DNA of 64,000 nt. Origin: Mycolicibacterium rufum (GTDB lineage: Bacteria > Actinomycetota > Actinomycetes > Mycobacteriales > Mycobacteriaceae). Below the pieces are notes generated by a model, which made no database searches, was not told the origin of the DNA, and worked only from the letters and a program-made list of their open reading frames with translations. A program made the translations under genes and the position numbers. Of this stretch, positions 1 through 64,000 are shown piece after piece. The DNA is taken from positions 1,736,001-1,800,000 of the forward strand of contig NZ_CP092427.2 in assembly GCF_022374875.2 (NCBI RefSeq), read 5' to 3'. The stretch's first letter is position 1. Each line of letters begins with the position of its first letter.

Positions 1-16
1 GCGTGGCGTTGAAGTC

Positions 17-1411
17 TCACGTCAGTGGTTTGAATTTCTTCGGCTTGTCGGCGATGGAGTTGGCTTTCACCGTGCCGAGTAGCGCGTAGTGGTACTCGAT
101 TCCTTCTGGCGGTTCGAATGACGGCCCGGCCGGGCCTTGTGGCCACTCCGCATCGCCGGTCACCGTGCGGGCCGGGATCATCCAATAGTTGCCACCCCGG
201 TAGGCGCCTGCGGGGTCAGCGTCCGTGGGGAGCCGGAACTGGACTTCGACCCCGTCTTCGAGCGCGATCCACATGCCCTCCATCAGGGGAAGTGCACCGT
301 CGGCGGCGACGTTGACGCGGTTGGAGTCGTACAGGGTGGGTGACACGTGGTCCCACCGTCGCACCAGCGGATGGAGCTGCGGTCGCGAACCGGTGTCGTC
401 GGTTACCTCTTCGGTCAAGGTGATCGAGCGGTCCTCGTAGTCGATCGCCGCGATCTGATGCAGCGGCGACCACCAACGTGTCTCGGTGAGCGGGTGGTCG
501 TCGGCGATCCGGCTGGCAGCGGCGTCATCGGTGATCTCGACCCAGTCGCCGATCTCGAGTCCGAGCTTGTTGTCGCGGCCGAGCGAGGACAGCACCACCG
601 TGGCGCCCTTGACGGACCGGATCGGCAGCACCACCGAGCCGTTCTCCCGCGACCAGGTGAACGTGGCACCGCGCAAGCCATGGCCGTCGGGTTCGGCGTC
701 GGGGTTCCACGCCGGTCCCCCACTGTGCACCTCGACGCGGTACAACTGGTTCTCCGGTCCGCGGAACTTCGCCTCGGGCGGCAGATGGCAGGGGTCCTTG
801 TCGTAATCCAGCGGGCGCCGCGCCCTCGCGGCGAGAAGTCCTGCCGCCGGGTTGAATTCGGCGACCGCGGCATCGAACTGTTTGGCGCCGTCGGATCCGT
901 CACCGTCGAGCGGCAGCAGTCCCACCTGCCAGACGACCTTCGACCGCGCAGCGGTGTCTGGGCCCGGGTCGCCCAGGGCGATCTCACGGATCGCGGGGTC
1001 CTGCCATGCGGTGATCAGCCGTTCCCACACCCGCAGGTACACGGCGAACGGAACGGTGTCGGGGACCGCGTCGTCGGGGTTGTCCGGGTCGAGGTAGCCG
1101 TCGGGCTGCGTCGTGTACGTCACCTCGTTCTCGTTCTCGATCAGGATTCCGTCGACGTAGGCGCGCCCCGGTGAGATCGTCACGTCGGTGATCGTCGGGC
1201 CTGGTTTGACGGTGGCGATCTGGAAGCCGGCCGCGCCGTCGGGCACTGCGATGTGGCCGAGGAAGTCGGCCATCATGGTGCGCAGCTGGTACCGCAGGAT
1301 CGCGGAGGCCTCGTTGAGGTCTGCGTCCAGCGGCAGCCGGCCCTGCTGGTAGCGCACCGAGGTGAAGTGCCTGGCCCGGTCGAAGGTGTCACGGGTGATG
1401 TCGGCGTGCAT
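17..1411 (-). CDS. DUF6519-type protein of the contractile injection system
   Basis: 464 aa. It is the last gene of the CIS operon that is visible, 10 bp after the preceding stop. The N-terminus (MHADITRDTF, then a VRYQQGRLPLDADLNE stretch at about residues 19-34) matches what I recall of the DUF6519 family found in actinobacterial CIS loci and in phage-like gene sets. The rest is mostly predicted beta structure with no catalytic motif that I recognise. Its position after the baseplate genes suggests a baseplate accessory or exterior decoration protein. That role is inference. There is no signal peptide or membrane segment. Only 16 bases follow the stop, so whether the operon continues to the left cannot be judged. 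Confidence 0.75.
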   Translation of the reverse strand: MHADITRDTFDRARHFTSVRYQQGRLPLDADLNEASAILRYQLRTMMADFLGHIAVPDGAAGFQIATVKPGPTITDVTISPGRAYVDGILIENENEVTYTTQPDGYLDPDNPDDAVPDTVPFAVYLRVWERLITAWQDPAIREIALGDPGPDTAARSKVVWQVGLLPLDGDGSDGAKQFDAAVAEFNPAAGLLAARARRPLDYDKDPCHLPPEAKFRGPENQLYRVEVHSGGPAWNPDAEPDGHGLRGATFTWSRENGSVVLPIRSVKGATVVLSSLGRDNKLGLEIGDWVEITDDAAASRIADDHPLTETRWWSPLHQIAAIDYEDRSITLTEEVTDDTGSRPQLHPLVRRWDHVSPTLYDSNRVNVAADGALPLMEGMWIALEDGVEVQFRLPTDADPAGAYRGGNYWMIPARTVTGDAEWPQGPAGPSFEPPEGIEYHYALLGTVKANSIADKPKKFKPLT

Positions 1412-1421
1412 CGCTGTCCTC

Positions 1422-3548
1422 CTAGGTGGCGATCAGGATGCCGGCGTCGGCTCCTGCGGGTGTGTATTCGTCGAGGCGGGAACGAAGGTTGTCCTCGCGT
1501 TGCGGCTGGAACAGGTCGTGGAATGCGCCCATCTCGGAGCCGTCCTCAGCGCCGCGTCTGATCTCGTCGCGGCACCACAACGCGAGTTGCGCGTATCCGG
1601 GGCGACCGTAGCGGGTGCTGGTGAACCGCGGGATCACGTGTTGCGGGTCTTGGGAATGTGTTGGTTCACAATGAAACTGACCACCGACGCGGGAGTCCGG
1701 CGGCAGATAGCTGAACCGGATGCAGCCCCGCTGTCGGCGTGCGATGCGCACGTCGCCCATCAGGATGGAGTTCTCGACCAGATTCACCCCATGAGTCCGC
1801 ACGGCGCCGAACACGGTCACCCGTCGCGCGGACAGCACCGCGTGGGCGTGCCGGTCATCGGGCGCGGTGAGCGCGGCCAGTCCCCAGCCCGCGGAGTCGA
1901 GGATGGTGTCGGACAGCCACACCTGGTTCGGCTCGTTGTGCACTTCGTCCACGTCGACCAGGATCGTGCCGAGGATGCTGTGCTCCACCTGCAGGCATGC
2001 GGGCGTGTCGATGAGCTCTACGCTGGCTTCCTCGGAATGCTCGGGCTCGCAGTCGCAGTCCAGACTCCACCCGGGGACCAGTGTCGAATGACGGATCACG
2101 ACTGTGCCGACGTGGCCTTGCACGCGAACGCTGCGACCGGTGATGAGCAGCCCGTCGAGCACCACGGTCGGCCGCGCGTCGCTGTCGCACTCGTCCGGTC
2201 CGGTGATGCGCAGCGCGTCGGGCCGGTTGCTGTACCAGTCCAGCAGCCGGATCACCGGGCGCTTGCCCTGCGCGGCGCGCAGCGTGACGCGGTCACCGGC
2301 GTCGAGCTTGATCTCGATCTGTTCCTGATAGGCGCCACTGTCGGTCAGTTCGATCACCACGTCGCTCGGCGCGGGCGATGTGCCGTGTTTGTCGGTCTGC
2401 CACTGCTGGACGGCGGCCATGATGGTCGGGAACTGTGCACTCGGGCCGACGGTGTACTGCGCGACCCGTGGGGTGACCGGCCGCTGGTATTCGCCGCCGC
2501 CGAGGTCGTCGGAGAACCCGTAGTGGTAGGTGACCCAGACGCCGTCGGGTGTGTGCCGGCTGGGGAATGCGATACGGCCGAGCACCGGGTCGACGGCAAC
2601 CTGCCCACGCTGGGGCAAATAACGCCACTCCGAAAGATCGGCTGCGACAATCTGGTTGAGCGGCACCGGGGCGTCGGGACCGCGGTAGACGCATAAACTC
2701 TTGCCGGGCCCGTAATAGCGGGCCAGGTGCTCGGCGAAGCAGCGCCGCCGGATGAATGCGGGGACGTTCGACTCCTCGGCGATGTGCGTCGGCGTCGGTT
2801 CGGGCCGCGGCTTGGTGATCAGAGGTGCGTCGTTGCCGAGGATGCTGAACGTGAAGTGCGCGCGGGCCCGGTCCTCGCAGTACGCGGGAGCATAGGTGAC
2901 CGAGTAGGGACGGAGCCGCCAGACATACAGCCCGACCGCAGGGATATTGAATTTGCCTTGGCCGCGTGACGAGTTGATGCGCCGCACGTCGACGGTGTGC
3001 GCGAGTTCGTCGAACGGTCTCTCCACACGGTCGAGTGCATCGCCGAGACGGATGTCGACCAAGCTTCCGCGATGCAGGCGGCGGGCGTCGGCGCGGGGGT
3101 CGCGTCCGTAGAGCCGGATGGCGGGGGTGACGCACAGCAACCGCCGGAATTCGACGGCCCTGGCCGGCCATCCTGCCACGTCGAGCGCCAGCTCTTCGAG
3201 CAGCGCCAGCGTGCCCTTGCGGCGACGATTGGCCACGGTGTGCGTGACGTCGCGACGAGAAGCCATGGCCGACAACAACTCATGAGCCTCCGGCGAGGCA
3301 GCGGCCAGCGCCTCTTGGCCGCCAGGCAGCAGGTGATAACCCACCAAGTCGCCGAGGTAGGGCGCGACCCAGTCCTGGCAGGTTTCGATGAACCAGTCGT
3401 CGTAGAGCTGTTCGAGGTCGGCATCGATCAGGTCGGCCTGCTCGGTGATCACGGCCAGCAGCGCTCGCAGGGGCCCGCCGATCTCCTCGTCTCGGCGTTG
3501 ATGGACGCGCGGCAACAGGGTGAACAGCCGGTCGTGGGTCTCGGTCAT
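1422..3548 (-). CDS. phage tail protein I-like baseplate protein with C-terminal beta-helix
   Basis: 708 aa. The start was placed at the ATG at 3548 because it overlaps the upstream TGA as ATGA; an in-frame extension to 3686 would run inside the neighbour. Residues about 1-200 (MTETHDRLFTLLPRVHQRRD, then VAPYLGDLVGYHLL) resemble P2 gpI-like tail proteins that link the baseplate to fibres. Residues about 350-620 contain many short repeats rich in V/I/L and D/G (VVLDGLLITGR, VVIRHSTLVPG, LQVEHSILG). This pattern is typical of right-handed parallel beta-helices, as in receptor-binding tail spikes. The C-terminus (DLFQPQREDNLRSRLDEY) is a separate short domain. The likely role is a baseplate arm carrying a host- or surface-contacting helix. 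The family is reasonably sure, the binding function is inferred. Confidence 0.75.
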   Translation of the reverse strand: MTETHDRLFTLLPRVHQRRDEEIGGPLRALLAVITEQADLIDADLEQLYDDWFIETCQDWVAPYLGDLVGYHLLPGGQEALAAASPEAHELLSAMASRRDVTHTVANRRRKGTLALLEELALDVAGWPARAVEFRRLLCVTPAIRLYGRDPRADARRLHRGSLVDIRLGDALDRVERPFDELAHTVDVRRINSSRGQGKFNIPAVGLYVWRLRPYSVTYAPAYCEDRARAHFTFSILGNDAPLITKPRPEPTPTHIAEESNVPAFIRRRCFAEHLARYYGPGKSLCVYRGPDAPVPLNQIVAADLSEWRYLPQRGQVAVDPVLGRIAFPSRHTPDGVWVTYHYGFSDDLGGGEYQRPVTPRVAQYTVGPSAQFPTIMAAVQQWQTDKHGTSPAPSDVVIELTDSGAYQEQIEIKLDAGDRVTLRAAQGKRPVIRLLDWYSNRPDALRITGPDECDSDARPTVVLDGLLITGRSVRVQGHVGTVVIRHSTLVPGWSLDCDCEPEHSEEASVELIDTPACLQVEHSILGTILVDVDEVHNEPNQVWLSDTILDSAGWGLAALTAPDDRHAHAVLSARRVTVFGAVRTHGVNLVENSILMGDVRIARRQRGCIRFSYLPPDSRVGGQFHCEPTHSQDPQHVIPRFTSTRYGRPGYAQLALWCRDEIRRGAEDGSEMGAFHDLFQPQREDNLRSRLDEYTPAGADAGILIAT

Positions 3549-6500
3549 GGGATCCTCCGCAGCATCAGGGCCTCCGGGACGTCGGGCGACAGCACGACGA
3601 TCTGGGCGGGCCGGATCCCGCGGAAGATCGTGATCGGGGTGTACGCCTGGATCGGCGCATTGGCCAGGGTGGGGTTGAGCCGGCACAGTTCCTCGACCGT
3701 CAGGCCGGTGTGCAGCGCGGCCTCTGTGAGCGTCAGGGGCTCATCCCATGAGAAGACCTGACCTGGCTCGTATTTGGCAGGTTCGGCACGGACCACCCGA
3801 TCGGGGCCGCTGAGTTGGTTGGCGAGAGAAAGCAGTTCGAGTGGGGTGACGGAGGCAGGCACTCCGTGGAAGATGTCGATGTCGATATAGTCGACTCCGG
3901 GGACGGCCTGCGCGGCGGCGAACGCCTCGCTGAGGTAGGCGTCCTGCGCCAGGTCGCGGCGTGCGAAGGAGTAGGTGCCCGACAGGGCCGCCCGCACTGC
4001 GGGTTCGACGACGTCCCAGTTGTGGTCGGGCTTGACCTTGACACCCGCGCGCATCACGAGCAGCACCATGTCGCGCACGTCGACCCGGACGGTGACACCC
4101 GGGTCGCCGAACTCGGCGAGCGAGTCTTTCAGCGCGGTCAGCAGTCCCGAACCGGCATCGACAGGCGCGTCGCCGATGCTGGCGACAGTCACATGCACGA
4201 CATGTTGCCCGCCGTCGAAGAGCCTGCGAGCGCTGGCTTTTGCGATGCCCGCCCTGGCGCGGGTGTAGTCCTGGTAGTCACGCACCGACAGCAGCCGGTC
4301 GAGGGCGAGCATGCGCAGCGGCGTTACTGTGCGGGCATCGTCGGGGGTGTCGCCGTCTGTTCCGCCGGTGGCGGCGATGGGGTTGGTGACGGCGCTGACG
4401 CCGAGCGGTTGGCCGGCCAGCTGCGAGATCTGGCCCGCGATCGCGTTCCCGCCGCGGCCGGCGCCGACGCGCAGCGTCGCGGCGATGTTCTGGCTGCCGG
4501 TCGGGGGTCGGGCGCCGTGAACGCCGTCACCGAAGCCGATGTCGACGGACTTGTCGGCGGCGACGTCGGGCCGGTAGACGTGGTCGGTCGCCGCACTGGT
4601 CGCCAGGATCTCCGTGGGCCGCCACCGGACGCCTGAAACACTCACCCACAGTTCGTCGTCGAAGCCGGCGGGACTGGTCGCCGGCAGCGCGGTGAGGGGG
4701 TTGTCCTGGTTGACTTGGCGAATTCGGAATGACTGGTTGGGTTGGCCGGCATCCCCGTTGCCGAGGATCTCCGTGCGCGTTTCGCCTTGGGTGGCGGCAA
4801 CGACGTTGCCGTAGACGGTGACGCTGTCGCGGCGGTAGCGGTAGGCCAGCTCGCCGGTCAGTGTCAGGATGGTGCGGACCGAGGATGCCGCCTCGTCGGG
4901 ATCGACCCATTGGCGCACCCCGGCGACCATGGTGAGCTCGGCGGCTCGGATGCCACTGGTGTAGGGGACGTCGGTGCGTTCACCACTGACGATGACCCAG
5001 CGGCCGGGTGTCAGCCCGTCGTAGACGCGGCCCAGCTCGATGGTGTCGCCCGCGATGTCGTCGGTGATGAGATCGCCTACCGGCGTGAGGGATTCACCCT
5101 GGGCGTAGAGGGCGGATCCTTCGCCGGCGACGATCTTGGCGTCGAGAGTCAGTTCGGTGAACGGCACGTTGATCGGGCTTGCGGCCGCCGGAGCCACGTT
5201 GCGCGACGACTGGTTGACCGACTCGACCCGGCGCACCAGGTTCTTCGCGCCGACGACAACCCAGCTGCCCTTCTGGATGCCGTCGTAGACGGTGTCCAAT
5301 CGGACCGTATTCGTATCCGACCCTTCGGCGAGTGTCGCCTTGGTCCGCAGCACCTGCATGTCACTCAGTGCGGTTGGCGGGGTGAGCTGTTCGTTGTCCC
5401 ACGCCTGGTGCAGGGTCGGGGCGACCCGTGGATCGGCGGCGGCGAGCAGTTTGGCGTGGACGTCGGAGTCGGGCCGGAACAACGCCGCGGTCCCGGGGTC
5501 GATGTCACGCGCGTTGCGTGGAGCCCGAGACGGTGGGCGCCGCAGCCACGGCAGCATCGGGGTGAGTGCCACCAACGCCGCACCGTCATCGCAGTCCACG
5601 TTGTCGTAGATCGGGACGTGTCCCTCGCCGTCCGACGGGCAGAGGATGTCGTGGGCACGCCAGCGCAGCGCCTGGAGATCACCCGCCCGTCGTCCCAGGG
5701 CGGTTTCGGCGATTCGAACCGCATGCCGTGCCGCGCCGAGCATCGGGTCGGCATAGGTTCTGTACCACGCCACCACCGCCGGTGATTCGTGCACCGACGC
5801 CAGCGCGGCGGCTACGAGGAGGTGCTCGACCACCTGAGGCAGCGAGACCCCCGACCCTGCCCCGAGAACGTTGCGCAAGACGTCTTCGGCGGTGAGCGAC
5901 GGGCCATCGGCCAGCCGCTTGGACAGCGGTTCGAGGTAGGTGCTGAGGACGGTCTTCACAGATGCGGCACCGGCCGGGTGGTTTATCGCGTCGTTGGTAG
6001 TGCGCGCCAGAGCGAGCAGCGCCGTGCTCAATGGGGTTCGCGTCGATATCAGGGAGACGGCGGTGGTGTTCGCCTGGAAGTCGGGCTTGGACGCGCTGGC
6101 GATGCGCACCGCAGTGCCGAGGCGGGGGTCGAACCCGTCGGCCAGGGCGGCGGGGGGCGGTGCCGGGTCGAACAGGAAGAGCAGTCTGTCACCGGCTTTG
6201 AGGTTCGCGGCGGTGCCCGCGATGCGCAATTCGGGTATGTCGTTGACGTCGTCGGGTTCCTCACTGAGCTTCTGCCCGTAGTACGCGATCGATGGCGGCC
6301 CGGACATGATCGGCGCCAGGTTGTTCCATTCCTCGCGGGCGTGCAGGTCGTCCGATGTCTCGAACGTCGCCGGCAATTCGTTCTGCCGCGGCACGCTCTT
6401 GGCGCCCGCGCCGGCCGGTATCAGCGTCTTGGCGCCGGGGTCCAGCGTGTAGGCGAGGTACGTGTCGGCACCCAGCGCGGGGCGGGTGCGGTAGCCGACG

Positions 6501-6820
6501 AGCCGGCCGAGTTGGTTCAGCGAGCGTGGTTCGGTGGCGGTGCGCAGGTAGCCTTCGTTGGCGATGCGCTCCTGGTAGAAGGTCAGGATGTCGCCGAGGA
6601 TCGCGAAGCAGTCGAGCAGAGCGATGCTCGGATCGTCGGAATCGCGTGTCAGCAGACGGTTGAGCTCCTTCTGGGAGGACAACCGGGCCTGCATCGATTC
6701 GCGGAAGCTGCCGTGCGTCCCGATGCGGTACGCGATCGCGTCTCGTTGTGGCGGGTTGTACGTGTCGGTGGGGGTCGTGGCGTGCACCCCGTCGCAGCAT
6801 CCGCATGTGCAGCAGCTCAT
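3545..6820 (-). CDS. putative baseplate assembly protein (J/gp6-type), 1091 aa
   Basis: Large baseplate wedge protein, equivalent in place to Afp11/Afp12-type genes. The N-terminal third (DDPSIALLDCFAILGDILTF, YQERIANEGYLRTATE, LGRLVGYRTRPALGADTYLA) is the hallmark of putative baseplate assembly proteins that share the gpJ fold. The region about residues 760-960 (GFGDGVHGARPPTG and onward) is the conserved wedge core. The last about 80 residues (EALHTGLTVEELCRLNPTL-like segment) look like a LysM-type module. The N-terminus has an unusual cysteine cluster, CCTCGCC at residues 3-9, that could bind metal. It is coupled to both neighbours by 4-bp ATGA overlaps. No signal peptide is present. Confidence 0.85.
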   Translation of the reverse strand: MSCCTCGCCDGVHATTPTDTYNPPQRDAIAYRIGTHGSFRESMQARLSSQKELNRLLTRDSDDPSIALLDCFAILGDILTFYQERIANEGYLRTATEPRSLNQLGRLVGYRTRPALGADTYLAYTLDPGAKTLIPAGAGAKSVPRQNELPATFETSDDLHAREEWNNLAPIMSGPPSIAYYGQKLSEEPDDVNDIPELRIAGTAANLKAGDRLLFLFDPAPPPAALADGFDPRLGTAVRIASASKPDFQANTTAVSLISTRTPLSTALLALARTTNDAINHPAGAASVKTVLSTYLEPLSKRLADGPSLTAEDVLRNVLGAGSGVSLPQVVEHLLVAAALASVHESPAVVAWYRTYADPMLGAARHAVRIAETALGRRAGDLQALRWRAHDILCPSDGEGHVPIYDNVDCDDGAALVALTPMLPWLRRPPSRAPRNARDIDPGTAALFRPDSDVHAKLLAAADPRVAPTLHQAWDNEQLTPPTALSDMQVLRTKATLAEGSDTNTVRLDTVYDGIQKGSWVVVGAKNLVRRVESVNQSSRNVAPAAASPINVPFTELTLDAKIVAGEGSALYAQGESLTPVGDLITDDIAGDTIELGRVYDGLTPGRWVIVSGERTDVPYTSGIRAAELTMVAGVRQWVDPDEAASSVRTILTLTGELAYRYRRDSVTVYGNVVAATQGETRTEILGNGDAGQPNQSFRIRQVNQDNPLTALPATSPAGFDDELWVSVSGVRWRPTEILATSAATDHVYRPDVAADKSVDIGFGDGVHGARPPTGSQNIAATLRVGAGRGGNAIAGQISQLAGQPLGVSAVTNPIAATGGTDGDTPDDARTVTPLRMLALDRLLSVRDYQDYTRARAGIAKASARRLFDGGQHVVHVTVASIGDAPVDAGSGLLTALKDSLAEFGDPGVTVRVDVRDMVLLVMRAGVKVKPDHNWDVVEPAVRAALSGTYSFARRDLAQDAYLSEAFAAAQAVPGVDYIDIDIFHGVPASVTPLELLSLANQLSGPDRVVRAEPAKYEPGQVFSWDEPLTLTEAALHTGLTVEELCRLNPTLANAPIQAYTPITIFRGIRPAQIVVLSPDVPEALMLRRIP

Positions 6821-9570
6821 CGTCCACCTACCAGGGTGAGGTCGAGGCGCCCGTTCTCCGGCCGGGCCGGATCACTGTCGAGTTGAGCGACCTCCAGCGG
6901 TTTGATCGCCAGGACGCCGGTGTCGAGTGCGTCGCCGGGGGGCCCGAAAAGGCGTTCCAGCCTGGTGACGTCGACGCTGAGCACGCCGGGCACCGACGCC
7001 GCGGCCGCGACGATCGAGCTGACCCGGACGGGTGTGCCGAAGGTGAGGCGGTCGGCGTTGAAGTAGCCGTCGCGGCCCGCGCCGAGGGTGCGCATCAACG
7101 CCGCGCGGACATGGCCCGCGATGTGCTCGGGTTTGACCTGGACGCACAGCGCCAGGTCGAGTGGCACGAGCACTGCACTGGACACCGAAAGGTCATGGCC
7201 GATCTTGCGGTAGCGGTGCATCGAGCTCCGCACATCGTCCAGCAGCCAGTCGGGGGCGACCGGCGCACCGAGTGCGTCGATGGCGATCTGGGCCTCGTAC
7301 CAGCTGCCGGTCCAGGCGAGGTTCGCCGTGGCCCGCTGCAACCCGGGTTGGCGAGCGGCGAGGTCGGCGTAGTCGCCGGCGGTGATGGCGCGCAGCTGCC
7401 GCAGCCTCGCCTCGTGCGGAGCCTGGATTCGGGCTGCGGCAACATCTTCCGGGTCCACGCCTCCTGCACCGGGCAGCGGGTTTCGCACTCTGCTGATCGT
7501 CGCGCCGTGGGTGTCGGCGATGATGATCTTGTCGATGGCCTCGGCGCCGACGTTTCCGGCGGTGCCGTTGCCGACCCGGTAGCGCGCCACCGAGTGGTCT
7601 TGCGCTGTCCCGTCGAGCAGCTCGAATTGCGCGCCGTTGCGCCCGTCGCCGAATCGCAGATGCACGCGGCCGTCGTCGTCGGTCTCTCCGACGAAGTGGC
7701 GGTCATCGGGACCGCTGTCGAGCAGATCGCGTCGAGCGTGCCAGGTTTCGTTGAATCGGTCGATCACGGTGACCGCGGGCAGCGCGTCGCGTGGGTCGGT
7801 GTCGGTTGCGATCGCGGCGGGGCCAAAGAATCGCGGATCGGCCGGATCGGCTTCGGCGGCGTCGACGCCCCAGCTCTGCGCCACTTCCCAGCCCTCCTCG
7901 TCGGCGGTCAGGACGCATCCACTGCGGGCCTGTCCGATCAGCTCTTCGAGGCGTTCGAGTTTGGCGATCAGCAGCTCGTCGAAGCGCCGCAGCAAGGTAC
8001 GGAGCGCACGGTGAGGGTGCTGCGCCAGCCGCACTTTGGTCAGTGTGGGTTCGCCGAACAACACGGTCAGATACTCGGTGTCGCTCTTCTCCAGCGGTTC
8101 TTCCGGCATCTTGCGGTACAGGGTGCGCACGTGTTCTCGCGCCCGCGCAGGGAGGTCTCGTAGCCAGTCCGCCTGGGCGCGGGTGGTGACGCCGAGGGAC
8201 GGGAAGGGGACGCTGTTGGTGACCGGAAGCCGGCTGATCGCCGGCTGGAATCGCTTGGGGATCGGCGGATAGCGAGTGGTACGCGGTGGTGCGGTCGTGT
8301 CGTGGCAGCCGAAGCAGACCGGCTCCGGGCATCCCGGGTCGACGGGGTCGGCCACGGGCACCTCCAGCGGTTCGTCGGGAACGCCGCCGCCGTGTTCGAC
8401 CAGGACCACATTGCCGCGGCCAACGCCGACGACGAGATCGGTGCACTCACGCCCGCCGCGGCTGTTGACGCACAGCGGGAATCGCAGCGCGTCGTCGCGC
8501 GCCCAGGTCACCTCGAGTACAGGCTGCTCGCGCAGAGGGTCGACGGCCGGTGTGACCGACGTCAATCGCACCGCCTGCCGATGGGTGATGTCGCGGTCGG
8601 CTTCGTTTCCGGTTTTCGGGCCGATGATCTCTTCGAGGATCAGCACGTCGCCGGGCCTCAGCTGCAGCACCCGGTCTTTGCCTGGTTCGCCGTCGACGAG
8701 TGTTGCCGCGGTCGTGCCGATCGGCAGACAGCAATCGTGGTCCTCCCACGTCCACAGGTCGACCCTGTTGTGGCCGGCGCGCAGTGAAAGGTCCTGGTAG
8801 ACCAGCGGTTCGAAGATCTGCGTGCCGCTGGCGAACTGCACCGTTCCAGCTTTGAGCTCGACGTCGCCGGAGACTTCGACGCAGACCCACGCGCGGGCCG
8901 CGCAGCCGTCGTGCAGCGTGTAGTCCACCAGCCGGGTGTGGCGGCGCACCGAGGTCCGCAGCCGCGCGGTCTCGAGGTACGCCTCGGTCGCGACCGCGTC
9001 CTGCTGGTAGCTGAGCCGATCGCCTTCATACGCGAGCAGCTCGACCAGGGTGATGCCGATATCGGGGATGTGGCGTTCGGTCCACTGAGGCATCGTCAGG
9101 CTCAGCCGGTCCAGCATCAGTTGCCGGAAGCTGGCGTAATCTTTGGCCAGGTAGTCGATCTCGACCGGTGGGAAAGACTCGTCGGGGCAGTCACATTGCG
9201 GTGCGCAGTCGATATCGTCGCACCCGGTGACGAAGGTGAAATCGAGGCAGCGATAACGCGGGTCGAACCCTTCGACGTCGACGACGCACAGCCGGTAGGT
9301 GGACAGGTCGCCGGCGCGGTCGACAGTCACGCGAACACAGTGCTCGAGTTCCGGATCCTTGCTCGGGCAGGGCGCCACCGACGTCACTTCGATGCCGGTG
9401 ATTCGCCGGCCACCTTCGATGCGAAAGTTGGCTGGGCGCAGGCCGCCGGGCACATCGCCGAAGAAGACCACCGAGAGCTCGGTGCGGTCGGAGCCGACGC
9501 TCACCGCGTCGATACCGTTGTACCCCCTGTCGCGTGCCATGTTGCGGCGCCGCTCGTCGGTACATGTCAT
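6817..9570 (-). CDS. putative baseplate assembly protein (J/gp6-type), 917 aa
   Basis: Second large wedge protein, paralogous in design to the gene just downstream. The start at 9570 was chosen because that ATG overlaps the gp25 gene's stop. After a divergent N-terminal domain of about 120 residues comes the conserved block EIDYLAKDYASFRQLMLDRL, then DIGITLVELLAYEGDRLSYQ and AYLETARLRTSVRRHTRLVD. A late block (RFGDGRNGAQ) is shared with J-type baseplate proteins. Cysteines cluster at about residues 110-125 (CDDIDCAPQCDCPDE) and in the middle (CPEPVCFGCHD), which suggests metal-stabilised loops. Together with the 1091-aa gene it should form the wedge of the CIS baseplate. The annotation of family is firm, the division of labour is not. 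Confidence 0.85.
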   Translation of the reverse strand: MTCTDERRRNMARDRGYNGIDAVSVGSDRTELSVVFFGDVPGGLRPANFRIEGGRRITGIEVTSVAPCPSKDPELEHCVRVTVDRAGDLSTYRLCVVDVEGFDPRYRCLDFTFVTGCDDIDCAPQCDCPDESFPPVEIDYLAKDYASFRQLMLDRLSLTMPQWTERHIPDIGITLVELLAYEGDRLSYQQDAVATEAYLETARLRTSVRRHTRLVDYTLHDGCAARAWVCVEVSGDVELKAGTVQFASGTQIFEPLVYQDLSLRAGHNRVDLWTWEDHDCCLPIGTTAATLVDGEPGKDRVLQLRPGDVLILEEIIGPKTGNEADRDITHRQAVRLTSVTPAVDPLREQPVLEVTWARDDALRFPLCVNSRGGRECTDLVVGVGRGNVVLVEHGGGVPDEPLEVPVADPVDPGCPEPVCFGCHDTTAPPRTTRYPPIPKRFQPAISRLPVTNSVPFPSLGVTTRAQADWLRDLPARAREHVRTLYRKMPEEPLEKSDTEYLTVLFGEPTLTKVRLAQHPHRALRTLLRRFDELLIAKLERLEELIGQARSGCVLTADEEGWEVAQSWGVDAAEADPADPRFFGPAAIATDTDPRDALPAVTVIDRFNETWHARRDLLDSGPDDRHFVGETDDDGRVHLRFGDGRNGAQFELLDGTAQDHSVARYRVGNGTAGNVGAEAIDKIIIADTHGATISRVRNPLPGAGGVDPEDVAAARIQAPHEARLRQLRAITAGDYADLAARQPGLQRATANLAWTGSWYEAQIAIDALGAPVAPDWLLDDVRSSMHRYRKIGHDLSVSSAVLVPLDLALCVQVKPEHIAGHVRAALMRTLGAGRDGYFNADRLTFGTPVRVSSIVAAAASVPGVLSVDVTRLERLFGPPGDALDTGVLAIKPLEVAQLDSDPARPENGRLDLTLVGGR

Positions 9571-9926
9571 GCCGGACTCCCCTCGATGGACGTCTGCATC
9601 TGTTCGCCGGTGGCCAGCAGCGTGTATCTCACGACGATGCGCAACGTGGCGTCCTCGGTGGTGACGGTGAGTTCCTCGACGGTGATCACGTCGCCGAGCC
9701 ACCGCGTCAGCGCCCCTTCGGCGGAAACCTGCAGTGCCGCTGCCAGTTCCGGGCTGTTGGGTTCGAAGACCAGATCGAGCAGTCCGCACCCGAAATCGGG
9801 GCGGTTCACCCGCTCGCCAGGCCGGGTGAACAAGAGCTGCTCGATCATGTCCCGGACATGGTCGGGGTAGGTGGTGTCGGCGGTGCGGCCGGTAGTACCG
9901 ACGTGGTAGGGGAAGTCGATGTTCAT
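9567..9926 (-). CDS. gp25/GPW-like baseplate wedge protein
   Basis: 119 aa, start at the ATG at 9926 immediately after the PAAR-like gene. The motif block RPGERVNRPDFGCGLLDLVF at about residues 36-55 is the signature of gp25-like proteins (T4 gp25, Afp9). These act as the core wedge component contacting the sheath, with a conserved EPR-like loop. The C-terminal half (ITVEELTVTTEDATLRIVVRY) is the expected mixed beta sheet. Its length is normal for the family. The ATGA overlap with the 917-aa baseplate gene suggests translational coupling of the wedge components. High confidence in assignment. Confidence 0.92.
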   Translation of the reverse strand: MNIDFPYHVGTTGRTADTTYPDHVRDMIEQLLFTRPGERVNRPDFGCGLLDLVFEPNSPELAAALQVSAEGALTRWLGDVITVEELTVTTEDATLRIVVRYTLLATGEQMQTSIEGSPA

Positions 9927-9931
9927 GACGG

Positions 9932-10261
9932 TCACGTCCCGACTACTGCGGCTTGCATGGCCACCAGGACCGGCGGCACGGGTGGGCCGCCCAGACATGC
10001 CCCTCCGCCGGGCCCGGGGGGCGTCGGCGGAGCCTGCAGCATCACGGGCACGCCGTTGATCAATGCGGAGCCGAAGTTGGCCCACTGCACCTTCACACAC
10101 GGCGAGACCGCGATGCATCCGACGACGGTGATCTGGTCGGCCGCGGTGAGCGCGGCCGCCCCATTGACGAACACCGTGGGCGGCCCGACTGGGACGAACG
10201 TGACCTTGCCACCATGTGGGCACGTCATGATGCTGGTGAGATCGACGACGAAACCGGGCAT
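9932..10261 (-). CDS. PAAR-like spike-tip protein
   Basis: 109 aa. The N-terminal half (IMTCPHGGKVTF, VFVNGAAALTAADQ, VVGCIAVSPCVKVQW) has the size, glycine-rich turns and conserved Cys/His of PAAR-like tip proteins. Cys14, His16, Cys49 and Cys55 are candidates for the metal site at the tip apex. The C-terminus is rich in proline and glycine (PPTPPGPGGG). It follows the spike gene by 11 bp, which fits a role as the sharpened end of the needle. The family is a structural inference from pattern and context rather than from a strict PAAR repeat. Confidence 0.8.
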   Translation of the reverse strand: MPGFVVDLTSIMTCPHGGKVTFVPVGPPTVFVNGAAALTAADQITVVGCIAVSPCVKVQWANFGSALINGVPVMLQAPPTPPGPGGGACLGGPPVPPVLVAMQAAVVGT

Positions 10262-10272
10262 CCTGCACTCCC

Positions 10273-10791
10273 CTACTTCGGGATCACGAGCGACGTGTTG
10301 TTGATGAACACGCCGGTCCCCATCAATCTGATCGAGGCGAGGCCCGGACCGCAGGACAGCTCGATGGAGGTCTCGTTCATCTTGATCGACGGTCCGGCGG
10401 GCCCGCGGATCTGGATCTGTATCCCGCCAAGGGGTCCGGGCGCATCGGTGATCAGGACATAGTTCTGGCCGGGGGTTGCCATCACGATCTGCGGAACGCT
10501 GGGCGGCAGTGTCAGCGCGATCGGCGGTGCGTCGCCCAAGCCGCCGCGCCAGAAGCCGGTCCAGAAGGCGCGGTCGATGTCGCCGTCCTGGAATTGGATC
10601 CAGACTCCTGAATTCACCATGGGCACGACGCTCATGCCCGGTGTGGCATAACAGGGATCGGCCCAGATGCACGGGTCGTTTCCCAGAACGTCGTCCACCC
10701 GCACCATCACCCGGTTGCCTCCGGTGACGTCGACGTTGGAGACGACGACCCCTTTGTAGACGCCGGGATATTTCTTCGCATCGGTTGTCAT
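10273..10791 (-). CDS. spike protein, phage baseplate assembly protein V / gp5-like
   Basis: 172 aa. The first about 90 residues (YPGVYKGVVVSNVDVTGGNR, VRVDDVLGNDPCIWADPCY, GVWIQFQDGDIDRAFWTGFW) form the OB-fold typical of gpV/gp5/VgrG N-terminal domains. The rest (VLITDAPGPLGGIQIQIRGP, IELSCGPGLASIRLMG) is the repetitive beta-prism that trimerises into the needle. No lysozyme domain is inserted, unlike T4 gp5. It lies between the hub and the PAAR-like tip and overlaps the hub stop by 4 bp, the standard hub-spike-tip order. Confidence 0.9.
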   Translation of the reverse strand: MTTDAKKYPGVYKGVVVSNVDVTGGNRVMVRVDDVLGNDPCIWADPCYATPGMSVVPMVNSGVWIQFQDGDIDRAFWTGFWRGGLGDAPPIALTLPPSVPQIVMATPGQNYVLITDAPGPLGGIQIQIRGPAGPSIKMNETSIELSCGPGLASIRLMGTGVFINNTSLVIPK

Positions 10792-11909
10792 GGCAGTACC
10801 GCCGGGGCCAGAGGAAGGAAGCCGTCACGCGCGAGCGTGAAGCTCTGCTTGTATTCACCGCGTTTGATGTTGTGGGTGACGCTCTTGACGTAGTAGGTGC
10901 CGTCGTAGTTCAGGCCCGCACCGCGCACGCCGACGATGCTGCGTGCTTCCAGCACATGCCCGTACCGCAAGACGTCCAGCTTGCCCTGTCCGGTGACGGC
11001 GTCGGCGGCCTGCGTGGTCTTGCTCAACCCGCGCAGCGCGATATCGAGTGGATCGCGACCTGCCACGTCCGGCAGTGGCTCCCGGCGCAGGGCGACGGCA
11101 GGGCGTGCGGCCAGCGGCGGCCGCAGCAGTGACACATCAGGCACGGGGATCGGGATGCCGATCTTCGTGTTCGGCTCGGTCAGGGTGATCGTGTACTGGG
11201 TGCGTGAGAGTCCGTCGAAACTGAACGACAGCGACTCGACATTGGTTGCGGCGCCGGAGTTCACGGTGAGCGCGGGCTGCATCATCCCAGCCCGCGCTTC
11301 GGGACCCCAGTAGGCGACACTGACTCCGGGGGCGGGACCCGGGATGAGGAAGAACGAGTAGCCCGCCTCCGATGCGAGGGCCTGGATGTAGTTCAGGTCG
11401 GTGCCCGACTGCACGGGAATGGTCTTCAGCGGGTTGGGTACGTTGAAGATGACGGCCGGCACTGCTGCCGGGATGATGCCGTACAGCGCATATTTGGCGA
11501 CGATCGCCATCACTCGCAGATTCAGCGGCATCGCGGGATAGCACATCCGTTCGTGGCTCATGTCCATCAGCGCGGTGAGGTCTTCACCGGTCACGGTGAG
11601 CGACGATTCGCCCGGCGTGTCGCTGGGGCTGACTTCGTGCCGCGTGACGATGCCGTCTATCAGCACCGTGGGGAACCCGCCGAGGACCGCCGAGATGATC
11701 ACCCGGGCCGGCGGGTCGAGCAGCCCTGACGGCAGCAATGTGGTGCTGATCATCGACTGCTTGCTGACGGCGAACGACAGCTGAAATCCGCTGCGCTGAC
11801 CGGCGCTGGTGGTGACCTGCACCGATTGCAGCGCGTCGATCAGGGCTGCCGGCACCGGCACCGCCAGCACCGGGCCGATCATCACCATCAATTGGAGACT
11901 CTTGGCCAT
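10788..11909 (-). CDS. baseplate hub protein (gpD/gp27-like)
   Basis: 373 aa. It resembles phage late control D / VgrG gp27-like hubs. The pattern includes VQVTTSAGQRSGFQLSFAV near residue 30, ILIDGIVTRHEV-like segments, a central FNVPNPLKTIPVQSGTDLNY, then IQALASEAGYSFFLIPG. The last part (LNYDGTYYVKSVTHNIKRGE, YKQSFTLARDGF) is the C-terminal tube-like domain. The hub trimer should adapt the threefold spike to the sixfold tube. The start codon overlaps the preceding stop by one base (TAATG), so it is probably translationally coupled to the LysM-like gene. Confidence in the family is high. Confidence 0.88.
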   Translation of the reverse strand: MAKSLQLMVMIGPVLAVPVPAALIDALQSVQVTTSAGQRSGFQLSFAVSKQSMISTTLLPSGLLDPPARVIISAVLGGFPTVLIDGIVTRHEVSPSDTPGESSLTVTGEDLTALMDMSHERMCYPAMPLNLRVMAIVAKYALYGIIPAAVPAVIFNVPNPLKTIPVQSGTDLNYIQALASEAGYSFFLIPGPAPGVSVAYWGPEARAGMMQPALTVNSGAATNVESLSFSFDGLSRTQYTITLTEPNTKIGIPIPVPDVSLLRPPLAARPAVALRREPLPDVAGRDPLDIALRGLSKTTQAADAVTGQGKLDVLRYGHVLEARSIVGVRGAGLNYDGTYYVKSVTHNIKRGEYKQSFTLARDGFLPLAPAVLP

Positions 11910-12232
11910 TACGGGGCCACTTCGGTGATCAGGCTCCCGGCCGGGGTGCCGGCCGGCAGGGTGATACGCAGCCGCGCACCCACGGTGAGGAGGTCGTCGA
12001 TGTTCAGGACCCCATTCGCGTCGGCGATCCGCCAGAACTGCTCGGCGTCGCCGAACACCAGGAAAGCGATGGTGTCCAGCCGTTCTCCGATGCGGACCTG
12101 ATGCTCTCCGATCTGTACGAGATCCTGCGGCTGTGGCAGGAACCGCCGCCGCACGAACGTCACCTTCCTGCCGTCGGGCAGTTCGTGGATCGCGGTCGGG
12201 ATGCCTTGGTAGCGGCTGGTGAGGGAGAACAT
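11909..12232 (-). CDS. LysM-like tail/baseplate protein (Afp8-neighbour type)
   Basis: 107 aa. The C-terminal half (VRIGERLDTIAFLVFGDAEQ, FWRIADANGVLNIDDLLTVG, ARLRITLP) is a LysM-like fold of the kind found in short gpX/gp53-like tail proteins. Those proteins bridge tube initiator and hub. The N-terminal half (MFSLTSRYQGIPTAIHELPD) is specific to this CIS class. It lies between the tube-initiator and hub genes, with a 10-bp gap upstream. There is no signal peptide, so the LysM fold here is structural and not for cell-wall binding. Confidence 0.8.
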   Translation of the reverse strand: MFSLTSRYQGIPTAIHELPDGRKVTFVRRRFLPQPQDLVQIGEHQVRIGERLDTIAFLVFGDAEQFWRIADANGVLNIDDLLTVGARLRITLPAGTPAGSLITEVAP

Positions 12233-12242
12233 CTCTGGGTCC

Positions 12243-12875
12243 TTAGATCGTTGTCACACCTACTGAGGTGACCGGGTCGTTGATGGTGGCGGCGAAGCGC
12301 TGCTTCTGCTGCTGGTAGCCGAGGTAGAGCAGGCCGCCTTTGTGACGAAAGCCCAAGTCGTCGACGGTCAGCACCCGCACTCCGACGCTCACCTTCGCCC
12401 GGATCGGGTTCAGTGCCTGGTCATAGGCTTCCTCCGTGACGGTGAAGTCGGTGATACGCACCGGGACAACACGTCTGGAGCCGAGCACGAGCACTGACAG
12501 GGGTGCTTCGGCGGGGGCGATCTCCAGTTGGCTGCCGTGTGCCAGCTGGTCTTCTTCACGTAGCTGCGCTGTGGTCGGATAGATGGCAAGCTCCAGCGCC
12601 GACAGCACGGGGTAGAGGCCGTCGCGATACTTCTCGGGGGCGGCGGCCGCGTCGAACTCGGCGTCGAACTTGAACGATTCGTGCGGTGGACCTTTCAACC
12701 GCAACGCCTCGAGCCGGTCACCGGGCTCACCGCCGATGCCCTGAGGTTGCAGTGTCCTGGTCAGAGTGTCCGGATTGTATTGGAACGGAATCGTCTTCAC
12801 CGGACGGCCGGTGTCGGGGTCGACGAGGACGAAGCCGCCGCGTGCGGCGTTCGCCGACTGGGGGAAACTGGTCAT
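12243..12875 (-). CDS. CIS tube-family protein (tube initiator)
   Basis: 210 aa. The N-terminus (RGGFVLVDPDTGRPVKTIPF followed by QYNPDTLTRTL) is the strongly conserved entry of the contractile injection system tube protein family (Afp7-like). The sequence then runs through ESFKFDAEFDA and DFTVTEEAYDQALNPIRAKV, which fits the tube fold. It should nucleate the inner tube on the hub. The gene overlaps the 91-aa gene upstream by one base (TGATG) and precedes the LysM-like gene by 10 bp. Assignment is high confidence. Confidence 0.88.
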   Translation of the reverse strand: MTSFPQSANAARGGFVLVDPDTGRPVKTIPFQYNPDTLTRTLQPQGIGGEPGDRLEALRLKGPPHESFKFDAEFDAAAAPEKYRDGLYPVLSALELAIYPTTAQLREEDQLAHGSQLEIAPAEAPLSVLVLGSRRVVPVRITDFTVTEEAYDQALNPIRAKVSVGVRVLTVDDLGFRHKGGLLYLGYQQQKQRFAATINDPVTSVGVTTI

Positions 12876-13150
12876 CAGTGTTCCCCGTATCGCGTCGGCG
12901 CGGCCGCGGTGATCACGGCTCGGTGCAGTGCATGCGCGGCGGCACGGGCGATGTCACAGTGCGCCGAGCCGGGCAGTGTGCCGCGCACGGCCCGAACCGT
13001 TCGCGATGTCCGCCATCGCGACCGCGGGGTGGAGGCGATCAGGTCGGCGAGTTCGGTTTCGAGAGCTGCTCGGACCTCGCGGTCGAATCGGCGCGCCAGG
13101 GTGGCGTCGTCGACCACGATGCGGTCGATGCGAACGTGTATCCCCATCAT
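12875..13150 (-). CDS. small conserved CIS-operon protein of unknown function, 91 aa
   Basis: Start at ATG 13150, which overlaps the ATPase stop; a second ATG follows directly. The protein begins MMGIHVRIDRIVVDDATLAR, then has an amphipathic helix (RRFDREVRAALETELADLI) and an Arg-rich middle, then a second Ala-rich helix. I do not recognise a named domain. The N-terminal VRIDRIVVDD strand is the kind of motif seen in several short CIS and tailocin proteins. Tight overlaps on both sides argue that it is translated and dosed with the baseplate genes. A chaperone or assembly role is only a guess. Confidence 0.65.
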   Translation of the reverse strand: MMGIHVRIDRIVVDDATLARRFDREVRAALETELADLIASTPRSRWRTSRTVRAVRGTLPGSAHCDIARAAAHALHRAVITAAAPTRYGEH

Positions 13151-15219
13151 GCACCGACCGTGCTCAACGCGAACTCCCGATCGCGAATGGGAAGCTCGAG
13201 CTTCTCGAATTCCATTCGTGCCGCGGTCAGTACGTTCGCCATCGTGATTCGTCCGTCGGCCGCGGCGGCGAGGAACGCCGCGTTCACCGCGATGTTGCGG
13301 GCCATGCCGCCACTGACCGGCAGCTGCGCGAGGCGGTCGAAATCGAGATCTGCGACGGGGGCATCGCTGGGGAACGACTTCACCCAGATCTGGCGGCGTT
13401 GGCCGACGTCGGGAAAGGTGAACTCGACGACGAACCGGAGCCTGCGCAGGAACGCGGGATCCAGCGCGCCGCGCATGTTGGTCGCGAGGATCGCCAGGCC
13501 GTGATAGGCCTCCATGCGCTGCAGCAGGTAATTGATCTCGATGTTGGCGTAACGATCGTGGGCGTCCTTGACCTGGCTCCGCTTGCCGAATATGGAATCG
13601 GCTTCGTCGAACAGCAGGATCGCGCCGCCGCTTTCCCCCGCGTCGAAGAGCTTGCGCAGGTTCTTCTCCGTTTCGCCGATGTACTTGCTGACCACCGCTG
13701 ACAGGTCGATGCGGTAGAGGTCGAGTTTCAGGCGCGAGGCCAGCACCTCGGCGGCCATGGTCTTGCCGGTGCCGCTGGGTCCGGCGAACAGCACGCTGAC
13801 CCCCAGGCCGCGGTTGATGCGCCGGCCGAAGCCCCAGTCGTCGTAGACGGTCGTGCGGTGAGACACCTGGGCGGCGACGCGTTCGAGCAGTGTCCGCGCG
13901 GCCTCGGGCAACACGATGTCGTCCCAGTCGACGCGAGGTTCCAGGCGCCGTGCTAGCGCGTCAAGGCGGGGGCGGGTCCGCGCCCGGCATTCGTGCCACG
14001 CGTCTGCGGAATCGTCTGACATCGAGGCGATTTCGGCGATGTCGCAGATCTGCAGCGCGAACTGGGCCGACAGCGCGTCGATGGCACCCATGTCGGTGCC
14101 CTCGGCCAGCGAGGCCTGCCAGGCTTCGGCGCGCTCGGTCGCCGACGGTGCCTCGACGTCGAGGACGACCGACCCCCGGCCGACGTCGGACCAGCTTTCG
14201 CGCACCGCCAGTGCGCACTGGCCGCCGATGCGAGTCAGGAATCTGCTGATCGGTGTGCGGGCGGCGGCGTTCTCGTCGTCGATGTCTTCGGCGTCGATGT
14301 ACAGCGCCACCGGCAGCAGTGCGCTCTCGCGTTCCCACAGCCGCGCCAAGTTGTCCAGATCGGTGGGTTGGGTCGGGATGAGGTCCGCGGGAAGGCGGTA
14401 TGCCAGCAGTCCGCATCGGCGTGCGGCGTGCGCCGCGACGAGTCGTTTGCCGGCCGGATCGAGGCCGGCGAGTTGAACCGTCGGGGTGCCGGTCGGCCCG
14501 AGTGTCCACTCCCGTTCGATGCGCTGCGCCAGCACCTGCTGTGAGTCCGGAAGCTGCGCTGCCGCCGAGGAATCGAGGCTCGTCACCACCGGCGAGAGCC
14601 GGTCGTCGAGGTCGTTGAGGCCCTTGACGTAGTTGACGATTCGTTCGTCGGCCCGTAGCGCCGCCGATATCAGTCCCTCCCCGGACCGTTGGGTGATCTC
14701 GACGAGCTTCCAGTACCGCAGGCCGCCGCGTGGCGCCACGGCGTCCCACGCGGGGTCGGGAAGCATCTCGAGGGCGAGTCCGAACGTGGGGTACCGCATG
14801 TGGTCGTTTCCATGTGCTCGTGCGCAGAGATCGGCGACGGACGGATCGAGGTCCAGCGCGGCGCACAGCAACAGAATGTCGCGCTCGAACCGGGACAGAC
14901 CCAGCCGTGCGGCGAGCTCGACCAGAGCCGGTGGCGGTGTGCATTGTTCGGTGTGCGCGACCCTGGCGGCGGCGTTCGCGATCTCGTCGTCAGAGATGCT
15001 CGCCCGCACCGGCAGGGCGAGTTGGGGTGATTCGTGCTCGTCGCGTCCGAAGAGGCGGCCCATTCTCCCGCCGCGGTGCGGGATGGCGGAGGGGCTCGGC
15101 GGCTGCTCGGCCGGATCGCGACGCCGCTGCAGGAGCAACCGCAGCCACGCCAACGAGGCAGCGAGGAAATCGCCGTTGGCAGCCTCCCATTCGGCGGCTC
15201 CGAGCGCCGGTCGCGTCAT
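13147..15219 (-). CDS. AAA+ ATPase of the contractile injection system (Afp15-like)
   Basis: 690 aa. The C-terminal AAA+ module has a Walker A GPSGTGKT at residues 480-487, Walker B ILLFDEAD around 534-541, a sensor-1 Asn at 581 and arginines near 592-594. An upstream part about 240-400 looks like a second, degenerate AAA domain, with GLDPAGKR at 252-259 in place of a P-loop. This tandem arrangement is usual for CIS ATPases. The N-terminal about 110 residues are specific to the group. These ATPases are conserved across CIS operons and are thought to aid assembly. Both gene ends overlap neighbours by 4 bp. Confidence 0.92.
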   Translation of the reverse strand: MTRPALGAAEWEAANGDFLAASLAWLRLLLQRRRDPAEQPPSPSAIPHRGGRMGRLFGRDEHESPQLALPVRASISDDEIANAAARVAHTEQCTPPPALVELAARLGLSRFERDILLLCAALDLDPSVADLCARAHGNDHMRYPTFGLALEMLPDPAWDAVAPRGGLRYWKLVEITQRSGEGLISAALRADERIVNYVKGLNDLDDRLSPVVTSLDSSAAAQLPDSQQVLAQRIEREWTLGPTGTPTVQLAGLDPAGKRLVAAHAARRCGLLAYRLPADLIPTQPTDLDNLARLWERESALLPVALYIDAEDIDDENAAARTPISRFLTRIGGQCALAVRESWSDVGRGSVVLDVEAPSATERAEAWQASLAEGTDMGAIDALSAQFALQICDIAEIASMSDDSADAWHECRARTRPRLDALARRLEPRVDWDDIVLPEAARTLLERVAAQVSHRTTVYDDWGFGRRINRGLGVSVLFAGPSGTGKTMAAEVLASRLKLDLYRIDLSAVVSKYIGETEKNLRKLFDAGESGGAILLFDEADSIFGKRSQVKDAHDRYANIEINYLLQRMEAYHGLAILATNMRGALDPAFLRRLRFVVEFTFPDVGQRRQIWVKSFPSDAPVADLDFDRLAQLPVSGGMARNIAVNAAFLAAAADGRITMANVLTAARMEFEKLELPIRDREFALSTVGA

Positions 15220-16454
15220 GACGTCACCGTCACGGTCTGCGTGTCGTCGAAGCGCGGTGTCGGCTGCGAGCGGTCAACCAACAGGCTGTCGATACCCGCT
15301 ACCCGCAAGCGCACCACGTGCTTGCCCACCGGTGCGTCGGGAACGGTGAACGACAGAGCGCCACCGGTGACCGGATTGCCCGCGATCATGCGGTCCTCGG
15401 GGATCGCCCTGCCCCCGAGGATGAGGAACGCCTGCTGGCCGGCGATCACGGGGGGCGCGCAGGCCAGTGTGATGTCGACCTCGCCCTGCGCGTTCCGGGC
15501 GACGGTGATCGGCATCGCACTGGTGATGCGCGGAGCGACAGCGAGCGGTACGGCATTCGTGACGGTCGTGATGTCCTGCCCGTCGACGGTGTTCGTCAGC
15601 GCCACGCTGGCCGACCAGAGTCCGGCGGGCGCGGCGGCCGGCACCTCGACGGTGACCGTGTCGGCGGTCGCGGCTGTGGACGTCAGCGTCTCCGGATCGG
15701 GCAGCAACGGGTGGGTCAGGGTGGCGGCAGCGGTGTGCGCCGAGAGGTTGATGCCCCGCAGGTCTACGGACTCGCCGGGGCGGGCCGCCGTCTGGCCGAG
15801 CATGGGGACTGCGGCCTCGAGCTCCGGGAACGGTGAGGCGGTGTCGGCCCGCGCGGTGGGTCCTTCGTCGTTGTCGCCTCGTCGGATCACCGGGACCGGG
15901 GTTCGGGGGGGCCGGCGGCTGTCGATGAGGATCACCCGGACTTCGAACGCGGCCGACAGCCGGTAGGGCGTCTGAAACGCCGACCACAGCGAGTAGATGT
16001 CGTTCTCGGCCAACGGTTGCCAGGTGATGCGGATACCGTCGAGTTGGGTGGAGACGTTGCTGAAGGCGGCCGAGTCGTGCAGTTGAGTGTGGCTGAGCTG
16101 GCTTTGTTCGTGCACCGCGCGCGATGCCAGACCGAGTAGCCGGTGCGCGTCGAGGTCCTTGCCGCCCTGCACATAGGGGGTGATCAGGTAGTGCAACGCG
16201 AGCGGAAGCGGCGGTTGTGCGCTTTCACCGGGTGCGATGTCGAGTGGGTCTTCGTTGCGCAGTGCCGCGGCGATTTCCGTGCGGTACAGGAACAGGTTGA
16301 CCTGCAACGCCTCGATGTCGGTCTGCACCTCGTGAGGCGGCTGTGCAATGACTTTCACGCCACCGGGAAAGGCCTGTGGCCCCGTGTTGACGGCGTCGTC
16401 GATCACCTGGAGCAGGGTCTGGGTCACTCCTTCGATCGCGCGCGCGTCGCTCAT
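15216..16454 (-). CDS. Pvc16/DUF4255 family protein with C-terminal Ig-like domains
   Basis: 412 aa. The N-terminal about 190 residues (AIEGVTQTLLQVIDDAV, VQVNLFLYRTEIAAALRN-like, LALHYLITPY, LLGLASRAVHEQSQLSH) match the DUF4255/Pvc16 family, which caps the distal end of the sheath-tube (Afp16-type terminator). The remainder (PGESVDLRGINL, then repeated V/T-rich strands) looks like one or two IPT/TIG-like beta-sandwich domains, an extension not present in short Pvc16 proteins. In this fusion the cap could carry an exposed domain. It precedes the ATPase gene with ATGA overlap. Confidence 0.85.
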   Translation of the reverse strand: MSDARAIEGVTQTLLQVIDDAVNTGPQAFPGGVKVIAQPPHEVQTDIEALQVNLFLYRTEIAAALRNEDPLDIAPGESAQPPLPLALHYLITPYVQGGKDLDAHRLLGLASRAVHEQSQLSHTQLHDSAAFSNVSTQLDGIRITWQPLAENDIYSLWSAFQTPYRLSAAFEVRVILIDSRRPPRTPVPVIRRGDNDEGPTARADTASPFPELEAAVPMLGQTAARPGESVDLRGINLSAHTAAATLTHPLLPDPETLTSTAATADTVTVEVPAAAPAGLWSASVALTNTVDGQDITTVTNAVPLAVAPRITSAMPITVARNAQGEVDITLACAPPVIAGQQAFLILGGRAIPEDRMIAGNPVTGGALSFTVPDAPVGKHVVRLRVAGIDSLLVDRSQPTPRFDDTQTVTVTS

Positions 16455-16460
16455 CGCCGA

Positions 16461-17153
16461 TCAGCCCTCTCGGCTCTTCAGGTAGTCGTCGAGCGTCAGT
16501 TGCGGCCGCCGTTGTGTGGTCGCGTGCCGAGCCGGATTCGGTGGCGATGGCGCCGCCATGATCTCCACCCGCCCGATGCTGATGTGGACGTCGGGTTCGC
16601 TTGCGGGATCACGCGAGGCGACGACGTTGCGCTCGAACACGCTGGTGCGGTGGGAAGACCGCTGGATGACGACCGCCGGCGCGGGTCGTCGGTCCGGGAG
16701 CGCCGCCGGCGGCGCGGACGGCGGCACCTCGGGAGACGGTGGCACCGCTACCCGGTGCGGGGGCTCCGGATCCATTCGGCTCCGCGCTTCGGTCGCTGCG
16801 TGCCCCGCTCGGTGGCGCGCGACGGCCGCCGACGGTGCGCGCACGGGATCGGACCGTACCTGTTGCGTTGGAAAGCGCGGTGATTCGGCGCGGCTATGCT
16901 CCGGTGCGGGCGCCCGCTGTCCCCCCTGCGCGGGCGGCGTGACCGTCTCCGTCGGCGGCGCGGGTTGCGGCGCGGCGAGTCCCACGATCAATGCGAGGTC
17001 GGTGTCATGCCCGCGCTCCGACGAGGTGGTGAAGGTTCCCAGCGGCAGCGATTCGCTGTTGCCACGGTGCGAGGGCTCGAACAGCGACGGCAGTAGCGGG
17101 CGGATCGGCGGGAGCGCTGGTCGGCCGAGCAATCTGTCGACGAAGTCGCTCAT
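16461..17153 (-). CDS. proline-rich CIS-operon protein of unknown function
   Basis: 230 aa, start at ATG 17153 overlapping the zinc-ribbon gene's TGA. Residues 1-30 (MSDFVDRLLGRPALPPIRPL) could be an amphipathic anchor. Residues about 70-160 are rich in Pro, Ala and Arg and look disordered. The C-terminal part holds VHISIGRVEIMA, a short motif that I have seen in similarly placed proteins of CIS and tailocin operons. It ends with a charged helix (LTLDDYLKSREG). It is far too short and too disordered to be a conventional tape measure. A linker or assembly scaffold is possible; the function is unknown. Confidence 0.65.
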   Translation of the reverse strand: MSDFVDRLLGRPALPPIRPLLPSLFEPSHRGNSESLPLGTFTTSSERGHDTDLALIVGLAAPQPAPPTETVTPPAQGGQRAPAPEHSRAESPRFPTQQVRSDPVRAPSAAVARHRAGHAATEARSRMDPEPPHRVAVPPSPEVPPSAPPAALPDRRPAPAVVIQRSSHRTSVFERNVVASRDPASEPDVHISIGRVEIMAAPSPPNPARHATTQRRPQLTLDDYLKSREG

Positions 17154-17851
17154 GGTGTCGCCATCTCGAGATATCGGCGGCGACGCGCGGGGCTGACAGC
17201 CAACACGTCGTTCTCCGACCAGCCGTAGACCATGGCCAGTTCGTGTACGTCGTGGAGGATGCGGACGGCCTCGGCGTTGACCTCCGACCACAGGTAGCCC
17301 GCGATGTCGAAGGGGGCATTCCATCGGTGATCACAGACGGCGCAGTCGGCTTCGACGTGAATGTCAGCTTGAGGGTCCAGCGCGGCCAAGGCCGCGGACA
17401 TCTGGTCGAGGACGGATTCCGGCAGGCTCTGCGTGTCGTCGGGCAGGCTGGTGGTGACGCACCGTGCGATGAGGTCGCGGCGTGCGGCGCGCGACGACCC
17501 AGCGATCGCGAGTAGATCGCGCGAGGTGATGGCGCGGAACTCGATCTTTATGTCGCCCAGATGTACTGCCTCCCGGTCATCGTCGACGTCCTCGACCGCA
17601 AGGTCGGCGATGCTCAGTTCCATCTCCAATTCCGTTCCACAGGAGGGACAGTCGACCAGGCACGCCAGTGTCGGACCGAAGCATTCCTGTCGCAGCGCCA
17701 GCAGGTGGCGATCGCGAGCCCCGATGGTCAGGTCCGCGACGTCGGCCTGCTGCGCGCCGGCCGCGGCGAGTGCAAGCGTTCGCAGCAGCGGTGGCCGATC
17801 CGCCGCCGCCTCCCACAGCGCGAGGATCCGCGCTTCGCTGGTCGCGGACAC
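17150..17851 (-). CDS. zinc-ribbon baseplate-type protein
   Basis: 233 aa, GTG start at 17851. Two CxxC pairs, CPSC at residues 68-71 and CAVC at 170-173, could join into one split zinc ribbon. Two further cysteines at 57 and 64 lie nearby. The sequence between them (LAVEDVDDDREAVHLGDIKI) is acidic. The C-terminus (VHELAMVYGWSENDVLAVSP, ARRRRYLEMA) is a conserved helical ending that I associate with T4-gp12-adjacent baseplate proteins of CIS loci. It lies between tube and proline-rich genes, which suggests an early assembly role. Naming as baseplate protein is context-based. Confidence 0.7.
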   Translation of the reverse strand: MSATSEARILALWEAAADRPPLLRTLALAAAGAQQADVADLTIGARDRHLLALRQECFGPTLACLVDCPSCGTELEMELSIADLAVEDVDDDREAVHLGDIKIEFRAITSRDLLAIAGSSRAARRDLIARCVTTSLPDDTQSLPESVLDQMSAALAALDPQADIHVEADCAVCDHRWNAPFDIAGYLWSEVNAEAVRILHDVHELAMVYGWSENDVLAVSPARRRRYLEMATP

Positions 17852-17854
17852 GGG

Positions 17855-18379
17855 TCACGCCGGATCGGTGAAGCCGACCTCGGTGGGCTCGGGTAGATCT
17901 TCCCGGACCCACCCCTCGTTCTCCACCTTGATGTGTTGTATAGCAACGGCATTAGCGTTGGCGTCGAGATCAGATACGGGCTGCCACTCCGAAACCCATG
18001 CGTTGAACACCTGGTAGGACAACACCTTCTGGCCGGCCTCGTTGAAGACGTCGACGATGAGGTCGCGCCGGAAGTTCTTCAGCGACGACTCGAGTCCGCC
18101 GGAGGCGTTGGTGAAGCTCCACACCGAGTTGGCCCACTGCTCGAACGCCTTGTCGGTGGTCACACCGCGTTCCAACGTGATCGGGTCGTATTCGGTTCTG
18201 CCGGGCAGCTTGTAGCTGGTGGCCGGGTCGCCGCCGGCACGGTGTTTGATGACCTCGGTGCTGCGCTTGAAGCCGGTGACCTTGCTGACCCCGAGGATGT
18301 ACTCGGTGCCGCCGGCGAACTTCGCCCGAAACCGGAAGTTCTTGAACGGATCACGACGCTTGGTCTTGGCATCGGCCAT
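17855..18379 (-). CDS. inner tube protein (T4 gp19-like)
   Basis: 174 aa. The whole protein follows the gp19/Hcp-like tube fold: DPFKNFRFRAKF near the N-terminus, VSKVTGFKRSTEVIKHRAGG, then KLPGRTEYDPITLERGVTTD and a C-terminal AWVSEWQPVSDLDA. That TGF..TEVI and PGR.EYD.ITLERG pattern is highly diagnostic. A good GGAG ribosome binding site lies upstream. The gap to the sheath gene is 17 bp. Only this one canonical tube paralogue is present, whereas some CIS loci have two or three. Hexamers of this protein should stack to form the injected tube. Confidence 0.95.
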   Translation of the reverse strand: MADAKTKRRDPFKNFRFRAKFAGGTEYILGVSKVTGFKRSTEVIKHRAGGDPATSYKLPGRTEYDPITLERGVTTDKAFEQWANSVWSFTNASGGLESSLKNFRRDLIVDVFNEAGQKVLSYQVFNAWVSEWQPVSDLDANANAVAIQHIKVENEGWVREDLPEPTEVGFTDPA

Positions 18380-18396
18380 GGCCTGACTCCTTTCCC

Positions 18397-19986
18397 CTAG
18401 ACCTGGATCTGGCCGGCGAGCTGCTGGATGCGGATGACGACGAACTCAGCCGGCTTCAGCGGTGCGAAACCGACGAGAATGTTGACGATCCCGCGGTCGA
18501 TGTCGTTCTGCGGGTTGTTCGTGGCGTCGCACTTGACGAGGTAGGCGTCGGCCGGGGTACGGCCCTGAAAGGCGCCCTGCCGGAAGAGGGTGTTCATGAA
18601 CGCGCCGACATTGAGTCGGATGGACGACCACAGAGGTTCGTCGTTGGGTTCGAACACCACCCACTGGGTCCCCCGGTACAGAGTCTCCTCGATGAACAGT
18701 GCGAGCCGACGCACCGGTATGTACTTCCACTGGTCGGCCAGCTGATCCGCGCCCCGCCGGGTGCGCGCGCCCCATACCACGTTGCCGATCACGCCGAGCT
18801 CACGTAAACAATTGAGGCCGAGCGGGTTCAACCGGCCGTTCTCCAGGTCCGTCATCTTGACCGTCGTTCCCGTGACTCCGCTGAGCGACGCATCGGTTCC
18901 GGCGGGAGCCTTCCAGACCCCGCGGGCGACATCAGTACGAGCCCACACGCCGGCTACGGCGCCGCATGCCGCGAACTCGCGAATGAGCCCGTTCTGCCCC
19001 GGTGCCGGATCGGGTGCCTTGATGCGGGGGAAGTACATCGCGGCATTACGCGCATCGGTACCGCTGAGGGTGAAGTTGGCCTGCCCCAATGGCGTAGCGG
19101 CACTGGCGACGGTGGTCCAATTCGTGGGTGAGTCGGCGATGAGCATCGCGCGCCGGTCGACGCACAGCTTCAGCGCAGCCGTGATGACTCCTGTGGTGTC
19201 GTTACCGGCGAAACCGGGCAGGCACAGCATGTTGAAGATGTCGGTCTTCAGCAGTTGGTACATGCCGGTCTTGCCGAGGACGTCACCGAGATAGTCGGCG
19301 GAGGTGGGCGGGGCGCCGGCGGTGCCGCTGTTGTCTGTCGCCTTGGTATAGCGGTTCGGCTTCGCGTCGTCGAAGGGATCGGGCAGGTTGTCGGCCGGGT
19401 TGATCGCCTCGTGCGGTGTCGGCAGGTTGTTGTCGCCGCTCTTCACGCGGATAAGCCCAGAATTCGCCAGCAGATTCGCGAGCCCGCTGGCACTGGCCGG
19501 ATCCTTGCTGACGTTGAGATAACTTTCGGTGGCCCCGCTGCCGGTGTCGCGCACCGCAAGGTTGTAGCTGTTGGCGGCGTCAGCCGGATTGGCCTCCACC
19601 CGGACGCGCAGCTTGTTGCCCCATGCGCCGGGGGAGGCGGCCTGCAAGACCACGTTGCCCGCGTTGCCCGGCACGCTGATCTCGGCAGGTTTGGCGTTCT
19701 TGGTGTCGTCGTTGTCGCCGGTGTGTACCACCCGTACGACCTCGGCTTCGCTGCCGCCGTTCTGATAGAAGTGGTAGACCGCGTAGCTCAGGTCGCTGCC
19801 AGGGACGAGCCCCCCGAACTCGGCCTGGTAATCGGCGAAGCTGGTGAGGTGCACCGGGTCGCCCACCGCACCGCGGGGTGCGGTCCCGACGAAAGCAGCG
19901 ATCGAGGTCGGCACACCCACGATGGTGCGGACCGCGCTCGGTAGTTCATCGATGTAGACACCGGGAAACGTTGGAGTGACGGGCAT
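18397..19986 (-). CDS. contractile tail sheath protein
   Basis: 529 aa. The N-terminus (PTFPGVYIDELPSAVRTIVG, then VPTSIAAFVGTAPRG) and the C-terminal domain (WKYIPVRRLALFIEETLYRG, FMNTLFRQGAFQGRTPADAY, NDIDRGIVNILVGFAPLKPA, EFVVIRIQQLAGQ) are classic for contractile phage-tail and CIS sheaths. The C-terminal block holds the strands that link neighbouring subunits by handshake. A variable central domain (about 110-260) decorates the outside. A strong AAAGGAGA ribosome binding site lies 9 bases before the ATG. This is the first structural gene of the operon. Confidence 0.96.
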   Translation of the reverse strand: MPVTPTFPGVYIDELPSAVRTIVGVPTSIAAFVGTAPRGAVGDPVHLTSFADYQAEFGGLVPGSDLSYAVYHFYQNGGSEAEVVRVVHTGDNDDTKNAKPAEISVPGNAGNVVLQAASPGAWGNKLRVRVEANPADAANSYNLAVRDTGSGATESYLNVSKDPASASGLANLLANSGLIRVKSGDNNLPTPHEAINPADNLPDPFDDAKPNRYTKATDNSGTAGAPPTSADYLGDVLGKTGMYQLLKTDIFNMLCLPGFAGNDTTGVITAALKLCVDRRAMLIADSPTNWTTVASAATPLGQANFTLSGTDARNAAMYFPRIKAPDPAPGQNGLIREFAACGAVAGVWARTDVARGVWKAPAGTDASLSGVTGTTVKMTDLENGRLNPLGLNCLRELGVIGNVVWGARTRRGADQLADQWKYIPVRRLALFIEETLYRGTQWVVFEPNDEPLWSSIRLNVGAFMNTLFRQGAFQGRTPADAYLVKCDATNNPQNDIDRGIVNILVGFAPLKPAEFVVIRIQQLAGQIQV

Positions 19987-20019
19987 TGCAGTGTCTCCTT
20001 TGGCCGGATCGGCGGGTGA

Positions 20020-20403
20020 TCATGGCCGCACCGCGGCGGCCCGGAGTGCGTGTAGCAGGCTGTCGAGCGATGGCGGGCCGAGTTCGGTTCGGTACGGCCG
20101 CAGTTCCCACGAGGCGCTGCGCCGGCCGTCGTCGAGCACGGCGATCACCGCACAACCCCGGTCCGCGCTCAGGAGTTCAGGGTGCACGCTCAGTACCGCC
20201 TCGTCGTCCATCAGCCACACAACGACGTCGGGGTGCGCCCGGCGGATCGCGGCGGTGAGGGAGTCGACGCCGTCGAATGTCATGTCACCGACCACCGCGA
20301 CATCGCGGAGGTCTGTGATGCTGGTTCGGATCAGCTCACCTAGAATTCCGCGACACGACACCAGCGCGACCTTGGTCGGGCGGTCGTCGATCGTCGTGGG
20401 CAT
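20020..20403 (-). CDS. stand-alone pseudo-receiver protein preceding the CIS sheath gene
   Basis: 127 aa, ATG at 20403. The sequence TKVALVSCRGILGELIRTSI, then VAVVGDMTFDGVDSL and AHPDVVVWLMDDEA follows the alternating strands of a response-regulator receiver. The acidic pair of the phosphorylation pocket is replaced by Ser-Cys near residue 17. No DNA-binding domain follows. The end of the protein (ASWELRPYRTELGPPSLDSL) is not receiver-like. It lies 33 bp upstream of the sheath gene on the same strand, and 105 bp after the LuxR-type gene. It may sense or sequester a partner. Low similarity prevents a firmer call. Confidence 0.6.
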   Translation of the reverse strand: MPTTIDDRPTKVALVSCRGILGELIRTSITDLRDVAVVGDMTFDGVDSLTAAIRRAHPDVVVWLMDDEAVLSVHPELLSADRGCAVIAVLDDGRRSASWELRPYRTELGPPSLDSLLHALRAAAVRP

Positions 20404-20508
20404 GACTCAAGTAGCGCGCGGCCGGCGCTGTCGGCGCAATGAACCTCACGGGTGGGAATGTCTATGAACCCGGGCCCGGATCCGAGGCGTCGGCGAGTCG
20501 CGCGTTCA

Positions 20509-21165
20509 TCAGGCGTGGATGCAGTCGGCGATGTCCGCACGCCGGTTGACGCCGAGTTTCTCGAGCATGTGATGCACGTGGTTCTTCACCGTGCACATCT
20601 CGATGCCCAGTCGACACGCGATATCCCGGTTGCTCATACCCAGCGCGATGTATTCCGCGATCTCGCGTTCCCGCGTCGTGAGCCGTTGCCCGGTGCCGCC
20701 GGCGTTGGCCAGCGTGGCGACTCGCCTCATCAGCACCGAGGTGATCAGTGGGGAACACCGCGCCTCACCGCGGATCGCATCGCGAATCGCGGCCACCAGA
20801 TCGTCGATGGAACCGGTTCGCGGGACGTAACCGCTCACGCCGGCTTCGATGCAAGCCAGTACGTCGGGTTCAGTCTCGGGGACGGCAAGCGCGACGATCC
20901 GCGCGGAGGGTAGATCTCGTGCGAGAAGGCGCGCCGCCGCCGCGCTGGCGTCGGTCGACATGTCCAGAAGGACGATGTTCGGGGCCGATCGTTCCCCTTC
21001 GGAGACACAAAGGAGCGCATTGTCGTAGGGGACGACTTCGGCGACGTCATCCATTTCCGAGATAACGCGTGATATTCCATCTCGATAAAGTCGGATATCC
21101 GTGACGATGGCCACTTTTATACCGATGTGATCGTCACGTTCTAATCGGCAAACGTTTCCACTCAT
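20509..21165 (-). CDS. LuxR-family response regulator upstream of the CIS operon
   Basis: 218 aa from ATG 21165, which has a GGGGGGTGG ribosome binding site; an in-frame start at 21186 lacks one. The receiver domain (IKVAIVTDIRLYRDGISRVI) keeps the phosphoacceptor Asp (VLLDMS). The acidic pair is reduced to TD, and the usual conserved Lys is Arg in GYVPR, so phosphorylation may be weak or absent. The C-terminal HTH is intact (LTTREREIAEYIALGMSNRD followed by VKNHVHHMLEKL). No histidine kinase gene is near. Its position makes it the best candidate regulator of the injection system. Confidence 0.85.
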   Translation of the reverse strand: MSGNVCRLERDDHIGIKVAIVTDIRLYRDGISRVISEMDDVAEVVPYDNALLCVSEGERSAPNIVLLDMSTDASAAAARLLARDLPSARIVALAVPETEPDVLACIEAGVSGYVPRTGSIDDLVAAIRDAIRGEARCSPLITSVLMRRVATLANAGGTGQRLTTREREIAEYIALGMSNRDIACRLGIEMCTVKNHVHHMLEKLGVNRRADIADCIHA

Positions 21166-21489
21166 CAACCACCCCCCGGCCCGCACTCTCTAACGAGATG
21201 ACCCATTGTTTATCTAGGGCAGACGTCGCCACAAGCGTAGTACGCTACTCAATCTGACCTTCACAGCGAGCCGGCGAAGAGTTGCAGGTTGATGCAGGTC
21301 CGTCTCTCGAACGGGCCTCCAACACCCTCAGTGCCTTGTCTTTGCCTTGGCGATCTCAGCAACGGCGCACAAATTGCACAGATGGCTTCGCCATTTAATT
21401 TCCCGACATTCTTAGCCGAATGCGAATCTGTGACTACGCAACAATTGCATTTCGCAATCAATGGGGAGATAGCTCGACATCGTCGTCAG
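21166..21489 (-). other. lower-GC intergenic region between the CIS regulator and the exporter gene
   Basis: 324 bp with visibly more A/T than its surroundings, especially 21340-21475. It must contain the promoter of the LuxR-type gene. The palindrome AGCGTA-G-TACGCT at 21234-21246 lies about 70 bp upstream of that gene's start and could be an operator. A minus-strand reading frame from TTG 21461 to 21261 (66 codons) would encode CNCC and CAIC cysteine pairs. It has no ribosome binding site and a codon use unlike the host, so I do not call it a gene. No tRNA or insertion sequence is visible. Confidence 0.5.
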
Positions 21490-22908
21490 TCAAACTGAGG
21501 TCCGCCGTCCCGGCAGCCGCGTGCTGCGGTCGGCGCGGCGGGCCTGCAACCGGCGCCGGCGCACCTTCCACGAACTCCACTCGCCCAGGGTGACGCCTGC
21601 GGCCAGCGCGGTGCCGATCGCGAACGCGCCGAGCACCGAGGCGAATCCGAGCGCGTGCTGATCGTTGAGGATCGCGTAGATGCCGTGCAGCAGCGCGAGA
21701 CCGGGCAGCAGCGGCACGATGCCGGCGATCGACACCACCAGCGGCGGTGCGAGGTTGCGCCGCTCCATGAGCCGGCCGACCAGACCGATCGGGACGGCGG
21801 CGAGGAACGAGGCGACGACGGCGCCCAGCCCGGCGCCCTGAGCGAGCAGGAACGCGATGGTGCCCGCCGCTCCGCCGAAGGCCGCGGCGATCGCCGCGGA
21901 ACGCTCGGCATAGCAGGCGAGCGCGTAGGCGGCCGCACTGGCGGCGCCGAACGCGACGCGGGCCGGGAATTCGGCCAGCGCGGGCGGCGCGTGCGCGTCG
22001 ATGGCGACGAAGGGCGCCCCGAACCGGTTGGCGAGGTGCAGCACCAGCGCCACGCCGGCGATCGTCGCGCCGGTCATCATGACCAGTTCGAAGAAGCGGC
22101 CGGCGGCGGTGACCGGCGCACCGCTGATGACGTCGCCGACCGAACCGACGAGCGACAGCCCGGCGAGCAGCACGACGAGCCCGGAGGCGATGGCCACGGT
22201 CGGTTCGAAGTGGATGCCGAGGCGGGGGCTGAGCCAGTACAGGATGATGGGCGGCGCGGCGGCGATCGCCCCGCCGACGGCGTACTGGAAGAAGAACGGC
22301 AGGCCGTGGCGGTTGAGCCGCCGGTTCACCCGGTCGATCGTCATCGTGCTCAGCGCGCTGACCACGCACCCGAGCCAGGTCGCGCCGAGGGTGCCGGCCG
22401 TGGCGAACGCCAGTGCGCCCCAGGCGAGCGTCGCGATCCACCGCCGATAGGGGTGCGGCGCGACGATGATCGCGTCGAGTTCGGCGCGCGCGTCCGTCGG
22501 GGAGATGTCGCCGGCGCGGATCTTGCCGATCAGCCGGTCGACGGCGGCCAGGCGGCTGAAGTCGATCGAGCGCGACTGCACGATGTGCAGCGTGCTGACG
22601 GGCGAGGACGGGCCACGGTAGGCGGCGACGTGGATCGTGGTGTTGATGACGTCGACCTCGCAACGGTCGACGCCGTAGGCCGCGGCGATGGCGGTGACCT
22701 GATCCATGGTGGCCGTCGCCGGTGTGCCGGACGCCATCAGGATCGCGCCGATGTTGCCGGCGAGATCGAGAACCTCGCCGACGCGCGCGTAGTAGGCCTC
22801 GTCGGCGGCGGCGTCCGACGCCGCGATGCGTGGGAGAGCGCCGGTCGGCGGATCGGTCTCCCGAATGATGCGGCTCAGGATTCCGCGCTGACGTTCCTGC
22901 GCGCCCAC
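21490..22908 (-). CDS. threonine/serine exporter family protein (ThrE-like)
   Basis: 472 aa from GTG 22908. This start was chosen because GGGAAGAGGGG lies 8 bases upstream, while a TAAAAT promoter hexamer falls inside the longer frame reaching 23025. The N-terminal cytosolic part (DLAGNIGAILMASGTPATATM, VEVDVINTTIHV-like) and the hydrophobic half with PFFFQYAVGGAIAAAPP, GLVVLLAGLSLVGSVGDVIS and GAPVTAAGRFFELVMMTG match the ThrE family with two fused halves. About ten membrane segments are expected. Corynebacterial ThrE exports Thr and Ser; the substrate here is inferred. The closest tuberculosis relative I know is Rv3737. Confidence 0.85.
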   Translation of the reverse strand: MGAQERQRGILSRIIRETDPPTGALPRIAASDAAADEAYYARVGEVLDLAGNIGAILMASGTPATATMDQVTAIAAAYGVDRCEVDVINTTIHVAAYRGPSSPVSTLHIVQSRSIDFSRLAAVDRLIGKIRAGDISPTDARAELDAIIVAPHPYRRWIATLAWGALAFATAGTLGATWLGCVVSALSTMTIDRVNRRLNRHGLPFFFQYAVGGAIAAAPPIILYWLSPRLGIHFEPTVAIASGLVVLLAGLSLVGSVGDVISGAPVTAAGRFFELVMMTGATIAGVALVLHLANRFGAPFVAIDAHAPPALAEFPARVAFGAASAAAYALACYAERSAAIAAAFGGAAGTIAFLLAQGAGLGAVVASFLAAVPIGLVGRLMERRNLAPPLVVSIAGIVPLLPGLALLHGIYAILNDQHALGFASVLGAFAIGTALAAGVTLGEWSSWKVRRRRLQARRADRSTRLPGRRTSV

Positions 22909-22969
22909 GGCTGTGCCCCTCTTCCCTTTCTCGGATTCACTCAGCCATTCGCGGTCATGAGCAAAACCC

Positions 22970-22975
22970 ATTTTA
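22970..22975 (-). promoter_or_regulatory. putative -10 element of the exporter gene
   Basis: TAAAAT on the minus strand fits the mycobacterial TANNNT -10 hexamer. It would give a leader of about 55 bases before the GTG at 22908. It lies in a short AT-rich patch in otherwise GC-rich DNA. No clear -35 is visible. Confidence 0.4.
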
Positions 22976-23029
22976 CTCATGGCAGCGTCGCTGACCAGGG
23001 GCTCGCAGGGTGAGAGTGGGCACACCGAA

Positions 23030-23389
23030 TCAGGTGACGCGGACCCAGGGCTGGCAGTTGTGCGTTTCGAAGGCCTTCACCGTCGGGTTGATGTTCGCGT
23101 ACATCGGGCCGATCGACATGTTCGTCGCGACAACGTGGTCCTTGTCCGGTCCGGGCGTGCTGTAGGTGAACCACACGCACATGGATCCTTGGGTGGGCAC
23201 GTCGTTGATCCACACCCCGAACGCCGACGCGGTGCCGTCGGTGCGGTAGAGACCGAGCCCGACGTCGGGTCCGACGACGAAGAATCCCTCGCCGGGGATC
23301 GGATCCATCGGCTGGGCGTGCGCCGGCGGACCGGGCACGACCGCGGTCAGGCCGGCGACGAGCCCGGCCATGACGAACCGTCTAGCCAT
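23030..23389 (-). CDS. small secreted protein of unknown function
   Basis: 119 aa. It has a clear Sec signal peptide: MARRF, a hydrophobic core to about residue 20, and a cleavage site after AHA near residue 25. The mature part is about 94 residues with two cysteines (SMCVWFTYSTPG and ETHNCQPWVRV) that could form a disulfide. I do not recognise the family, though small mycobacterial exported proteins of this look are common. The start overlaps the end of the cupin gene by 8 bp, so the two are co-transcribed. Confidence 0.7.
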   Translation of the reverse strand: MARRFVMAGLVAGLTAVVPGPPAHAQPMDPIPGEGFFVVGPDVGLGLYRTDGTASAFGVWINDVPTQGSMCVWFTYSTPGPDKDHVVATNMSIGPMYANINPTVKAFETHNCQPWVRVT

Positions 23390-23948
23390 CGGCCGGGGTG
23401 CTGTATTCGGGGTAACTCGGCCGGTAACCGCGGGCCTGTGCCAGCGGTGCGAGCACCGCGGCCAGGCCTCCGGTCACGCGTCCGAGGACCCCGGGTTGGC
23501 CGATGCCGTCCCGGTACGCATGGGCGATAGACATCAGCTGCAGGAAGCGGGGCATCTGCGTTCTGGTGTCGACCTTGCCGTCCCTGGCCAGTCCGAACCA
23601 CGTCTCAAAGAACGTCTCCATATCGAAGGCCGGGCTGAGTGTCACGATGACGGCGGCACGGTCCTCGAAGGGATTGCCCCACATGTGGCCGGCACCCCGG
23701 GGAACGACGACCGTTTCCCCCTTCTCGGCGATACGTCGTTGCCCCGCCACTTCGATCTGCACCCGACCCGCCACCACTTCGAACTCTTCAGATCCACGCG
23801 GGTGCGTGTGCGGCTTCGGTAGCGATCCCCGCGGGGCCATCTCGATCCTCAGTTTCAGGAATGCACCGCCGGTGGACGCCGAGGTTTCGAGAAACGTCAG
23901 CCGCTCGCCGCTGAGCGGATGCTCGATCGTTTCGCCCACGTGTGCCAT
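23382..23948 (-). CDS. cupin-domain protein
   Basis: 188 aa from ATG 23948 with GGGAAGG upstream. The cupin metal motif is visible as KPHTHPRGSEEFEVVAGRV (two His and a Glu) at about residues 42-60, and the second motif GAGHMWGNPFEDRA supplies the last His. The C-terminal helical part (FDMETFFETWFGLARDGKVD) is typical of small single-domain cupins in mycobacteria with unknown substrates. It could bind iron or manganese. It is followed by the secreted protein with 8-bp overlap. Confidence 0.75.
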   Translation of the reverse strand: MAHVGETIEHPLSGERLTFLETSASTGGAFLKLRIEMAPRGSLPKPHTHPRGSEEFEVVAGRVQIEVAGQRRIAEKGETVVVPRGAGHMWGNPFEDRAAVIVTLSPAFDMETFFETWFGLARDGKVDTRTQMPRFLQLMSIAHAYRDGIGQPGVLGRVTGGLAAVLAPLAQARGYRPSYPEYSTPADG

Positions 23949-24021
23949 GGCTCGGCCTTCCCGTCGGACGGCACTCGACGGTGCCATCACCTGTGAAGTA
24001 TCGGTCGGCCACCGCCGATTG

Positions 24022-25527
24022 TCAGCTGTTCCCGAGGCCGAACACCCTGACAGCCGCCGACTTCCCTTTGAGAGCATGAGCTCCGCGATCAATGAGTCCA
24101 TTCGGTCGCGACTCGAGCGCCGTGACCGACTGCTCCGTGATCAGGATCGTGTCGCCGGTCGACTTCGTCAGCTGCTCAACACGAGCCGCGACGTTGGTCG
24201 TGTCACCGATGAGAGTGAATTCCAGGTGTCCCCCTCCGCCAATGGTTCCCGCGATCACCACACCGGTGTTGATGCCGATGCCGATCCGCACCTCGCCGGA
24301 AAACCGGGCACGGACGTGTTGGTCGATGTCAGCCGCGGCCGATAGTGCTACATCGGCATGGTTCTCCAGATCATTCGGAGCGCCGAAGACCGCCAACGCA
24401 CCGTCACCCAGGAACTTGTTGACGTGCCCACCCTTGCCGACCACTGTGGGCACGACGATCTCGAAAACTTCGTTCAGGCGAGCGACGGTGGCCTCGGCAG
24501 TGTTTGTCTCCGCGAATGGAGTGAAGTCGCGAATGTCTATGAACATCACCGTCACTTCTCGTCGCTCGCCGCGGAATACGTCGTCGCCCTGCTTCAGAAG
24601 CCTTGCAGCCAGGACGGGATCCACATAGGAACCGAAGGCCGCCTGCAGTCTCTGCCGTTCATACAATCCGGCCTGCATGCGGTTGAACGACGCAGCCAGA
24701 ACCCCGAGGTCGTCATCCTGCACCACCGGAAGCCGCAGGCTGTAATCTCCGCCAGCTACCCGCGCGGTCCCTCTGCCGAGATCCCTGATGGGTCGAAGCG
24801 ACGGGGCGAACGCGGCGCCTACCGTTATGGGAACGCCGAGAAACAATGTCAGTGCAGCTCCTATCACCACCCACATCACCGGGTGCGCCGTAGCCCGGTC
24901 GATGACGGCGGTGAGCATCGCGCTCTCGACAGCGAATGCCAACGCAACGCCGAGCATGGTGATCTTCGACCACGTGGCGAAGGTCGGGCGGGACCGGGGC
25001 AGGCCGTCACCGATTCCTGTGTTGCCCACCAACGAAAGGCGGACCGGCCGCATCGCTGCCTCGGCAAGGCTGTGCACACCGATCAGCTGGCAAGGCCCCT
25101 GGACGACCGCGCCCACGATCGCATACTCAACCAACCGGGAATGGGTCGCGCCGGCGACGATCGCCACCGCGACCGAATAGGCAGCGCCCAGAACAGCGCC
25201 GGCGATGACCCACCGCGCAGGCGTCATGCGGGCCCAGGTGTAAGTCGCCTTCAGCGTCCCCGTTCGGTCGCTTTCCTCACCCGCCGACCACCGCTCGAAC
25301 CGCCTCCAGACGCCCAGGCCGGGCGGGCCCAACATGAGCACCAACATCAGCACGGCAACGGACGTGATGGCGGTCGCTTCGACATAATGCGTGGACTCTT
25401 CGAACGCCACGATGACAACTGAGAGGAAGAGATAAACCGGGAAGGCCAGCGCGATCACGACCGCGGCGAGCACCCATGAATACCTCGAGCCATGACGGTC
25501 CCACGCCGCTTGCAGGATGCGATCCAT
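24022..25527 (-). CDS. membrane-bound class III adenylate cyclase with HAMP domain
   Basis: 501 aa. Six hydrophobic segments occupy about residues 18-240, then a HAMP linker (PIRDLGRGTARVAGGDYSLR), then a cyclase catalytic domain. Metal ligands are Asp331 in FIDIRDF and Asp375 in FLGDG. Lys371 and Asp442 (IGDTTNVAAR) specify ATP, and Arg449 completes the site. The layout matches Rv1318c, Rv1319c, Rv1320c and Rv3645. A TAACCT -10 hexamer 6 bases before the ATG suggests a leaderless transcript. It probably makes cAMP in response to a membrane signal. Confidence 0.9.
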   Translation of the reverse strand: MDRILQAAWDRHGSRYSWVLAAVVIALAFPVYLFLSVVIVAFEESTHYVEATAITSVAVLMLVLMLGPPGLGVWRRFERWSAGEESDRTGTLKATYTWARMTPARWVIAGAVLGAAYSVAVAIVAGATHSRLVEYAIVGAVVQGPCQLIGVHSLAEAAMRPVRLSLVGNTGIGDGLPRSRPTFATWSKITMLGVALAFAVESAMLTAVIDRATAHPVMWVVIGAALTLFLGVPITVGAAFAPSLRPIRDLGRGTARVAGGDYSLRLPVVQDDDLGVLAASFNRMQAGLYERQRLQAAFGSYVDPVLAARLLKQGDDVFRGERREVTVMFIDIRDFTPFAETNTAEATVARLNEVFEIVVPTVVGKGGHVNKFLGDGALAVFGAPNDLENHADVALSAAADIDQHVRARFSGEVRIGIGINTGVVIAGTIGGGGHLEFTLIGDTTNVAARVEQLTKSTGDTILITEQSVTALESRPNGLIDRGAHALKGKSAAVRVFGLGNS

Positions 25528-25533
25528 GGCGCG

Positions 25534-25558
25534 AGGTTAGCTGAGTCCGAAACTCAGC
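25534..25558 (-). promoter_or_regulatory. leaderless promoter and palindrome of the cyclase gene
   Basis: The -10 hexamer TAACCT reads on the minus strand at 25539-25534, six bases before the start ATG. Directly upstream is a palindrome, GCTGAGT-ccgaa-ACTCAGC (25540-25558), which would sit between -10 and -35. It could be an operator. Confidence 0.45.
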
Positions 25559-25581
25559 CGCTGATATGTCTTTCTGAACGA

Positions 25582-25615
25582 AAACACCTCCGGCCCAACA
25601 GGACCGGAGGTGTTT
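25582..25615 (-). terminator. rho-independent terminator of groEL1
   Basis: Arms AAACACCTCCGG and CCGGAGGTGTTT enclose a 10-base loop (25594-25603), and T residues follow on the minus strand. It begins 13 bases after the groEL1 stop and ends before the cyclase promoter. Confidence 0.8.
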
Positions 25616-25628
25616 CGATGAGCTGAAC

Positions 25629-27646
<2,018 letters not shown>

Positions 27647-27746
27647 GATGGAGCCCCTTCACTGATGTAGGTGTGTGTTCACTCGGTGACCGGTGTCCGC
27701 CCCCGCGCCGTCGTCGCGGGTGTCGACACGGGGAGGTCCGGTTGCC

Positions 27747-27777
27747 ACCTAGCACTCTATACATGAGAGTGCTAGGT
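27747..27777 (-). promoter_or_regulatory. CIRCE operator (HrcA binding site) of groES-groEL1
   Basis: Perfect inverted repeat ACCTAGCACTC-N9-GAGTGCTAGGT, matching the CIRCE consensus TTAGCACTC-N9-GAGTGCTAA in the core. Predicted repression by HrcA before heat shock, as for other mycobacterial groE operons. Confidence 0.92.
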
Positions 27778-27847
27778 CCTCAAGGTTCCGGCGCAGTGAG
27801 TACGCCAGGAGCGAAACGCGGCACCGCTGAGCTGCGACGATGCCGAG

Positions 27848-27886
27848 TTATCCACAGACGTTCCGTCATGTCCGCGGTTATCCACA
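27848..27886 (+). promoter_or_regulatory. two perfect DnaA boxes, direct orientation
   Basis: TTATCCACA occurs at 27848-27856 and 27878-27886, spaced 30 bp start to start, close to three helical turns. Each is followed by G. They lie between CIRCE and the HNH gene start. They may titrate DnaA or control the HNH gene. Confidence 0.6.
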
Positions 27887-27925
27887 GGCTGCAGATTTCC
27901 GATCGGCGGGCGACTAGGCCGTCAA

Positions 27926-27931
27926 TAGAAT
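27926..27931 (+). promoter_or_regulatory. -10 element of the HNH gene (leaderless)
   Basis: TAGAAT matches TANNNT and ends 7 bases before the ATG, so transcription would start at or near the start codon. No ribosome binding site is visible, which agrees. Confidence 0.55.
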
Positions 27932-27938
27932 CGAACGT

Positions 27939-29417
27939 ATGAGCGAAGTGTCGATCGATCTGGGCGAGCTCAATGCCCCGGAGTTGATCGATGCTGCGCG
28001 AGAATGGTCGCGGGTGGAGAACGCAGCGGCCGCGGCGAAGTTGGCGGTGATGGCCGAGATTTTCACCCGCCGCACCGGCGGCGATGCCACCGACCGGGAG
28101 GACTGGTGGGTCGATCCCGACGCCGCGGTCGCCGCCGAACTGGCCGCCGCCCTCGGGGTGACCCGCGGATTGGCGCTGGCCCAGACCCACCGTGGAGTCG
28201 TTCTGCGCGACCGCCTGCCCGCAGTGGCGGCACTGTTCGCCGCCGGCGAGCTCAGCGATCTGACCGTGCGCAAGATCATCCACCGCACCGGCCTGGTGAC
28301 CGACCCGGCGGTGATGGCCGCGGTGGACACCGCCATCGCCGCCGCGGCCACCCGGTGGGGCCAACTGTCGGAAAAGAACCTCGAGCAGGCCATCGACGCC
28401 ACCGTGCTCGCCCACGACCCAGTCGCGGTGCGCCGCGTCCTCGATTCCCTGGCTGATCGGCGGGTGGAGTTCGGCTCCCCCACCGACGCGACCGGTTTCA
28501 CCAGCGTGTGGGCGCTGCTGCCCACCGCCGACGCCGCAGCCCTGCGTGACCGGCTCGAAACGATCGCCCGCAGCGTCTGCCCGTCCGATCCACGCACTCT
28601 CGATGCGCGCCGCGCCGACGCGCTGGCCGCCCTGGGCGCGGGCCGCGACGCCCTGACCTGCCAGTGCGAACTCGACGACTGCGACGCCGCGCAGCGACCC
28701 GCCCCGGCCCGCAACACCGTCGTCTACGTCATCACCGACAGCACCACCCCCGAGCAGCCCTCCCCGGAGACCCCCGAGGCCGAGCCCGAGCCCGCTGCGC
28801 CCGCGCGGTCACGCAAGCCGGCGCTGCTGTTCGGCGGCGGCATCCTGCCCGCCGCGCTGCTCGATCCGATGCTCACCCGCGCGCACCTACGCCGGGTCAC
28901 CCACCCCGGCGACGCCCAAGCCGAGGACCGCTACCTCCCGTCGCGCGCGCTGGCCGAGTTCGTCCGCTGCCGCGACGTGACCTGCCGGTTCCCCGGCTGC
29001 GACTGCCCGGCCACCGACGCCGACCTCGACCACACCGTGCCCTACCCCGTGGGGCCCACCCACGCCTCGAACCTGAGAGCGCTGTGCCGTTTCCATCATC
29101 TGATCAAAACCTTCTGGGGCGGACCCGACGGCTGGCGGGATCGCCAACTGCCCGACGGCACCGTGATCTGGACCAGCCCCACCGGGCACACCTACGTGAC
29201 CTACCCGGGCAGCCGTGACCTGTTTCCCCAGCTGTGCCGCCCGACCGCCACCCTCTGGCACGGCGAACCACCCACTCCCGAGCGGTGCGAGGGTCGCGAC
29301 GCGATGATGCCCCGCCGCCGACACACCCGCGCCCAGAACCGCGCCCGACACATCGCCGCACAACGCCGACTCAACGAACAACACGGCGCCCAACCCCACG
29401 GACCACCACCGTTCTAA
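27939..29417 (+). CDS. DUF222 / HNH endonuclease domain protein (13E12 repeat family)
   Basis: 492 aa. The N-terminal about 330 residues are the DUF222 region of the mycobacterial 13E12 repeat family. The C-terminal HNH module is CRFPGCDCPATDADLDHTVP followed by SNLRALCRFHH at about residues 350-395, with zinc-binding cysteine pairs. The family is highly copied in actinobacteria, often next to mobile or variable loci, and its target is unknown. The end is Arg/His-rich. It is convergent with the SnoaL gene, whose stop overlaps by 4 bp. The promoter is inferred leaderless. Confidence 0.85.
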   Translation: MSEVSIDLGELNAPELIDAAREWSRVENAAAAAKLAVMAEIFTRRTGGDATDREDWWVDPDAAVAAELAAALGVTRGLALAQTHRGVVLRDRLPAVAALFAAGELSDLTVRKIIHRTGLVTDPAVMAAVDTAIAAAATRWGQLSEKNLEQAIDATVLAHDPVAVRRVLDSLADRRVEFGSPTDATGFTSVWALLPTADAAALRDRLETIARSVCPSDPRTLDARRADALAALGAGRDALTCQCELDDCDAAQRPAPARNTVVYVITDSTTPEQPSPETPEAEPEPAAPARSRKPALLFGGGILPAALLDPMLTRAHLRRVTHPGDAQAEDRYLPSRALAEFVRCRDVTCRFPGCDCPATDADLDHTVPYPVGPTHASNLRALCRFHHLIKTFWGGPDGWRDRQLPDGTVIWTSPTGHTYVTYPGSRDLFPQLCRPTATLWHGEPPTPERCEGRDAMMPRRRHTRAQNRARHIAAQRRLNEQHGAQPHGPPPF

Positions 29418-29854
29418 CGGATCTGGTTGGGGTCCATCAGCAGATGGTCGGACACGTCGCCGATCATCTCGACGTCGACCCGGCGCTCGGTGAAGTGCCA
29501 CCCGTTGTCGTCACGTACAAAGGCATCCTGATACCGCCCGACCACGATCAATTGCAGCGCAACGGTATCGGTCTGCTGAACGACGCAAAAGGTAGAGCGC
29601 GCGGCGGCGGTGTCGCCGGAGACGTCGACGATCGGATTGAGGACGAGATGGCGGGTGCGCGGAGTATTGCCGTGGTCCGGGAACCGGCGCGTGGTGGCGG
29701 CGAACAGCGCCGCGATCGGGCCGGCGCCGGCGACACCCATGAAGTTGCCCCGGCCGAGCAGTTCCCCGACCCCGTCGAAATCGCCCGCGTCGATGAGTTC
29801 CGCATAGCGGTAGAGCAATTCGGTGACAGCCAGCTTGTCGGCCAGCTCGCTCAC
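29414..29854 (-). CDS. SnoaL-like / NTF2-fold protein
   Basis: 146 aa. [20 protein letters not shown] near the N-terminus is the usual opening of SnoaL-like ketosteroid-isomerase-fold proteins, followed by [20 protein letters not shown] and [20 protein letters not shown]. These proteins are either small isomerases or ligand-binding. The substrate is not known. It overlaps the tsaD stop (ATGA) and is the last gene of the tsaD-to-nnr train, though it is functionally unrelated to t6A. Confidence 0.78.
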
Positions 29855-30873
29855 GCGACCTGCCCCTGCACCACCGGCAGGCCAGGATCACTCGCCGCGT
29901 CCAGCGGCGACGGCGATGCGCCCGCGGCGATCAGGTGGGCGGCGAACGATGCGATCATCGCCCCGTTGTCCGTGCACAGCCGCGGCCTCGGCACCCGCAA
30001 CGTCAATCCCGCTGCCCGGCAACGCTCCTCAGCGAGGTCCCGGAGCCGCGAATTCGCCGCCACCCCACCCGCGATCAACAGCGTCGACACCCCGAGATCC
30101 TCGGCCGCCCGCACCGCCTTGGCGGTCAGCACGTCCGCCACCGCCTCCTGGAACCCCGCCGCCACATCGGCCTGCGACGCGTCGGGATGACTCTCGACGT
30201 ATCGCGCCACCGCAGTCTTGAGCCCCGAAAAACTGAACGCATACCGGTCGTCGCGCGGCCCCGTCATCCCCCTCGGGAACACGATCGCGTCAGGATCGCC
30301 CGAGCGCGCGAGTTCGTCGAGCACGCGGCCGCCCGGATATCCCAACCCCAGCAGGCGAGCGACCTTGTCGTACGCCTCGCCGGCCGCGTCGTCCACCGTG
30401 GACCCCAACTCGACGATCGGCTCCCCCAGCGAACGCACATGCAGCAGATTGGTGTGCCCGCCGGACACCAGCAGCCCCACGCTCTCGGGCAGCGGCCCGT
30501 GATCGAACACGTCAGCCGCCAGATGCCCGCCCAGGTGATTGACCGCATAGAACGGCACTTGCCAGGCCGCCGAATATGCCTTGGCCGCAGCGACTCCCAC
30601 CAACAGCGCCCCCGCCAGTCCCGGTCCGATCGTCGCGGCCACCACATCCGGCCGCTCGACGTCCGCGGCCTCCAACGCCCGCCGCATCGTCGGGCCCAGC
30701 GCCTCCAGGTGCGCCCGTGACGCGATCTCCGGCACCACCCCGCCGAACCGCGCGTGCTCGTCCACACTGGAGGCCACCTCGTCGGCCAGCAGCGTCACCG
30801 CCCCGTCGTCGGCGAGCTCTGCGATACCCACTCCGGTTTCGTCACAGGAACTCTCGATGGCCAGGATGATCAT
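29851..30873 (-). CDS. tsaD: tRNA t6A synthase subunit TsaD
   Basis: 340 aa. The Kae1/Qri7/TsaD signature is intact: [15 protein letters not shown] at the N-terminus, metal-binding His113 and His117 in NHLGGHLAA, and the later [10 protein letters not shown]. With TsaB and TsaE it transfers threonylcarbamoyl to A37 of ANN-decoding tRNAs. It is essential in most bacteria. It overlaps rimI and the SnoaL gene by 4 bp. Its gene was earlier called gcp. Confidence 0.97.
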
Positions 30874-31322
30874 CGACGCTCCCGCTTCATCGTGTAGGCA
30901 TCAGCACCGCTGACGCGGTAGTACCGTTTGCGGACACCCATCTTGGTGAAGCCCTCACTCTCGTACAACGCGATCGCCGCCTCGTTGTCGGTGCGCACCT
31001 CGAGAAAGATCGTCCCGCCGTCGGCGTACTCGAACAGCCGGTGCAGCATCGCCCGGCCGATCCCCTGTCCCTGATACGCGGGATCCACACCCACCGTGTG
31101 GATCTCGTACTCGTACGGCTTCATTCGGCCCAGACGCGCGATGCCCGCATAACCGACCAGCTTGTCATCGGCCCGCGCGGCCACGTAGTGATTGTGTTTG
31201 GCCGCGATCTCGGCCAGGAACGCCCGCTCCGGCCACGGGTCGTCCCCGTCGAAGAGCTGGGCCTCCAGTTCGGCGCACCGCGCCGCGTCCGCCGCCGCCA
31301 GCGTCCCGTACTGCACGCTCAT
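30870..31322 (-). CDS. rimI: ribosomal-protein-alanine N-acetyltransferase RimI
   Basis: 150 aa. A GNAT fold with the acetyl-CoA loop in [19 protein letters not shown] at about residues 78-96 and the C-terminal [20 protein letters not shown], which is conserved in RimI. It acetylates the N-terminus of S18 in other bacteria. It is coupled to tsaB and tsaD by ATGA overlaps, the usual tsaB-rimI-tsaD arrangement. Confidence 0.93.
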
Positions 31323-31945
31323 CGCGCGCCCGCCGACGGCTTCGCATCGGGGCGGCGAAGGTACAACGGCACCAGCGGTTCCGGCTCACTGTCCCAATCG
31401 GCAACGGCAGCAACCAGTCCCGTCGCCGACGGGTACACGGGCGCCAGCCGGGGCAAGTCGAACAGCGCCGTATGCTCCGGCGATCCGGCCACCGCCGCCG
31501 CACCGACCGGAACGTCGGCCGCCGCGTTCACCGCGGGCCCGTCGATCCGCACGCCGTCGCGGTAGCGCGCCCAGTACACCTCGCGCCGGCGCGCGTCGGT
31601 GACCACCAGCACGTCCCCCGCCGTCCCTACGGCGATCGCGTCCAAGCTGCACACCCCCCGCACCGGGATGCCGAGCGCATGCCCGAACGCCGCGGCCGTC
31701 GCCATCCCGACCCGCAGACCCGTGAACGGCCCCGGACCGCACCCCACCACCACCGCGTCCAGCTCGCCCGCGGCCACGCCGGCATCGTCCAGCGCGGCAA
31801 CGATGTTGGGCGTCAACCGTTCCGCGTGGGCACGCGGGTCCACCGTGACCTGTTCGGCCAGCAGCTCGACGTCGTCACCGAGGCGCACCACGCCGGCGGT
31901 GACGGCCGGGGTGGCGGTGTCGATCGCCAGGATCAGCCGGCTCAC
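31319..31945 (-). CDS. tsaB: tRNA t6A dimerisation subunit TsaB
   Basis: 208 aa from GTG 31945, which overlaps the tsaE stop (GTGA). The N-terminal VSRLILAIDTATPAVTAGVV is the typical TsaB opening, and GCGPGPFTGLRVGMATAAAF the conserved inner motif. It is the inactive paralogue of TsaD, required as its scaffold. An in-frame extension upstream to 32053 would overlap tsaE and lacks homology. Confidence 0.94.
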   Translation of the reverse strand: MSRLILAIDTATPAVTAGVVRLGDDVELLAEQVTVDPRAHAERLTPNIVAALDDAGVAAGELDAVVVGCGPGPFTGLRVGMATAAAFGHALGIPVRGVCSLDAIAVGTAGDVLVVTDARRREVYWARYRDGVRIDGPAVNAAADVPVGAAAVAGSPEHTALFDLPRLAPVYPSATGLVAAVADWDSEPEPLVPLYLRRPDAKPSAGAR

Positions 31946-32412
31946 GGTCGGCTCCACTGCCAGATCGCGGTGCGGACATCGGTGTCGGCGGCCCGTTCCA
32001 GCCGGATGTCGAGGTGGCTGTCGGACAACCGCTCGGCCACCCCCTCGCCCCACTCAACGACGACGACCGCGTCGTCCAGATCGGTGTCGAGATCCAGGGA
32101 GTCCAGCTCGGCCAGCAGATCGACCGAGGTCTGATCGAGCAGCCGGTACAGGTCCACGTGCACCATCGTCGGGGCGCCGGGCCGGCGCGCCCGGTGCACC
32201 CGCGCCAGCACGAACGTCGGCGAGATCACCGGTCCCTCGACGTCCATCCCTTGCGCGATCCCCTTGGCCAGCACCGTCTTCCCGGCGCCGAGCGGACCCG
32301 ACAGCACGACGACGTCTCCGGCCCGCAACTGCCGGCCCAGTTCCGCGCCGAACGCGACGGTGTCCTCGGCGGTGAGAAGCTCGATGGTCCCGACCCCCAG
32401 CCCGTCAGCCAT
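31942..32412 (-). CDS. tsaE: tRNA t6A ATPase TsaE
   Basis: 156 aa. P-loop GPLGAGKT at residues 39-46, then VEGPVISPTFVLARVH and VHVDLYRLLD, typical of TsaE/YjeE. It is the P-loop ATPase that resets the TsaBD complex. It overlaps the hydrolase stop by 8 bp and tsaB by 4 bp. Confidence 0.95.
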   Translation of the reverse strand: MADGLGVGTIELLTAEDTVAFGAELGRQLRAGDVVVLSGPLGAGKTVLAKGIAQGMDVEGPVISPTFVLARVHRARRPGAPTMVHVDLYRLLDQTSVDLLAELDSLDLDTDLDDAVVVVEWGEGVAERLSDSHLDIRLERAADTDVRTAIWQWSRP

Positions 32413-33493
32413 GGCTGCGCACTCGCTCCCGCACCCGCCGCGTCAGGGCCACCAGCTTCGACGGCGTCGACCGTTCGACCAGCCGCACCAGCGCCTCGTC
32501 GATGATCTCCGGGTTCTCCAGTTGCACCAGATGTCCTGCGCCGCCGACGATCACCAGCTCGGACCTCGGCAGCGCCACGGCCATCTCCTGCGAGTACTCC
32601 ATCGGTGTGAGCAGATCGTGGTCACCGCAGGCGATCAGGGTCGGCACCTTCCGCAGCGTGACCAGCCCGGCGGTCTCGTCGTGCACCTCCAACGCGTGCA
32701 GGAACTCCACCAGGGTGGTGATCGGGGTGTCGTGCATCATCCGCTCGGAGAACGCCACCACGCTCGGGCTGATCTTCTCGTCGCCGTACGACGCCGCCCG
32801 CAGGATCGGCCCGATCACCGCCCGTCCGGCGCCACGGAAGCGGTGCACGGTCTTGGGGGCGTACCGCGCGGCGAACCGTATCGACTCGAGGGCGGGGTTC
32901 TTCAGGATCTCGCCCAGCGGCGATCGCGAAACCCCTTCGGCCGCAGACGCGATGATCGCCGCACCGACCACGCGGGTGGGATAGCGCTGCGGGTACTGGC
33001 GGGCATGCGAGAGCACGGTCATGCCGCCCATCGAGTGTCCGACGAGCACGATCGGTCCGCGCGGCGCCATCACCGCCAGCACGCTCTCGAGGTCCTGCCC
33101 GAGTTGCTCGACGGTGTAGGTGTCCGGCGGCGCCTCGCCGGACTGGCCGTGCCCGCGCTGGTCGTAGAACACCATGCGGACCTGGTCGCCCCACTGCTCG
33201 GTGAGTCGGGCGCGCTGAAAGTGAAAGGAGCCCATCCGAAGGCAGAAGCCGTGCGCGAACACCACGGTCAGCGGCGCGTCGGCCGGCCCCACCTCACGCA
33301 CCGCCAGCGGGACCCCGTCCGGGGTGGTCACCACGGTGCTGCGGTCGGCGTCGAGCAGCTCGAAGTCCTCGTCGCGGTGGGGATCCTCGGCCGTCACCCG
33401 GCGGCGCAGCGAGCGCGCGGCCGTCACCCCCGCCGCCGATCCGACGGCAGCGACCCCGGCTGCGCCGGCCAGCCAGCCGGCCCGGCCGCTCAC
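32405..33493 (-). CDS. alpha/beta hydrolase (between alr and tsaE)
   Basis: 362 aa, GTG start at 33493 overlapping the alr stop. The N-terminus has a hydrophobic stretch ([20 protein letters not shown]), so it may be membrane-anchored. The core has [15 protein letters not shown], the nucleophile elbow VGHSMGGMT with Ser near residue 150, and [14 protein letters not shown]. The His of the triad is likely in [13 protein letters not shown] near the end. The substrate is unknown, presumably an ester or lipid. Its place between alr and tsaE is conserved in some mycobacteria. Confidence 0.85.
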
Positions 33494-34641
33494 TGCGGAC
33501 CCCCGCGGTAGGCCCGCACGATTCTTCGGCGCGGGCTCGTGACGACCTCGTAGTTGATGGTGCCGAGCAGGTCTGCCCAGTCTTGGGCCGTCGGCTCCCC
33601 GGCGGTGCCCGGGCCGAAGAGGATCGCCTCGTCCCCCTCGGTCACGTCGACCGGGCCCGGCCCGAGGTCGACGACGAACTGATCCATGCAGATGCGCCCG
33701 ACGTTCGGGTAGCGCCGGCCGTTGATCTGCACGGCCATCCGGTTGCTCAGACCGCGGAACACGCCGTCGGCGTAGCCGGCGGGGATCAGCGCGAGCGTGG
33801 TGTCGCGGTCGGCGACCCAGGTGTGTCCGTACGAGACCCCGTCACCGGCCCGCACGGAGCGCACCATCGTCACCGGGCAGGTCACCGTCATCGCCGGCCG
33901 CAGGCCCAGGTCGCCGCGCTCGGGGATCGGCGTCTGCCCGTACACGGCGATGCCGGGCCGGACCATGTCGAACGCCAGGTCGGGGCGGGTCAACGCCGCC
34001 GGCGAATTGCTCAGGTGCACGACCTCGAAGCGGACACCGCGGTCGCGGGCCAGCGCGGCCAGCTCGGTCAGCCGCTCGGCCTGCACATCGTTGAACGGGT
34101 GCTCGGGCACGTCGCCGTGCGCCAGGTGCGACATCAGCCCGCGGATCCGCACCGCGCCGTCGGAGGCCGCGGCGCGCAGCGCGTCGACCACCGCCGGATA
34201 CTCGTCCGGCGCGACCCCGTTGCGGCTGAGCCCGGTATCGGCCTTCACCGTCACGGTCGCGGTCCGCCCGGACCGTGTGGCGGCGGCCAGCACCTCGTCC
34301 ACCTGCCGCTGCGACGACACCGCGACCTCGACGTCGGCGGTCAGCGCCGGCGTGAAATCGGTGCCGGGCGGGTGCAGCCACGCCAGCACGGGGGCGGTGA
34401 TGCCCTCGCGGCGCAAGACCAGGGCCTCGTCGATCGTCGCGACGCCGAGTTCCGCGGTGCCGGCCGCGAGCGCCGCGCGGGCCACCTCGGGGGCGCCGTG
34501 GCCGTAGCCGTCGGCCTTGACCACGGCCATGACCGCGGCCGAGCCGGCGCGTTCGCGCAGCACGGCGATGTTGTGCGCGATGGCGTCGAGGTCGACGATC
34601 GCCATCGGCGTGTGCTGGGTCGTCTTCGGAGCGTTGATCAC
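33490..34641 (-). CDS. alr: alanine racemase
   Basis: 383 aa from GTG 34641. PLP-binding Lys42 sits in [10 protein letters not shown], and the C-terminal domain has [20 protein letters not shown] with the second catalytic Tyr. The C-terminus ([18 protein letters not shown]) is as in mycobacterial Alr. It supplies D-alanine for peptidoglycan and is the target of D-cycloserine. It lies 36 bp after gadB and overlaps the hydrolase (GTGA). Confidence 0.96.
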
Positions 34642-34677
34642 CGCCTCCGATTGTCCCAGGCGGCCGCCGCGGACGGG

Positions 34678-36081
34678 TCAGTGGGCGAAGTGCTCCTCGT
34701 CGGAGAACCCGCCGACCCCGGTCTTGTCCAGCTTCGCGAGCACCTCCACCAGGTCGTCGCGCAGTGCGCGGGCCAGATTCGCCGAGAAACCCTCCCGCAC
34801 CACGATGCGCAGCACCGCGACGTCGCTGGCGTCGTCGGGCATCGTGTAGGCAGGCACCTGCCAGCCGTAGCTGCGCAGCAGCGCCGACACGTCGAACACC
34901 GTGTACTTCATGCCCTTCACCAGCGTGAACGCGACCACCGGGATGGCCGAGCCGTCGGAAATCACCTCGAACACGGGCTTCCCGTCGGGCCCGGCCATGC
35001 CGGCCAGCTCCCGCGCGAGCCACTGCGCGGTGTCGGACAGGCAGTGCATCACCGTGGTGTAGCCGTCGCGGCCCAGCCGCAGGAAGTTGTAGTACTGCCC
35101 CACCACCTGATTGCCCGGCCGGGAGAAGTTCAACGTGAACGTCGGCATGTCCCCGCCCAGGTAGTTGACCCGGAACACCAACTCCTCGGGCAGATGGTCG
35201 GCGTTGCGCCACACCACGAACCCGATGCCGGGGTACGTCAGCCCGTACTTGTGGCCGCTGACGTTGATCGACACCACGCGTGGCAGCCGGAAGTCCCACA
35301 CCAGAGCGGGGTGCAGGAACGGCACCACGAAGCCGCCGCTGGCCGCGTCGACATGCACCGGGATGTCGAGGCCCTTCTCGGAGACCAGCCCGTCGAGCGC
35401 GGCGCAGATGTCGCCGACGGGTTCGAGTTCGCCGGTGAACGTGGTGCCCAGGATCGCGACGACCCCAATGGTGTTTTCGTCGACCGCGTCGAGCACCTGC
35501 TCGGGGGTGATCACGTAGCGGCCGTGCTCCATCGGCAGGTAGCGCGCCTCGACGTCGAAATAGCGGCAGAACTTCTCCCACACCACCTGGACGTTCGAGC
35601 CCATCACCATGTTCGGCGTGCGGCCCTTCCAGTCCTGACCGGCCGCCTCCAGCTTCTGGCGCCACCGCCACTTCATCGCCAGCCCGGCCAGCATCACCGC
35701 CTCGCTGGAGCCGACCGTCGACACCCCGACCGCCGTGGACGGGTCGTCGTCGCGCAGATTCTCGGCGTGGAACAGGTCGGCGACCATGCACACGCAGCGC
35801 TGCTCGATCGCGGCGGTGACGGGGTACTCGTCCTTGTCGATCATGTTCTTGTCGAACGTCTCCGACATCAGCTGCCCGGCCTCGGGATCCATCCACGTCG
35901 TGACGAACGTCGCGAGGTTCAGCCGCGAGCTGCCGTCGAGCATGAGCTCGTCGTGGATGAATCGGTAGGTCTGTTCGGGGTCCATCGACTCGTCGGGCAG
36001 ACGCAACGCCGGGATCGGCGAGGTGGACAGGCGGCCGCAGTAGGCGGGTGTCAGGGACGTGTGGCGCGAAACATTCGGCAT
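34678..36081 (-). CDS. gadB: glutamate decarboxylase
   Basis: 467 aa from ATG 36081 with an AAGGAG site. PLP Lys278 is in SINVSGHKYG and Asp245 in HVDAASGG; the N-terminal SRLNLATFVTTWMDPEAGQL is typical for GadB. It turns glutamate into GABA, consuming a proton, often for acid tolerance or for feeding a GABA shunt. No glutamate/GABA antiporter is in this window. It follows nnr by 10 bp. Confidence 0.93.
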   Translation of the reverse strand: MPNVSRHTSLTPAYCGRLSTSPIPALRLPDESMDPEQTYRFIHDELMLDGSSRLNLATFVTTWMDPEAGQLMSETFDKNMIDKDEYPVTAAIEQRCVCMVADLFHAENLRDDDPSTAVGVSTVGSSEAVMLAGLAMKWRWRQKLEAAGQDWKGRTPNMVMGSNVQVVWEKFCRYFDVEARYLPMEHGRYVITPEQVLDAVDENTIGVVAILGTTFTGELEPVGDICAALDGLVSEKGLDIPVHVDAASGGFVVPFLHPALVWDFRLPRVVSINVSGHKYGLTYPGIGFVVWRNADHLPEELVFRVNYLGGDMPTFTLNFSRPGNQVVGQYYNFLRLGRDGYTTVMHCLSDTAQWLARELAGMAGPDGKPVFEVISDGSAIPVVAFTLVKGMKYTVFDVSALLRSYGWQVPAYTMPDDASDVAVLRIVVREGFSANLARALRDDLVEVLAKLDKTGVGGFSDEEHFAH

Positions 36082-36091
36082 GAGCTCCTTT

Positions 36092-37495
36092 TTAGAGGAT
36101 CGAGCCGAGCGCCGTTCGCAGATGCGCCAGGATGTGGGACGACGACGTCGGCGCCGGCGCCGGGCCGGGATCGAGGGCGGCGAACTCGGCGGCGCGAGCG
36201 TGCACGAACGCCGCCGCGGCGGCGGCCTCCCCGGGCGGGAGTCCGGAGGCCAGCAGCGCGCCGATGACGCCGGACAGCACGTCGCCGGACCCGGCGGTGG
36301 CCGCCCACGATCCATCGGCGACGTTGAGGTACACCGGCCCGTCCGGTTCGGCGACGACGGTGACGTTGCCCTTCAGCAGCACGGTGACGCCGAGGCGGTC
36401 GGCCAGAGCGCGGGTGGCCGCGATCCGGTCGTCCCCGGGCGGGTGGCCGGCCAGCCGGGCGAACTCGCCGGCGTGCGGCGTCAGCACCGTCGGCGCGGCG
36501 AGTCCGGTGAGGAGGTCGGGCCGGCCCGCCAGGATCGTCAGCCCGTCCGCGTCGACGATGATGGGCAGGTCGGACTCCAGCGCGAAGCGAAGAGCGGCCG
36601 TACCGGCCTCGTCGGTCCCCAGCCCCGGGCCGACCACCCAGGCCTGCACCCGGCCGGCCGAGGTGTGATCCGTCGTGGCGATCACCTCGGGCCAGTGCGA
36701 AACCACCTCGGCGGCAGCGGTTCCCGCGTAGCGCACCATGCCGGAGTGCGCGGCCACGGCGGCCCCGGTGCACAGGATCGCCGCACCCGGATACGTCGAC
36801 GAGCCGGCCATCACGCCGGTGACACCCTGGGTGTACTTGTCGTCGCTGCGGCCGGGCACCGGCCAGCGGGCCGCGACATCGGCGGCCTCGAACCCGCGGA
36901 CGTCCGACGGTGGCAGGTCGAGGCCGATGTCGACGAGTTCGACACGGCCACACCGCCCGAGCGCGTGCACGGGCTTGAGTCCGCCGAAGGTGACCGTGAG
37001 CACGGGCTCGACGTGGGCCCCGTCGGCCGCGCCGGTCGCGACGTCGACGCCGCTCGGCAGATCGACCGCGACCACCGGGGCGTCGGTGCCGGCGAACACC
37101 TCCGCCGCAGCGGGGCGCAGCGGCCCCGACCCCGAGATGCCGACCACCCCGTCGATCACCAGATCGGTTGCCGCCGGCACCTTTTCGACAATGCGCCCAC
37201 CTGCTCTGCGGAACGCGGCCAACGCCGCGCGATGGGTGCGTTCGGGGTTGAGCAGCACCGCGGCCGCCCCGGCGCCGCGGCGGCGCAGGAACGTCGCGGC
37301 CCACAGCGCGTCACCGCCGTTGTCGCCGGAGCCCACCACCGCGCACACCGCCTTGCCCGCCACCGTGCCCAACTCCGCGCCGATCGCGGTGGCCAGCCCG
37401 AAGGCGGCCCGGCGCATCAGTCCCCCCGGCGGCAGCGCCGCGAGCACGGGAGCTTCGGCGTCGCGGATCTGCTGGGCGGTGTAGTAGTACCGCAT
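36092..37495 (-). CDS. nnr: bifunctional NAD(P)H-hydrate epimerase / ADP-dependent dehydratase
   Basis: 467 aa from ATG 37495. The N-terminal YjeF-like domain (about 1-210) has VGSGDNGGDALWAATFLRR for the epimerase. The C-terminal carbohydrate-kinase-like domain has VLTPHAGEFARLAG and the active loop GSGDVLSGVIGALLASG. It repairs NAD(P)HX formed by damage or heat. The equivalent of tuberculosis Rv3433c. First of the nine-gene train. Confidence 0.93.
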   Translation of the reverse strand: MRYYYTAQQIRDAEAPVLAALPPGGLMRRAAFGLATAIGAELGTVAGKAVCAVVGSGDNGGDALWAATFLRRRGAGAAAVLLNPERTHRAALAAFRRAGGRIVEKVPAATDLVIDGVVGISGSGPLRPAAAEVFAGTDAPVVAVDLPSGVDVATGAADGAHVEPVLTVTFGGLKPVHALGRCGRVELVDIGLDLPPSDVRGFEAADVAARWPVPGRSDDKYTQGVTGVMAGSSTYPGAAILCTGAAVAAHSGMVRYAGTAAAEVVSHWPEVIATTDHTSAGRVQAWVVGPGLGTDEAGTAALRFALESDLPIIVDADGLTILAGRPDLLTGLAAPTVLTPHAGEFARLAGHPPGDDRIAATRALADRLGVTVLLKGNVTVVAEPDGPVYLNVADGSWAATAGSGDVLSGVIGALLASGLPPGEAAAAAAFVHARAAEFAALDPGPAPAPTSSSHILAHLRTALGSIL

Positions 37496-37509
37496 TCCCA
37501 CAACGGTAC

Positions 37510-37521
37510 GTGGGTACCCAC
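37510..37521. promoter_or_regulatory. palindrome between nnr and the NTF2-like gene
   Basis: GTGGGTACCCAC, a perfect 12-base palindrome in the 31-bp space between divergent start codons. It could serve as a shared operator. Confidence 0.35.
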
Positions 37522-37526
37522 TGACC

Positions 37527-37901
37527 ATGACGGATTCCCCACTGAGCGAGCAGTTGCTCGCCCTCGAACACGCCGGCTGGCGATCGCTGTGCGACGGCAC
37601 CGGCGACCGCTTCTACGGCGACGTGATGACCGACGACGCGCTGATGGTGCTCGCCAACGGCATGGTGATGGATCGCGCCACCGTCGTCTCGGCGCTGGGC
37701 CAGTCACCACCGTGGGCGCGGTACGCGATCGACGACGTCCGGGTGATCAGCGTGGCCGACGACACCGCGGCGCTGGTGTACACCGGCACCGGATGGCGGG
37801 ACGGCGACGAGACGCCGTTCGTCGGTGCGATGTCCTCGGTCTACCACCGCACCGACGACGGCTGGAAACTCGCGCTGTATCAGCAGACCGCTCGCCAATA
37901 A
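37527..37901 (+). CDS. DUF4440-type NTF2-fold protein
   Basis: 124 aa. LLALEHAGWRSLCDGTGDRF is the start of SnoaL/DUF4440-like proteins, then VVSALGQSPPWARYAIDDVR and YHRTDDGWKLALYQQTARQ at the end, all typical. No catalytic residue can be named. The closest tuberculosis relative may be Rv3435-region proteins, but I am not sure. It is divergent from nnr and convergent with the STAS gene (8 bp apart). Confidence 0.7.
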   Translation: MTDSPLSEQLLALEHAGWRSLCDGTGDRFYGDVMTDDALMVLANGMVMDRATVVSALGQSPPWARYAIDDVRVISVADDTAALVYTGTGWRDGDETPFVGAMSSVYHRTDDGWKLALYQQTARQ

Positions 37902-37909
37902 GGCTGCGG

Positions 37910-38281
37910 TCAACCCTCTTTCGTGCCGTCCAGCGCGTCGGCCACGGTCGGGTAGAGGTCGATGATCTCGTCGATGCGCATCATGCGCATCGGCCGCGCG
38001 GTGGCGGGCCCGTCCGCCACGACACGCAGCGAGATGTCGGCCCTGGAGGTGAGGCGGTGCGTCTCGACGAGCATGCTGATGCCCGCCGACGACAGGAAGC
38101 CCACGCCGGTGATGTCGACGATCAACACCGACGGGTTGTCGGTCAGGGCGACATCGAGGTGAGTACCGAGCGTCGGCGCGGTCAGCACGTCGAGGTCACC
38201 CTCGACATGCAGCACCAAGGTCTCGCCGTCGCGCCGCGGCCTGACCACGAAACGGCCGCGGTGTTGTTCACTGACGTTCAT
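37910..38281 (-). CDS. STAS-domain anti-anti-sigma factor
   Basis: 123 aa from ATG 38281. The STAS pattern is clear: VVRPRRDGETLVLHVEGDLD, then VLIVDITGVGFLSSAGISML with the phosphorylatable Ser64/Ser65. Such antagonists bind an anti-sigma kinase and free a stress sigma factor. No cognate kinase or sigma gene lies in the window, so the partner is elsewhere. A GGGGGC site lies before the start. Upstream 38282-38533 (252 bp) is noncoding, with an AT-rich stretch near 38470-38520 that may hold the promoter. Confidence 0.82.
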   Translation of the reverse strand: MNVSEQHRGRFVVRPRRDGETLVLHVEGDLDVLTAPTLGTHLDVALTDNPSVLIVDITGVGFLSSAGISMLVETHRLTSRADISLRVVADGPATARPMRMMRIDEIIDLYPTVADALDGTKEG

Positions 38282-38533
38282 CGTTTGCCCCCGAGGGTCG
38301 GACAGACACCGCCGCCCCGCACGGTGGCGAGCGGGCGCGTCTGTTGCTGCAGGTCTTGCGGCGTAGGCCGCAGTGACGGGACTTCCGTCTCCGCCGGGCA
38401 CACGGCACCGGCGACCGCTGCTTGCATAACGGTTCTCACCGGATATATCGGCCCCGGGCAGGGCAGCGTTAACAGATCGCCCTTAATTCTTCCTTAATTG
38501 ACGCGAAGGTCCATAATCGCGCAGGTCAGGAGG

Positions 38534-40399
38534 TTACTCGACGGTAACCGACTTCGCGAGGTTGCGCGGCTTGTCCACGTCGTAGCCACGCGCCTGCGCG
38601 ACGCCGGCCGAGAACAGCTGCATCGGAATGGTCGAGAGCAGCGGCTGGAACAGGGTCGACACCGCCGGGAGCTCGATGAGGTGGTCGGCGTAGGGCCGCA
38701 CGGTGTCGTCGCCCTCCTCGGCGATGACGATCGTGACGGCGCCGCGGGCCTGGATCTCGCGGATGTTGGACAGCAGCTTGGAGTGCAGCGTCGCGGCGTT
38801 CTTCGGCGACGGCATCACGACGATGACCGGCAGATCGTCCTCGATCAGCGCGATCGGGCCGTGCTTGAGCTCTCCGGCGGCGAAGCCCTCGGCGTGGATG
38901 TAGGCCAGTTCCTTGAGCTTGAGCGCGCCCTCGAGCGCCACCGGGTAGCCGACGTGGCGACCCAGGAACAGCACCGTCGGCGACGACGCGAACCGCTGGG
39001 CCAGCCCCATCACCGGCTCGCTGGTGGCCAGCACCCGCGCGATCAGGTCGGGCATGGCCTGCAGGGCGTGGTACTCGCGGGCCACCTCGTCGGGGTACTT
39101 GGTGCCCCGCGCCTGCGCCAGCGCCAGCCCGACGAGGTAGTTCGCCGCGATCTGGGCCAGGAACGTCTTGGTCGAGGCGACCCCGATCTCCGGCCCGGCG
39201 CGGGTGTAGAGCACCGCGTCGCACTCGCGCGGGATCTGGCTGCCGTTGGTGTTGCACACCGCCAGCACCTTGGCCTTCTGCTCCTTGGCGTGGCGCACCG
39301 CCTCGAGCGTGTCGGCGGTCTCCCCGGACTGCGAGATGGCCACCACCAGCGTGTGGCTGTCCAGCACCGGATCGCGGTAGCGGAACTCACTGGCCAGCTC
39401 GACCTCGACGGGCAGGCGCGTCCAGTGCTCGATCGCGTACTTGGCCAGCAGCCCGGAGTGATACGCGGTGCCGCAGGCCACCACGAACACCTTGTCGACG
39501 TCGCGCAGCTCCTGATCGGAGAGGCGCTGCTCGTCGAGGACGATGCGGTTGTCGACGAAATGGCCCAGCAGCGTGTCGGACACCGCGGCAGGTTGCTCGG
39601 CGATCTCCTTGAGCATGAAGTAGTCGTAGCCGCCCTTCTCGGCGGCCGAGGTGTCCCAGTCGATGTGGAAGGCGCGGAAATCCTGGGTGTCGCGGCCGTC
39701 GAAGTCGGTGATCCGGTAGCCGTCGGCGGTCACCACCACCGCCTGGTCCTGGCCCAGTTCGACCGCCTCGCGGGTGTGCTCGATGAACGCCGCGACATCA
39801 GAGCCGACGAACATCTCGCCCTCGCCGACACCGAGCACCAGCGGGGTGGACCGGCGGGCGGCGACGATCGTGCCCGGGTCGTCGGCGTGGGCGAAGACCA
39901 GCGTGAAGTGGCCCTCCAACCGCCGCAGCACCGCGAGCACCGACGCCGCGAAGTCACCGGCGTGCGCTCCCTCGTCGTACTCGCGGGCCACCAGGTGCAC
40001 CGCGACCTCGGTGTCGGTGTCACTGGCGAACTCCACGCCGGCGGCTTCCAACTCCGCGCGCAGCACGGCGAAGTTCTCGATGATGCCGTTGTGCACGACC
40101 GCGACCTTGCCGCCGGCATCACGGTGCGGATGGGCGTTGCGGTCGGTCGGTCTGCCGTGGGTGGCCCATCGGGTGTGGCCGAGCCCGGTCGAGCCGATCA
40201 GGTTGTCCGCGCCGGCCTCGGTCAGCGCCGTCTCCAGGTTGGCCAACCGGCCCGCCTTGCGCTGCACCGTGAGACCGCCGTGACCGTCGACGAGCGCCAC
40301 ACCCGAGGAGTCGTAACCCCGGTACTCCATGCGGCGCAGCGCGTCGACGACGATCCCGCAGGCAGGGCGCTGCCCGACGTAGCCGACGATTCCACACAT
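38534..40399 (-). CDS. glmS: glutamine-fructose-6-phosphate aminotransferase (GlmS)
   Basis: 621 aa. The start at ATG 40399 was chosen over 40405 because catalytic Cys1 must follow the initiator Met (MCGIVGYVGQRPACG), and because the TACCCT -10 hexamer is 8 bases away. The glutaminase part spans about 1-240 (HTRWATHGRPTDRNAHPHRD). Two SIS domains follow (ACGTAYHSGLLAKYAIEHW, AISQSGETADTLEAV). It makes glucosamine-6-phosphate for UDP-GlcNAc. glmM is 6.7 kb to the right. Confidence 0.96.
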   Translation of the reverse strand: MCGIVGYVGQRPACGIVVDALRRMEYRGYDSSGVALVDGHGGLTVQRKAGRLANLETALTEAGADNLIGSTGLGHTRWATHGRPTDRNAHPHRDAGGKVAVVHNGIIENFAVLRAELEAAGVEFASDTDTEVAVHLVAREYDEGAHAGDFAASVLAVLRRLEGHFTLVFAHADDPGTIVAARRSTPLVLGVGEGEMFVGSDVAAFIEHTREAVELGQDQAVVVTADGYRITDFDGRDTQDFRAFHIDWDTSAAEKGGYDYFMLKEIAEQPAAVSDTLLGHFVDNRIVLDEQRLSDQELRDVDKVFVVACGTAYHSGLLAKYAIEHWTRLPVEVELASEFRYRDPVLDSHTLVVAISQSGETADTLEAVRHAKEQKAKVLAVCNTNGSQIPRECDAVLYTRAGPEIGVASTKTFLAQIAANYLVGLALAQARGTKYPDEVAREYHALQAMPDLIARVLATSEPVMGLAQRFASSPTVLFLGRHVGYPVALEGALKLKELAYIHAEGFAAGELKHGPIALIEDDLPVIVVMPSPKNAATLHSKLLSNIREIQARGAVTIVIAEEGDDTVRPYADHLIELPAVSTLFQPLLSTIPMQLFSAGVAQARGYDVDKPRNLAKSVTVE

Positions 40400-40407
40400 A
40401 GCCATCC

Positions 40408-40449
40408 AGGGTACGGCAGAAGACGCTGTCGGCCCGGGTGGGATACGGT
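40408..40449. promoter_or_regulatory. divergent leaderless promoters of glmS and the hydrolase-fold gene
   Basis: On the minus strand TACCCT at 40413-40408 lies 8 bases before glmS ATG 40399. On the plus strand TACGGT at 40444-40449 lies 6 bases before GTG 40456. Both match TANNNT, and neither gene has a Shine-Dalgarno sequence. Confidence 0.45.
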
Positions 40450-40455
40450 CGTCGC

Positions 40456-41310
40456 GTGGCCAGCACGAAGAAGCTCTTCAGCGCGTTGACCCGGCGCGGC
40501 CCGCACAAGGTTCTGCGCGGTGACCTGGCCTTTGCCGGTCTCCCGGGCACCGTCTACACCCCGGCCACCGGCAAGAATCTGCCCGGCGTGGCGTTCGGCC
40601 ACGACTGGATCACATCGGCCGAGCGCTACGACGGCACGCTCGAGCACCTGGCGTCCTGGGGCATCGTCGCGGCGGCACCGAACACCGAGACGTCGCTGGC
40701 GCCGTCGGTGCTCAACCTGGCTTACGACCTGGGCACCGCGCTGGACATCATCGCCGGAGTGCGCCTCGGCGGCGGGGACATCAGCGTGCACCCGGGCAAG
40801 CTGGCCGTCGCGGGGCACGGTTTCGGCGCGTCGGCGGCGGTGTTCGCCGCGGCCGGAATGCCGGCGAAACCGAGGGCGGTGTTCGCGGCCTACCCGCTGG
40901 TCTCCAGCCCGCCGGCCGAGCAGCCCGCCGCCGGCCTCAAGGTTCCCGGGCTGATCCTGACGGATCCGGGCGATCCGATGACGCTGCGCTCGAACGCCGT
41001 CGAGCTCGCGCGGGCGTGGAAGGCCTCGACGCTGCGGAGCACCTCGAAGACCAAGGCCGGTGGCCTCGTCGAGGGCAGGCGGCTCGCGACCGTGGTCGGG
41101 CTGCCCGGCGCCGACAAAGGCACACAGCGCATCGTCCGCGCCCTGATGACCGGGTATCTGCTGCACATGCTGACCAGCGAGAAGGACAAGGGGCCGTACC
41201 GGGACTTCGCCGATCCCGAGGCCGTGGTGCCCAAGACGACGGTGATGGATCCGTTCGCCGACGATCCCGTCGACCTGGAGAACAAGGTCGTCGCGCTGCT
41301 CAAGCCCTGA
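40456..41310 (+). CDS. dienelactone-hydrolase-fold protein lacking the nucleophile
   Basis: 284 aa from GTG 40456. The fold is visible: VYTPATGKNLPGVAFGHDWI, GIVAAAPNTETSLAPS, AVAGHGFGASAAVFAAAG, then a late GLPGADKGTQR. The elbow reads GHGFG where Ser or Cys would be the nucleophile, so catalysis by the usual triad is unlikely. It is the likely counterpart of Rv3438, which is also divergent from glmS. It might bind a ligand or be a degenerate chlorophyllase-like enzyme. Confidence 0.72.
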   Translation: MASTKKLFSALTRRGPHKVLRGDLAFAGLPGTVYTPATGKNLPGVAFGHDWITSAERYDGTLEHLASWGIVAAAPNTETSLAPSVLNLAYDLGTALDIIAGVRLGGGDISVHPGKLAVAGHGFGASAAVFAAAGMPAKPRAVFAAYPLVSSPPAEQPAAGLKVPGLILTDPGDPMTLRSNAVELARAWKASTLRSTSKTKAGGLVEGRRLATVVGLPGADKGTQRIVRALMTGYLLHMLTSEKDKGPYRDFADPEAVVPKTTVMDPFADDPVDLENKVVALLKP

Positions 41311-41322
41311 GCCCGGACTGCT

Positions 41323-41340
41323 CCCAACCAACTGGTTGGG
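41323..41340. promoter_or_regulatory. palindromic operator upstream of the F420-type oxidoreductase
   Basis: CCCAACCAACTGGTTGGG, two perfect 8-base arms around AC. It ends 14 bases before the ATG at 41355. Such AACCA/TGGTT palindromes are typical TetR-family operators. A weak TATATG -10 lies just after it. Confidence 0.6.
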
Positions 41341-41354
41341 TGTATATGTAGGTC

Positions 41355-42392
41355 ATGCGGACGGGCATCTTTCTCAGCTATGCGGGCGGCTTCCTCGATG
41401 CGGTCGACGAGGTCGTCGAACTCGAGAAGATCGGCGTGGACATCGCGCTGGTGGCCGAGGCGTACTCCTACGACGCGATCAGCCAGCTCGGCTTCCTCGC
41501 CGCCCGCACCTCGCGGATCGAACTGGGCACCGGCGTCGTCCCGATCTACACCCGCACGCCGGCCTTGATGGCGATGACGGCGGCCGGGCTGGACTACGTC
41601 TCCGACGGCCGATTCCGGCTCGGGCTGGGCACCTCCGGGCCGCAAGTGGTGGAAGGCTTCCACGGCGTGCCGTTCGACGCCCCGCTGGGCCGCACCCGCG
41701 AGATGGTCGAGATCTGCCGGCAGGTGTGGCGCCGCGAGCGGATCGACTACCAGGGCAAGCACTACCAGGTGCCGCTGCCGGCCGAGCGGGGCACGGGCCT
41801 CGGAAAGCCGCTGAAGCTGATCAATCACCCTGTGCGCGAGCGGATCCCGATCACCATCGCGGCTCTGGGGCCGAAGAACGTCGAGCTCACCGCCGAGATC
41901 GCCGAGGGCTGGCAGCCGGTGTTCTTCTATCCCGAGAAGGCCGACGAGGTCTGGGGTGCATCGCTGCGCGCGGGCGCCGCCCGACGCGACCCAGACCTGG
42001 GTCCCCTGGACGTCATGGTCAGCGCGAGCCTGGCCATCGGCGACGACGTCGACGACCGATTAGCTTGGGCGAAGCCACAATTGGCGCTCTACATCGGCGG
42101 TATGGGCGCCCGGGGCAAGAACTTCTACCACAACCTCGCGACCCGCTACGGGTTCGGCGAGGTGGCCGACCACATCCAGGATCTGTATCTCGCGGGCAAG
42201 AAGGCCGAGGCGATCGACGCGGTGCCCGACGAGCTGGTGCGCCAGGTGTCGCTGGTGGGTCCGCGCGGATTCGTCGCCGAACGGGTGGCCGCATTCGCCG
42301 AGGCCGGCGTGACGACGCTGCTGGTGCATCCGCTGACCGGTGATCGACGCGAGACCGTGGCGTTCGTGGAGGAACTACAGTCGCTGGTGTGA
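41355..42392 (+). CDS. LLM-class F420-dependent oxidoreductase
   Basis: 345 aa. The luciferase-like fold is visible in MRTGIFLSYAGGFLDAVDEV, VALVAEAYSYDAISQLGFLA-like and RIELGTGVVPIYTRTP. TSGPQVVEGFHGVPF is the binding-pocket segment seen in mycobacterial F420 enzymes. The substrate is unknown. A palindromic operator lies upstream, and the stop overlaps the next GTG (GTGA). Confidence 0.85.
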   Translation: MRTGIFLSYAGGFLDAVDEVVELEKIGVDIALVAEAYSYDAISQLGFLAARTSRIELGTGVVPIYTRTPALMAMTAAGLDYVSDGRFRLGLGTSGPQVVEGFHGVPFDAPLGRTREMVEICRQVWRRERIDYQGKHYQVPLPAERGTGLGKPLKLINHPVRERIPITIAALGPKNVELTAEIAEGWQPVFFYPEKADEVWGASLRAGAARRDPDLGPLDVMVSASLAIGDDVDDRLAWAKPQLALYIGGMGARGKNFYHNLATRYGFGEVADHIQDLYLAGKKAEAIDAVPDELVRQVSLVGPRGFVAERVAAFAEAGVTTLLVHPLTGDRRETVAFVEELQSLV

Positions 42393-42811
42393 CCGAGCTG
42401 ACCGAGGACGTCGTCGCTTTCCTGTCCCACGGCACCCGCACCGCAAAGTTGGGCTACCTCGCCTCCGACGGCCGTCCGCTCGTCGCGCCGGTGTGGTTCG
42501 TGGTCGACGGCGATGACCTCGTCTTCAACACCGGCGCCGACACGGCGAAAGGCCGGGCGCTGGCGCGGGATCCGCGCGTGGTGATCTGCGTCGACGACGA
42601 GCGTCCGCCGTTCTCGTTCGTTCAGGTCCAGGGCACCGCCACCATCAGCGAGGATCCCGACGAGCTGGTCGCGATCGCCACCCGGATCGGCGGCCGGTAC
42701 ATGGGTGCCGACCGGGCCGAGGAGTTCGGCCGGCGCAACGGCGTCCCGGGTGAACTGATCGTGCGTGTCAGCCCGACCAAGGTGATCTCAGCGTTCAACC
42801 TGGCCGACTGA
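42389..42811 (+). CDS. PPOX-class F420-dependent protein
   Basis: 140 aa, GTG start inside the preceding stop. The split beta-barrel pattern is visible: RTAKLGYLASDGRPLVAPVW, FVVDGDDLVFNTGADTAKGR, RVVICVDDERPPFSFVQVQG. These small flavin/F420-binding proteins reduce varied substrates. Co-translation with the LLM enzyme suggests a shared F420-linked reaction, though no substrate can be named. Confidence 0.85.
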   Translation: MTELTEDVVAFLSHGTRTAKLGYLASDGRPLVAPVWFVVDGDDLVFNTGADTAKGRALARDPRVVICVDDERPPFSFVQVQGTATISEDPDELVAIATRIGGRYMGADRAEEFGRRNGVPGELIVRVSPTKVISAFNLAD

Positions 42812-42836
42812 CCTCCGCCTGGCAGAGTGCCGACGT

Positions 42837-43622
42837 ATGCGCATCGATCTCACCGGCAAGATCGCCGTCGTCACCGGAGCAAGCAGGGGCATCGGGCTCG
42901 CGATCAGCGAGGCACTCGTCGAGGCGGGCGCCTTCGTCGTCGCCGGCGCCCGCCGCACCAGCCCGCAACTCGAGGCGCTGGAGGCTGCGGGCGGCGCGAC
43001 GTTCGTCGCCGCGGATCTGTCCACCGCGCAGGGGCCCAGGGCACTCGTCGCCGCGGCGGCGCAGCGCGGTGGCATCGACATCGTGGTCAACAACGCCGGG
43101 GCCGTCACCCCGCGCTTCGAGGGTTCCCAGTCGGTCACCGACGAGGACTGGACCGCCTCCTGGTCGCTGAACTTCCTGTCCGCGGTGCGCACCACCCGCG
43201 AAGCCATCCCGCATCTCCTCTCGCGCGGCGGCGGCGCGATCGTGATGGTCGGCTCCGTCAACGCGACGTTGCCCGAGTGGAACATCATCGACTACAGCGC
43301 CACCAAGGCGGCGCTGGCCAACTACACCAAGAGCCTGTCGAAAGAGTTCGGCCCGAAAGGAATTCGGGTCAACACCATCAGCCCCGGACCCGTCTCCACC
43401 GACCTGTGGCTCGCTGACGACGGCGTCGCAGCCCAATTCGCCTCCGCCAGTGGCGGTTCGCCCGATCAGGTGGTGGACGCGGTGTCCGCCAACGCGGCCA
43501 CGGGACGCTTCACCACGCCGCAGGAGGTCGCCGACCTCGCCGTGTTCCTGGCCGGGGACCGCGCGACCAACATCACCGGCGCCGACGTCCGCATCGACGG
43601 CGGATACGTCACCACCCTGTGA
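42837..43622 (+). CDS. short-chain dehydrogenase/reductase
   Basis: 261 aa. Rossmann TGASRGIG at residues 13-20, NNAG at 85-88, Ser140, and YSATK with Tyr153/Lys157, the standard classical SDR set. Likely NAD(P)-linked alcohol/keto exchange; the substrate is unknown. It follows the PPOX gene by 25 bp and is convergent with the TetR gene. Confidence 0.9.
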   Translation: MRIDLTGKIAVVTGASRGIGLAISEALVEAGAFVVAGARRTSPQLEALEAAGGATFVAADLSTAQGPRALVAAAAQRGGIDIVVNNAGAVTPRFEGSQSVTDEDWTASWSLNFLSAVRTTREAIPHLLSRGGGAIVMVGSVNATLPEWNIIDYSATKAALANYTKSLSKEFGPKGIRVNTISPGPVSTDLWLADDGVAAQFASASGGSPDQVVDAVSANAATGRFTTPQEVADLAVFLAGDRATNITGADVRIDGGYVTTL

Positions 43623-43623
43623 C

Positions 43624-44199
43624 TCAGGCCTGGATGCCGCCGGTGAGGATCGCGGCGAGCTCGCGGTAGGCGTCCGCGTCGTCGAGCCCGGTGCGTTCGC
43701 GCACGGCGCGCTGCTGGATGTGCACCATCATCGTCGCGACCAGCTCGGCGGCGAAAGCCGCATGGACGTCCCGGAATTCGCCGTCGGCGACACCGGCGGC
43801 GATCAGTTCCCGCACCCTCCGCGCCGCGATGCGGGTGTTCTTCTCGTAGGTGACGCGCGCCGGGGGGAATGCGTCGAGGTCTGCCATGAACCGGTCGGAC
43901 GCCGGGTCGAGCGCCGCGCCCACCGCCGACAGGTACGCCGCGATCCGCTCCCGGGCGCCATCGGCGGCGGCGACCCGGGTTTCGACGAACTCGGTGGCGG
44001 ACCGGAAGAAGTGCACCGTGGCCGCCGAGACCAGCTGCTCCTTGCTGGCCGCGAGCGTGTAGAGCGTGGACTTCGAACAGCGCAGCCGGGCCGCGATGTC
44101 GTCGAGCGTCAGGTGGGCGAAGCCCTCGGCGAGGAACAGCGCGACCAGCGCGTCAAACAGCTCCGTGCGCCGGCGGGTGGCGAACGCGGGCGTGCTCAC
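43624..44199 (-). CDS. TetR-family repressor
   Basis: 191 aa, GTG start at 44199. HTH at about residues 28-47 (LTLDDIAARLRCSKSTLYTL) and a helical ligand-binding part with FRSATEFVETRVAAADGARE. Start and -10 (TACTAT at 44212-44207) overlap the shared palindrome, so autoregulation is expected. It likely controls the divergent acyl-CoA dehydrogenase, with an acyl-CoA ligand as an inference. Confidence 0.88.
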   Translation of the reverse strand: MSTPAFATRRRTELFDALVALFLAEGFAHLTLDDIAARLRCSKSTLYTLAASKEQLVSAATVHFFRSATEFVETRVAAADGARERIAAYLSAVGAALDPASDRFMADLDAFPPARVTYEKNTRIAARRVRELIAAGVADGEFRDVHAAFAAELVATMMVHIQQRAVRERTGLDDADAYRELAAILTGGIQA

Positions 44200-44206
44200 C
44201 CGGCTG

Positions 44207-44236
44207 ATAGTACTGCAGACGGTCCTGTAGTACTGT
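44207..44236. promoter_or_regulatory. shared palindromic operator with two leaderless -10 elements
   Basis: AGTACTGCAG (44209-44218), six spacer bases, and CTGTAGTACT (44225-44234) form a palindrome with one mismatch. TACTGT at 44231-44236 is 7 bases before the dehydrogenase ATG. TACTAT on the minus strand (44212-44207) is 7 bases before the TetR GTG. The repressor would block both. Confidence 0.7.
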
Positions 44237-44243
44237 CCGGCGT

Positions 44244-45386
44244 ATGCCTGTGGAGCGGCTGCTACCCACCGATGAGGCGCACGAGCTCATTGGGCTCGCC
44301 CGCCAGATCTCCGACAAGGTCCTCGATCCGATCGTCGACCGGCACGAGCGCGACGAGACCTACCCCGAGGGCGTGTTCGCCACGCTCGGCGAGGCGGGGC
44401 TGCTGAGCCTGCCGTATCCCGAGGAGTGGGGCGGCGGCGGTCAGCCCTACGAGGTGTACCTGCAGGTGCTCGAGGAGATCGCGGCGCGCTGGGCGGCCGT
44501 GGCCGTCGCCGTCAGCGTGCACGGCCTGTCGTGCCATCCGGTGATGACCTTCGGCACCGACGACCAGCGTGACCGTTGGCTTCCCGAGATGCTCGGCGGA
44601 TCGACGATCGGCGCCTACAGCCTGTCCGAACCGCAGGCCGGATCCGACGCGGCCGCGCTGACGTGCAAGGCCACCGCCGTCGACGGCGGCTATCGCATCA
44701 CCGGATCGAAGGCCTGGATCACCCACGGCGGAATCGCGGACTTCTACGACCTGTTCGCCCGCACCGGGGAGGGCAGCCAGGGCATCTCGTGCTTTCTGGT
44801 GCCCGGTGACACCGAGGGTCTGACCTTCGGCAAGCCCGAGGAGAAGATGGGCCTGCACGCGATACCCACCACCGCGGCGCACTACGACGACGCGTTCCTC
44901 GACACCGATCGGCGGATCGGCGGCGAAGGCCAGGGTCTGCAGATCGCCTTCAGCGCCCTGGATTCCGGGCGCCTGGGCATTGCGGCCGTCGCCGTCGGGC
45001 TCGCCCAGGCTGCGCTGGACGCGGCGGTGGACTACAGCCAGGAGCGGACAGCCTTCGGCCGCAAGATCATCGATCACCAGGGGCTGGCGTTCGTGCTCGC
45101 CGATATGGCCGCCGCGGTCGACGCCGCGAGGGCGACATATCTGGACGCGGCGCGGCGCCGCGATGCCGGCATGGCGTACTCGCGGCAGGCGTCGGTGGCG
45201 AAGCTGACCGCCACCGACGCCGCGATGAAGGTCACCACCGATGCCGTGCAGGTCTTCGGCGGCGCCGGCTACACGCGCGACTATCGCGTGGAGCGCTACA
45301 TGCGCGAGGCGAAGATCATGCAGATCTTCGAGGGCACCAACCAGATCCAGCGGCTGGTGATCAGCCGCCATCTCGCGCGCGGCTGA
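44244..45386 (+). CDS. acyl-CoA dehydrogenase (FadE-type)
   Basis: 380 aa. FAD-linked fold with YSLSEPQAGSDAAALTCKAT, ITGSKAWITHGGIADFYDLF and the catalytic base Glu363 in IFEGTNQIQRL. Start at ATG 44244, leaderless. It introduces the double bond in acyl-CoA beta-oxidation. The chain specificity cannot be told from sequence. The TetR gene diverges from it. Confidence 0.93.
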   Translation: MPVERLLPTDEAHELIGLARQISDKVLDPIVDRHERDETYPEGVFATLGEAGLLSLPYPEEWGGGGQPYEVYLQVLEEIAARWAAVAVAVSVHGLSCHPVMTFGTDDQRDRWLPEMLGGSTIGAYSLSEPQAGSDAAALTCKATAVDGGYRITGSKAWITHGGIADFYDLFARTGEGSQGISCFLVPGDTEGLTFGKPEEKMGLHAIPTTAAHYDDAFLDTDRRIGGEGQGLQIAFSALDSGRLGIAAVAVGLAQAALDAAVDYSQERTAFGRKIIDHQGLAFVLADMAAAVDAARATYLDAARRRDAGMAYSRQASVAKLTATDAAMKVTTDAVQVFGGAGYTRDYRVERYMREAKIMQIFEGTNQIQRLVISRHLARG

Positions 45387-45388
45387 CG

Positions 45389-46750
45389 CTACTCCGCCGG
45401 TCCGCCGACCTGCGGGACCTCGTCCGCCGCGATCGCGCAGGGCGTCCGCTCGTCGTCGAGCGGCGGGAGCGGCTCGGCCGGTGGTGGTGGCGGTGGCGGC
45501 TGTGTGGGCGCGGGGACGGCCTCGGCGACCGGTTCGGCGGGCCCCAGAGGCGGATTCTCGGTGGTCCCTTCCTCGACGTCGGGCTCCGGCTCTTCGTCCG
45601 GTTCCTCGCCGGTCTCCGGCTCTTCGTCCTCGGCGTCGTCCGACTCCTCCTCGGCGAGGTCCGGCGGGTCGAGTTCGGCAGGGTCGAGCCCGGTCGGCTC
45701 GAGATCCGCTGCGCCCGTCCCACCGCCCAGCAGTCCGCTCAATGCGTCGGCGAACCGCTGGCCGACGGCCGGCAGCGCACCGCCGCCCAGGGCGCCGGCG
45801 CCGGGGAGACCGCTGCCGAGGTCCGACAGGGGCGGTGTCATCGGCGGGGCGGGCGGGGGCGGGGCAGGCGCTGGAGGCGGAGCGGCCATCGGCGCGGCGG
45901 GCGCCGGGGGCGGTTCCCAGGCCGACGGCATGGTCGGCATGGGCGCGACCGGCGCCGCGGGCGCGGCGGCGGCCACCGGGGCGGGAGCGGGAGCTGCGGA
46001 TGCGGGGGCGGAAGCCACGTCGGCGACCTCGTGGCGCGGCGGAGGGGGCGCCGCCGGCCCGAGGTCACCGGGGATCGCGAACGCGGCGTGCGATGCGGCG
46101 CGGATCTCGGCGGCGCCGCCCTGATAGGCGTCGGCGATCGCCGCACTCGCGGCCTGCACCGCGGACAGCCAGTCGGTCCGGATCCTGCTGTCCACGAACG
46201 GTTTCACCGCGGTCTCCACCAGTTCGGACGCGGCCGCCCGATCCCCCACCCCGGAGATGACCGTCGCCGAGGCCGCCAGCCAGTCGGCCCGCGCGGCGCC
46301 CACGTCCGCTTCGACGGCCACCACCTTGTCGACCTTGGCGTCGACAGCGCCCCACACCTGTTCGCCCACCCGGCGCAACGCCTCGGCGGCCGTCCGCACC
46401 GCCTGCGTGACATCCGCGGACGCGACACCATGGCGATGCAGGAAGTCCTGCGAGGCCTGCGCGCCGGCCCCCTGCCAGGCGTCCGACAGTGCGTCCTGCT
46501 GCCGCTCCTGCACCGCCACCGCCTCGTCGGCGGCACGCACCGCCGCGTCCAGCGCCGCGCAATCCTGCTGCAGCGCAGACAGATTCATACCGTCTTCGGT
46601 GCCGTACCAGTCGCGCAGCTGCGCGGCGTGCACCGTCAGGTCGGGATGCTGGTAGCCGACCTGGTGACTGGCCCACACGTACTGCGACACCGTCTCCACC
46701 GCGGCGCGCCCCTGCGCCAACCGGCCCGGAACGTCGAACGGCGCGACCAC
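45389..46750 (-). CDS. alanine/proline-rich protein, Rv3439c-like
   Basis: 453 aa, GTG start at 46750 that overlaps the last base of the upstream stop. The N-terminal about 215 residues are helical with a WQGAGAQASQDFLHRHG segment, like a long WXG100-type repeat. Residues about 240-310 are nearly all Ala and Pro, then a very acidic stretch (EEEESDDAEDEEPE-like). The C-terminus is again Pro-rich and charged. It resembles Rv3439c by composition and place, next to glmM. The function is unknown. Possible exported or cell-surface partner of the small gene upstream. Confidence 0.65.
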   Translation of the reverse strand: MVAPFDVPGRLAQGRAAVETVSQYVWASHQVGYQHPDLTVHAAQLRDWYGTEDGMNLSALQQDCAALDAAVRAADEAVAVQERQQDALSDAWQGAGAQASQDFLHRHGVASADVTQAVRTAAEALRRVGEQVWGAVDAKVDKVVAVEADVGAARADWLAASATVISGVGDRAAASELVETAVKPFVDSRIRTDWLSAVQAASAAIADAYQGGAAEIRAASHAAFAIPGDLGPAAPPPPRHEVADVASAPASAAPAPAPVAAAAPAAPVAPMPTMPSAWEPPPAPAAPMAAPPPAPAPPPPAPPMTPPLSDLGSGLPGAGALGGGALPAVGQRFADALSGLLGGGTGAADLEPTGLDPAELDPPDLAEEESDDAEDEEPETGEEPDEEPEPDVEEGTTENPPLGPAEPVAEAVPAPTQPPPPPPPAEPLPPLDDERTPCAIAADEVPQVGGPAE

Positions 46751-47046
46751 TACCCCACCCGCTCGGCGGCGCGCGCATCCGCGTCGACGTAGCGCTCGGC
46801 GGAGGATCGCAGTACCGACGCGATCTCCGCGGAGGCACGCGACCACTGCCGCAGCGCCGACACCACCTCGTCGAGCGCCCCGCGCAGCGCCTCCCCGTGC
46901 GCGACATAGGCCCGCCCGGCAGTCGACCCGCCGAACATCAACGCGCCCAGGTGATGTCGCGCCGCACCGTCGACGATGCCGGCCGCCGTCTCGTATTCCC
47001 GCGCGATTGCGCGCACCCTCGCCGCGTCGACCCCCGTGATCCCCAT
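46750..47046 (-). CDS. small helical protein, Rv3440c-like (WXG100/EspC-like size)
   Basis: 98 aa. It starts MGITGVDAARVRAIAREYET, then RHHLGALMFGGSTAGRAYVA and VSALRQWSRASAEIASVLRS. Its size, two-helix pattern and central FGG turn recall ESX-secreted small helical proteins, but there is no WXG motif proper. It is co-translated with the Rv3439c-like gene (1-bp overlap). Equivalent to Rv3440c by place. Secretion through ESX-4 is an idea, not shown. Confidence 0.6.
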   Translation of the reverse strand: MGITGVDAARVRAIAREYETAAGIVDGAARHHLGALMFGGSTAGRAYVAHGEALRGALDEVVSALRQWSRASAEIASVLRSSAERYVDADARAAERVG

Positions 47047-47089
47047 ATGGAGTTGGACGCACCCGACGCCCGGACGGTTCCGCGGGATG

Positions 47090-48427
47090 TCAGCTTTCCG
47101 CGCTGACCGACTCCGCCACCCGCACCGCCAGCTGCCGCGCGGTGTCCTCGTCGGCGGCCTCCACCATCACCCGAACGACCTGTTCGGTTCCCGAGGGACG
47201 CAGCAGGATTCGGCCGGTGTCACCGAGCTCCGCCTCCACGGCGGCCACGGTGTCGCGCACTGACGGTGCGTCGGCGACGGTCGCCTTGTCCGCCACCTCG
47301 ACGTTGATCAGCACCTGCGGCAGGGTCTGCATCGGCGCCGCCAGGTCGGCCAGGCCGCGGCCCGTCTGGGCCATCCGGGCCATCAACCGCAGCCCGGTGA
47401 CGATGCCGTCGCCGGTCGTGCCGAACCCGGGCAGCACGATGTGCCCGGACTGTTCGCCGCCCAGCGCGAACGCCCCGGCGCGAAGTTCTTCGAGCACGTA
47501 GCGGTCGCCGACGCCGGTGGTGCGGACCTCGATACCGGCCGCCCGCATCGCCAAGTGCAGACCCATGTTGCTCATCACCGTCGCCACCAGTGTGTTGCGC
47601 GCCAGCTCACCGGCCTCCTGCATGGCCAACGCGAGCACCACCATGATCGCGTCCCCATCGATGATCCGGCCGTGCGCGTCGACGGCCAGGCACCGGTCGG
47701 CGTCGCCGTCGTGGGCGAGGCCGAGGTCGGCGCCGTAGGACACCACCGCCGAGCGCAGCGACTCCATGTGCGTGGAACCGCAGCCGTCGTTGATGTTCAG
47801 GCCGTCGGGTTCGGCGTGGATCGGGAGCACGTTGGCGCCGGCGTCGCGGTACGCCAGCGGCGCCGCGATCGAGGCCGCCCCGTGCGCGCAGTCGACGACG
47901 ACGGTCAGGCCGTCGAGGCGGGTGGCCGCCGCGGTGCCGACGTGGCGCAGGTAGCGCTGCAGCGCGTCCTCGGCGTCGACGACGCGGCCGATGTCCGCGC
48001 CGGTCGGCCGGTTCCCGGGCCCCTGGTGGACGAGTTCCTCGATGCGGTCCTCGGTGTCGTCGTCGAGTTTGTGCCCGCCGGAACCGAAGATCTTGATGCC
48101 GTTGTCGGGCATCGGGTTGTGGGAGGCGGAGATCATCACGCCGAAGTCGGCGTCGTAGGCGCCGGTCAGATACGCCACGGCGGGGGTCGGGAGCACGCCG
48201 ACGCGCAGCACGTCGACGCCTTCGCTGGTCACCCCGGCGAGCACGGCCGCCTCGAGCATCTCGCCGCTGGCGCGGGGATCGCGGCCCACCACGGCCACGC
48301 GCCGCCGGGCGGTGCCTGCCCTGATCAGCCGCCGCGCCGAGGCGGCGCCCAGGGCCATCGCCAGTTCGGCGGTCAGGTCCTGATTGGCGACCCCACGCAC
48401 ACCGTCGGTGCCGAACAGTCGAGCCAT
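47090..48427 (-). CDS. glmM: phosphoglucosamine mutase
   Basis: 445 aa. The phosphoserine loop is ISASHNP with Ser102, the metal loop is DGDADR and the C-terminal phosphate site [15 protein letters not shown]. The N-terminus [12 protein letters not shown] is typical. It interconverts GlcN-6-P and GlcN-1-P after GlmS, toward UDP-GlcNAc. It follows rpsI across a hairpin. Confidence 0.97.
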
Positions 48428-48470
48428 GGTGACAACCTCTCACACGATTCTGCGAGCAACCTATCAACGG

Positions 48471-48512
48471 CACGGCGCCCGGCCACTCCGCGGGGAGCGA
48501 CCGGGCGCCGTG
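48471..48512 (-). terminator. hairpin between rpsI and glmM
   Basis: Arms CACGGCGCCCGG (48471-48482) and CCGGGCGCCGTG (48501-48512), with a smaller internal stem CTCC/GGAG. No T run follows on the minus strand, so it would be a T-less (I-shaped) terminator or an attenuator for glmM. Confidence 0.55.
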
Positions 48513-48524
48513 TCGAAAAAGTGA

Positions 48525-49007
48525 TCAGCGCTTGCTGTACTGAGGCGCCTTGCGGGCCTTCTTCAGACCGTACTTCTTGCGCTCAATGGCACGCGGGTCA
48601 CGCGTGAGGAAGCCGGCGCGCTTGAGCGCGGGCCGGTCCTCGGGCTGGACGATGATGAGCGCCCGGGCGATGGCCAGGCGCAGCGCGCCGGCCTGGCCCG
48701 AGGGGCCGCCACCGTCGAGGTGGGCGTAGATATCGAACTGCTCCAGCCGATCGACGGTGACCAGCGGCGCCTTGATGAGCTGCTGGTGCACCTTGTTCGG
48801 GAAGTAGTTCTCCAGGGTGCGGCCGTCGAGGTGGAACTGGCCGGTGCCGGGCACCAGGCGGACGCGGACGACGGCCTCCTTGCGGCGGCCGACGGTCTGG
48901 ATCGGACGGTCGATCACGACGGGCTCGCGGGGAGCCGCCTCGGACTCGACGTAGGCACCGGTCTCGGGAGCCTCGACGGTCTCGGTCGTGTACTCGGGTT
49001 CGGTCAC
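48525..49007 (-). CDS. rpsI: 30S ribosomal protein S9
   Basis: 160 aa. The S9 fold ends with the conserved [17 protein letters not shown] tail that reaches the decoding site. The N-terminal about 35 residues are an acidic extension ([20 protein letters not shown]) typical for actinobacterial S9. [18 protein letters not shown] is the S9 core start. The start overlaps the rplM stop by 4 bp. Confidence 0.98.
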
Positions 49008-49447
49008 TGGGCCACCTGCTTGATCTCGAACGGAATCGGCTGCTGCGCGGTGTGCGGATGCGTCGGGCCGGCGTACACCTTCAGCTTCTTCTGCACCTGA
49101 CGGCTGAGCTTGGTGTGCGGCAGCATGCCGACGATCGCGTTCTCCACGACGCGGGTCGGGTGCTTGAGCAGCAGCTCACCGATCGACCGCTTGCGCAGGC
49201 CGCCGGGATACCCGGAGTGGCGGTAGGCGAACTTCTTGGTCAGCTTGTCGCCGCTGATGGCGACCTTGTCGGCGTTGATGACGATGACGAAGTCACCGCC
49301 GTCGACATTCGGCGTGAACGTCGGCTTGTGCTTGCCGCGGAGCAGCTTGGCTGCTTCGACGGCGAGCCGGCCGAGCACCACGTCGGTGGCGTCGATGACG
49401 TACCACGTGCGCGTGGTGTCACCCGCCTTCGGCGTGTACGTAGGCAC
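49004..49447 (-). CDS. rplM: 50S ribosomal protein L13
   Basis: 147 aa. [40 protein letters not shown] and [18 protein letters not shown] are the L13 signatures. First gene of rplM-rpsI. The 175 bp upstream (49448-49622) must hold its promoter; I see no clear hexamer there. Confidence 0.98.
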
Positions 49448-49622
49448 AGCGCTACCTCTTCTGTTCTGAGGTCTTCACCTCGGTTGAGTCCCGGACTGTC
49501 CGGGTGCCGGTCGGGCGTACGCTCTCGTTGCCTCGGCGACCGACGGAGACCCGAGGTTCCGGCAAGCGCAGCGCACGCCAACGAGGAAGCTTACCTGCGG
49601 CCGTCGCCGCAGGTCAAAACGC

Positions 49623-51047
49623 TCAACTGAGGGTGTCCTCGGCCTCGGCGAGCGCCGCGAACTCCTCGTCGGGCGAGTTCGACACCAGCCGGTGCCGGCT
49701 GTACACCGCGAAGTACAGCATGAACAGCGCGAACACCCCCAGGCAGCACAGCGCGGCGACCACGTGCACCAGGAACGTCGCGATCACCGCCAGCGAGGCG
49801 ATGACCAGCGCGAACCCGGTGGTGACGGTGCCGCCGGGCGTACGGTACGGACGCTTCATGCCCGGTTCGCGCCGGCGCAGCACGATGTGGCTGACCATCA
49901 TCAGCACATAGCTGACGGCGGCGCCGAACACCGCCATGTTGAGCAGCAGGTCGCCCTGCCCGGTCAGCGACAGCGCGAACCCGATCAGGCCCGGGACGAT
50001 CAGCGCCAACGTCGGCGCCTTGCGCCGGTTGGTCACCGACAGCACGGTGGGCAGGTAGCCCGCCCGCGACAGCGCGAACAACTGGCGGGAGTAGGCGTAG
50101 ATGATCGAGAAGAAGCTGGCGATCAGCCCGGCCAGGCCGATGTAGTTGACGACGGTGGCCGCGGTCGTGTCGCCGAGCGCCTCGACCAGCGGATTGCCCG
50201 AGCCGGACATCGCCTCGGCGCCGCCCGCCCCGGGGACCAGCACCAGCACGGTCACGCAGGTGACCAGCAGCACGCTCATCGCCGCGATGATCCCGCGCGG
50301 GACGTTGCGCTCCGGTCGGGTCGCCTCCTCGGCGGCCAGCGGCACCCCCTCGACGGCGAGGAAGAACCAGATCGCGAACGGCAGCGCCGCCCAGACGCCG
50401 AGGTAACCGAACGGCAGCAGCGACGAGGCGCCGGCAGCGTCGGTGGCGGCGATGTCGGTCAGATTGGCCGCGTCGAAGCGTCCCACCGCGGCGATCGCGA
50501 AGACCACGAGGCCGACGAGGGCCACCGCGGTGATCACGAACATCACCTTCAGCGCCTCGCCCACCCCGGACAGGTGGATGAGGATGAACACGGCGTAGGC
50601 CGCGAGATACACCCACCAGCCGTCGCGGATGCCGAAGAGGTTCAAGGACTCCACGTACGCACCGATGAACGTCGCGATCGCGGCCGGGGCGATCGAGTAC
50701 TCGATGAGGATCGCCGTGCCGGTGGCGAAGCCGCCCCATGGGCCGAGCGCGCGCCGCGCGAAGGTGTAGCCCCCACCGGCGGCGGGCAGCGCCGAGGACA
50801 GCTCCGCCATACCGAGCACGAGAGCCAGGTACATCGCGGCGATGATCACCGCCGCGATGGCCAGGCCGCCGAACCCGCCCTGGGCGAGCCCGAAGTTCCA
50901 GCCGGAGTAGTCCCCTGACACCACGTATCCGACACCGAGCCCGGCGAGCAGCAGCCAGCCGGCACTCCCGGACTTCAGCTGGCGCTGCTGCAGGTAGTCG
51001 TCGGACTTCTTATGCTCCGCGACACGGCGTTCTGAGTTCGTCGACAC
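49623..51047 (-). CDS. APC-family amino-acid/amine permease, ethanolamine-permease-like
   Basis: 474 aa from GTG 51047 with an AGGAG site. Twelve hydrophobic segments. LAGLGVGYVVSGDYSGWNFG near the N-terminus and ELSSALPAAGGGYTFARRAL are close to the ethanolamine permease (Eat) branch of the APC family. EGVPLAAEEATRPERNVPRG is the conserved loop after TM6. It is followed by alcohol and aldehyde dehydrogenases in the same region, but no ethanolamine ammonia-lyase is in the window, so the substrate is open. Confidence 0.82.
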   Translation of the reverse strand: MSTNSERRVAEHKKSDDYLQQRQLKSGSAGWLLLAGLGVGYVVSGDYSGWNFGLAQGGFGGLAIAAVIIAAMYLALVLGMAELSSALPAAGGGYTFARRALGPWGGFATGTAILIEYSIAPAAIATFIGAYVESLNLFGIRDGWWVYLAAYAVFILIHLSGVGEALKVMFVITAVALVGLVVFAIAAVGRFDAANLTDIAATDAAGASSLLPFGYLGVWAALPFAIWFFLAVEGVPLAAEEATRPERNVPRGIIAAMSVLLVTCVTVLVLVPGAGGAEAMSGSGNPLVEALGDTTAATVVNYIGLAGLIASFFSIIYAYSRQLFALSRAGYLPTVLSVTNRRKAPTLALIVPGLIGFALSLTGQGDLLLNMAVFGAAVSYVLMMVSHIVLRRREPGMKRPYRTPGGTVTTGFALVIASLAVIATFLVHVVAALCCLGVFALFMLYFAVYSRHRLVSNSPDEEFAALAEAEDTLS

Positions 51048-51122
51048 GCTGCACTCCTGCCTGTGTCCCGGATGAGCCATCCAGGGACTTCTCAGAAATG
51101 CAGTCGGGTAAACATGCCGCGC

Positions 51123-52151
51123 TCAGCGGTAGTCGATCACGACCCTGCCGTCGATGCGCCCCTGCTCCATGTCGGCGAACACCGTGTTGATGTCGTCGAG
51201 TGCGGTGGTGTGCACGGTGGGGTGGATCAGCCCGCGGGCGAAGAAGTCGATCGCCTCGACCATGTCCTGGCGCGTCCCGACGATCGAACCGCGGATCGTC
51301 AGCCCCTTGAGCACGATGTCGAAGATCGATGCGGGGAAGTCGCCGGGCGGCAACCCGACGAACACGATGGTGCCGCCGCGCCGGGCCAGCCCAATCGCCT
51401 GGCCGAACGCCTCGGGATGCACCGCGGTGACGAGCACGCCGTGCACGCCGCCGGTGGCGTTCTGCACCTCGGCGACGACGTCGGCGGTGCGGGCGTTGAC
51501 GACGATCTCCGCGCCGAGGCGGGTGGCGAGGTCGAGCTTGGCGTCGTCCACGTCGATCGCGACGACACGCAGGCCCATCGCGATCGCGTACTGCACCGCG
51601 ACGTGGCCGAGACCGCCGATGCCGGATATCGCCACCCACTGCCCCGGCCGGGTGTCAGTGACCTTGAGGCCCTTGTAGACGGTGACGCCCGCGCACAGGA
51701 TGGGCGCGACCTCGACCGGGTCGACCCCGTCGGGGATGCGCGCGGCGAAGGCGGCGTTGACGAGCATGTAGGAGCCGAAGCTGCCGTTGACGGTGTAGCC
51801 GCCGTTGCGCTGGTGTTCGCACAGCGTCTCCCAACCGGTGCGGCAGTACTCGCAGCGTCCGCACGCCGACCACAGCCACGCGTTGCCGACTTTGTCCCCC
51901 ACCTTCAGGTCGTCGACACCGTCGCCGACGGCCACCACGGTGCCGTAGCCCTCGTGGCCAGGGATGAACGGCGGGGTCGGCTTGACCGGCCAATCACCGT
52001 GTGCGGCATGCAGATCGGTGTGGCAGACGCCAGAGGTCTCGAGTTTCACGAGGGCCTCGCCGTAGTCGGGCTTGGGGAGCTCGAGCTCCTCGATCGTCAG
52101 CGGGGAACCCAGCTGGTGGACAACGGCGGCGCGCATCGTGTTCTCGGTCAT
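51123..52151 (-). CDS. zinc-dependent alcohol dehydrogenase (AdhP/AdhA-like)
   Basis: 342 aa. Catalytic zinc residues Cys43 and His66-Glu67 (GVCHTDLHAAHGDWP, GHEGYG); structural zinc Cys97, Cys100, Cys103, Cys111. The NAD site GIGGLGHVAVQYA is intact. Such enzymes oxidise ethanol and short primary alcohols. It lies 136 bp downstream of the aldehyde dehydrogenase, beyond a strong hairpin, so it may have its own promoter. Confidence 0.93.
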   Translation of the reverse strand: MTENTMRAAVVHQLGSPLTIEELELPKPDYGEALVKLETSGVCHTDLHAAHGDWPVKPTPPFIPGHEGYGTVVAVGDGVDDLKVGDKVGNAWLWSACGRCEYCRTGWETLCEHQRNGGYTVNGSFGSYMLVNAAFAARIPDGVDPVEVAPILCAGVTVYKGLKVTDTRPGQWVAISGIGGLGHVAVQYAIAMGLRVVAIDVDDAKLDLATRLGAEIVVNARTADVVAEVQNATGGVHGVLVTAVHPEAFGQAIGLARRGGTIVFVGLPPGDFPASIFDIVLKGLTIRGSIVGTRQDMVEAIDFFARGLIHPTVHTTALDDINTVFADMEQGRIDGRVVIDYR

Positions 52152-52222
52152 GTACCGATTCCACGCCGAAAGTCCGTGCCGGATAAGGGACTTTTGGTCC
52201 ACGATCGATGGCCGAACGGACA

Positions 52223-52262
52223 CGAACTCGCACGGACCGAGGGGGAAGTCCGTGCGAGTTCG
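52223..52262 (-). terminator. strong hairpin after the aldehyde dehydrogenase gene
   Basis: Perfect 15-base arms, CGAACTCGCACGGAC (52223-52237) and GTCCGTGCGAGTTCG (52248-52262), with a 10-base loop. It starts 25 bases after the aldehyde dehydrogenase stop. No T run, so probably a T-less terminator, possibly with read-through to adh. Confidence 0.65.
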
Positions 52263-52287
52263 CGTCGGGTCAGCGGCAGGCTCAGGC

Positions 52288-53811
<1,524 letters not shown>

Positions 53812-53892
53812 GGTGATACTCCTGCTCGTGTGGTGTGCGTCACTGAAGCTACGCGCGCCACCGTTGCAGCACGGTTGCATCGACGGGGCAGA

Positions 53893-55221
53893 TTAGCCCA
53901 GTTCGTAATCGAGTCCGGCGAGGTGCCCGCCGGCGCGGGCGCGGGCGACCGCGTTCAGCCCGGCGCAGTCACGCAGCGCCTGCCAGCCGTCGCGGTCGTC
54001 GCGGCCTTCGGGCAGGTCCAGCCAGCGGCGCAGCAGACCGGGGCGGCCCAGGGCGCATTCGGCGAGGACCGCCTCGCGCAGCGTCGCCGACAGCTGGGTG
54101 CGCAGCCGCGCCACCGCCGGGGACACGGATTGGGTGAGCAGCGGTCCGGCGTACCGGTTCAGGGCCGCCTCGACGTCGCCGGCGTCGAGCGCGTCGAACA
54201 CCTCGCCGAAGTCGCTGGTGATCGGCGCCAGCAGCCGGTAGGGCCGCGAGCCGAGGTTCTCGGCGCCGATGACCTTGCGCAGCCGCGACATCTCCGCGCG
54301 CACGGTGACGACGTCGAGGTCCTTGTCGTCGAGGAGCACCGCGAGATGGTCGGCCGACAGCCCCTCGGGGTGCCGGCTCAGCAGGACGAGGATGTCGGCG
54401 TGGCGCCCGGTCAGGTGGGTGGCCTGCAGATGGCCGTAGCTGTCGGTGGTCACCCAGCGCGGTCGGTCCCCGCCGAGCGCGACCAGGTGCGGCTTGCGGG
54501 CGGCGGGCTCGGCGCCGACGCCGGCGATCCGCAGCAGCGCCAGATGGTTCTCGACGGCCACGGCGGTCGCGCGCACGAGCGCCAGTGTCTGCGTGGAGGC
54601 GACCTGGGCGCCGCCGGTGAGGTCGATCGCGCCGAGCAGCGCACCGGTGGTCGGGTCGTGCACGGGGGCCGCGGTGCAACTCCACGGCTGCACGATGCGG
54701 GAGAAGTGTTCGGAGCCGTGGATCTGCAGTTCGCGGTCGAGCGCGAGCGCGGTGCCCGGGGCGTTGGTGCCGGCGCCGCGTTCGCTCCAGTCCGCGCCGG
54801 GCACGAAGTTCATCGCCTCGGCCTTGCGGCACGCGGTGGGATCGCCCTCGACCCACAGCAGCGTGCCGTCGGCGGCGCTGACGGCGACGACCACCCCGGA
54901 GTCGACCGCGTCGTTGACCAGCAGCCGGCGGATGACGGGCAGCGCGGGCGCGAGCGGGTGGGTGTCACGCAGCCGGGCGATCGCGGTGACGGCCTCGGCG
55001 GGCCGGGCGCCGTGGAAGTCGGGGTCGACGCCGACGGCGAGGCTGCGCTCCCAACTCTGCGCGACGACCGGACGCAGCGACGAGGTGAGGTCCTCGGCGC
55101 CGACCTCGCCGGCGATGAAGCGCTCGTGCACCGTGCGCAGCGTCGACGGAGACGGACGGGTCGTCGACCGTCCGTTCGTCGTCTTCGCATTTCCCACGCG
55201 GCGTTCCTCAGTGTCCGCCAT
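53893..55221 (-). CDS. GAF-domain transcriptional regulator of the alcohol/aldehyde genes
   Basis: 442 aa; start ATG 55221 (a GTG lies one codon before). The N-terminus (VVAQSWERSLAVGVDPDFHG) and GAF-like part with GADWSERGAGTNAPGTALAL match AcoR-type activators. The part about 250-330 (VTTDSYGHLQATHLTGRHAD, VVTVRAEMSRLRKVIGAENL) looks like a winged-helix DNA-binding module in place of the sigma-54 AAA domain. It sits 81 bp upstream of the aldehyde dehydrogenase gene, same strand. The aldehyde or ketone as inducer is inferred. Confidence 0.82.
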   Translation of the reverse strand: MADTEERRVGNAKTTNGRSTTRPSPSTLRTVHERFIAGEVGAEDLTSSLRPVVAQSWERSLAVGVDPDFHGARPAEAVTAIARLRDTHPLAPALPVIRRLLVNDAVDSGVVVAVSAADGTLLWVEGDPTACRKAEAMNFVPGADWSERGAGTNAPGTALALDRELQIHGSEHFSRIVQPWSCTAAPVHDPTTGALLGAIDLTGGAQVASTQTLALVRATAVAVENHLALLRIAGVGAEPAARKPHLVALGGDRPRWVTTDSYGHLQATHLTGRHADILVLLSRHPEGLSADHLAVLLDDKDLDVVTVRAEMSRLRKVIGAENLGSRPYRLLAPITSDFGEVFDALDAGDVEAALNRYAGPLLTQSVSPAVARLRTQLSATLREAVLAECALGRPGLLRRWLDLPEGRDDRDGWQALRDCAGLNAVARARAGGHLAGLDYELG

Positions 55222-55313
55222 CACACCCGAGGCCAGCCTAGCCGAGTCAGTACTGTGCGACCCCCGATCGGCTCCCCTCCTCCCGGGGGCCGCACAGACT
55301 GCGGCGGGGCTGC

Positions 55314-55610
55314 TCAGGCGCCCCAGGCGTTGGCGGCCGTGCGGTCGGTGGCGGCGACGTCGTCGGCGCCGTCCCGAACCGCCGTACCGAGACTGAACAA
55401 GATGTCGTTGAGCGCGGCCGCGGAGCGCTCCCAGCGGTCCTGCTCGACGCGGTACGCGTCGGCCGCATCCCGTGTCCAGGTCTGCTGCAGCGGAGCGATC
55501 TGCGTCCGCAGGTCGTCGAGTGCGGCGTTGAAGCGCGCTGACGTCAGGTGGATCTGCCTGTGGATGGTGTGCTCGATCTCGGCGAAGTCGTAGGACAGCA
55601 TCGGGTCCAT
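55314..55610 (-). CDS. esxT: ESX-4 secreted protein EsxT
   Basis: 98 aa from ATG 55610 with GAGGAGG before it. It matches tuberculosis EsxT (LSYDFAEIEHTIHRQIHLTS, RFNAALDDLRTQIAPLQQTW, NDILFSLGTAVRDGADDVAA). The W..D turn near residue 45 stands for WXG, and a Y..E..R follows. Forms a heterodimer with EsxU, secreted by ESX-4. 13 bp after esxU. Confidence 0.93.
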   Translation of the reverse strand: MDPMLSYDFAEIEHTIHRQIHLTSARFNAALDDLRTQIAPLQQTWTRDAADAYRVEQDRWERSAAALNDILFSLGTAVRDGADDVAATDRTAANAWGA

Positions 55611-55623
55611 GTCTGGTCCTCCT

Positions 55624-55956
55624 CTAGAGCTGGGCGGCCACGGAACCGATGGCCTGCGAGTGACTGTCGGTGGCCGCGCGCAGGATGCGCTCGTTGTCGC
55701 GGATAGTCTCCGAGATGCGCTGCAGCGCGGCGTGCAGCCGCAGCGACTCGGCGTTCCAGCGCTCCACCACGTCGCGGAACCGGGCGGCGGCCACCCCTCC
55801 CCACACCGATGCGGGCACACTGCTCATCTCGGCGATGAACGACTGCAGCATCGAGCGGATCTCTTCGTTACGGGCGTCGGTCCTGCCCGCGACCGCCGAC
55901 ATCAGGTCGAAGTCGGTGGTGAGGGCGGCGCCCGAGGGTCCTGACGGGATCGGCAT
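55624..55956 (-). CDS. esxU: ESX-4 secreted protein EsxU
   Basis: 110 aa. [40 protein letters not shown] and [15 protein letters not shown] are near-identical in pattern to Rv3445c; the WGG at about 52-54 is the WXG turn. N-terminal Pro/Gly extension ([13 protein letters not shown]) is slightly longer. EsxT partner. Separated from the Rv3446c-family gene by 81 bp, which may hold a promoter. Confidence 0.93.
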
Positions 55957-56037
55957 CGCGGATCCTTCCGTGCTCGTGGGTTGTACAGAGTTGGACGCAC
56001 CGGGTGGCGTTCCGGTTCCCCTGTAGCCGAGCCGATT

Positions 56038-57111
56038 TCAGGGCACCGCCCGCGCGCTGCGCACCGCGCGCAGACACTCCTCGCCGAGCCGCTCGGCGGG
56101 CCCGCGGCCGGTCTGGCAGCCCACGGCGATCCGCACGTCGCCGTCAACGATCACCGCCCAGTCGGTCCGGCTGCCGGCCCGCAGTTCGCGGTAGGTCACC
56201 GCCGGGCGACCACCCACCTCCCCGTCGGCCCGGAAGTCGACGAACACCCCGCTGGGGGCGACGTCGATTGCCGGGCGGAGGGATTCGGCGACGTCGGGCA
56301 ACGACGCAGGCTCCGACGTGACGGACTGCGTGAGGTGCAGCGCCGGCACGCCACCGGGTGCGGACACCTGCACCCGCGCCGACCCCGGCCCCGCCGTGAT
56401 GCGCTGGACCGCCCAGCCCGCCGGGACCTCGATCGTCACGCGCCCCTCGGTCAACGCCACCCACGGCGTGGGCGCCGCGTCGCGCGCCCACCAGGGGCCG
56501 ACGCCGACCGCGGCGAGCGCGCATCCGACGAGCGCGGCCGCCCGCTGCGGGCCGACCCGCCACCGCCGCGGCGAGGGCGCGGTCGCCGCGGCCACGGCGC
56601 TCACGATGTGCCGGCGGCCGCTGCGATCGCACCTCCGGTCCGGCACAGGCCTGACACCCGCTGGCACATCGAGCAGGGCGGTACCGAACTCGTCGACAAT
56701 GCCTGTCACGGTGGTCTTTTCGCGCTCGACGACACGCATCGTGGCGTCGGGGGCCTGAACCACCACGAGGTCGTCGGCGAGCTCGACGACGGCGACGTCG
56801 TGGGCGGTGGCGAGCAGCAGCGCCCGCCGGAACACCACGACGTCACCGCTGACCTCCCGCGCGGCGGCGGTGACGATCGCCGCCGCGGCTGCCGACCACC
56901 AGCTCGGCAGCACCAGTGCCAGCGTCTGCGGGGGCTCACCGCACGCGGCCGCGAGCACGTCGCCCCACAGGTCTGCCACCTCGACGAGGCGGCCACCCAC
57001 GATCGTCAGGCGATCACCGAGGCACGCGAGGGCCTGCTCGACCCATTCGGCCGGCGCGGTCCCGGGGCCGCGGACGGTCACCGGTCCCACCTCGATGACG
57101 ACCGGCGTCAC
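56038..57111 (-). CDS. type VII secretion-associated protein, Rv3446c family
   Basis: 357 aa from GTG 57111, overlapping the eccC4 stop (GTGA). Start VTPVVIEVGPVTVRGPGTAP. It has an N-terminal cytosolic actin-like-fold-style domain, one membrane segment at about residues 190-208 (AALVGCALAAVGVGPWW) and an outside beta domain (VTIEVPAGWAVQRITAGPGS, AVIVDGDVRIAVGCQT). It matches the Rv3446c family that accompanies ESX-4; the function is not established. No peptidase motif. Confidence 0.85.
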   Translation of the reverse strand: MTPVVIEVGPVTVRGPGTAPAEWVEQALACLGDRLTIVGGRLVEVADLWGDVLAAACGEPPQTLALVLPSWWSAAAAAIVTAAAREVSGDVVVFRRALLLATAHDVAVVELADDLVVVQAPDATMRVVEREKTTVTGIVDEFGTALLDVPAGVRPVPDRRCDRSGRRHIVSAVAAATAPSPRRWRVGPQRAAALVGCALAAVGVGPWWARDAAPTPWVALTEGRVTIEVPAGWAVQRITAGPGSARVQVSAPGGVPALHLTQSVTSEPASLPDVAESLRPAIDVAPSGVFVDFRADGEVGGRPAVTYRELRAGSRTDWAVIVDGDVRIAVGCQTGRGPAERLGEECLRAVRSARAVP

Positions 57112-60100
57112 GGCGGGTCGAGCCACCCGACCTGGATCAGTTCGTCGGGTCGGCCGCGCACGGTGAGCGAGCCGCGGCCGGCAGGCAGCGGTCCGGGACG
57201 TGATGCGCCGAACAGATTTCCGTCTTCCGGGGCGGCACTCATCGTCATCCCCGAGCACCCCATGTCGCGCAGTCGGGCGAGCACCGGGTCGAAGAGTGCC
57301 CGCGCCGCACCGCCGGAGCGGCGTGCCACGATGACGTGCAGGCCGAGATCCTTGGCGTGCGGCAGGAAGTCGGCCAGCGGTGTCAGCGGGTTACCGGTGG
57401 CCCCGGCGACCAGGTCGTAGTCGTCGACGATGACGAAGATCTCGGGCCCGCTCCACCAGGAGCGATCGCGCAGCTGCCGCTGGGTGACGTGTTCGTCGGG
57501 CATGCGCTCGGTCAGCCGGGCGGTCAGCGCCGTCAGACGGCCCTCGAGTGCCACCGGAGACGCCGAATAACCTGCCAGATGGCCACTGTCGACGACGCCG
57601 AGCAGGGTGCGGCGGTAGTCGACGATCTCCAGGGACACCTCGTCCTCGCTGTGGGTGCCCACCAGCTCGGTGCACAGTGCGCGCAGCAGAGCCGACTTGC
57701 CGCACTCCCCCTCGCCCAGGATCAGCAGGTGGGGATGGTCGGTGAAGTCCAGGGTGACCGCGCACAGATCGCGTTCCCCGAGGCCGACGACCACCTGCCC
57801 GCGCCGCCACGGGCCCCGCGCGATCGTGTCGTGGAAGATCTTCTCCGGCAGCAGTTCCACCCGGGGGGCGGTGATCCCGTCGGGATGTCGGCACACCGCG
57901 GCGGCCGGGGGTCGGGCGATGACCATCTCCCGGCCGGCGCGGGTCAGGCCGCGGCCGGGTGGTGCGGTGGCCAGCTCACGGGCCCGCCGCCGGTCCATGT
58001 CGGATTCAGCTGCCTCACCGAGGCGTAACTCGATGCGGGTGCCGATCTGGTCTTTGAGCGCAGGCCGCAGATCGGCCCAGCGGGACGCGGCGAGCACGAC
58101 GTGCACACCGTAGGAGAGCCCGCGGGCGGCGAGCGCGGTGATCGCCGGCTCGAGGACGTCGAAGTCCTGCCGGACGGTCGCCCATCCGTCGACGACGAGA
58201 AAGACGTCGCCGCAGTGATCATGACCTCGACGGGACGCGGCCTCCCGGGCGCTCAGCACCGCTTCGACGTGGGCCACGGTGCGGCGGCACAGATCGGTGT
58301 CGCGCCGGCCGGCGACACACCCGACGTGGGGTAACTCGGCCAGCGTGCGCAGCGTCCCCCCGCCGAAGTCCAGGCAGTAGATCTGCACGGCCCCGGCGTC
58401 GTGCGACGCGGCCAGCGCCGACACCAGGGTGCGCAGCGCCGTGGACTTGCCCGATTGCGGGGCGCCGACGACCGCCACGTTGCCCGCAGCGCCCGAGAGA
58501 TCCACGGTCAGCGGCTCATAACGCTGCTCGACCGGGCAGTCGACGACGCCGATCGGCACCCGCAGGCCGCCTGCGGGAAAGCTGTGCAGCAGATCGTCGA
58601 GGGCCGGTGACCGGGACAGCGGCGGCAGCCACACCCGGTGGGCCGCGCGGCCCCGCCCGGTCAGGCGGGTCAGCACGGTGTCGAGGAGCGGTTTCGCGGC
58701 CAGCGCCGGTGACGGCGCGCGCACCGCCGCGGTGTACGTGAAACGCTGTGCGGCAACGGCTCCCGTGGCCTCTCGCGGCGCGTACCGTCCCGAGACGAAC
58801 GCGGTCTGGAACCGGGTGAGCTGCTCGGAGGCCGTCTTCAGATAGGCAGCACCCGGCTGAGCGGGCAGCTGGTAGGCATCGGGCACTCCCAGCACGGCCC
58901 GGGAGTCGGCGGCCGAGAACGTCTTCAGACAGATGCGGTACGACAGGTGGGCGTCGAGCCCGCGCAGCCGACCCTCGTCGAGCCGTTGGCTGGCGAGCAG
59001 CAGGTGCACCCCCAGCGATCGGCCGAGACGGCCCACGGCGACGAACAGGTCGGCGAAGTCGGGGTGGCGGCTGAGCAGTTCGGAGAACTCGTCGACGACG
59101 ATGAACAGGGCGGGCAGGGGTGCCAAACCACCGTCGCGTGCCCGCATCCTCTGGTAGTCGGCGATGTTCGCGAGATTTCCGGCGGCCCGCAGCACCTCCT
59201 GCCGACGGGTGATCTCACCGGACAACGCGTCGTGCATCCGCGCCACCAGCGGCGCCTCGTCGGCCAGATTGGTGATCACCGCCGACACGTGCCGGGCCTG
59301 CTCGAAGCCGAGAAACGTGGCCCCGCCCTTGAAGTCGACGAGAACGAGGTTCAGAACGTCGGGTGAGTGCGCGGTGATCATGCCCAGCACGAGCGTGCGC
59401 AGGAACTCCGACTTGCCGGAGCCGGTCGCGCCGACACACAGCCCGTGCGGCCCCATTCCGCCGGCCGCGGCCTCCTTGATGTCCAGTTCGACCCTTACAC
59501 CGTCGTCGGTGACACCGATCGGCACCCGCAGCGCGGCCTCCGCTGTGCACCGGGCCCAGAGTTTCTCGGGGTGCAGATCCTCTGGGTCGTCGATCGCCAT
59601 GAGCGAGCACCAGTCCGTTCTGTCGCGCCGCGGAAGCCCGGCCCGCGCCGACGCCCCGGCGATGCGGCGGGCACACGCCAGCGCCTCGGACAGCGACAGC
59701 ACGTCGTGCTCGGCGTCGATCGGCGTGCCGTCGGCACACACCGTCACCGCCGTCTGCGGCTCCGCGGGACGGACGGCGAGCACGGTGACCCCCTCGCCCG
59801 GCGAGACCGATTCGGCACCGTCGGCGATGCTGAGTCGGTGCCGTGATGTGCCGACCGTCCGGCTGTGGGGCAGCCACTTCACCCAGTCCCAGGCGGCCCC
59901 CGCCGGCGCCTCGACAGCGAGGGTGTCGGGCGGGTGAGCGACGGCAGCCTGGCACACCAGTGCGCGGAGCACCGCGCGGGCCGTCGCGGGATCCCCGGCC
60001 GCGCTGACCAGGCGCACCGCCGGCAGCGACACCAGCACGGGGACGTCCCTGACGACCGAGCGCTCCTGCACGAGGCGGCGCACAGCCCCGGCGGTCACCG

Positions 60101-60608
60101 GGTCGTCGTCGGGTCCGAGGTCGGGCACGCTGAGCGTCGTCGCCGCGACCGCACAGCCGACTCCGACCCGGACTGCGAGGTGGTCGGGGGCGCGCTCATC
60201 GCGCCGATCCGTGCCCGCGGTGGTCCACAGCGCCGCCGGGTCGGGGTGACGCCGGTAAAGCCACACGTGCTGCTCAGCCGCCGAGGCCGCCAGCCCGGCG
60301 GCCACGCCGTCCAGATAGCGCAGGTATTCGGCTCGGCCCGCGTTGATCTCGGCGGTGCGGGTGGCGCCGCGCCCTCCGTGCACGAGCATGCCGACCACCG
60401 ACGTCAGCATCATCAGCGGGAGGATCAGCGTCATGGGGCTGCGCGCGGCGGGGCCGCCCGATCGGAGGTAGAGCGCGCTCATACCCACCATCGCGGCGAT
60501 CATCACGATCGGCATCAGCCGTGCCAGGGGGCTGACCGGGGTGGCCTCCGGCAGCGGCGGAGGCGCCTCGAGGGTGATCCGACCGCCGGGCGGATGCTCT
60601 GATCCCAT
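57108..60608 (-). CDS. eccC4: ESX-4 FtsK/SpoIIIE-type ATPase EccC4
   Basis: 1166 aa from ATG 60608; a longer frame upstream is not conserved. Two membrane segments (about 31-50 and 58-77). Three ATPase domains follow: D1 P-loop GATGSGKS at 393-400 with IVVDEFSELL; D2 P-loop GAPQSGKS near residue 690-700 with LVVDGW; D3 P-loop GEGECGKS near 930-940 with VIVDDYDLV. All P-loops are intact. The motor for Esx export, with substrate recognition by D3. Divergent from eccD4 with a 95-bp gap. Confidence 0.95.
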   Translation of the reverse strand: MGSEHPPGGRITLEAPPPLPEATPVSPLARLMPIVMIAAMVGMSALYLRSGGPAARSPMTLILPLMMLTSVVGMLVHGGRGATRTAEINAGRAEYLRYLDGVAAGLAASAAEQHVWLYRRHPDPAALWTTAGTDRRDERAPDHLAVRVGVGCAVAATTLSVPDLGPDDDPVTAGAVRRLVQERSVVRDVPVLVSLPAVRLVSAAGDPATARAVLRALVCQAAVAHPPDTLAVEAPAGAAWDWVKWLPHSRTVGTSRHRLSIADGAESVSPGEGVTVLAVRPAEPQTAVTVCADGTPIDAEHDVLSLSEALACARRIAGASARAGLPRRDRTDWCSLMAIDDPEDLHPEKLWARCTAEAALRVPIGVTDDGVRVELDIKEAAAGGMGPHGLCVGATGSGKSEFLRTLVLGMITAHSPDVLNLVLVDFKGGATFLGFEQARHVSAVITNLADEAPLVARMHDALSGEITRRQEVLRAAGNLANIADYQRMRARDGGLAPLPALFIVVDEFSELLSRHPDFADLFVAVGRLGRSLGVHLLLASQRLDEGRLRGLDAHLSYRICLKTFSAADSRAVLGVPDAYQLPAQPGAAYLKTASEQLTRFQTAFVSGRYAPREATGAVAAQRFTYTAAVRAPSPALAAKPLLDTVLTRLTGRGRAAHRVWLPPLSRSPALDDLLHSFPAGGLRVPIGVVDCPVEQRYEPLTVDLSGAAGNVAVVGAPQSGKSTALRTLVSALAASHDAGAVQIYCLDFGGGTLRTLAELPHVGCVAGRRDTDLCRRTVAHVEAVLSAREAASRRGHDHCGDVFLVVDGWATVRQDFDVLEPAITALAARGLSYGVHVVLAASRWADLRPALKDQIGTRIELRLGEAAESDMDRRRARELATAPPGRGLTRAGREMVIARPPAAAVCRHPDGITAPRVELLPEKIFHDTIARGPWRRGQVVVGLGERDLCAVTLDFTDHPHLLILGEGECGKSALLRALCTELVGTHSEDEVSLEIVDYRRTLLGVVDSGHLAGYSASPVALEGRLTALTARLTERMPDEHVTQRQLRDRSWWSGPEIFVIVDDYDLVAGATGNPLTPLADFLPHAKDLGLHVIVARRSGGAARALFDPVLARLRDMGCSGMTMSAAPEDGNLFGASRPGPLPAGRGSLTVRGRPDELIQVGWLDPP

Positions 60609-60691
60609 AAGCGTGTAGACGCACGGGGTGCCCGACCGGTTCCCTCCGTCCGCCGGCGATTTTGCTGCGTCACACCCCGTGAGCGCCGAGT

Positions 60692-60697
60692 TACGTT
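60692..60697 (+). promoter_or_regulatory. -10 element of eccD4 (leaderless)
   Basis: TACGTT fits TANNNT and ends 6 bases before the GTG at 60704. No Shine-Dalgarno is seen, consistent with leaderless start. Confidence 0.5.
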
Positions 60698-60703
60698 GCC
60701 TGC

Positions 60704-62002
60704 GTGACCGATACGGTGTGCCGGGTGGCCGTCCACGCACCGGCGCGACAGACGACGGTCGATGTCGTGTTGCCGGCGGGCTGCCCGGTCGGCGTGCTGC
60801 TGCCGTCGATCGTCGACCTGGTGCTCGGGGACGCGGACCCGACGGCAGAACCGGTGCGGTGGTTCCTGGCCCGCCCGGGCGGTGCCGCCTTCGATCCATC
60901 CGTAACGTTGCGGGACAACGGGGTTCGCGAGGGTGACTTGCTGGTGCTGGCGCCAGCGCCACCGCCGGCGCCACGCGTCGTGCCCGCCGACCCGGCCGGT
61001 GTGGTGACCGCGGCTGTGCGCCACCCCGCGCCGCGCGGGACCGGCCCCGCCGCCGTGGTGGGCTTCGCTGTGATCCTCGCGCTCGCGGCAGCGCTGACGT
61101 GGGCCGGCAGCGTGGGGGGACAGCAGTTCGCGCTGTGGGTCGCCGCGGCGCTGGCCGCGGCGAGCGCGGTGGCCGCGGCCGGCGGCCGGGTGCCGGAGCC
61201 ACTGTGCACGGTGCTGGCCGTCGGCGCGGTGGTGGAAGTGGCGGTGACGGGTGTGCTCGCGACGGCGGCGGTGGCCCCGGGTGTCCTCCTCGGTTCGGGT
61301 GCGGCGCTGACGATGGCGATGATGTTGTGCCGCTCCGACATCGGTGGCATGCCCGCCCTGAGCGGATGCGCGGCGACCGCCGGCGCCGCGGCGGTGGCCA
61401 CCGGGTGCGGGATGCTCGCCGCGCGGGGCGTCGCAGCCACCGGTGCGCTGCTGACCGTGGTGTCACTGCTGCTGCTGTCGGTCGCGCCGACGCTGACCGT
61501 GGCGATCGCGGGCCTCGGTCCGACACGGGCCACGATCAGTGAGCGCCGAGCGCAGACGGCACAGCGCATGCTGACCGGACTGGTGGGCGGCTGGGCGGGC
61601 ACGGCCGCCGCGGGTGCGGTGCTGGTCGCCGCGGACGCGCGGGCGCCGCGGCTACTCGCCGCCCTCTTCTCGGTCGTCGTCGCCGCGCTCCTGTTGCTGC
61701 GCCACCGTGTGCATGCCGATCCGCTACGCCGAACAGCGCTGGCGACAACAGGATTCGTGGCCCTGCTGACGGCCCTGTGGACCGTGGTGACCGTCGACCC
61801 ACGCTGGGCGCCGTGGTGGTGCGCCGGCATCGCGGCGGCCGGGGCGGCGGCGCTGCCGGTGTGGCTGCGCGGACCGGCGCCGAACCCGCTGTCGCGCTGG
61901 CTCGTGCAGCTCACCGAGTACGCGTCCCTGGCGGCCGTGGTGCCGCTGGCCGCCTGGGTGGCGGGCGTCTACGACATGGTCCGCGGGATGAACCTGCCGT
62001 GA
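60704..62002 (+). CDS. eccD4: ESX-4 membrane channel component EccD4
   Basis: 432 aa from GTG 60704. The N-terminal about 85 residues form the ubiquitin-like domain (VCRVAVHAPARQTTVDVVLP, RDNGVREGDLLVLAP). Eleven hydrophobic segments follow, from about residue 115 to the end. EccD dimers line the inner-membrane pore of ESX complexes. It overlaps mycP4 (GTGA). Confidence 0.93.
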   Translation: MTDTVCRVAVHAPARQTTVDVVLPAGCPVGVLLPSIVDLVLGDADPTAEPVRWFLARPGGAAFDPSVTLRDNGVREGDLLVLAPAPPPAPRVVPADPAGVVTAAVRHPAPRGTGPAAVVGFAVILALAAALTWAGSVGGQQFALWVAAALAAASAVAAAGGRVPEPLCTVLAVGAVVEVAVTGVLATAAVAPGVLLGSGAALTMAMMLCRSDIGGMPALSGCAATAGAAAVATGCGMLAARGVAATGALLTVVSLLLLSVAPTLTVAIAGLGPTRATISERRAQTAQRMLTGLVGGWAGTAAAGAVLVAADARAPRLLAALFSVVVAALLLLRHRVHADPLRRTALATTGFVALLTALWTVVTVDPRWAPWWCAGIAAAGAAALPVWLRGPAPNPLSRWLVQLTEYASLAAVVPLAAWVAGVYDMVRGMNLP

Positions 62003-63300
62003 CGCGCCTCGGTCGCATCGTCGCGGTCACCGCGTTGACCGCCGCACTCGCCCCCTCGCCCCCGGCGCACGCGGCGGTCACACCGCCGCCGATCGACGAC
62101 ACCCGGCTTCCCCCGGCAGGTCCGGCACGCGCACCGCATCCCACCGAACAGCGGGAGGACTGTGTGGCCACACGGCCCCCGACCGGCCGGGGCCGCATAC
62201 TCGACGACCTGCCGTCGGTGTGGGCGCTCACCCGCGGCGCCGGGCAGACCGTCGCGGTCATCGACACCGGCGTCGCGCGCCATCGCCGCCTCCCCCACCT
62301 CGTGGGCGGCGGCGACTTCGTCGGCTCGACGGACGGGACCGCCGACTGCGACGGACACGGCACGCTCGTCGCCGGCATCATCGCCGCGGCCGCCGAGCCG
62401 ACCCACCCGCGCGGATTCGGCGGGATCGCACCCGAGGTGTCCCTGGTGTCGATCCGACAGTCCAGCAATAAGTTCGGATACACCGACGACGCCGGCTCGG
62501 GAGTCGGCGACGTCGAGACCCTCGCTGCGGCGGTCCGCCTCGCCGCCGATCTGGGCGCCACCGTGATCAACATCTCGTCGGTGGCGTGCCTGGCGGCCGA
62601 CGGCGCACTCGACGACCGCGCGCTCGGCGCGGCTCTGGCCTACGCCGTCGACGTCACCGACACCGTCGTGGTCAGTGCGGCAGGCAATGTCGGCGCGGCG
62701 GGTCAGTGTCCCGGCCAGAACACGACCGACGCCGTGACGGTGGTGGCCAGTCCCGCGTGGTACGACGACTATGTGCTCACCGTCGGTTCGGTCGCCGCCG
62801 ACGGGTCGGCCTCGGAGTTCAGCCTCGCCGGGCCGTGGGTCGACGTCGCGGCACCCGGGGAGAACATCGTGTCGCTCGCGCCGGCGGCTGACGGGCTGGT
62901 GGACTCGACCCCGTCCGGGATCGCGCTGTCCGGCACCAGCTATGCCGCCCCGCTGGTCGCCGGGATCGCCGCCCTGGTGCGCGCACGGCACCCGGAACTG
63001 ACCGCGCGCCAGGTCATGACCCGCATCGAGGACACCGCGCGGCACCCTGCCGGCGGCTGGAATGCCGCGGTGGGTCACGGGGTGGTCGACGTGCTGACCG
63101 CGATCGGTGAGCCGGCCCCCGCTTCACCACTGCGGACCGCGACCTCGTTGTCGGACATTCCCTCTGGGGCGCATCCACCCGCGCCGGCCACATCGGGCCG
63201 CGGCGTGCTGCTGTGCGCGGGCCTGGTCGGCGGGGTCGCGGCGCTCTGTGCGGCGCTGCGCCGCTCACGGCCGCGCGGCGACGACGTCCCAGGGACGTGA
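61999..63300 (+). CDS. mycP4: ESX-4 mycosin MycP4 (subtilisin-like protease)
   Basis: 433 aa. Signal peptide about 1-26 (cut after AHA). Catalytic Asp89 (VAVIDTGVAR), His120 (DGHGTLVAG), oxyanion Asn230, Ser314 (GTSYAAPLVAG). A C-terminal membrane anchor at about 402-422. Subtilisin family; caps and stabilises the ESX complex periplasmically. Its 3' end overlaps eccB4 by 36 bp, convergent. Confidence 0.95.
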   Translation: MTRLGRIVAVTALTAALAPSPPAHAAVTPPPIDDTRLPPAGPARAPHPTEQREDCVATRPPTGRGRILDDLPSVWALTRGAGQTVAVIDTGVARHRRLPHLVGGGDFVGSTDGTADCDGHGTLVAGIIAAAAEPTHPRGFGGIAPEVSLVSIRQSSNKFGYTDDAGSGVGDVETLAAAVRLAADLGATVINISSVACLAADGALDDRALGAALAYAVDVTDTVVVSAAGNVGAAGQCPGQNTTDAVTVVASPAWYDDYVLTVGSVAADGSASEFSLAGPWVDVAAPGENIVSLAPAADGLVDSTPSGIALSGTSYAAPLVAGIAALVRARHPELTARQVMTRIEDTARHPAGGWNAAVGHGVVDVLTAIGEPAPASPLRTATSLSDIPSGAHPPAPATSGRGVLLCAGLVGGVAALCAALRRSRPRGDDVPGT

Positions 63301-64000
63301 CGCCGACCTGACGCTGAGGTCCGGTCCGCGCGGCAATACCGCGAGGACCGGCCACGGCGCCGCCGGAGCCGGCAGCGGCAGGCCCAACCGCGTTGCCGTG
63401 TCGGCGTTCTCGAGCCCGAACAGCACCCCCGCGTCGGTGAGCAGGAACAGCGGCCCCACGCTGTCCGGACCGCTCCCGAGGGACACCGACTGGACGAACG
63501 CGCTGCGGCCCCGCGGCATCGCGACCGCGTCGACGGCGGGCCCGGATCCGTCGGCCTGCGCCAGGGTGACGGCGCCGTCGCGCACCGGAACGGCGTCGGC
63601 GGTGAGGACCGTGGTGCGCGCACCGGGGTCGCCGGGCGCGGGCTGCCAGCGCGCGCACACTACCGCCGGGTGGTGCGCGCCGGCCCGATCCGGGTAGGTG
63701 CCGACGGGCAGCGTGTTGACCACGGGGAGCTCGCCGACGAGATCCGCATTGATCGTGGGGATCTGAACGCCGGGCCGTGCATCGGTGAACCGGATCAGAT
63801 CCGCGGCGACCTCTCCGACCCGCTGCAGGCCGCCGCTGAGCACGACGAACAGATCGGGTGTGCGCCCGGCACCCCGCACCGCGACCACCGACCCGACCGG
63901 GTGATCGCGCAACCTACCCGGCCCGGGGGTCCCGCGCTGCGGGATGTGCGGCGCCGCGAGGGCAGGACCTTCGGGGATCGAGGTCAGCACAGCGGGCGAG
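63265..64000 (-). CDS. eccB4: ESX-4 component EccB4, 5' part beyond window
   Basis: The C-terminal about 245 residues are present; the gene continues past 64000. Segments GRTPDLFVVLSGGLQRVGEV, VNTLPVGTYPD, VCARWQPAPGDPGARTTVLT and FVQSVSLGSGPDSVGPLFLL fit the periplasmic repeats of EccB. The membrane segment near its N-terminus would be outside. EccB joins EccC/D/E in ESX complexes. No eccE is in the window. Confidence 0.88.
   Translation of the reverse strand, partial: SPAVLTSIPEGPALAAPHIPQRGTPGPGRLRDHPVGSVVAVRGAGRTPDLFVVLSGGLQRVGEVAADLIRFTDARPGVQIPTINADLVGELPVVNTLPVGTYPDRAGAHHPAVVCARWQPAPGDPGARTTVLTADAVPVRDGAVTLAQADGSGPAVDAVAMPRGRSAFVQSVSLGSGPDSVGPLFLLTDAGVLFGLENADTATRLGLPLPAPAAPWPVLAVLPRGPDLSVRSASRPWDVVAARP

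What the first reader, a model, noticed from the sequence alone, without database searches (positions are those of the whole stretch)
17..20403. Dedicated contractile injection system operon in a mycobacterium
Seventeen co-directional genes, mostly overlapping, encode sheath, tube, cap, AAA+ ATPase, tube initiator, hub, spike, PAAR-like tip, gp25 and wedge proteins, with no capsid, packaging, integrase or lysis gene. Such systems are known from Streptomyces, where they act from the cytoplasm in cell death and development, and from insect-associated bacteria. In mycobacteria they are rarely discussed. It may be a mycobacterial cell-death or inter-organism device.
Basis: partly seen in the sequence, partly recalled or inferred. 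Interest (0 to 1): 0.85.

Follow-up and report, generated by a model that had tools for sequence, protein, structure and literature searches.

The report
Fibre-bearing injection machine in a mycobacterium
A mycobacterium carries what looks like a complete set of genes for a phage-tail-like syringe, with a likely target-binding fibre and, just outside the stretch first read, a likely cargo protein built like enzymes that chemically alter bases in DNA or RNA; such syringes are a known kind, but little is known of them in mycobacteria.

The parts
20509..21186 (-). LuxR-type (GerE) response regulator upstream of the operon
   Evidence: PF00196 E 9.4e-16; homologues in the same place in G109 (61%) and G054 (41%)
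20020..20403 (-). Short receiver-like protein, first gene of the block
   Evidence: No Pfam hit; conserved in place in G109 (57%) and G054 (37%); name by my reading
18397..19986 (-). Sheath
   Evidence: PF17482, PF04984; near full-length match to 8bky, 265 bits
17855..18379 (-). Inner tube
   Evidence: PF06841 E 9.4e-39; CIS tube chains in the PDB
17150..17851 (-). T4 gp26-like baseplate protein
   Evidence: PF12322 E 2e-9
16461..17153 (-). Proline-rich protein of unknown role (230 aa)
   Evidence: No Pfam family; 39% in G109, not found in G054 or G045
15216..16454 (-). Cap protein (Pvc16)
   Evidence: PF14065 E 3e-35
13147..15219 (-). AAA+ ATPase (Pvc15-like) with winged-helix domain
   Evidence: PF00004, PF22977; Pvc15 equivalence by position
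12875..13150 (-). Small protein (91 aa), unknown
   Evidence: No family; 51% in G109
12243..12875 (-). Afp7-like tube-initiator candidate
   Evidence: Weak profile match to 9rce_H, E 0.019; position; 84% in G109
11909..12232 (-). LysM-like baseplate protein
   Evidence: phrog_7145 baseplate wedge E 8.1e-5; no Pfam hit; LysM by my reading
10788..11909 (-). Hub (VgrG/gpD-like)
   Evidence: Profile match to VgrG chain 9rce_F E 1.9e-6
10273..10791 (-). Spike (base V OB domain)
   Evidence: PF04717 E 5.9e-10
9932..10261 (-). PAAR-like tip
   Evidence: PF05488 E 0.001, under its cut-off; 73% in G109
9567..9935 (-). gp25 wedge
   Evidence: PF04965 E 8.6e-19
6817..9570 (-). Baseplate protein 1 (J-like)
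   Evidence: TIGR02243 E 2.8e-104; 9gtp baseplate J chain E 1.6e-10
3545..6820 (-). Baseplate protein 2 (J-like)
   Evidence: TIGR02243 E 4.9e-75
1422..3548 (-). Tail_P2_I / Mu gp48-like adaptor with a C-terminal beta-helix
   Evidence: Mu gp48 family in 9 of 31 aligned sequences (not in the own one), best E 0.0021; model (mean pLDDT 64) matches beta-helix proteins, best Foldseek E 3.3e-3
17..1411 (-). DUF6519 protein, tail-fibre candidate (eBAP5)
   Evidence: PF20129 E 6.5e-73; eBAP5 tail-fibre domain per PMC12923769
1..20 (-). First bases of the cargo gene (GTG start overlapping the DUF6519 stop); 951 aa, continues left of the window as L002:16965-19820:-
   Evidence: eCIS_core PF13699 E 1.7e-30; deaminase-like domain

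Best explanation
It is an eCIS-type contractile injection system with its own cargo. Probably under a LuxR-type regulator, the cell makes a phage-tail-like particle (sheath, one recognised tube protein, baseplate of two J-like proteins and gp25, hub, spike and tip, cap); the Pvc15-like AAA+ ATPase loads DUF4157-tagged proteins; a DUF6519 fibre mounted on the P2_I-like adaptor recognises a target surface; contraction then injects cargo, the best understood being a deaminase-like protein that would damage or rewrite the target's nucleic acid. Shown by sequence: the parts and their order, no phage portal or terminase match in the genome, the overlapping cargo gene and its conserved catalytic motif. 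Inferred: regulation, loading, release from the cell, fibre function, target, and that the deaminase is active on nucleic acid.
Confidence: 0.6

Rival explanations
1. A cytoplasmic, self-acting device as in Streptomyces: particles fire inside the producer under stress and release cargo that kills or reprograms the cell.
For: Streptomyces CIS do this (PMC10066040, PMC12237407; passages); the best-scoring solved sheath is 8bky; no lysis or release gene recognised; a DUF6519 relative with an FHA domain; no immunity gene recognised for the deaminase.
Against: The sheath is outside the clade of the Streptomyces-like mycobacterial sheaths; a proposed fibre gene is present, which those papers report missing in Streptomyces; no clear membrane-spanning adaptor by hydropathy in the operon.
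Confidence: 0.25
2. A largely inactive relic, or a structure used for something other than toxin delivery.
For: Patchy occurrence in the genus (21 of 297 genomes with any sheath match; 6 of 294 with DUF6519 above cut-off); four genomes with a sheath gene standing alone suggest that decay or reuse occurs.
Against: All 17 structural reading frames are open with tight junctions; catalytic residues of the cargo are kept.
Confidence: 0.1
3. The tail module of a prophage.
For: Sheath and tube are homologous to phage tail proteins.
Against: No portal or TerL match in the genome, the only capsid match 1.6 Mb away, the nearest integrase match over 0.8 Mb away; no head or packaging family among 10 flank proteins scanned, 5 from each side; Pvc16, AAA+ and eCIS_core genes present; the top phage sheath match is 26% identical.
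Confidence: 0.03

Closest known systems
eCIS with DUF6519 (eBAP5) fibres in Actinobacteriota (PMC12923769; passages and sections 7, 8 read)
   Same: DUF6519 gene directly downstream of a P2_I-type adaptor and J-like baseplate genes; DUF4157 marker
   Different: Here in a mycobacterium; the DUF6519 protein is short, and a likely beta-helix sits on the adaptor
EAT11 of Amycolatopsis nigrescens (PMC8213781; passages read)
   Same: DUF4157 at the N-terminus plus a deaminase; eCIS-associated; reported toxic to E. coli and yeast. A. nigrescens also has an adaptor 57% identical to the one here
   Different: No A. nigrescens name among the 47 proteins found for the deaminase region (most without an organism name), so whether the two deaminases are homologous is untested
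Cytoplasmic CIS of Streptomyces coelicolor / S. lividans
   Same: Sheath and baseplate J related; a DUF4157-type partner (Sle2) in S. lividans; a deaminase-like effector is known from Micromonospora eburnea in a related system (PMC13277306; abstract, section 10, passages)
   Different: Different sheath clade, one recognised tube protein instead of two, a fibre gene present, cargo at the 3' end instead of upstream of the sheath
CIS locus Mjls_0922-0939 of Mycobacterium sp. JLS (PMC4122934, 2014 table; passages read)
   Same: A CIS locus in the same genus, already catalogued
   Different: Not compared here; its type and cargo are not given in the passages I read
BURPS668_1122-type deaminase toxins (PF14424) and DddB (9k3e)
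   Same: HAE + CxxC motif, deaminase fold
   Different: Own sequence below the Pfam cut-off; an internal domain followed by about 450 further residues with two CxxCH motifs (my reading)

Membership tests
eCIS (Afp/PVC-like contractile injection system) | Sheath, tube, gp25, baseplate J, spike, AAA+ ATPase, Pvc16 cap in one operon | tested here: met
eCIS (Afp/PVC-like contractile injection system) | eCIS_core (DUF4157) cargo genes next to the operon | tested here: met
   three genes, all at the 3' end
eCIS (Afp/PVC-like contractile injection system) | No capsid, terminase, portal or integrase linked to it | tested here: met
   one Pfam family for each; other families of capsid, terminase or portal not searched genome-wide
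eCIS (Afp/PVC-like contractile injection system) | Tail fibre gene | tested here: met
   PF20129, taken as a fibre on the authority of PMC12923769; function not shown
eCIS (Afp/PVC-like contractile injection system) | Tape measure (Afp14) | tested here: inconclusive
   No family hit; the 230-aa proline-rich protein is unassigned. A typical one is also reported missing in Streptomyces
eCIS (Afp/PVC-like contractile injection system) | Particle released and able to inject | not testable with these tools
   needs microscopy and assays
Streptomyces-type cytoplasmic CIS (subtype IId) | Sheath inside the Streptomyces-type clade | tested here: not met
   265 bits to 8bky against 614 for L016; L016 and seven other mycobacterial rows separate from the window's with 100/100 support in a 49-row tree, in which no S. 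coelicolor sequence was included
Streptomyces-type cytoplasmic CIS (subtype IId) | No tail fibre | tested here: not met
   DUF6519 gene present, if it is a fibre
Streptomyces-type cytoplasmic CIS (subtype IId) | CisA-like membrane adaptor | tested here: inconclusive
   Hydropathy only, no homology search with CisA
Prophage tail module | Linked head and packaging genes | tested here: not met
Bacterial toxin deaminase (PF14424-like) | HxE and PCxxC zinc motif | tested here: met
   HAE and both Cys in 43 of 43, Pro in 35 of 43; 43 of the 47 found were aligned
Bacterial toxin deaminase (PF14424-like) | Cytidine-deaminase fold | tested here: met
Bacterial toxin deaminase (PF14424-like) | Pfam curated cut-off | tested here: not met
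   18.2 bits against 29.6 for the own domain; so I call it deaminase-fold, not a PF14424 member
Bacterial toxin deaminase (PF14424-like) | Activity on DNA or RNA | not testable with these tools
   needs an assay

The most novel reading that the evidence does not exclude
Some mycobacteria release a fibre-targeted contractile particle that injects a DNA- or RNA-editing deaminase into other cells, so that competitors (or protists or fungi) are mutated or killed. The machine is shared between mycobacterial lineages while the cargo is exchanged, which would make it a reloadable weapon in a genus otherwise known for type VII secretion.
Probability: 0.3. Interest if true: 0.75.

Novelty: new member of a known kind. 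Interest (0 to 1): 0.5.

Why it matters
Ideas about CIS in Gram-positive bacteria rest largely on Streptomyces, where the particles are reported to act inside the producer. This locus is of a different sheath lineage, with a proposed fibre and a likely nucleic-acid deaminase as cargo. It makes testable whether actinobacterial CIS also act outward, and points to a deaminase-like effector family (47 database proteins, its own included; the only organism named among them is Bradyrhizobium) whose member here falls below the Pfam cut-off.

Tried and rejected
Prophage reading: rejected. Streptomyces-type membership: rejected on the sheath and the fibre gene. The eCIS_core search in the genus gave 90 of 294 genomes; 74 of these have only a weak match of about 21-27 bits, and one of the 74 (G170) is among the 21 sheath-positive genomes; I take these for the RipC-neighbour protein of PMC12067865 (inferred, not tested), not eCIS cargo. 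Sequence searches of the PDB with the 951-aa protein and with the deaminase alignment found no deaminase; plain Foldseek gave no match under E 0.001. A promoter/terminator scan of 19900-21700 found nothing. Rfam gave nothing in the window at gathering score. Plasmid searches with 20 kb of each of the two smaller contigs did not name the strain: mostly actinobacterial plasmids, many of them mycobacterial, none covering 80% of the query. Trees: the sheath tree groups the window with an Amycolatopsis sheath and G109 with two Nocardia, while the adaptor tree groups the window with G109; I did not resolve whether the sheath was swapped or evolves fast. Rows left out: G066's lone sheath was dropped from alignment A1 because that stretch held stops in the frame given; A2 used 43 of the 47 proteins found; A3 used 30 of the 120 listed relatives plus the own protein; A4 used 11 of the 43.

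Full report
Setting. The window is bases 1736001-1800000 of contig 1 of a 6.1-Mb genome with three contigs. The genus is Mycobacterium in the broad sense: G109, listed as same genus, carries a sheath identical to one named Mycobacterium sp. 852013-50091. The species and its habitat are not known.

The operon. Seventeen structural genes run from 19986 to 17 on the minus strand, with a receiver-like gene at 20020-20403 and a LuxR-type regulator at 20509-21186 ahead of them. Ten of 16 junctions overlap by 1 or 4 bp with the starts chosen (one depends on a GTG start); six are gaps of 3-17 bp. Family hits name the sheath, tube, gp26-like protein, Pvc16 cap, AAA+ ATPase, spike, gp25, two TIGR02243 baseplate proteins and DUF6519; the hub matches a VgrG chain, and one baseplate protein matches chain 9gtp_1K, of an entry that also holds the 8bky sheath sequence. 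The PAAR-like protein is under its Pfam cut-off; the LysM-like and tube-initiator genes are named mainly by order.

Beyond the edge. By reading, the 40 kb to the left show none; PHROGs on 10 flank proteins, five from each side, gave no head or packaging family. Genome-wide, the families searched gave no portal match, no TerL match, one capsid match at C1:3404261 and eight integrase matches, the nearest at C1:899074. What lies to the left is cargo: a 951-aa gene whose GTG overlaps the TGA of the DUF6519 gene, then a 756-aa gene on the same strand and a 456-aa gene on the other, all with eCIS_core at E 6.2e-27 or better. These are the only eCIS_core matches in the genome. Next come nitrile hydratase genes.

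The fibre question. PMC12923769 (passages and sections 7 and 8) proposes DUF6519 as a fibre-attachment domain (eBAP5), correlated with Actinobacteriota and paired with P2_I-type adaptors. Both genes are here. In other mycobacteria the DUF6519 protein is 467 (G109), 578 (G045), 1052 (G054) and 1200 aa (G142); the last three carry an FHA or a beta-helix domain in their C-terminal part, while G109's and the one here, 464 aa, have no other family above cut-off. The adaptor's C-terminal half looks like a beta-helix, on a weak model (mean pLDDT 64). The adaptor is conserved over its length in the 31 sequences aligned, so this part is more likely structural than a fast-changing receptor binder.

Which lineage. 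The best solved relative of the sheath is 8bky at 265 bits; the paper on the S. coelicolor system mentions this entry (term count). Another mycobacterial sheath (G153) scores 614 bits; it and seven further mycobacterial rows, not scored singly, form a clade apart with full support. So Mycobacterium holds at least two CIS lineages, and this one is not the Streptomyces type.

Distribution. Any sheath match: 21 of 297 sampled genus genomes. DUF6519: 7 of 294, 6 above cut-off. Strong eCIS_core (E below 1e-20): 16 of 294, all among the 21 sheath-positive ones. G109 has the whole operon in order, tube 91%, hub 90%, adaptor 81%, sheath 61%, but only the core domain of the cargo in common; its cargo includes a YkuD-domain protein, and G045's an Ntox16-domain protein. 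In the sheath tree the window joins an Amycolatopsis row (100/100), G109 two Nocardia rows (99/95) and G054 a Microbacterium row (100/96); G045, G252 and G142 are long branches of unsure place. This suggests more than one acquisition.

Site. The operon sits between genes I read as sigD (next to an RsdA anti-sigma gene) and groEL1. In the nine same-genus relatives with both genes on one contig (of 12 examined), the interval is 3.3, 4.3, 6.4, 6.8, 8.3, 9.1, 16.4, 21.6 and 33.0 kb; here it is 37.2 kb (computed). Alignment to G011, G004 and G009 shows shared sequence ending at window coordinate -9984 to -9220 on the left, and beginning at 23032 (G004) or 24033 (G011) on the right; the G009 stretch fetched stops short of groEL1. 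None of the three has a sheath match. It is a variable site, and the accessory block here spans about 32 kb.

Known or new. The 2014 survey PMC4122934 (passages) already lists Mycobacterium sp. JLS genes Mjls_0922-0939. PMC8213781 (passages) reports EAT11, a DUF4157-deaminase toxic to E. coli and yeast. PMC13277306 (abstract, section 10, passages) reports a deaminase-like effector with immunity from Micromonospora. PMC10066040, PMC12237407, PMC12998442, PMC11297309, PMC12067865, PMC12113844 and PMC9230969 were seen as passages; PMC12210884 and PMC10598620 held none of the terms asked. The listings showed no study of a mycobacterial CIS at work; the library lacks most subscription journals.

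Verdict. A real, fibre-type eCIS operon with likely deaminase cargo: a new member of a known kind. Outward injection is my best reading at 0.6; a self-acting device at 0.25.

Noticed in passing
G141:C16, G273:C1, G128:C1, G066:C4 (loci L009, L010, L011, L008): Sheath-like genes standing alone: tblastn with the other window CIS genes found none in the stretches fetched around them. In G141, G273 and G128 a neighbouring gene is 94-97% identical between the three; it reads like a GAPDH (my reading).
   Followed up: partly
L002:10678-12598:+ (window coordinates about -9122 to -7202): Nitrile hydratase beta and alpha genes and a third gene with a just sub-threshold beta-subunit match, directly beside the cargo genes.
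   Followed up: no
genus-wide: 74 genomes have only a weak eCIS_core hit, in most cases in an open frame of about 270-340 codons; probably the RipC-neighbour protein that PMC12067865 links to eCIS, though only one of the 74 genomes has a sheath match.
   Followed up: partly
window 14170-14243 and 56857-56945: ARAGORN tRNA calls that lie within reading frames (the first within the AAA+ ATPase gene); probably false positives.
   Followed up: no
window 17855-19986 against G109: Adjacent sheath (61%) and tube (91%) have very different identities to the same relative; sheath and adaptor trees disagree.
   Followed up: partly
L131:7451-9187:+ (G045): DUF6519 protein with a C-terminal FHA domain, E 1.1e-17; in my knowledge an intracellular type of binding domain, on a proposed tail fibre.
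   Followed up: no
L150/L151 (G004): The same sigD-groEL1 interval in G004 is 33 kb and reads as if it holds a recombinase and phage-like genes (my reading), so the site may take up different elements.
   Followed up: no
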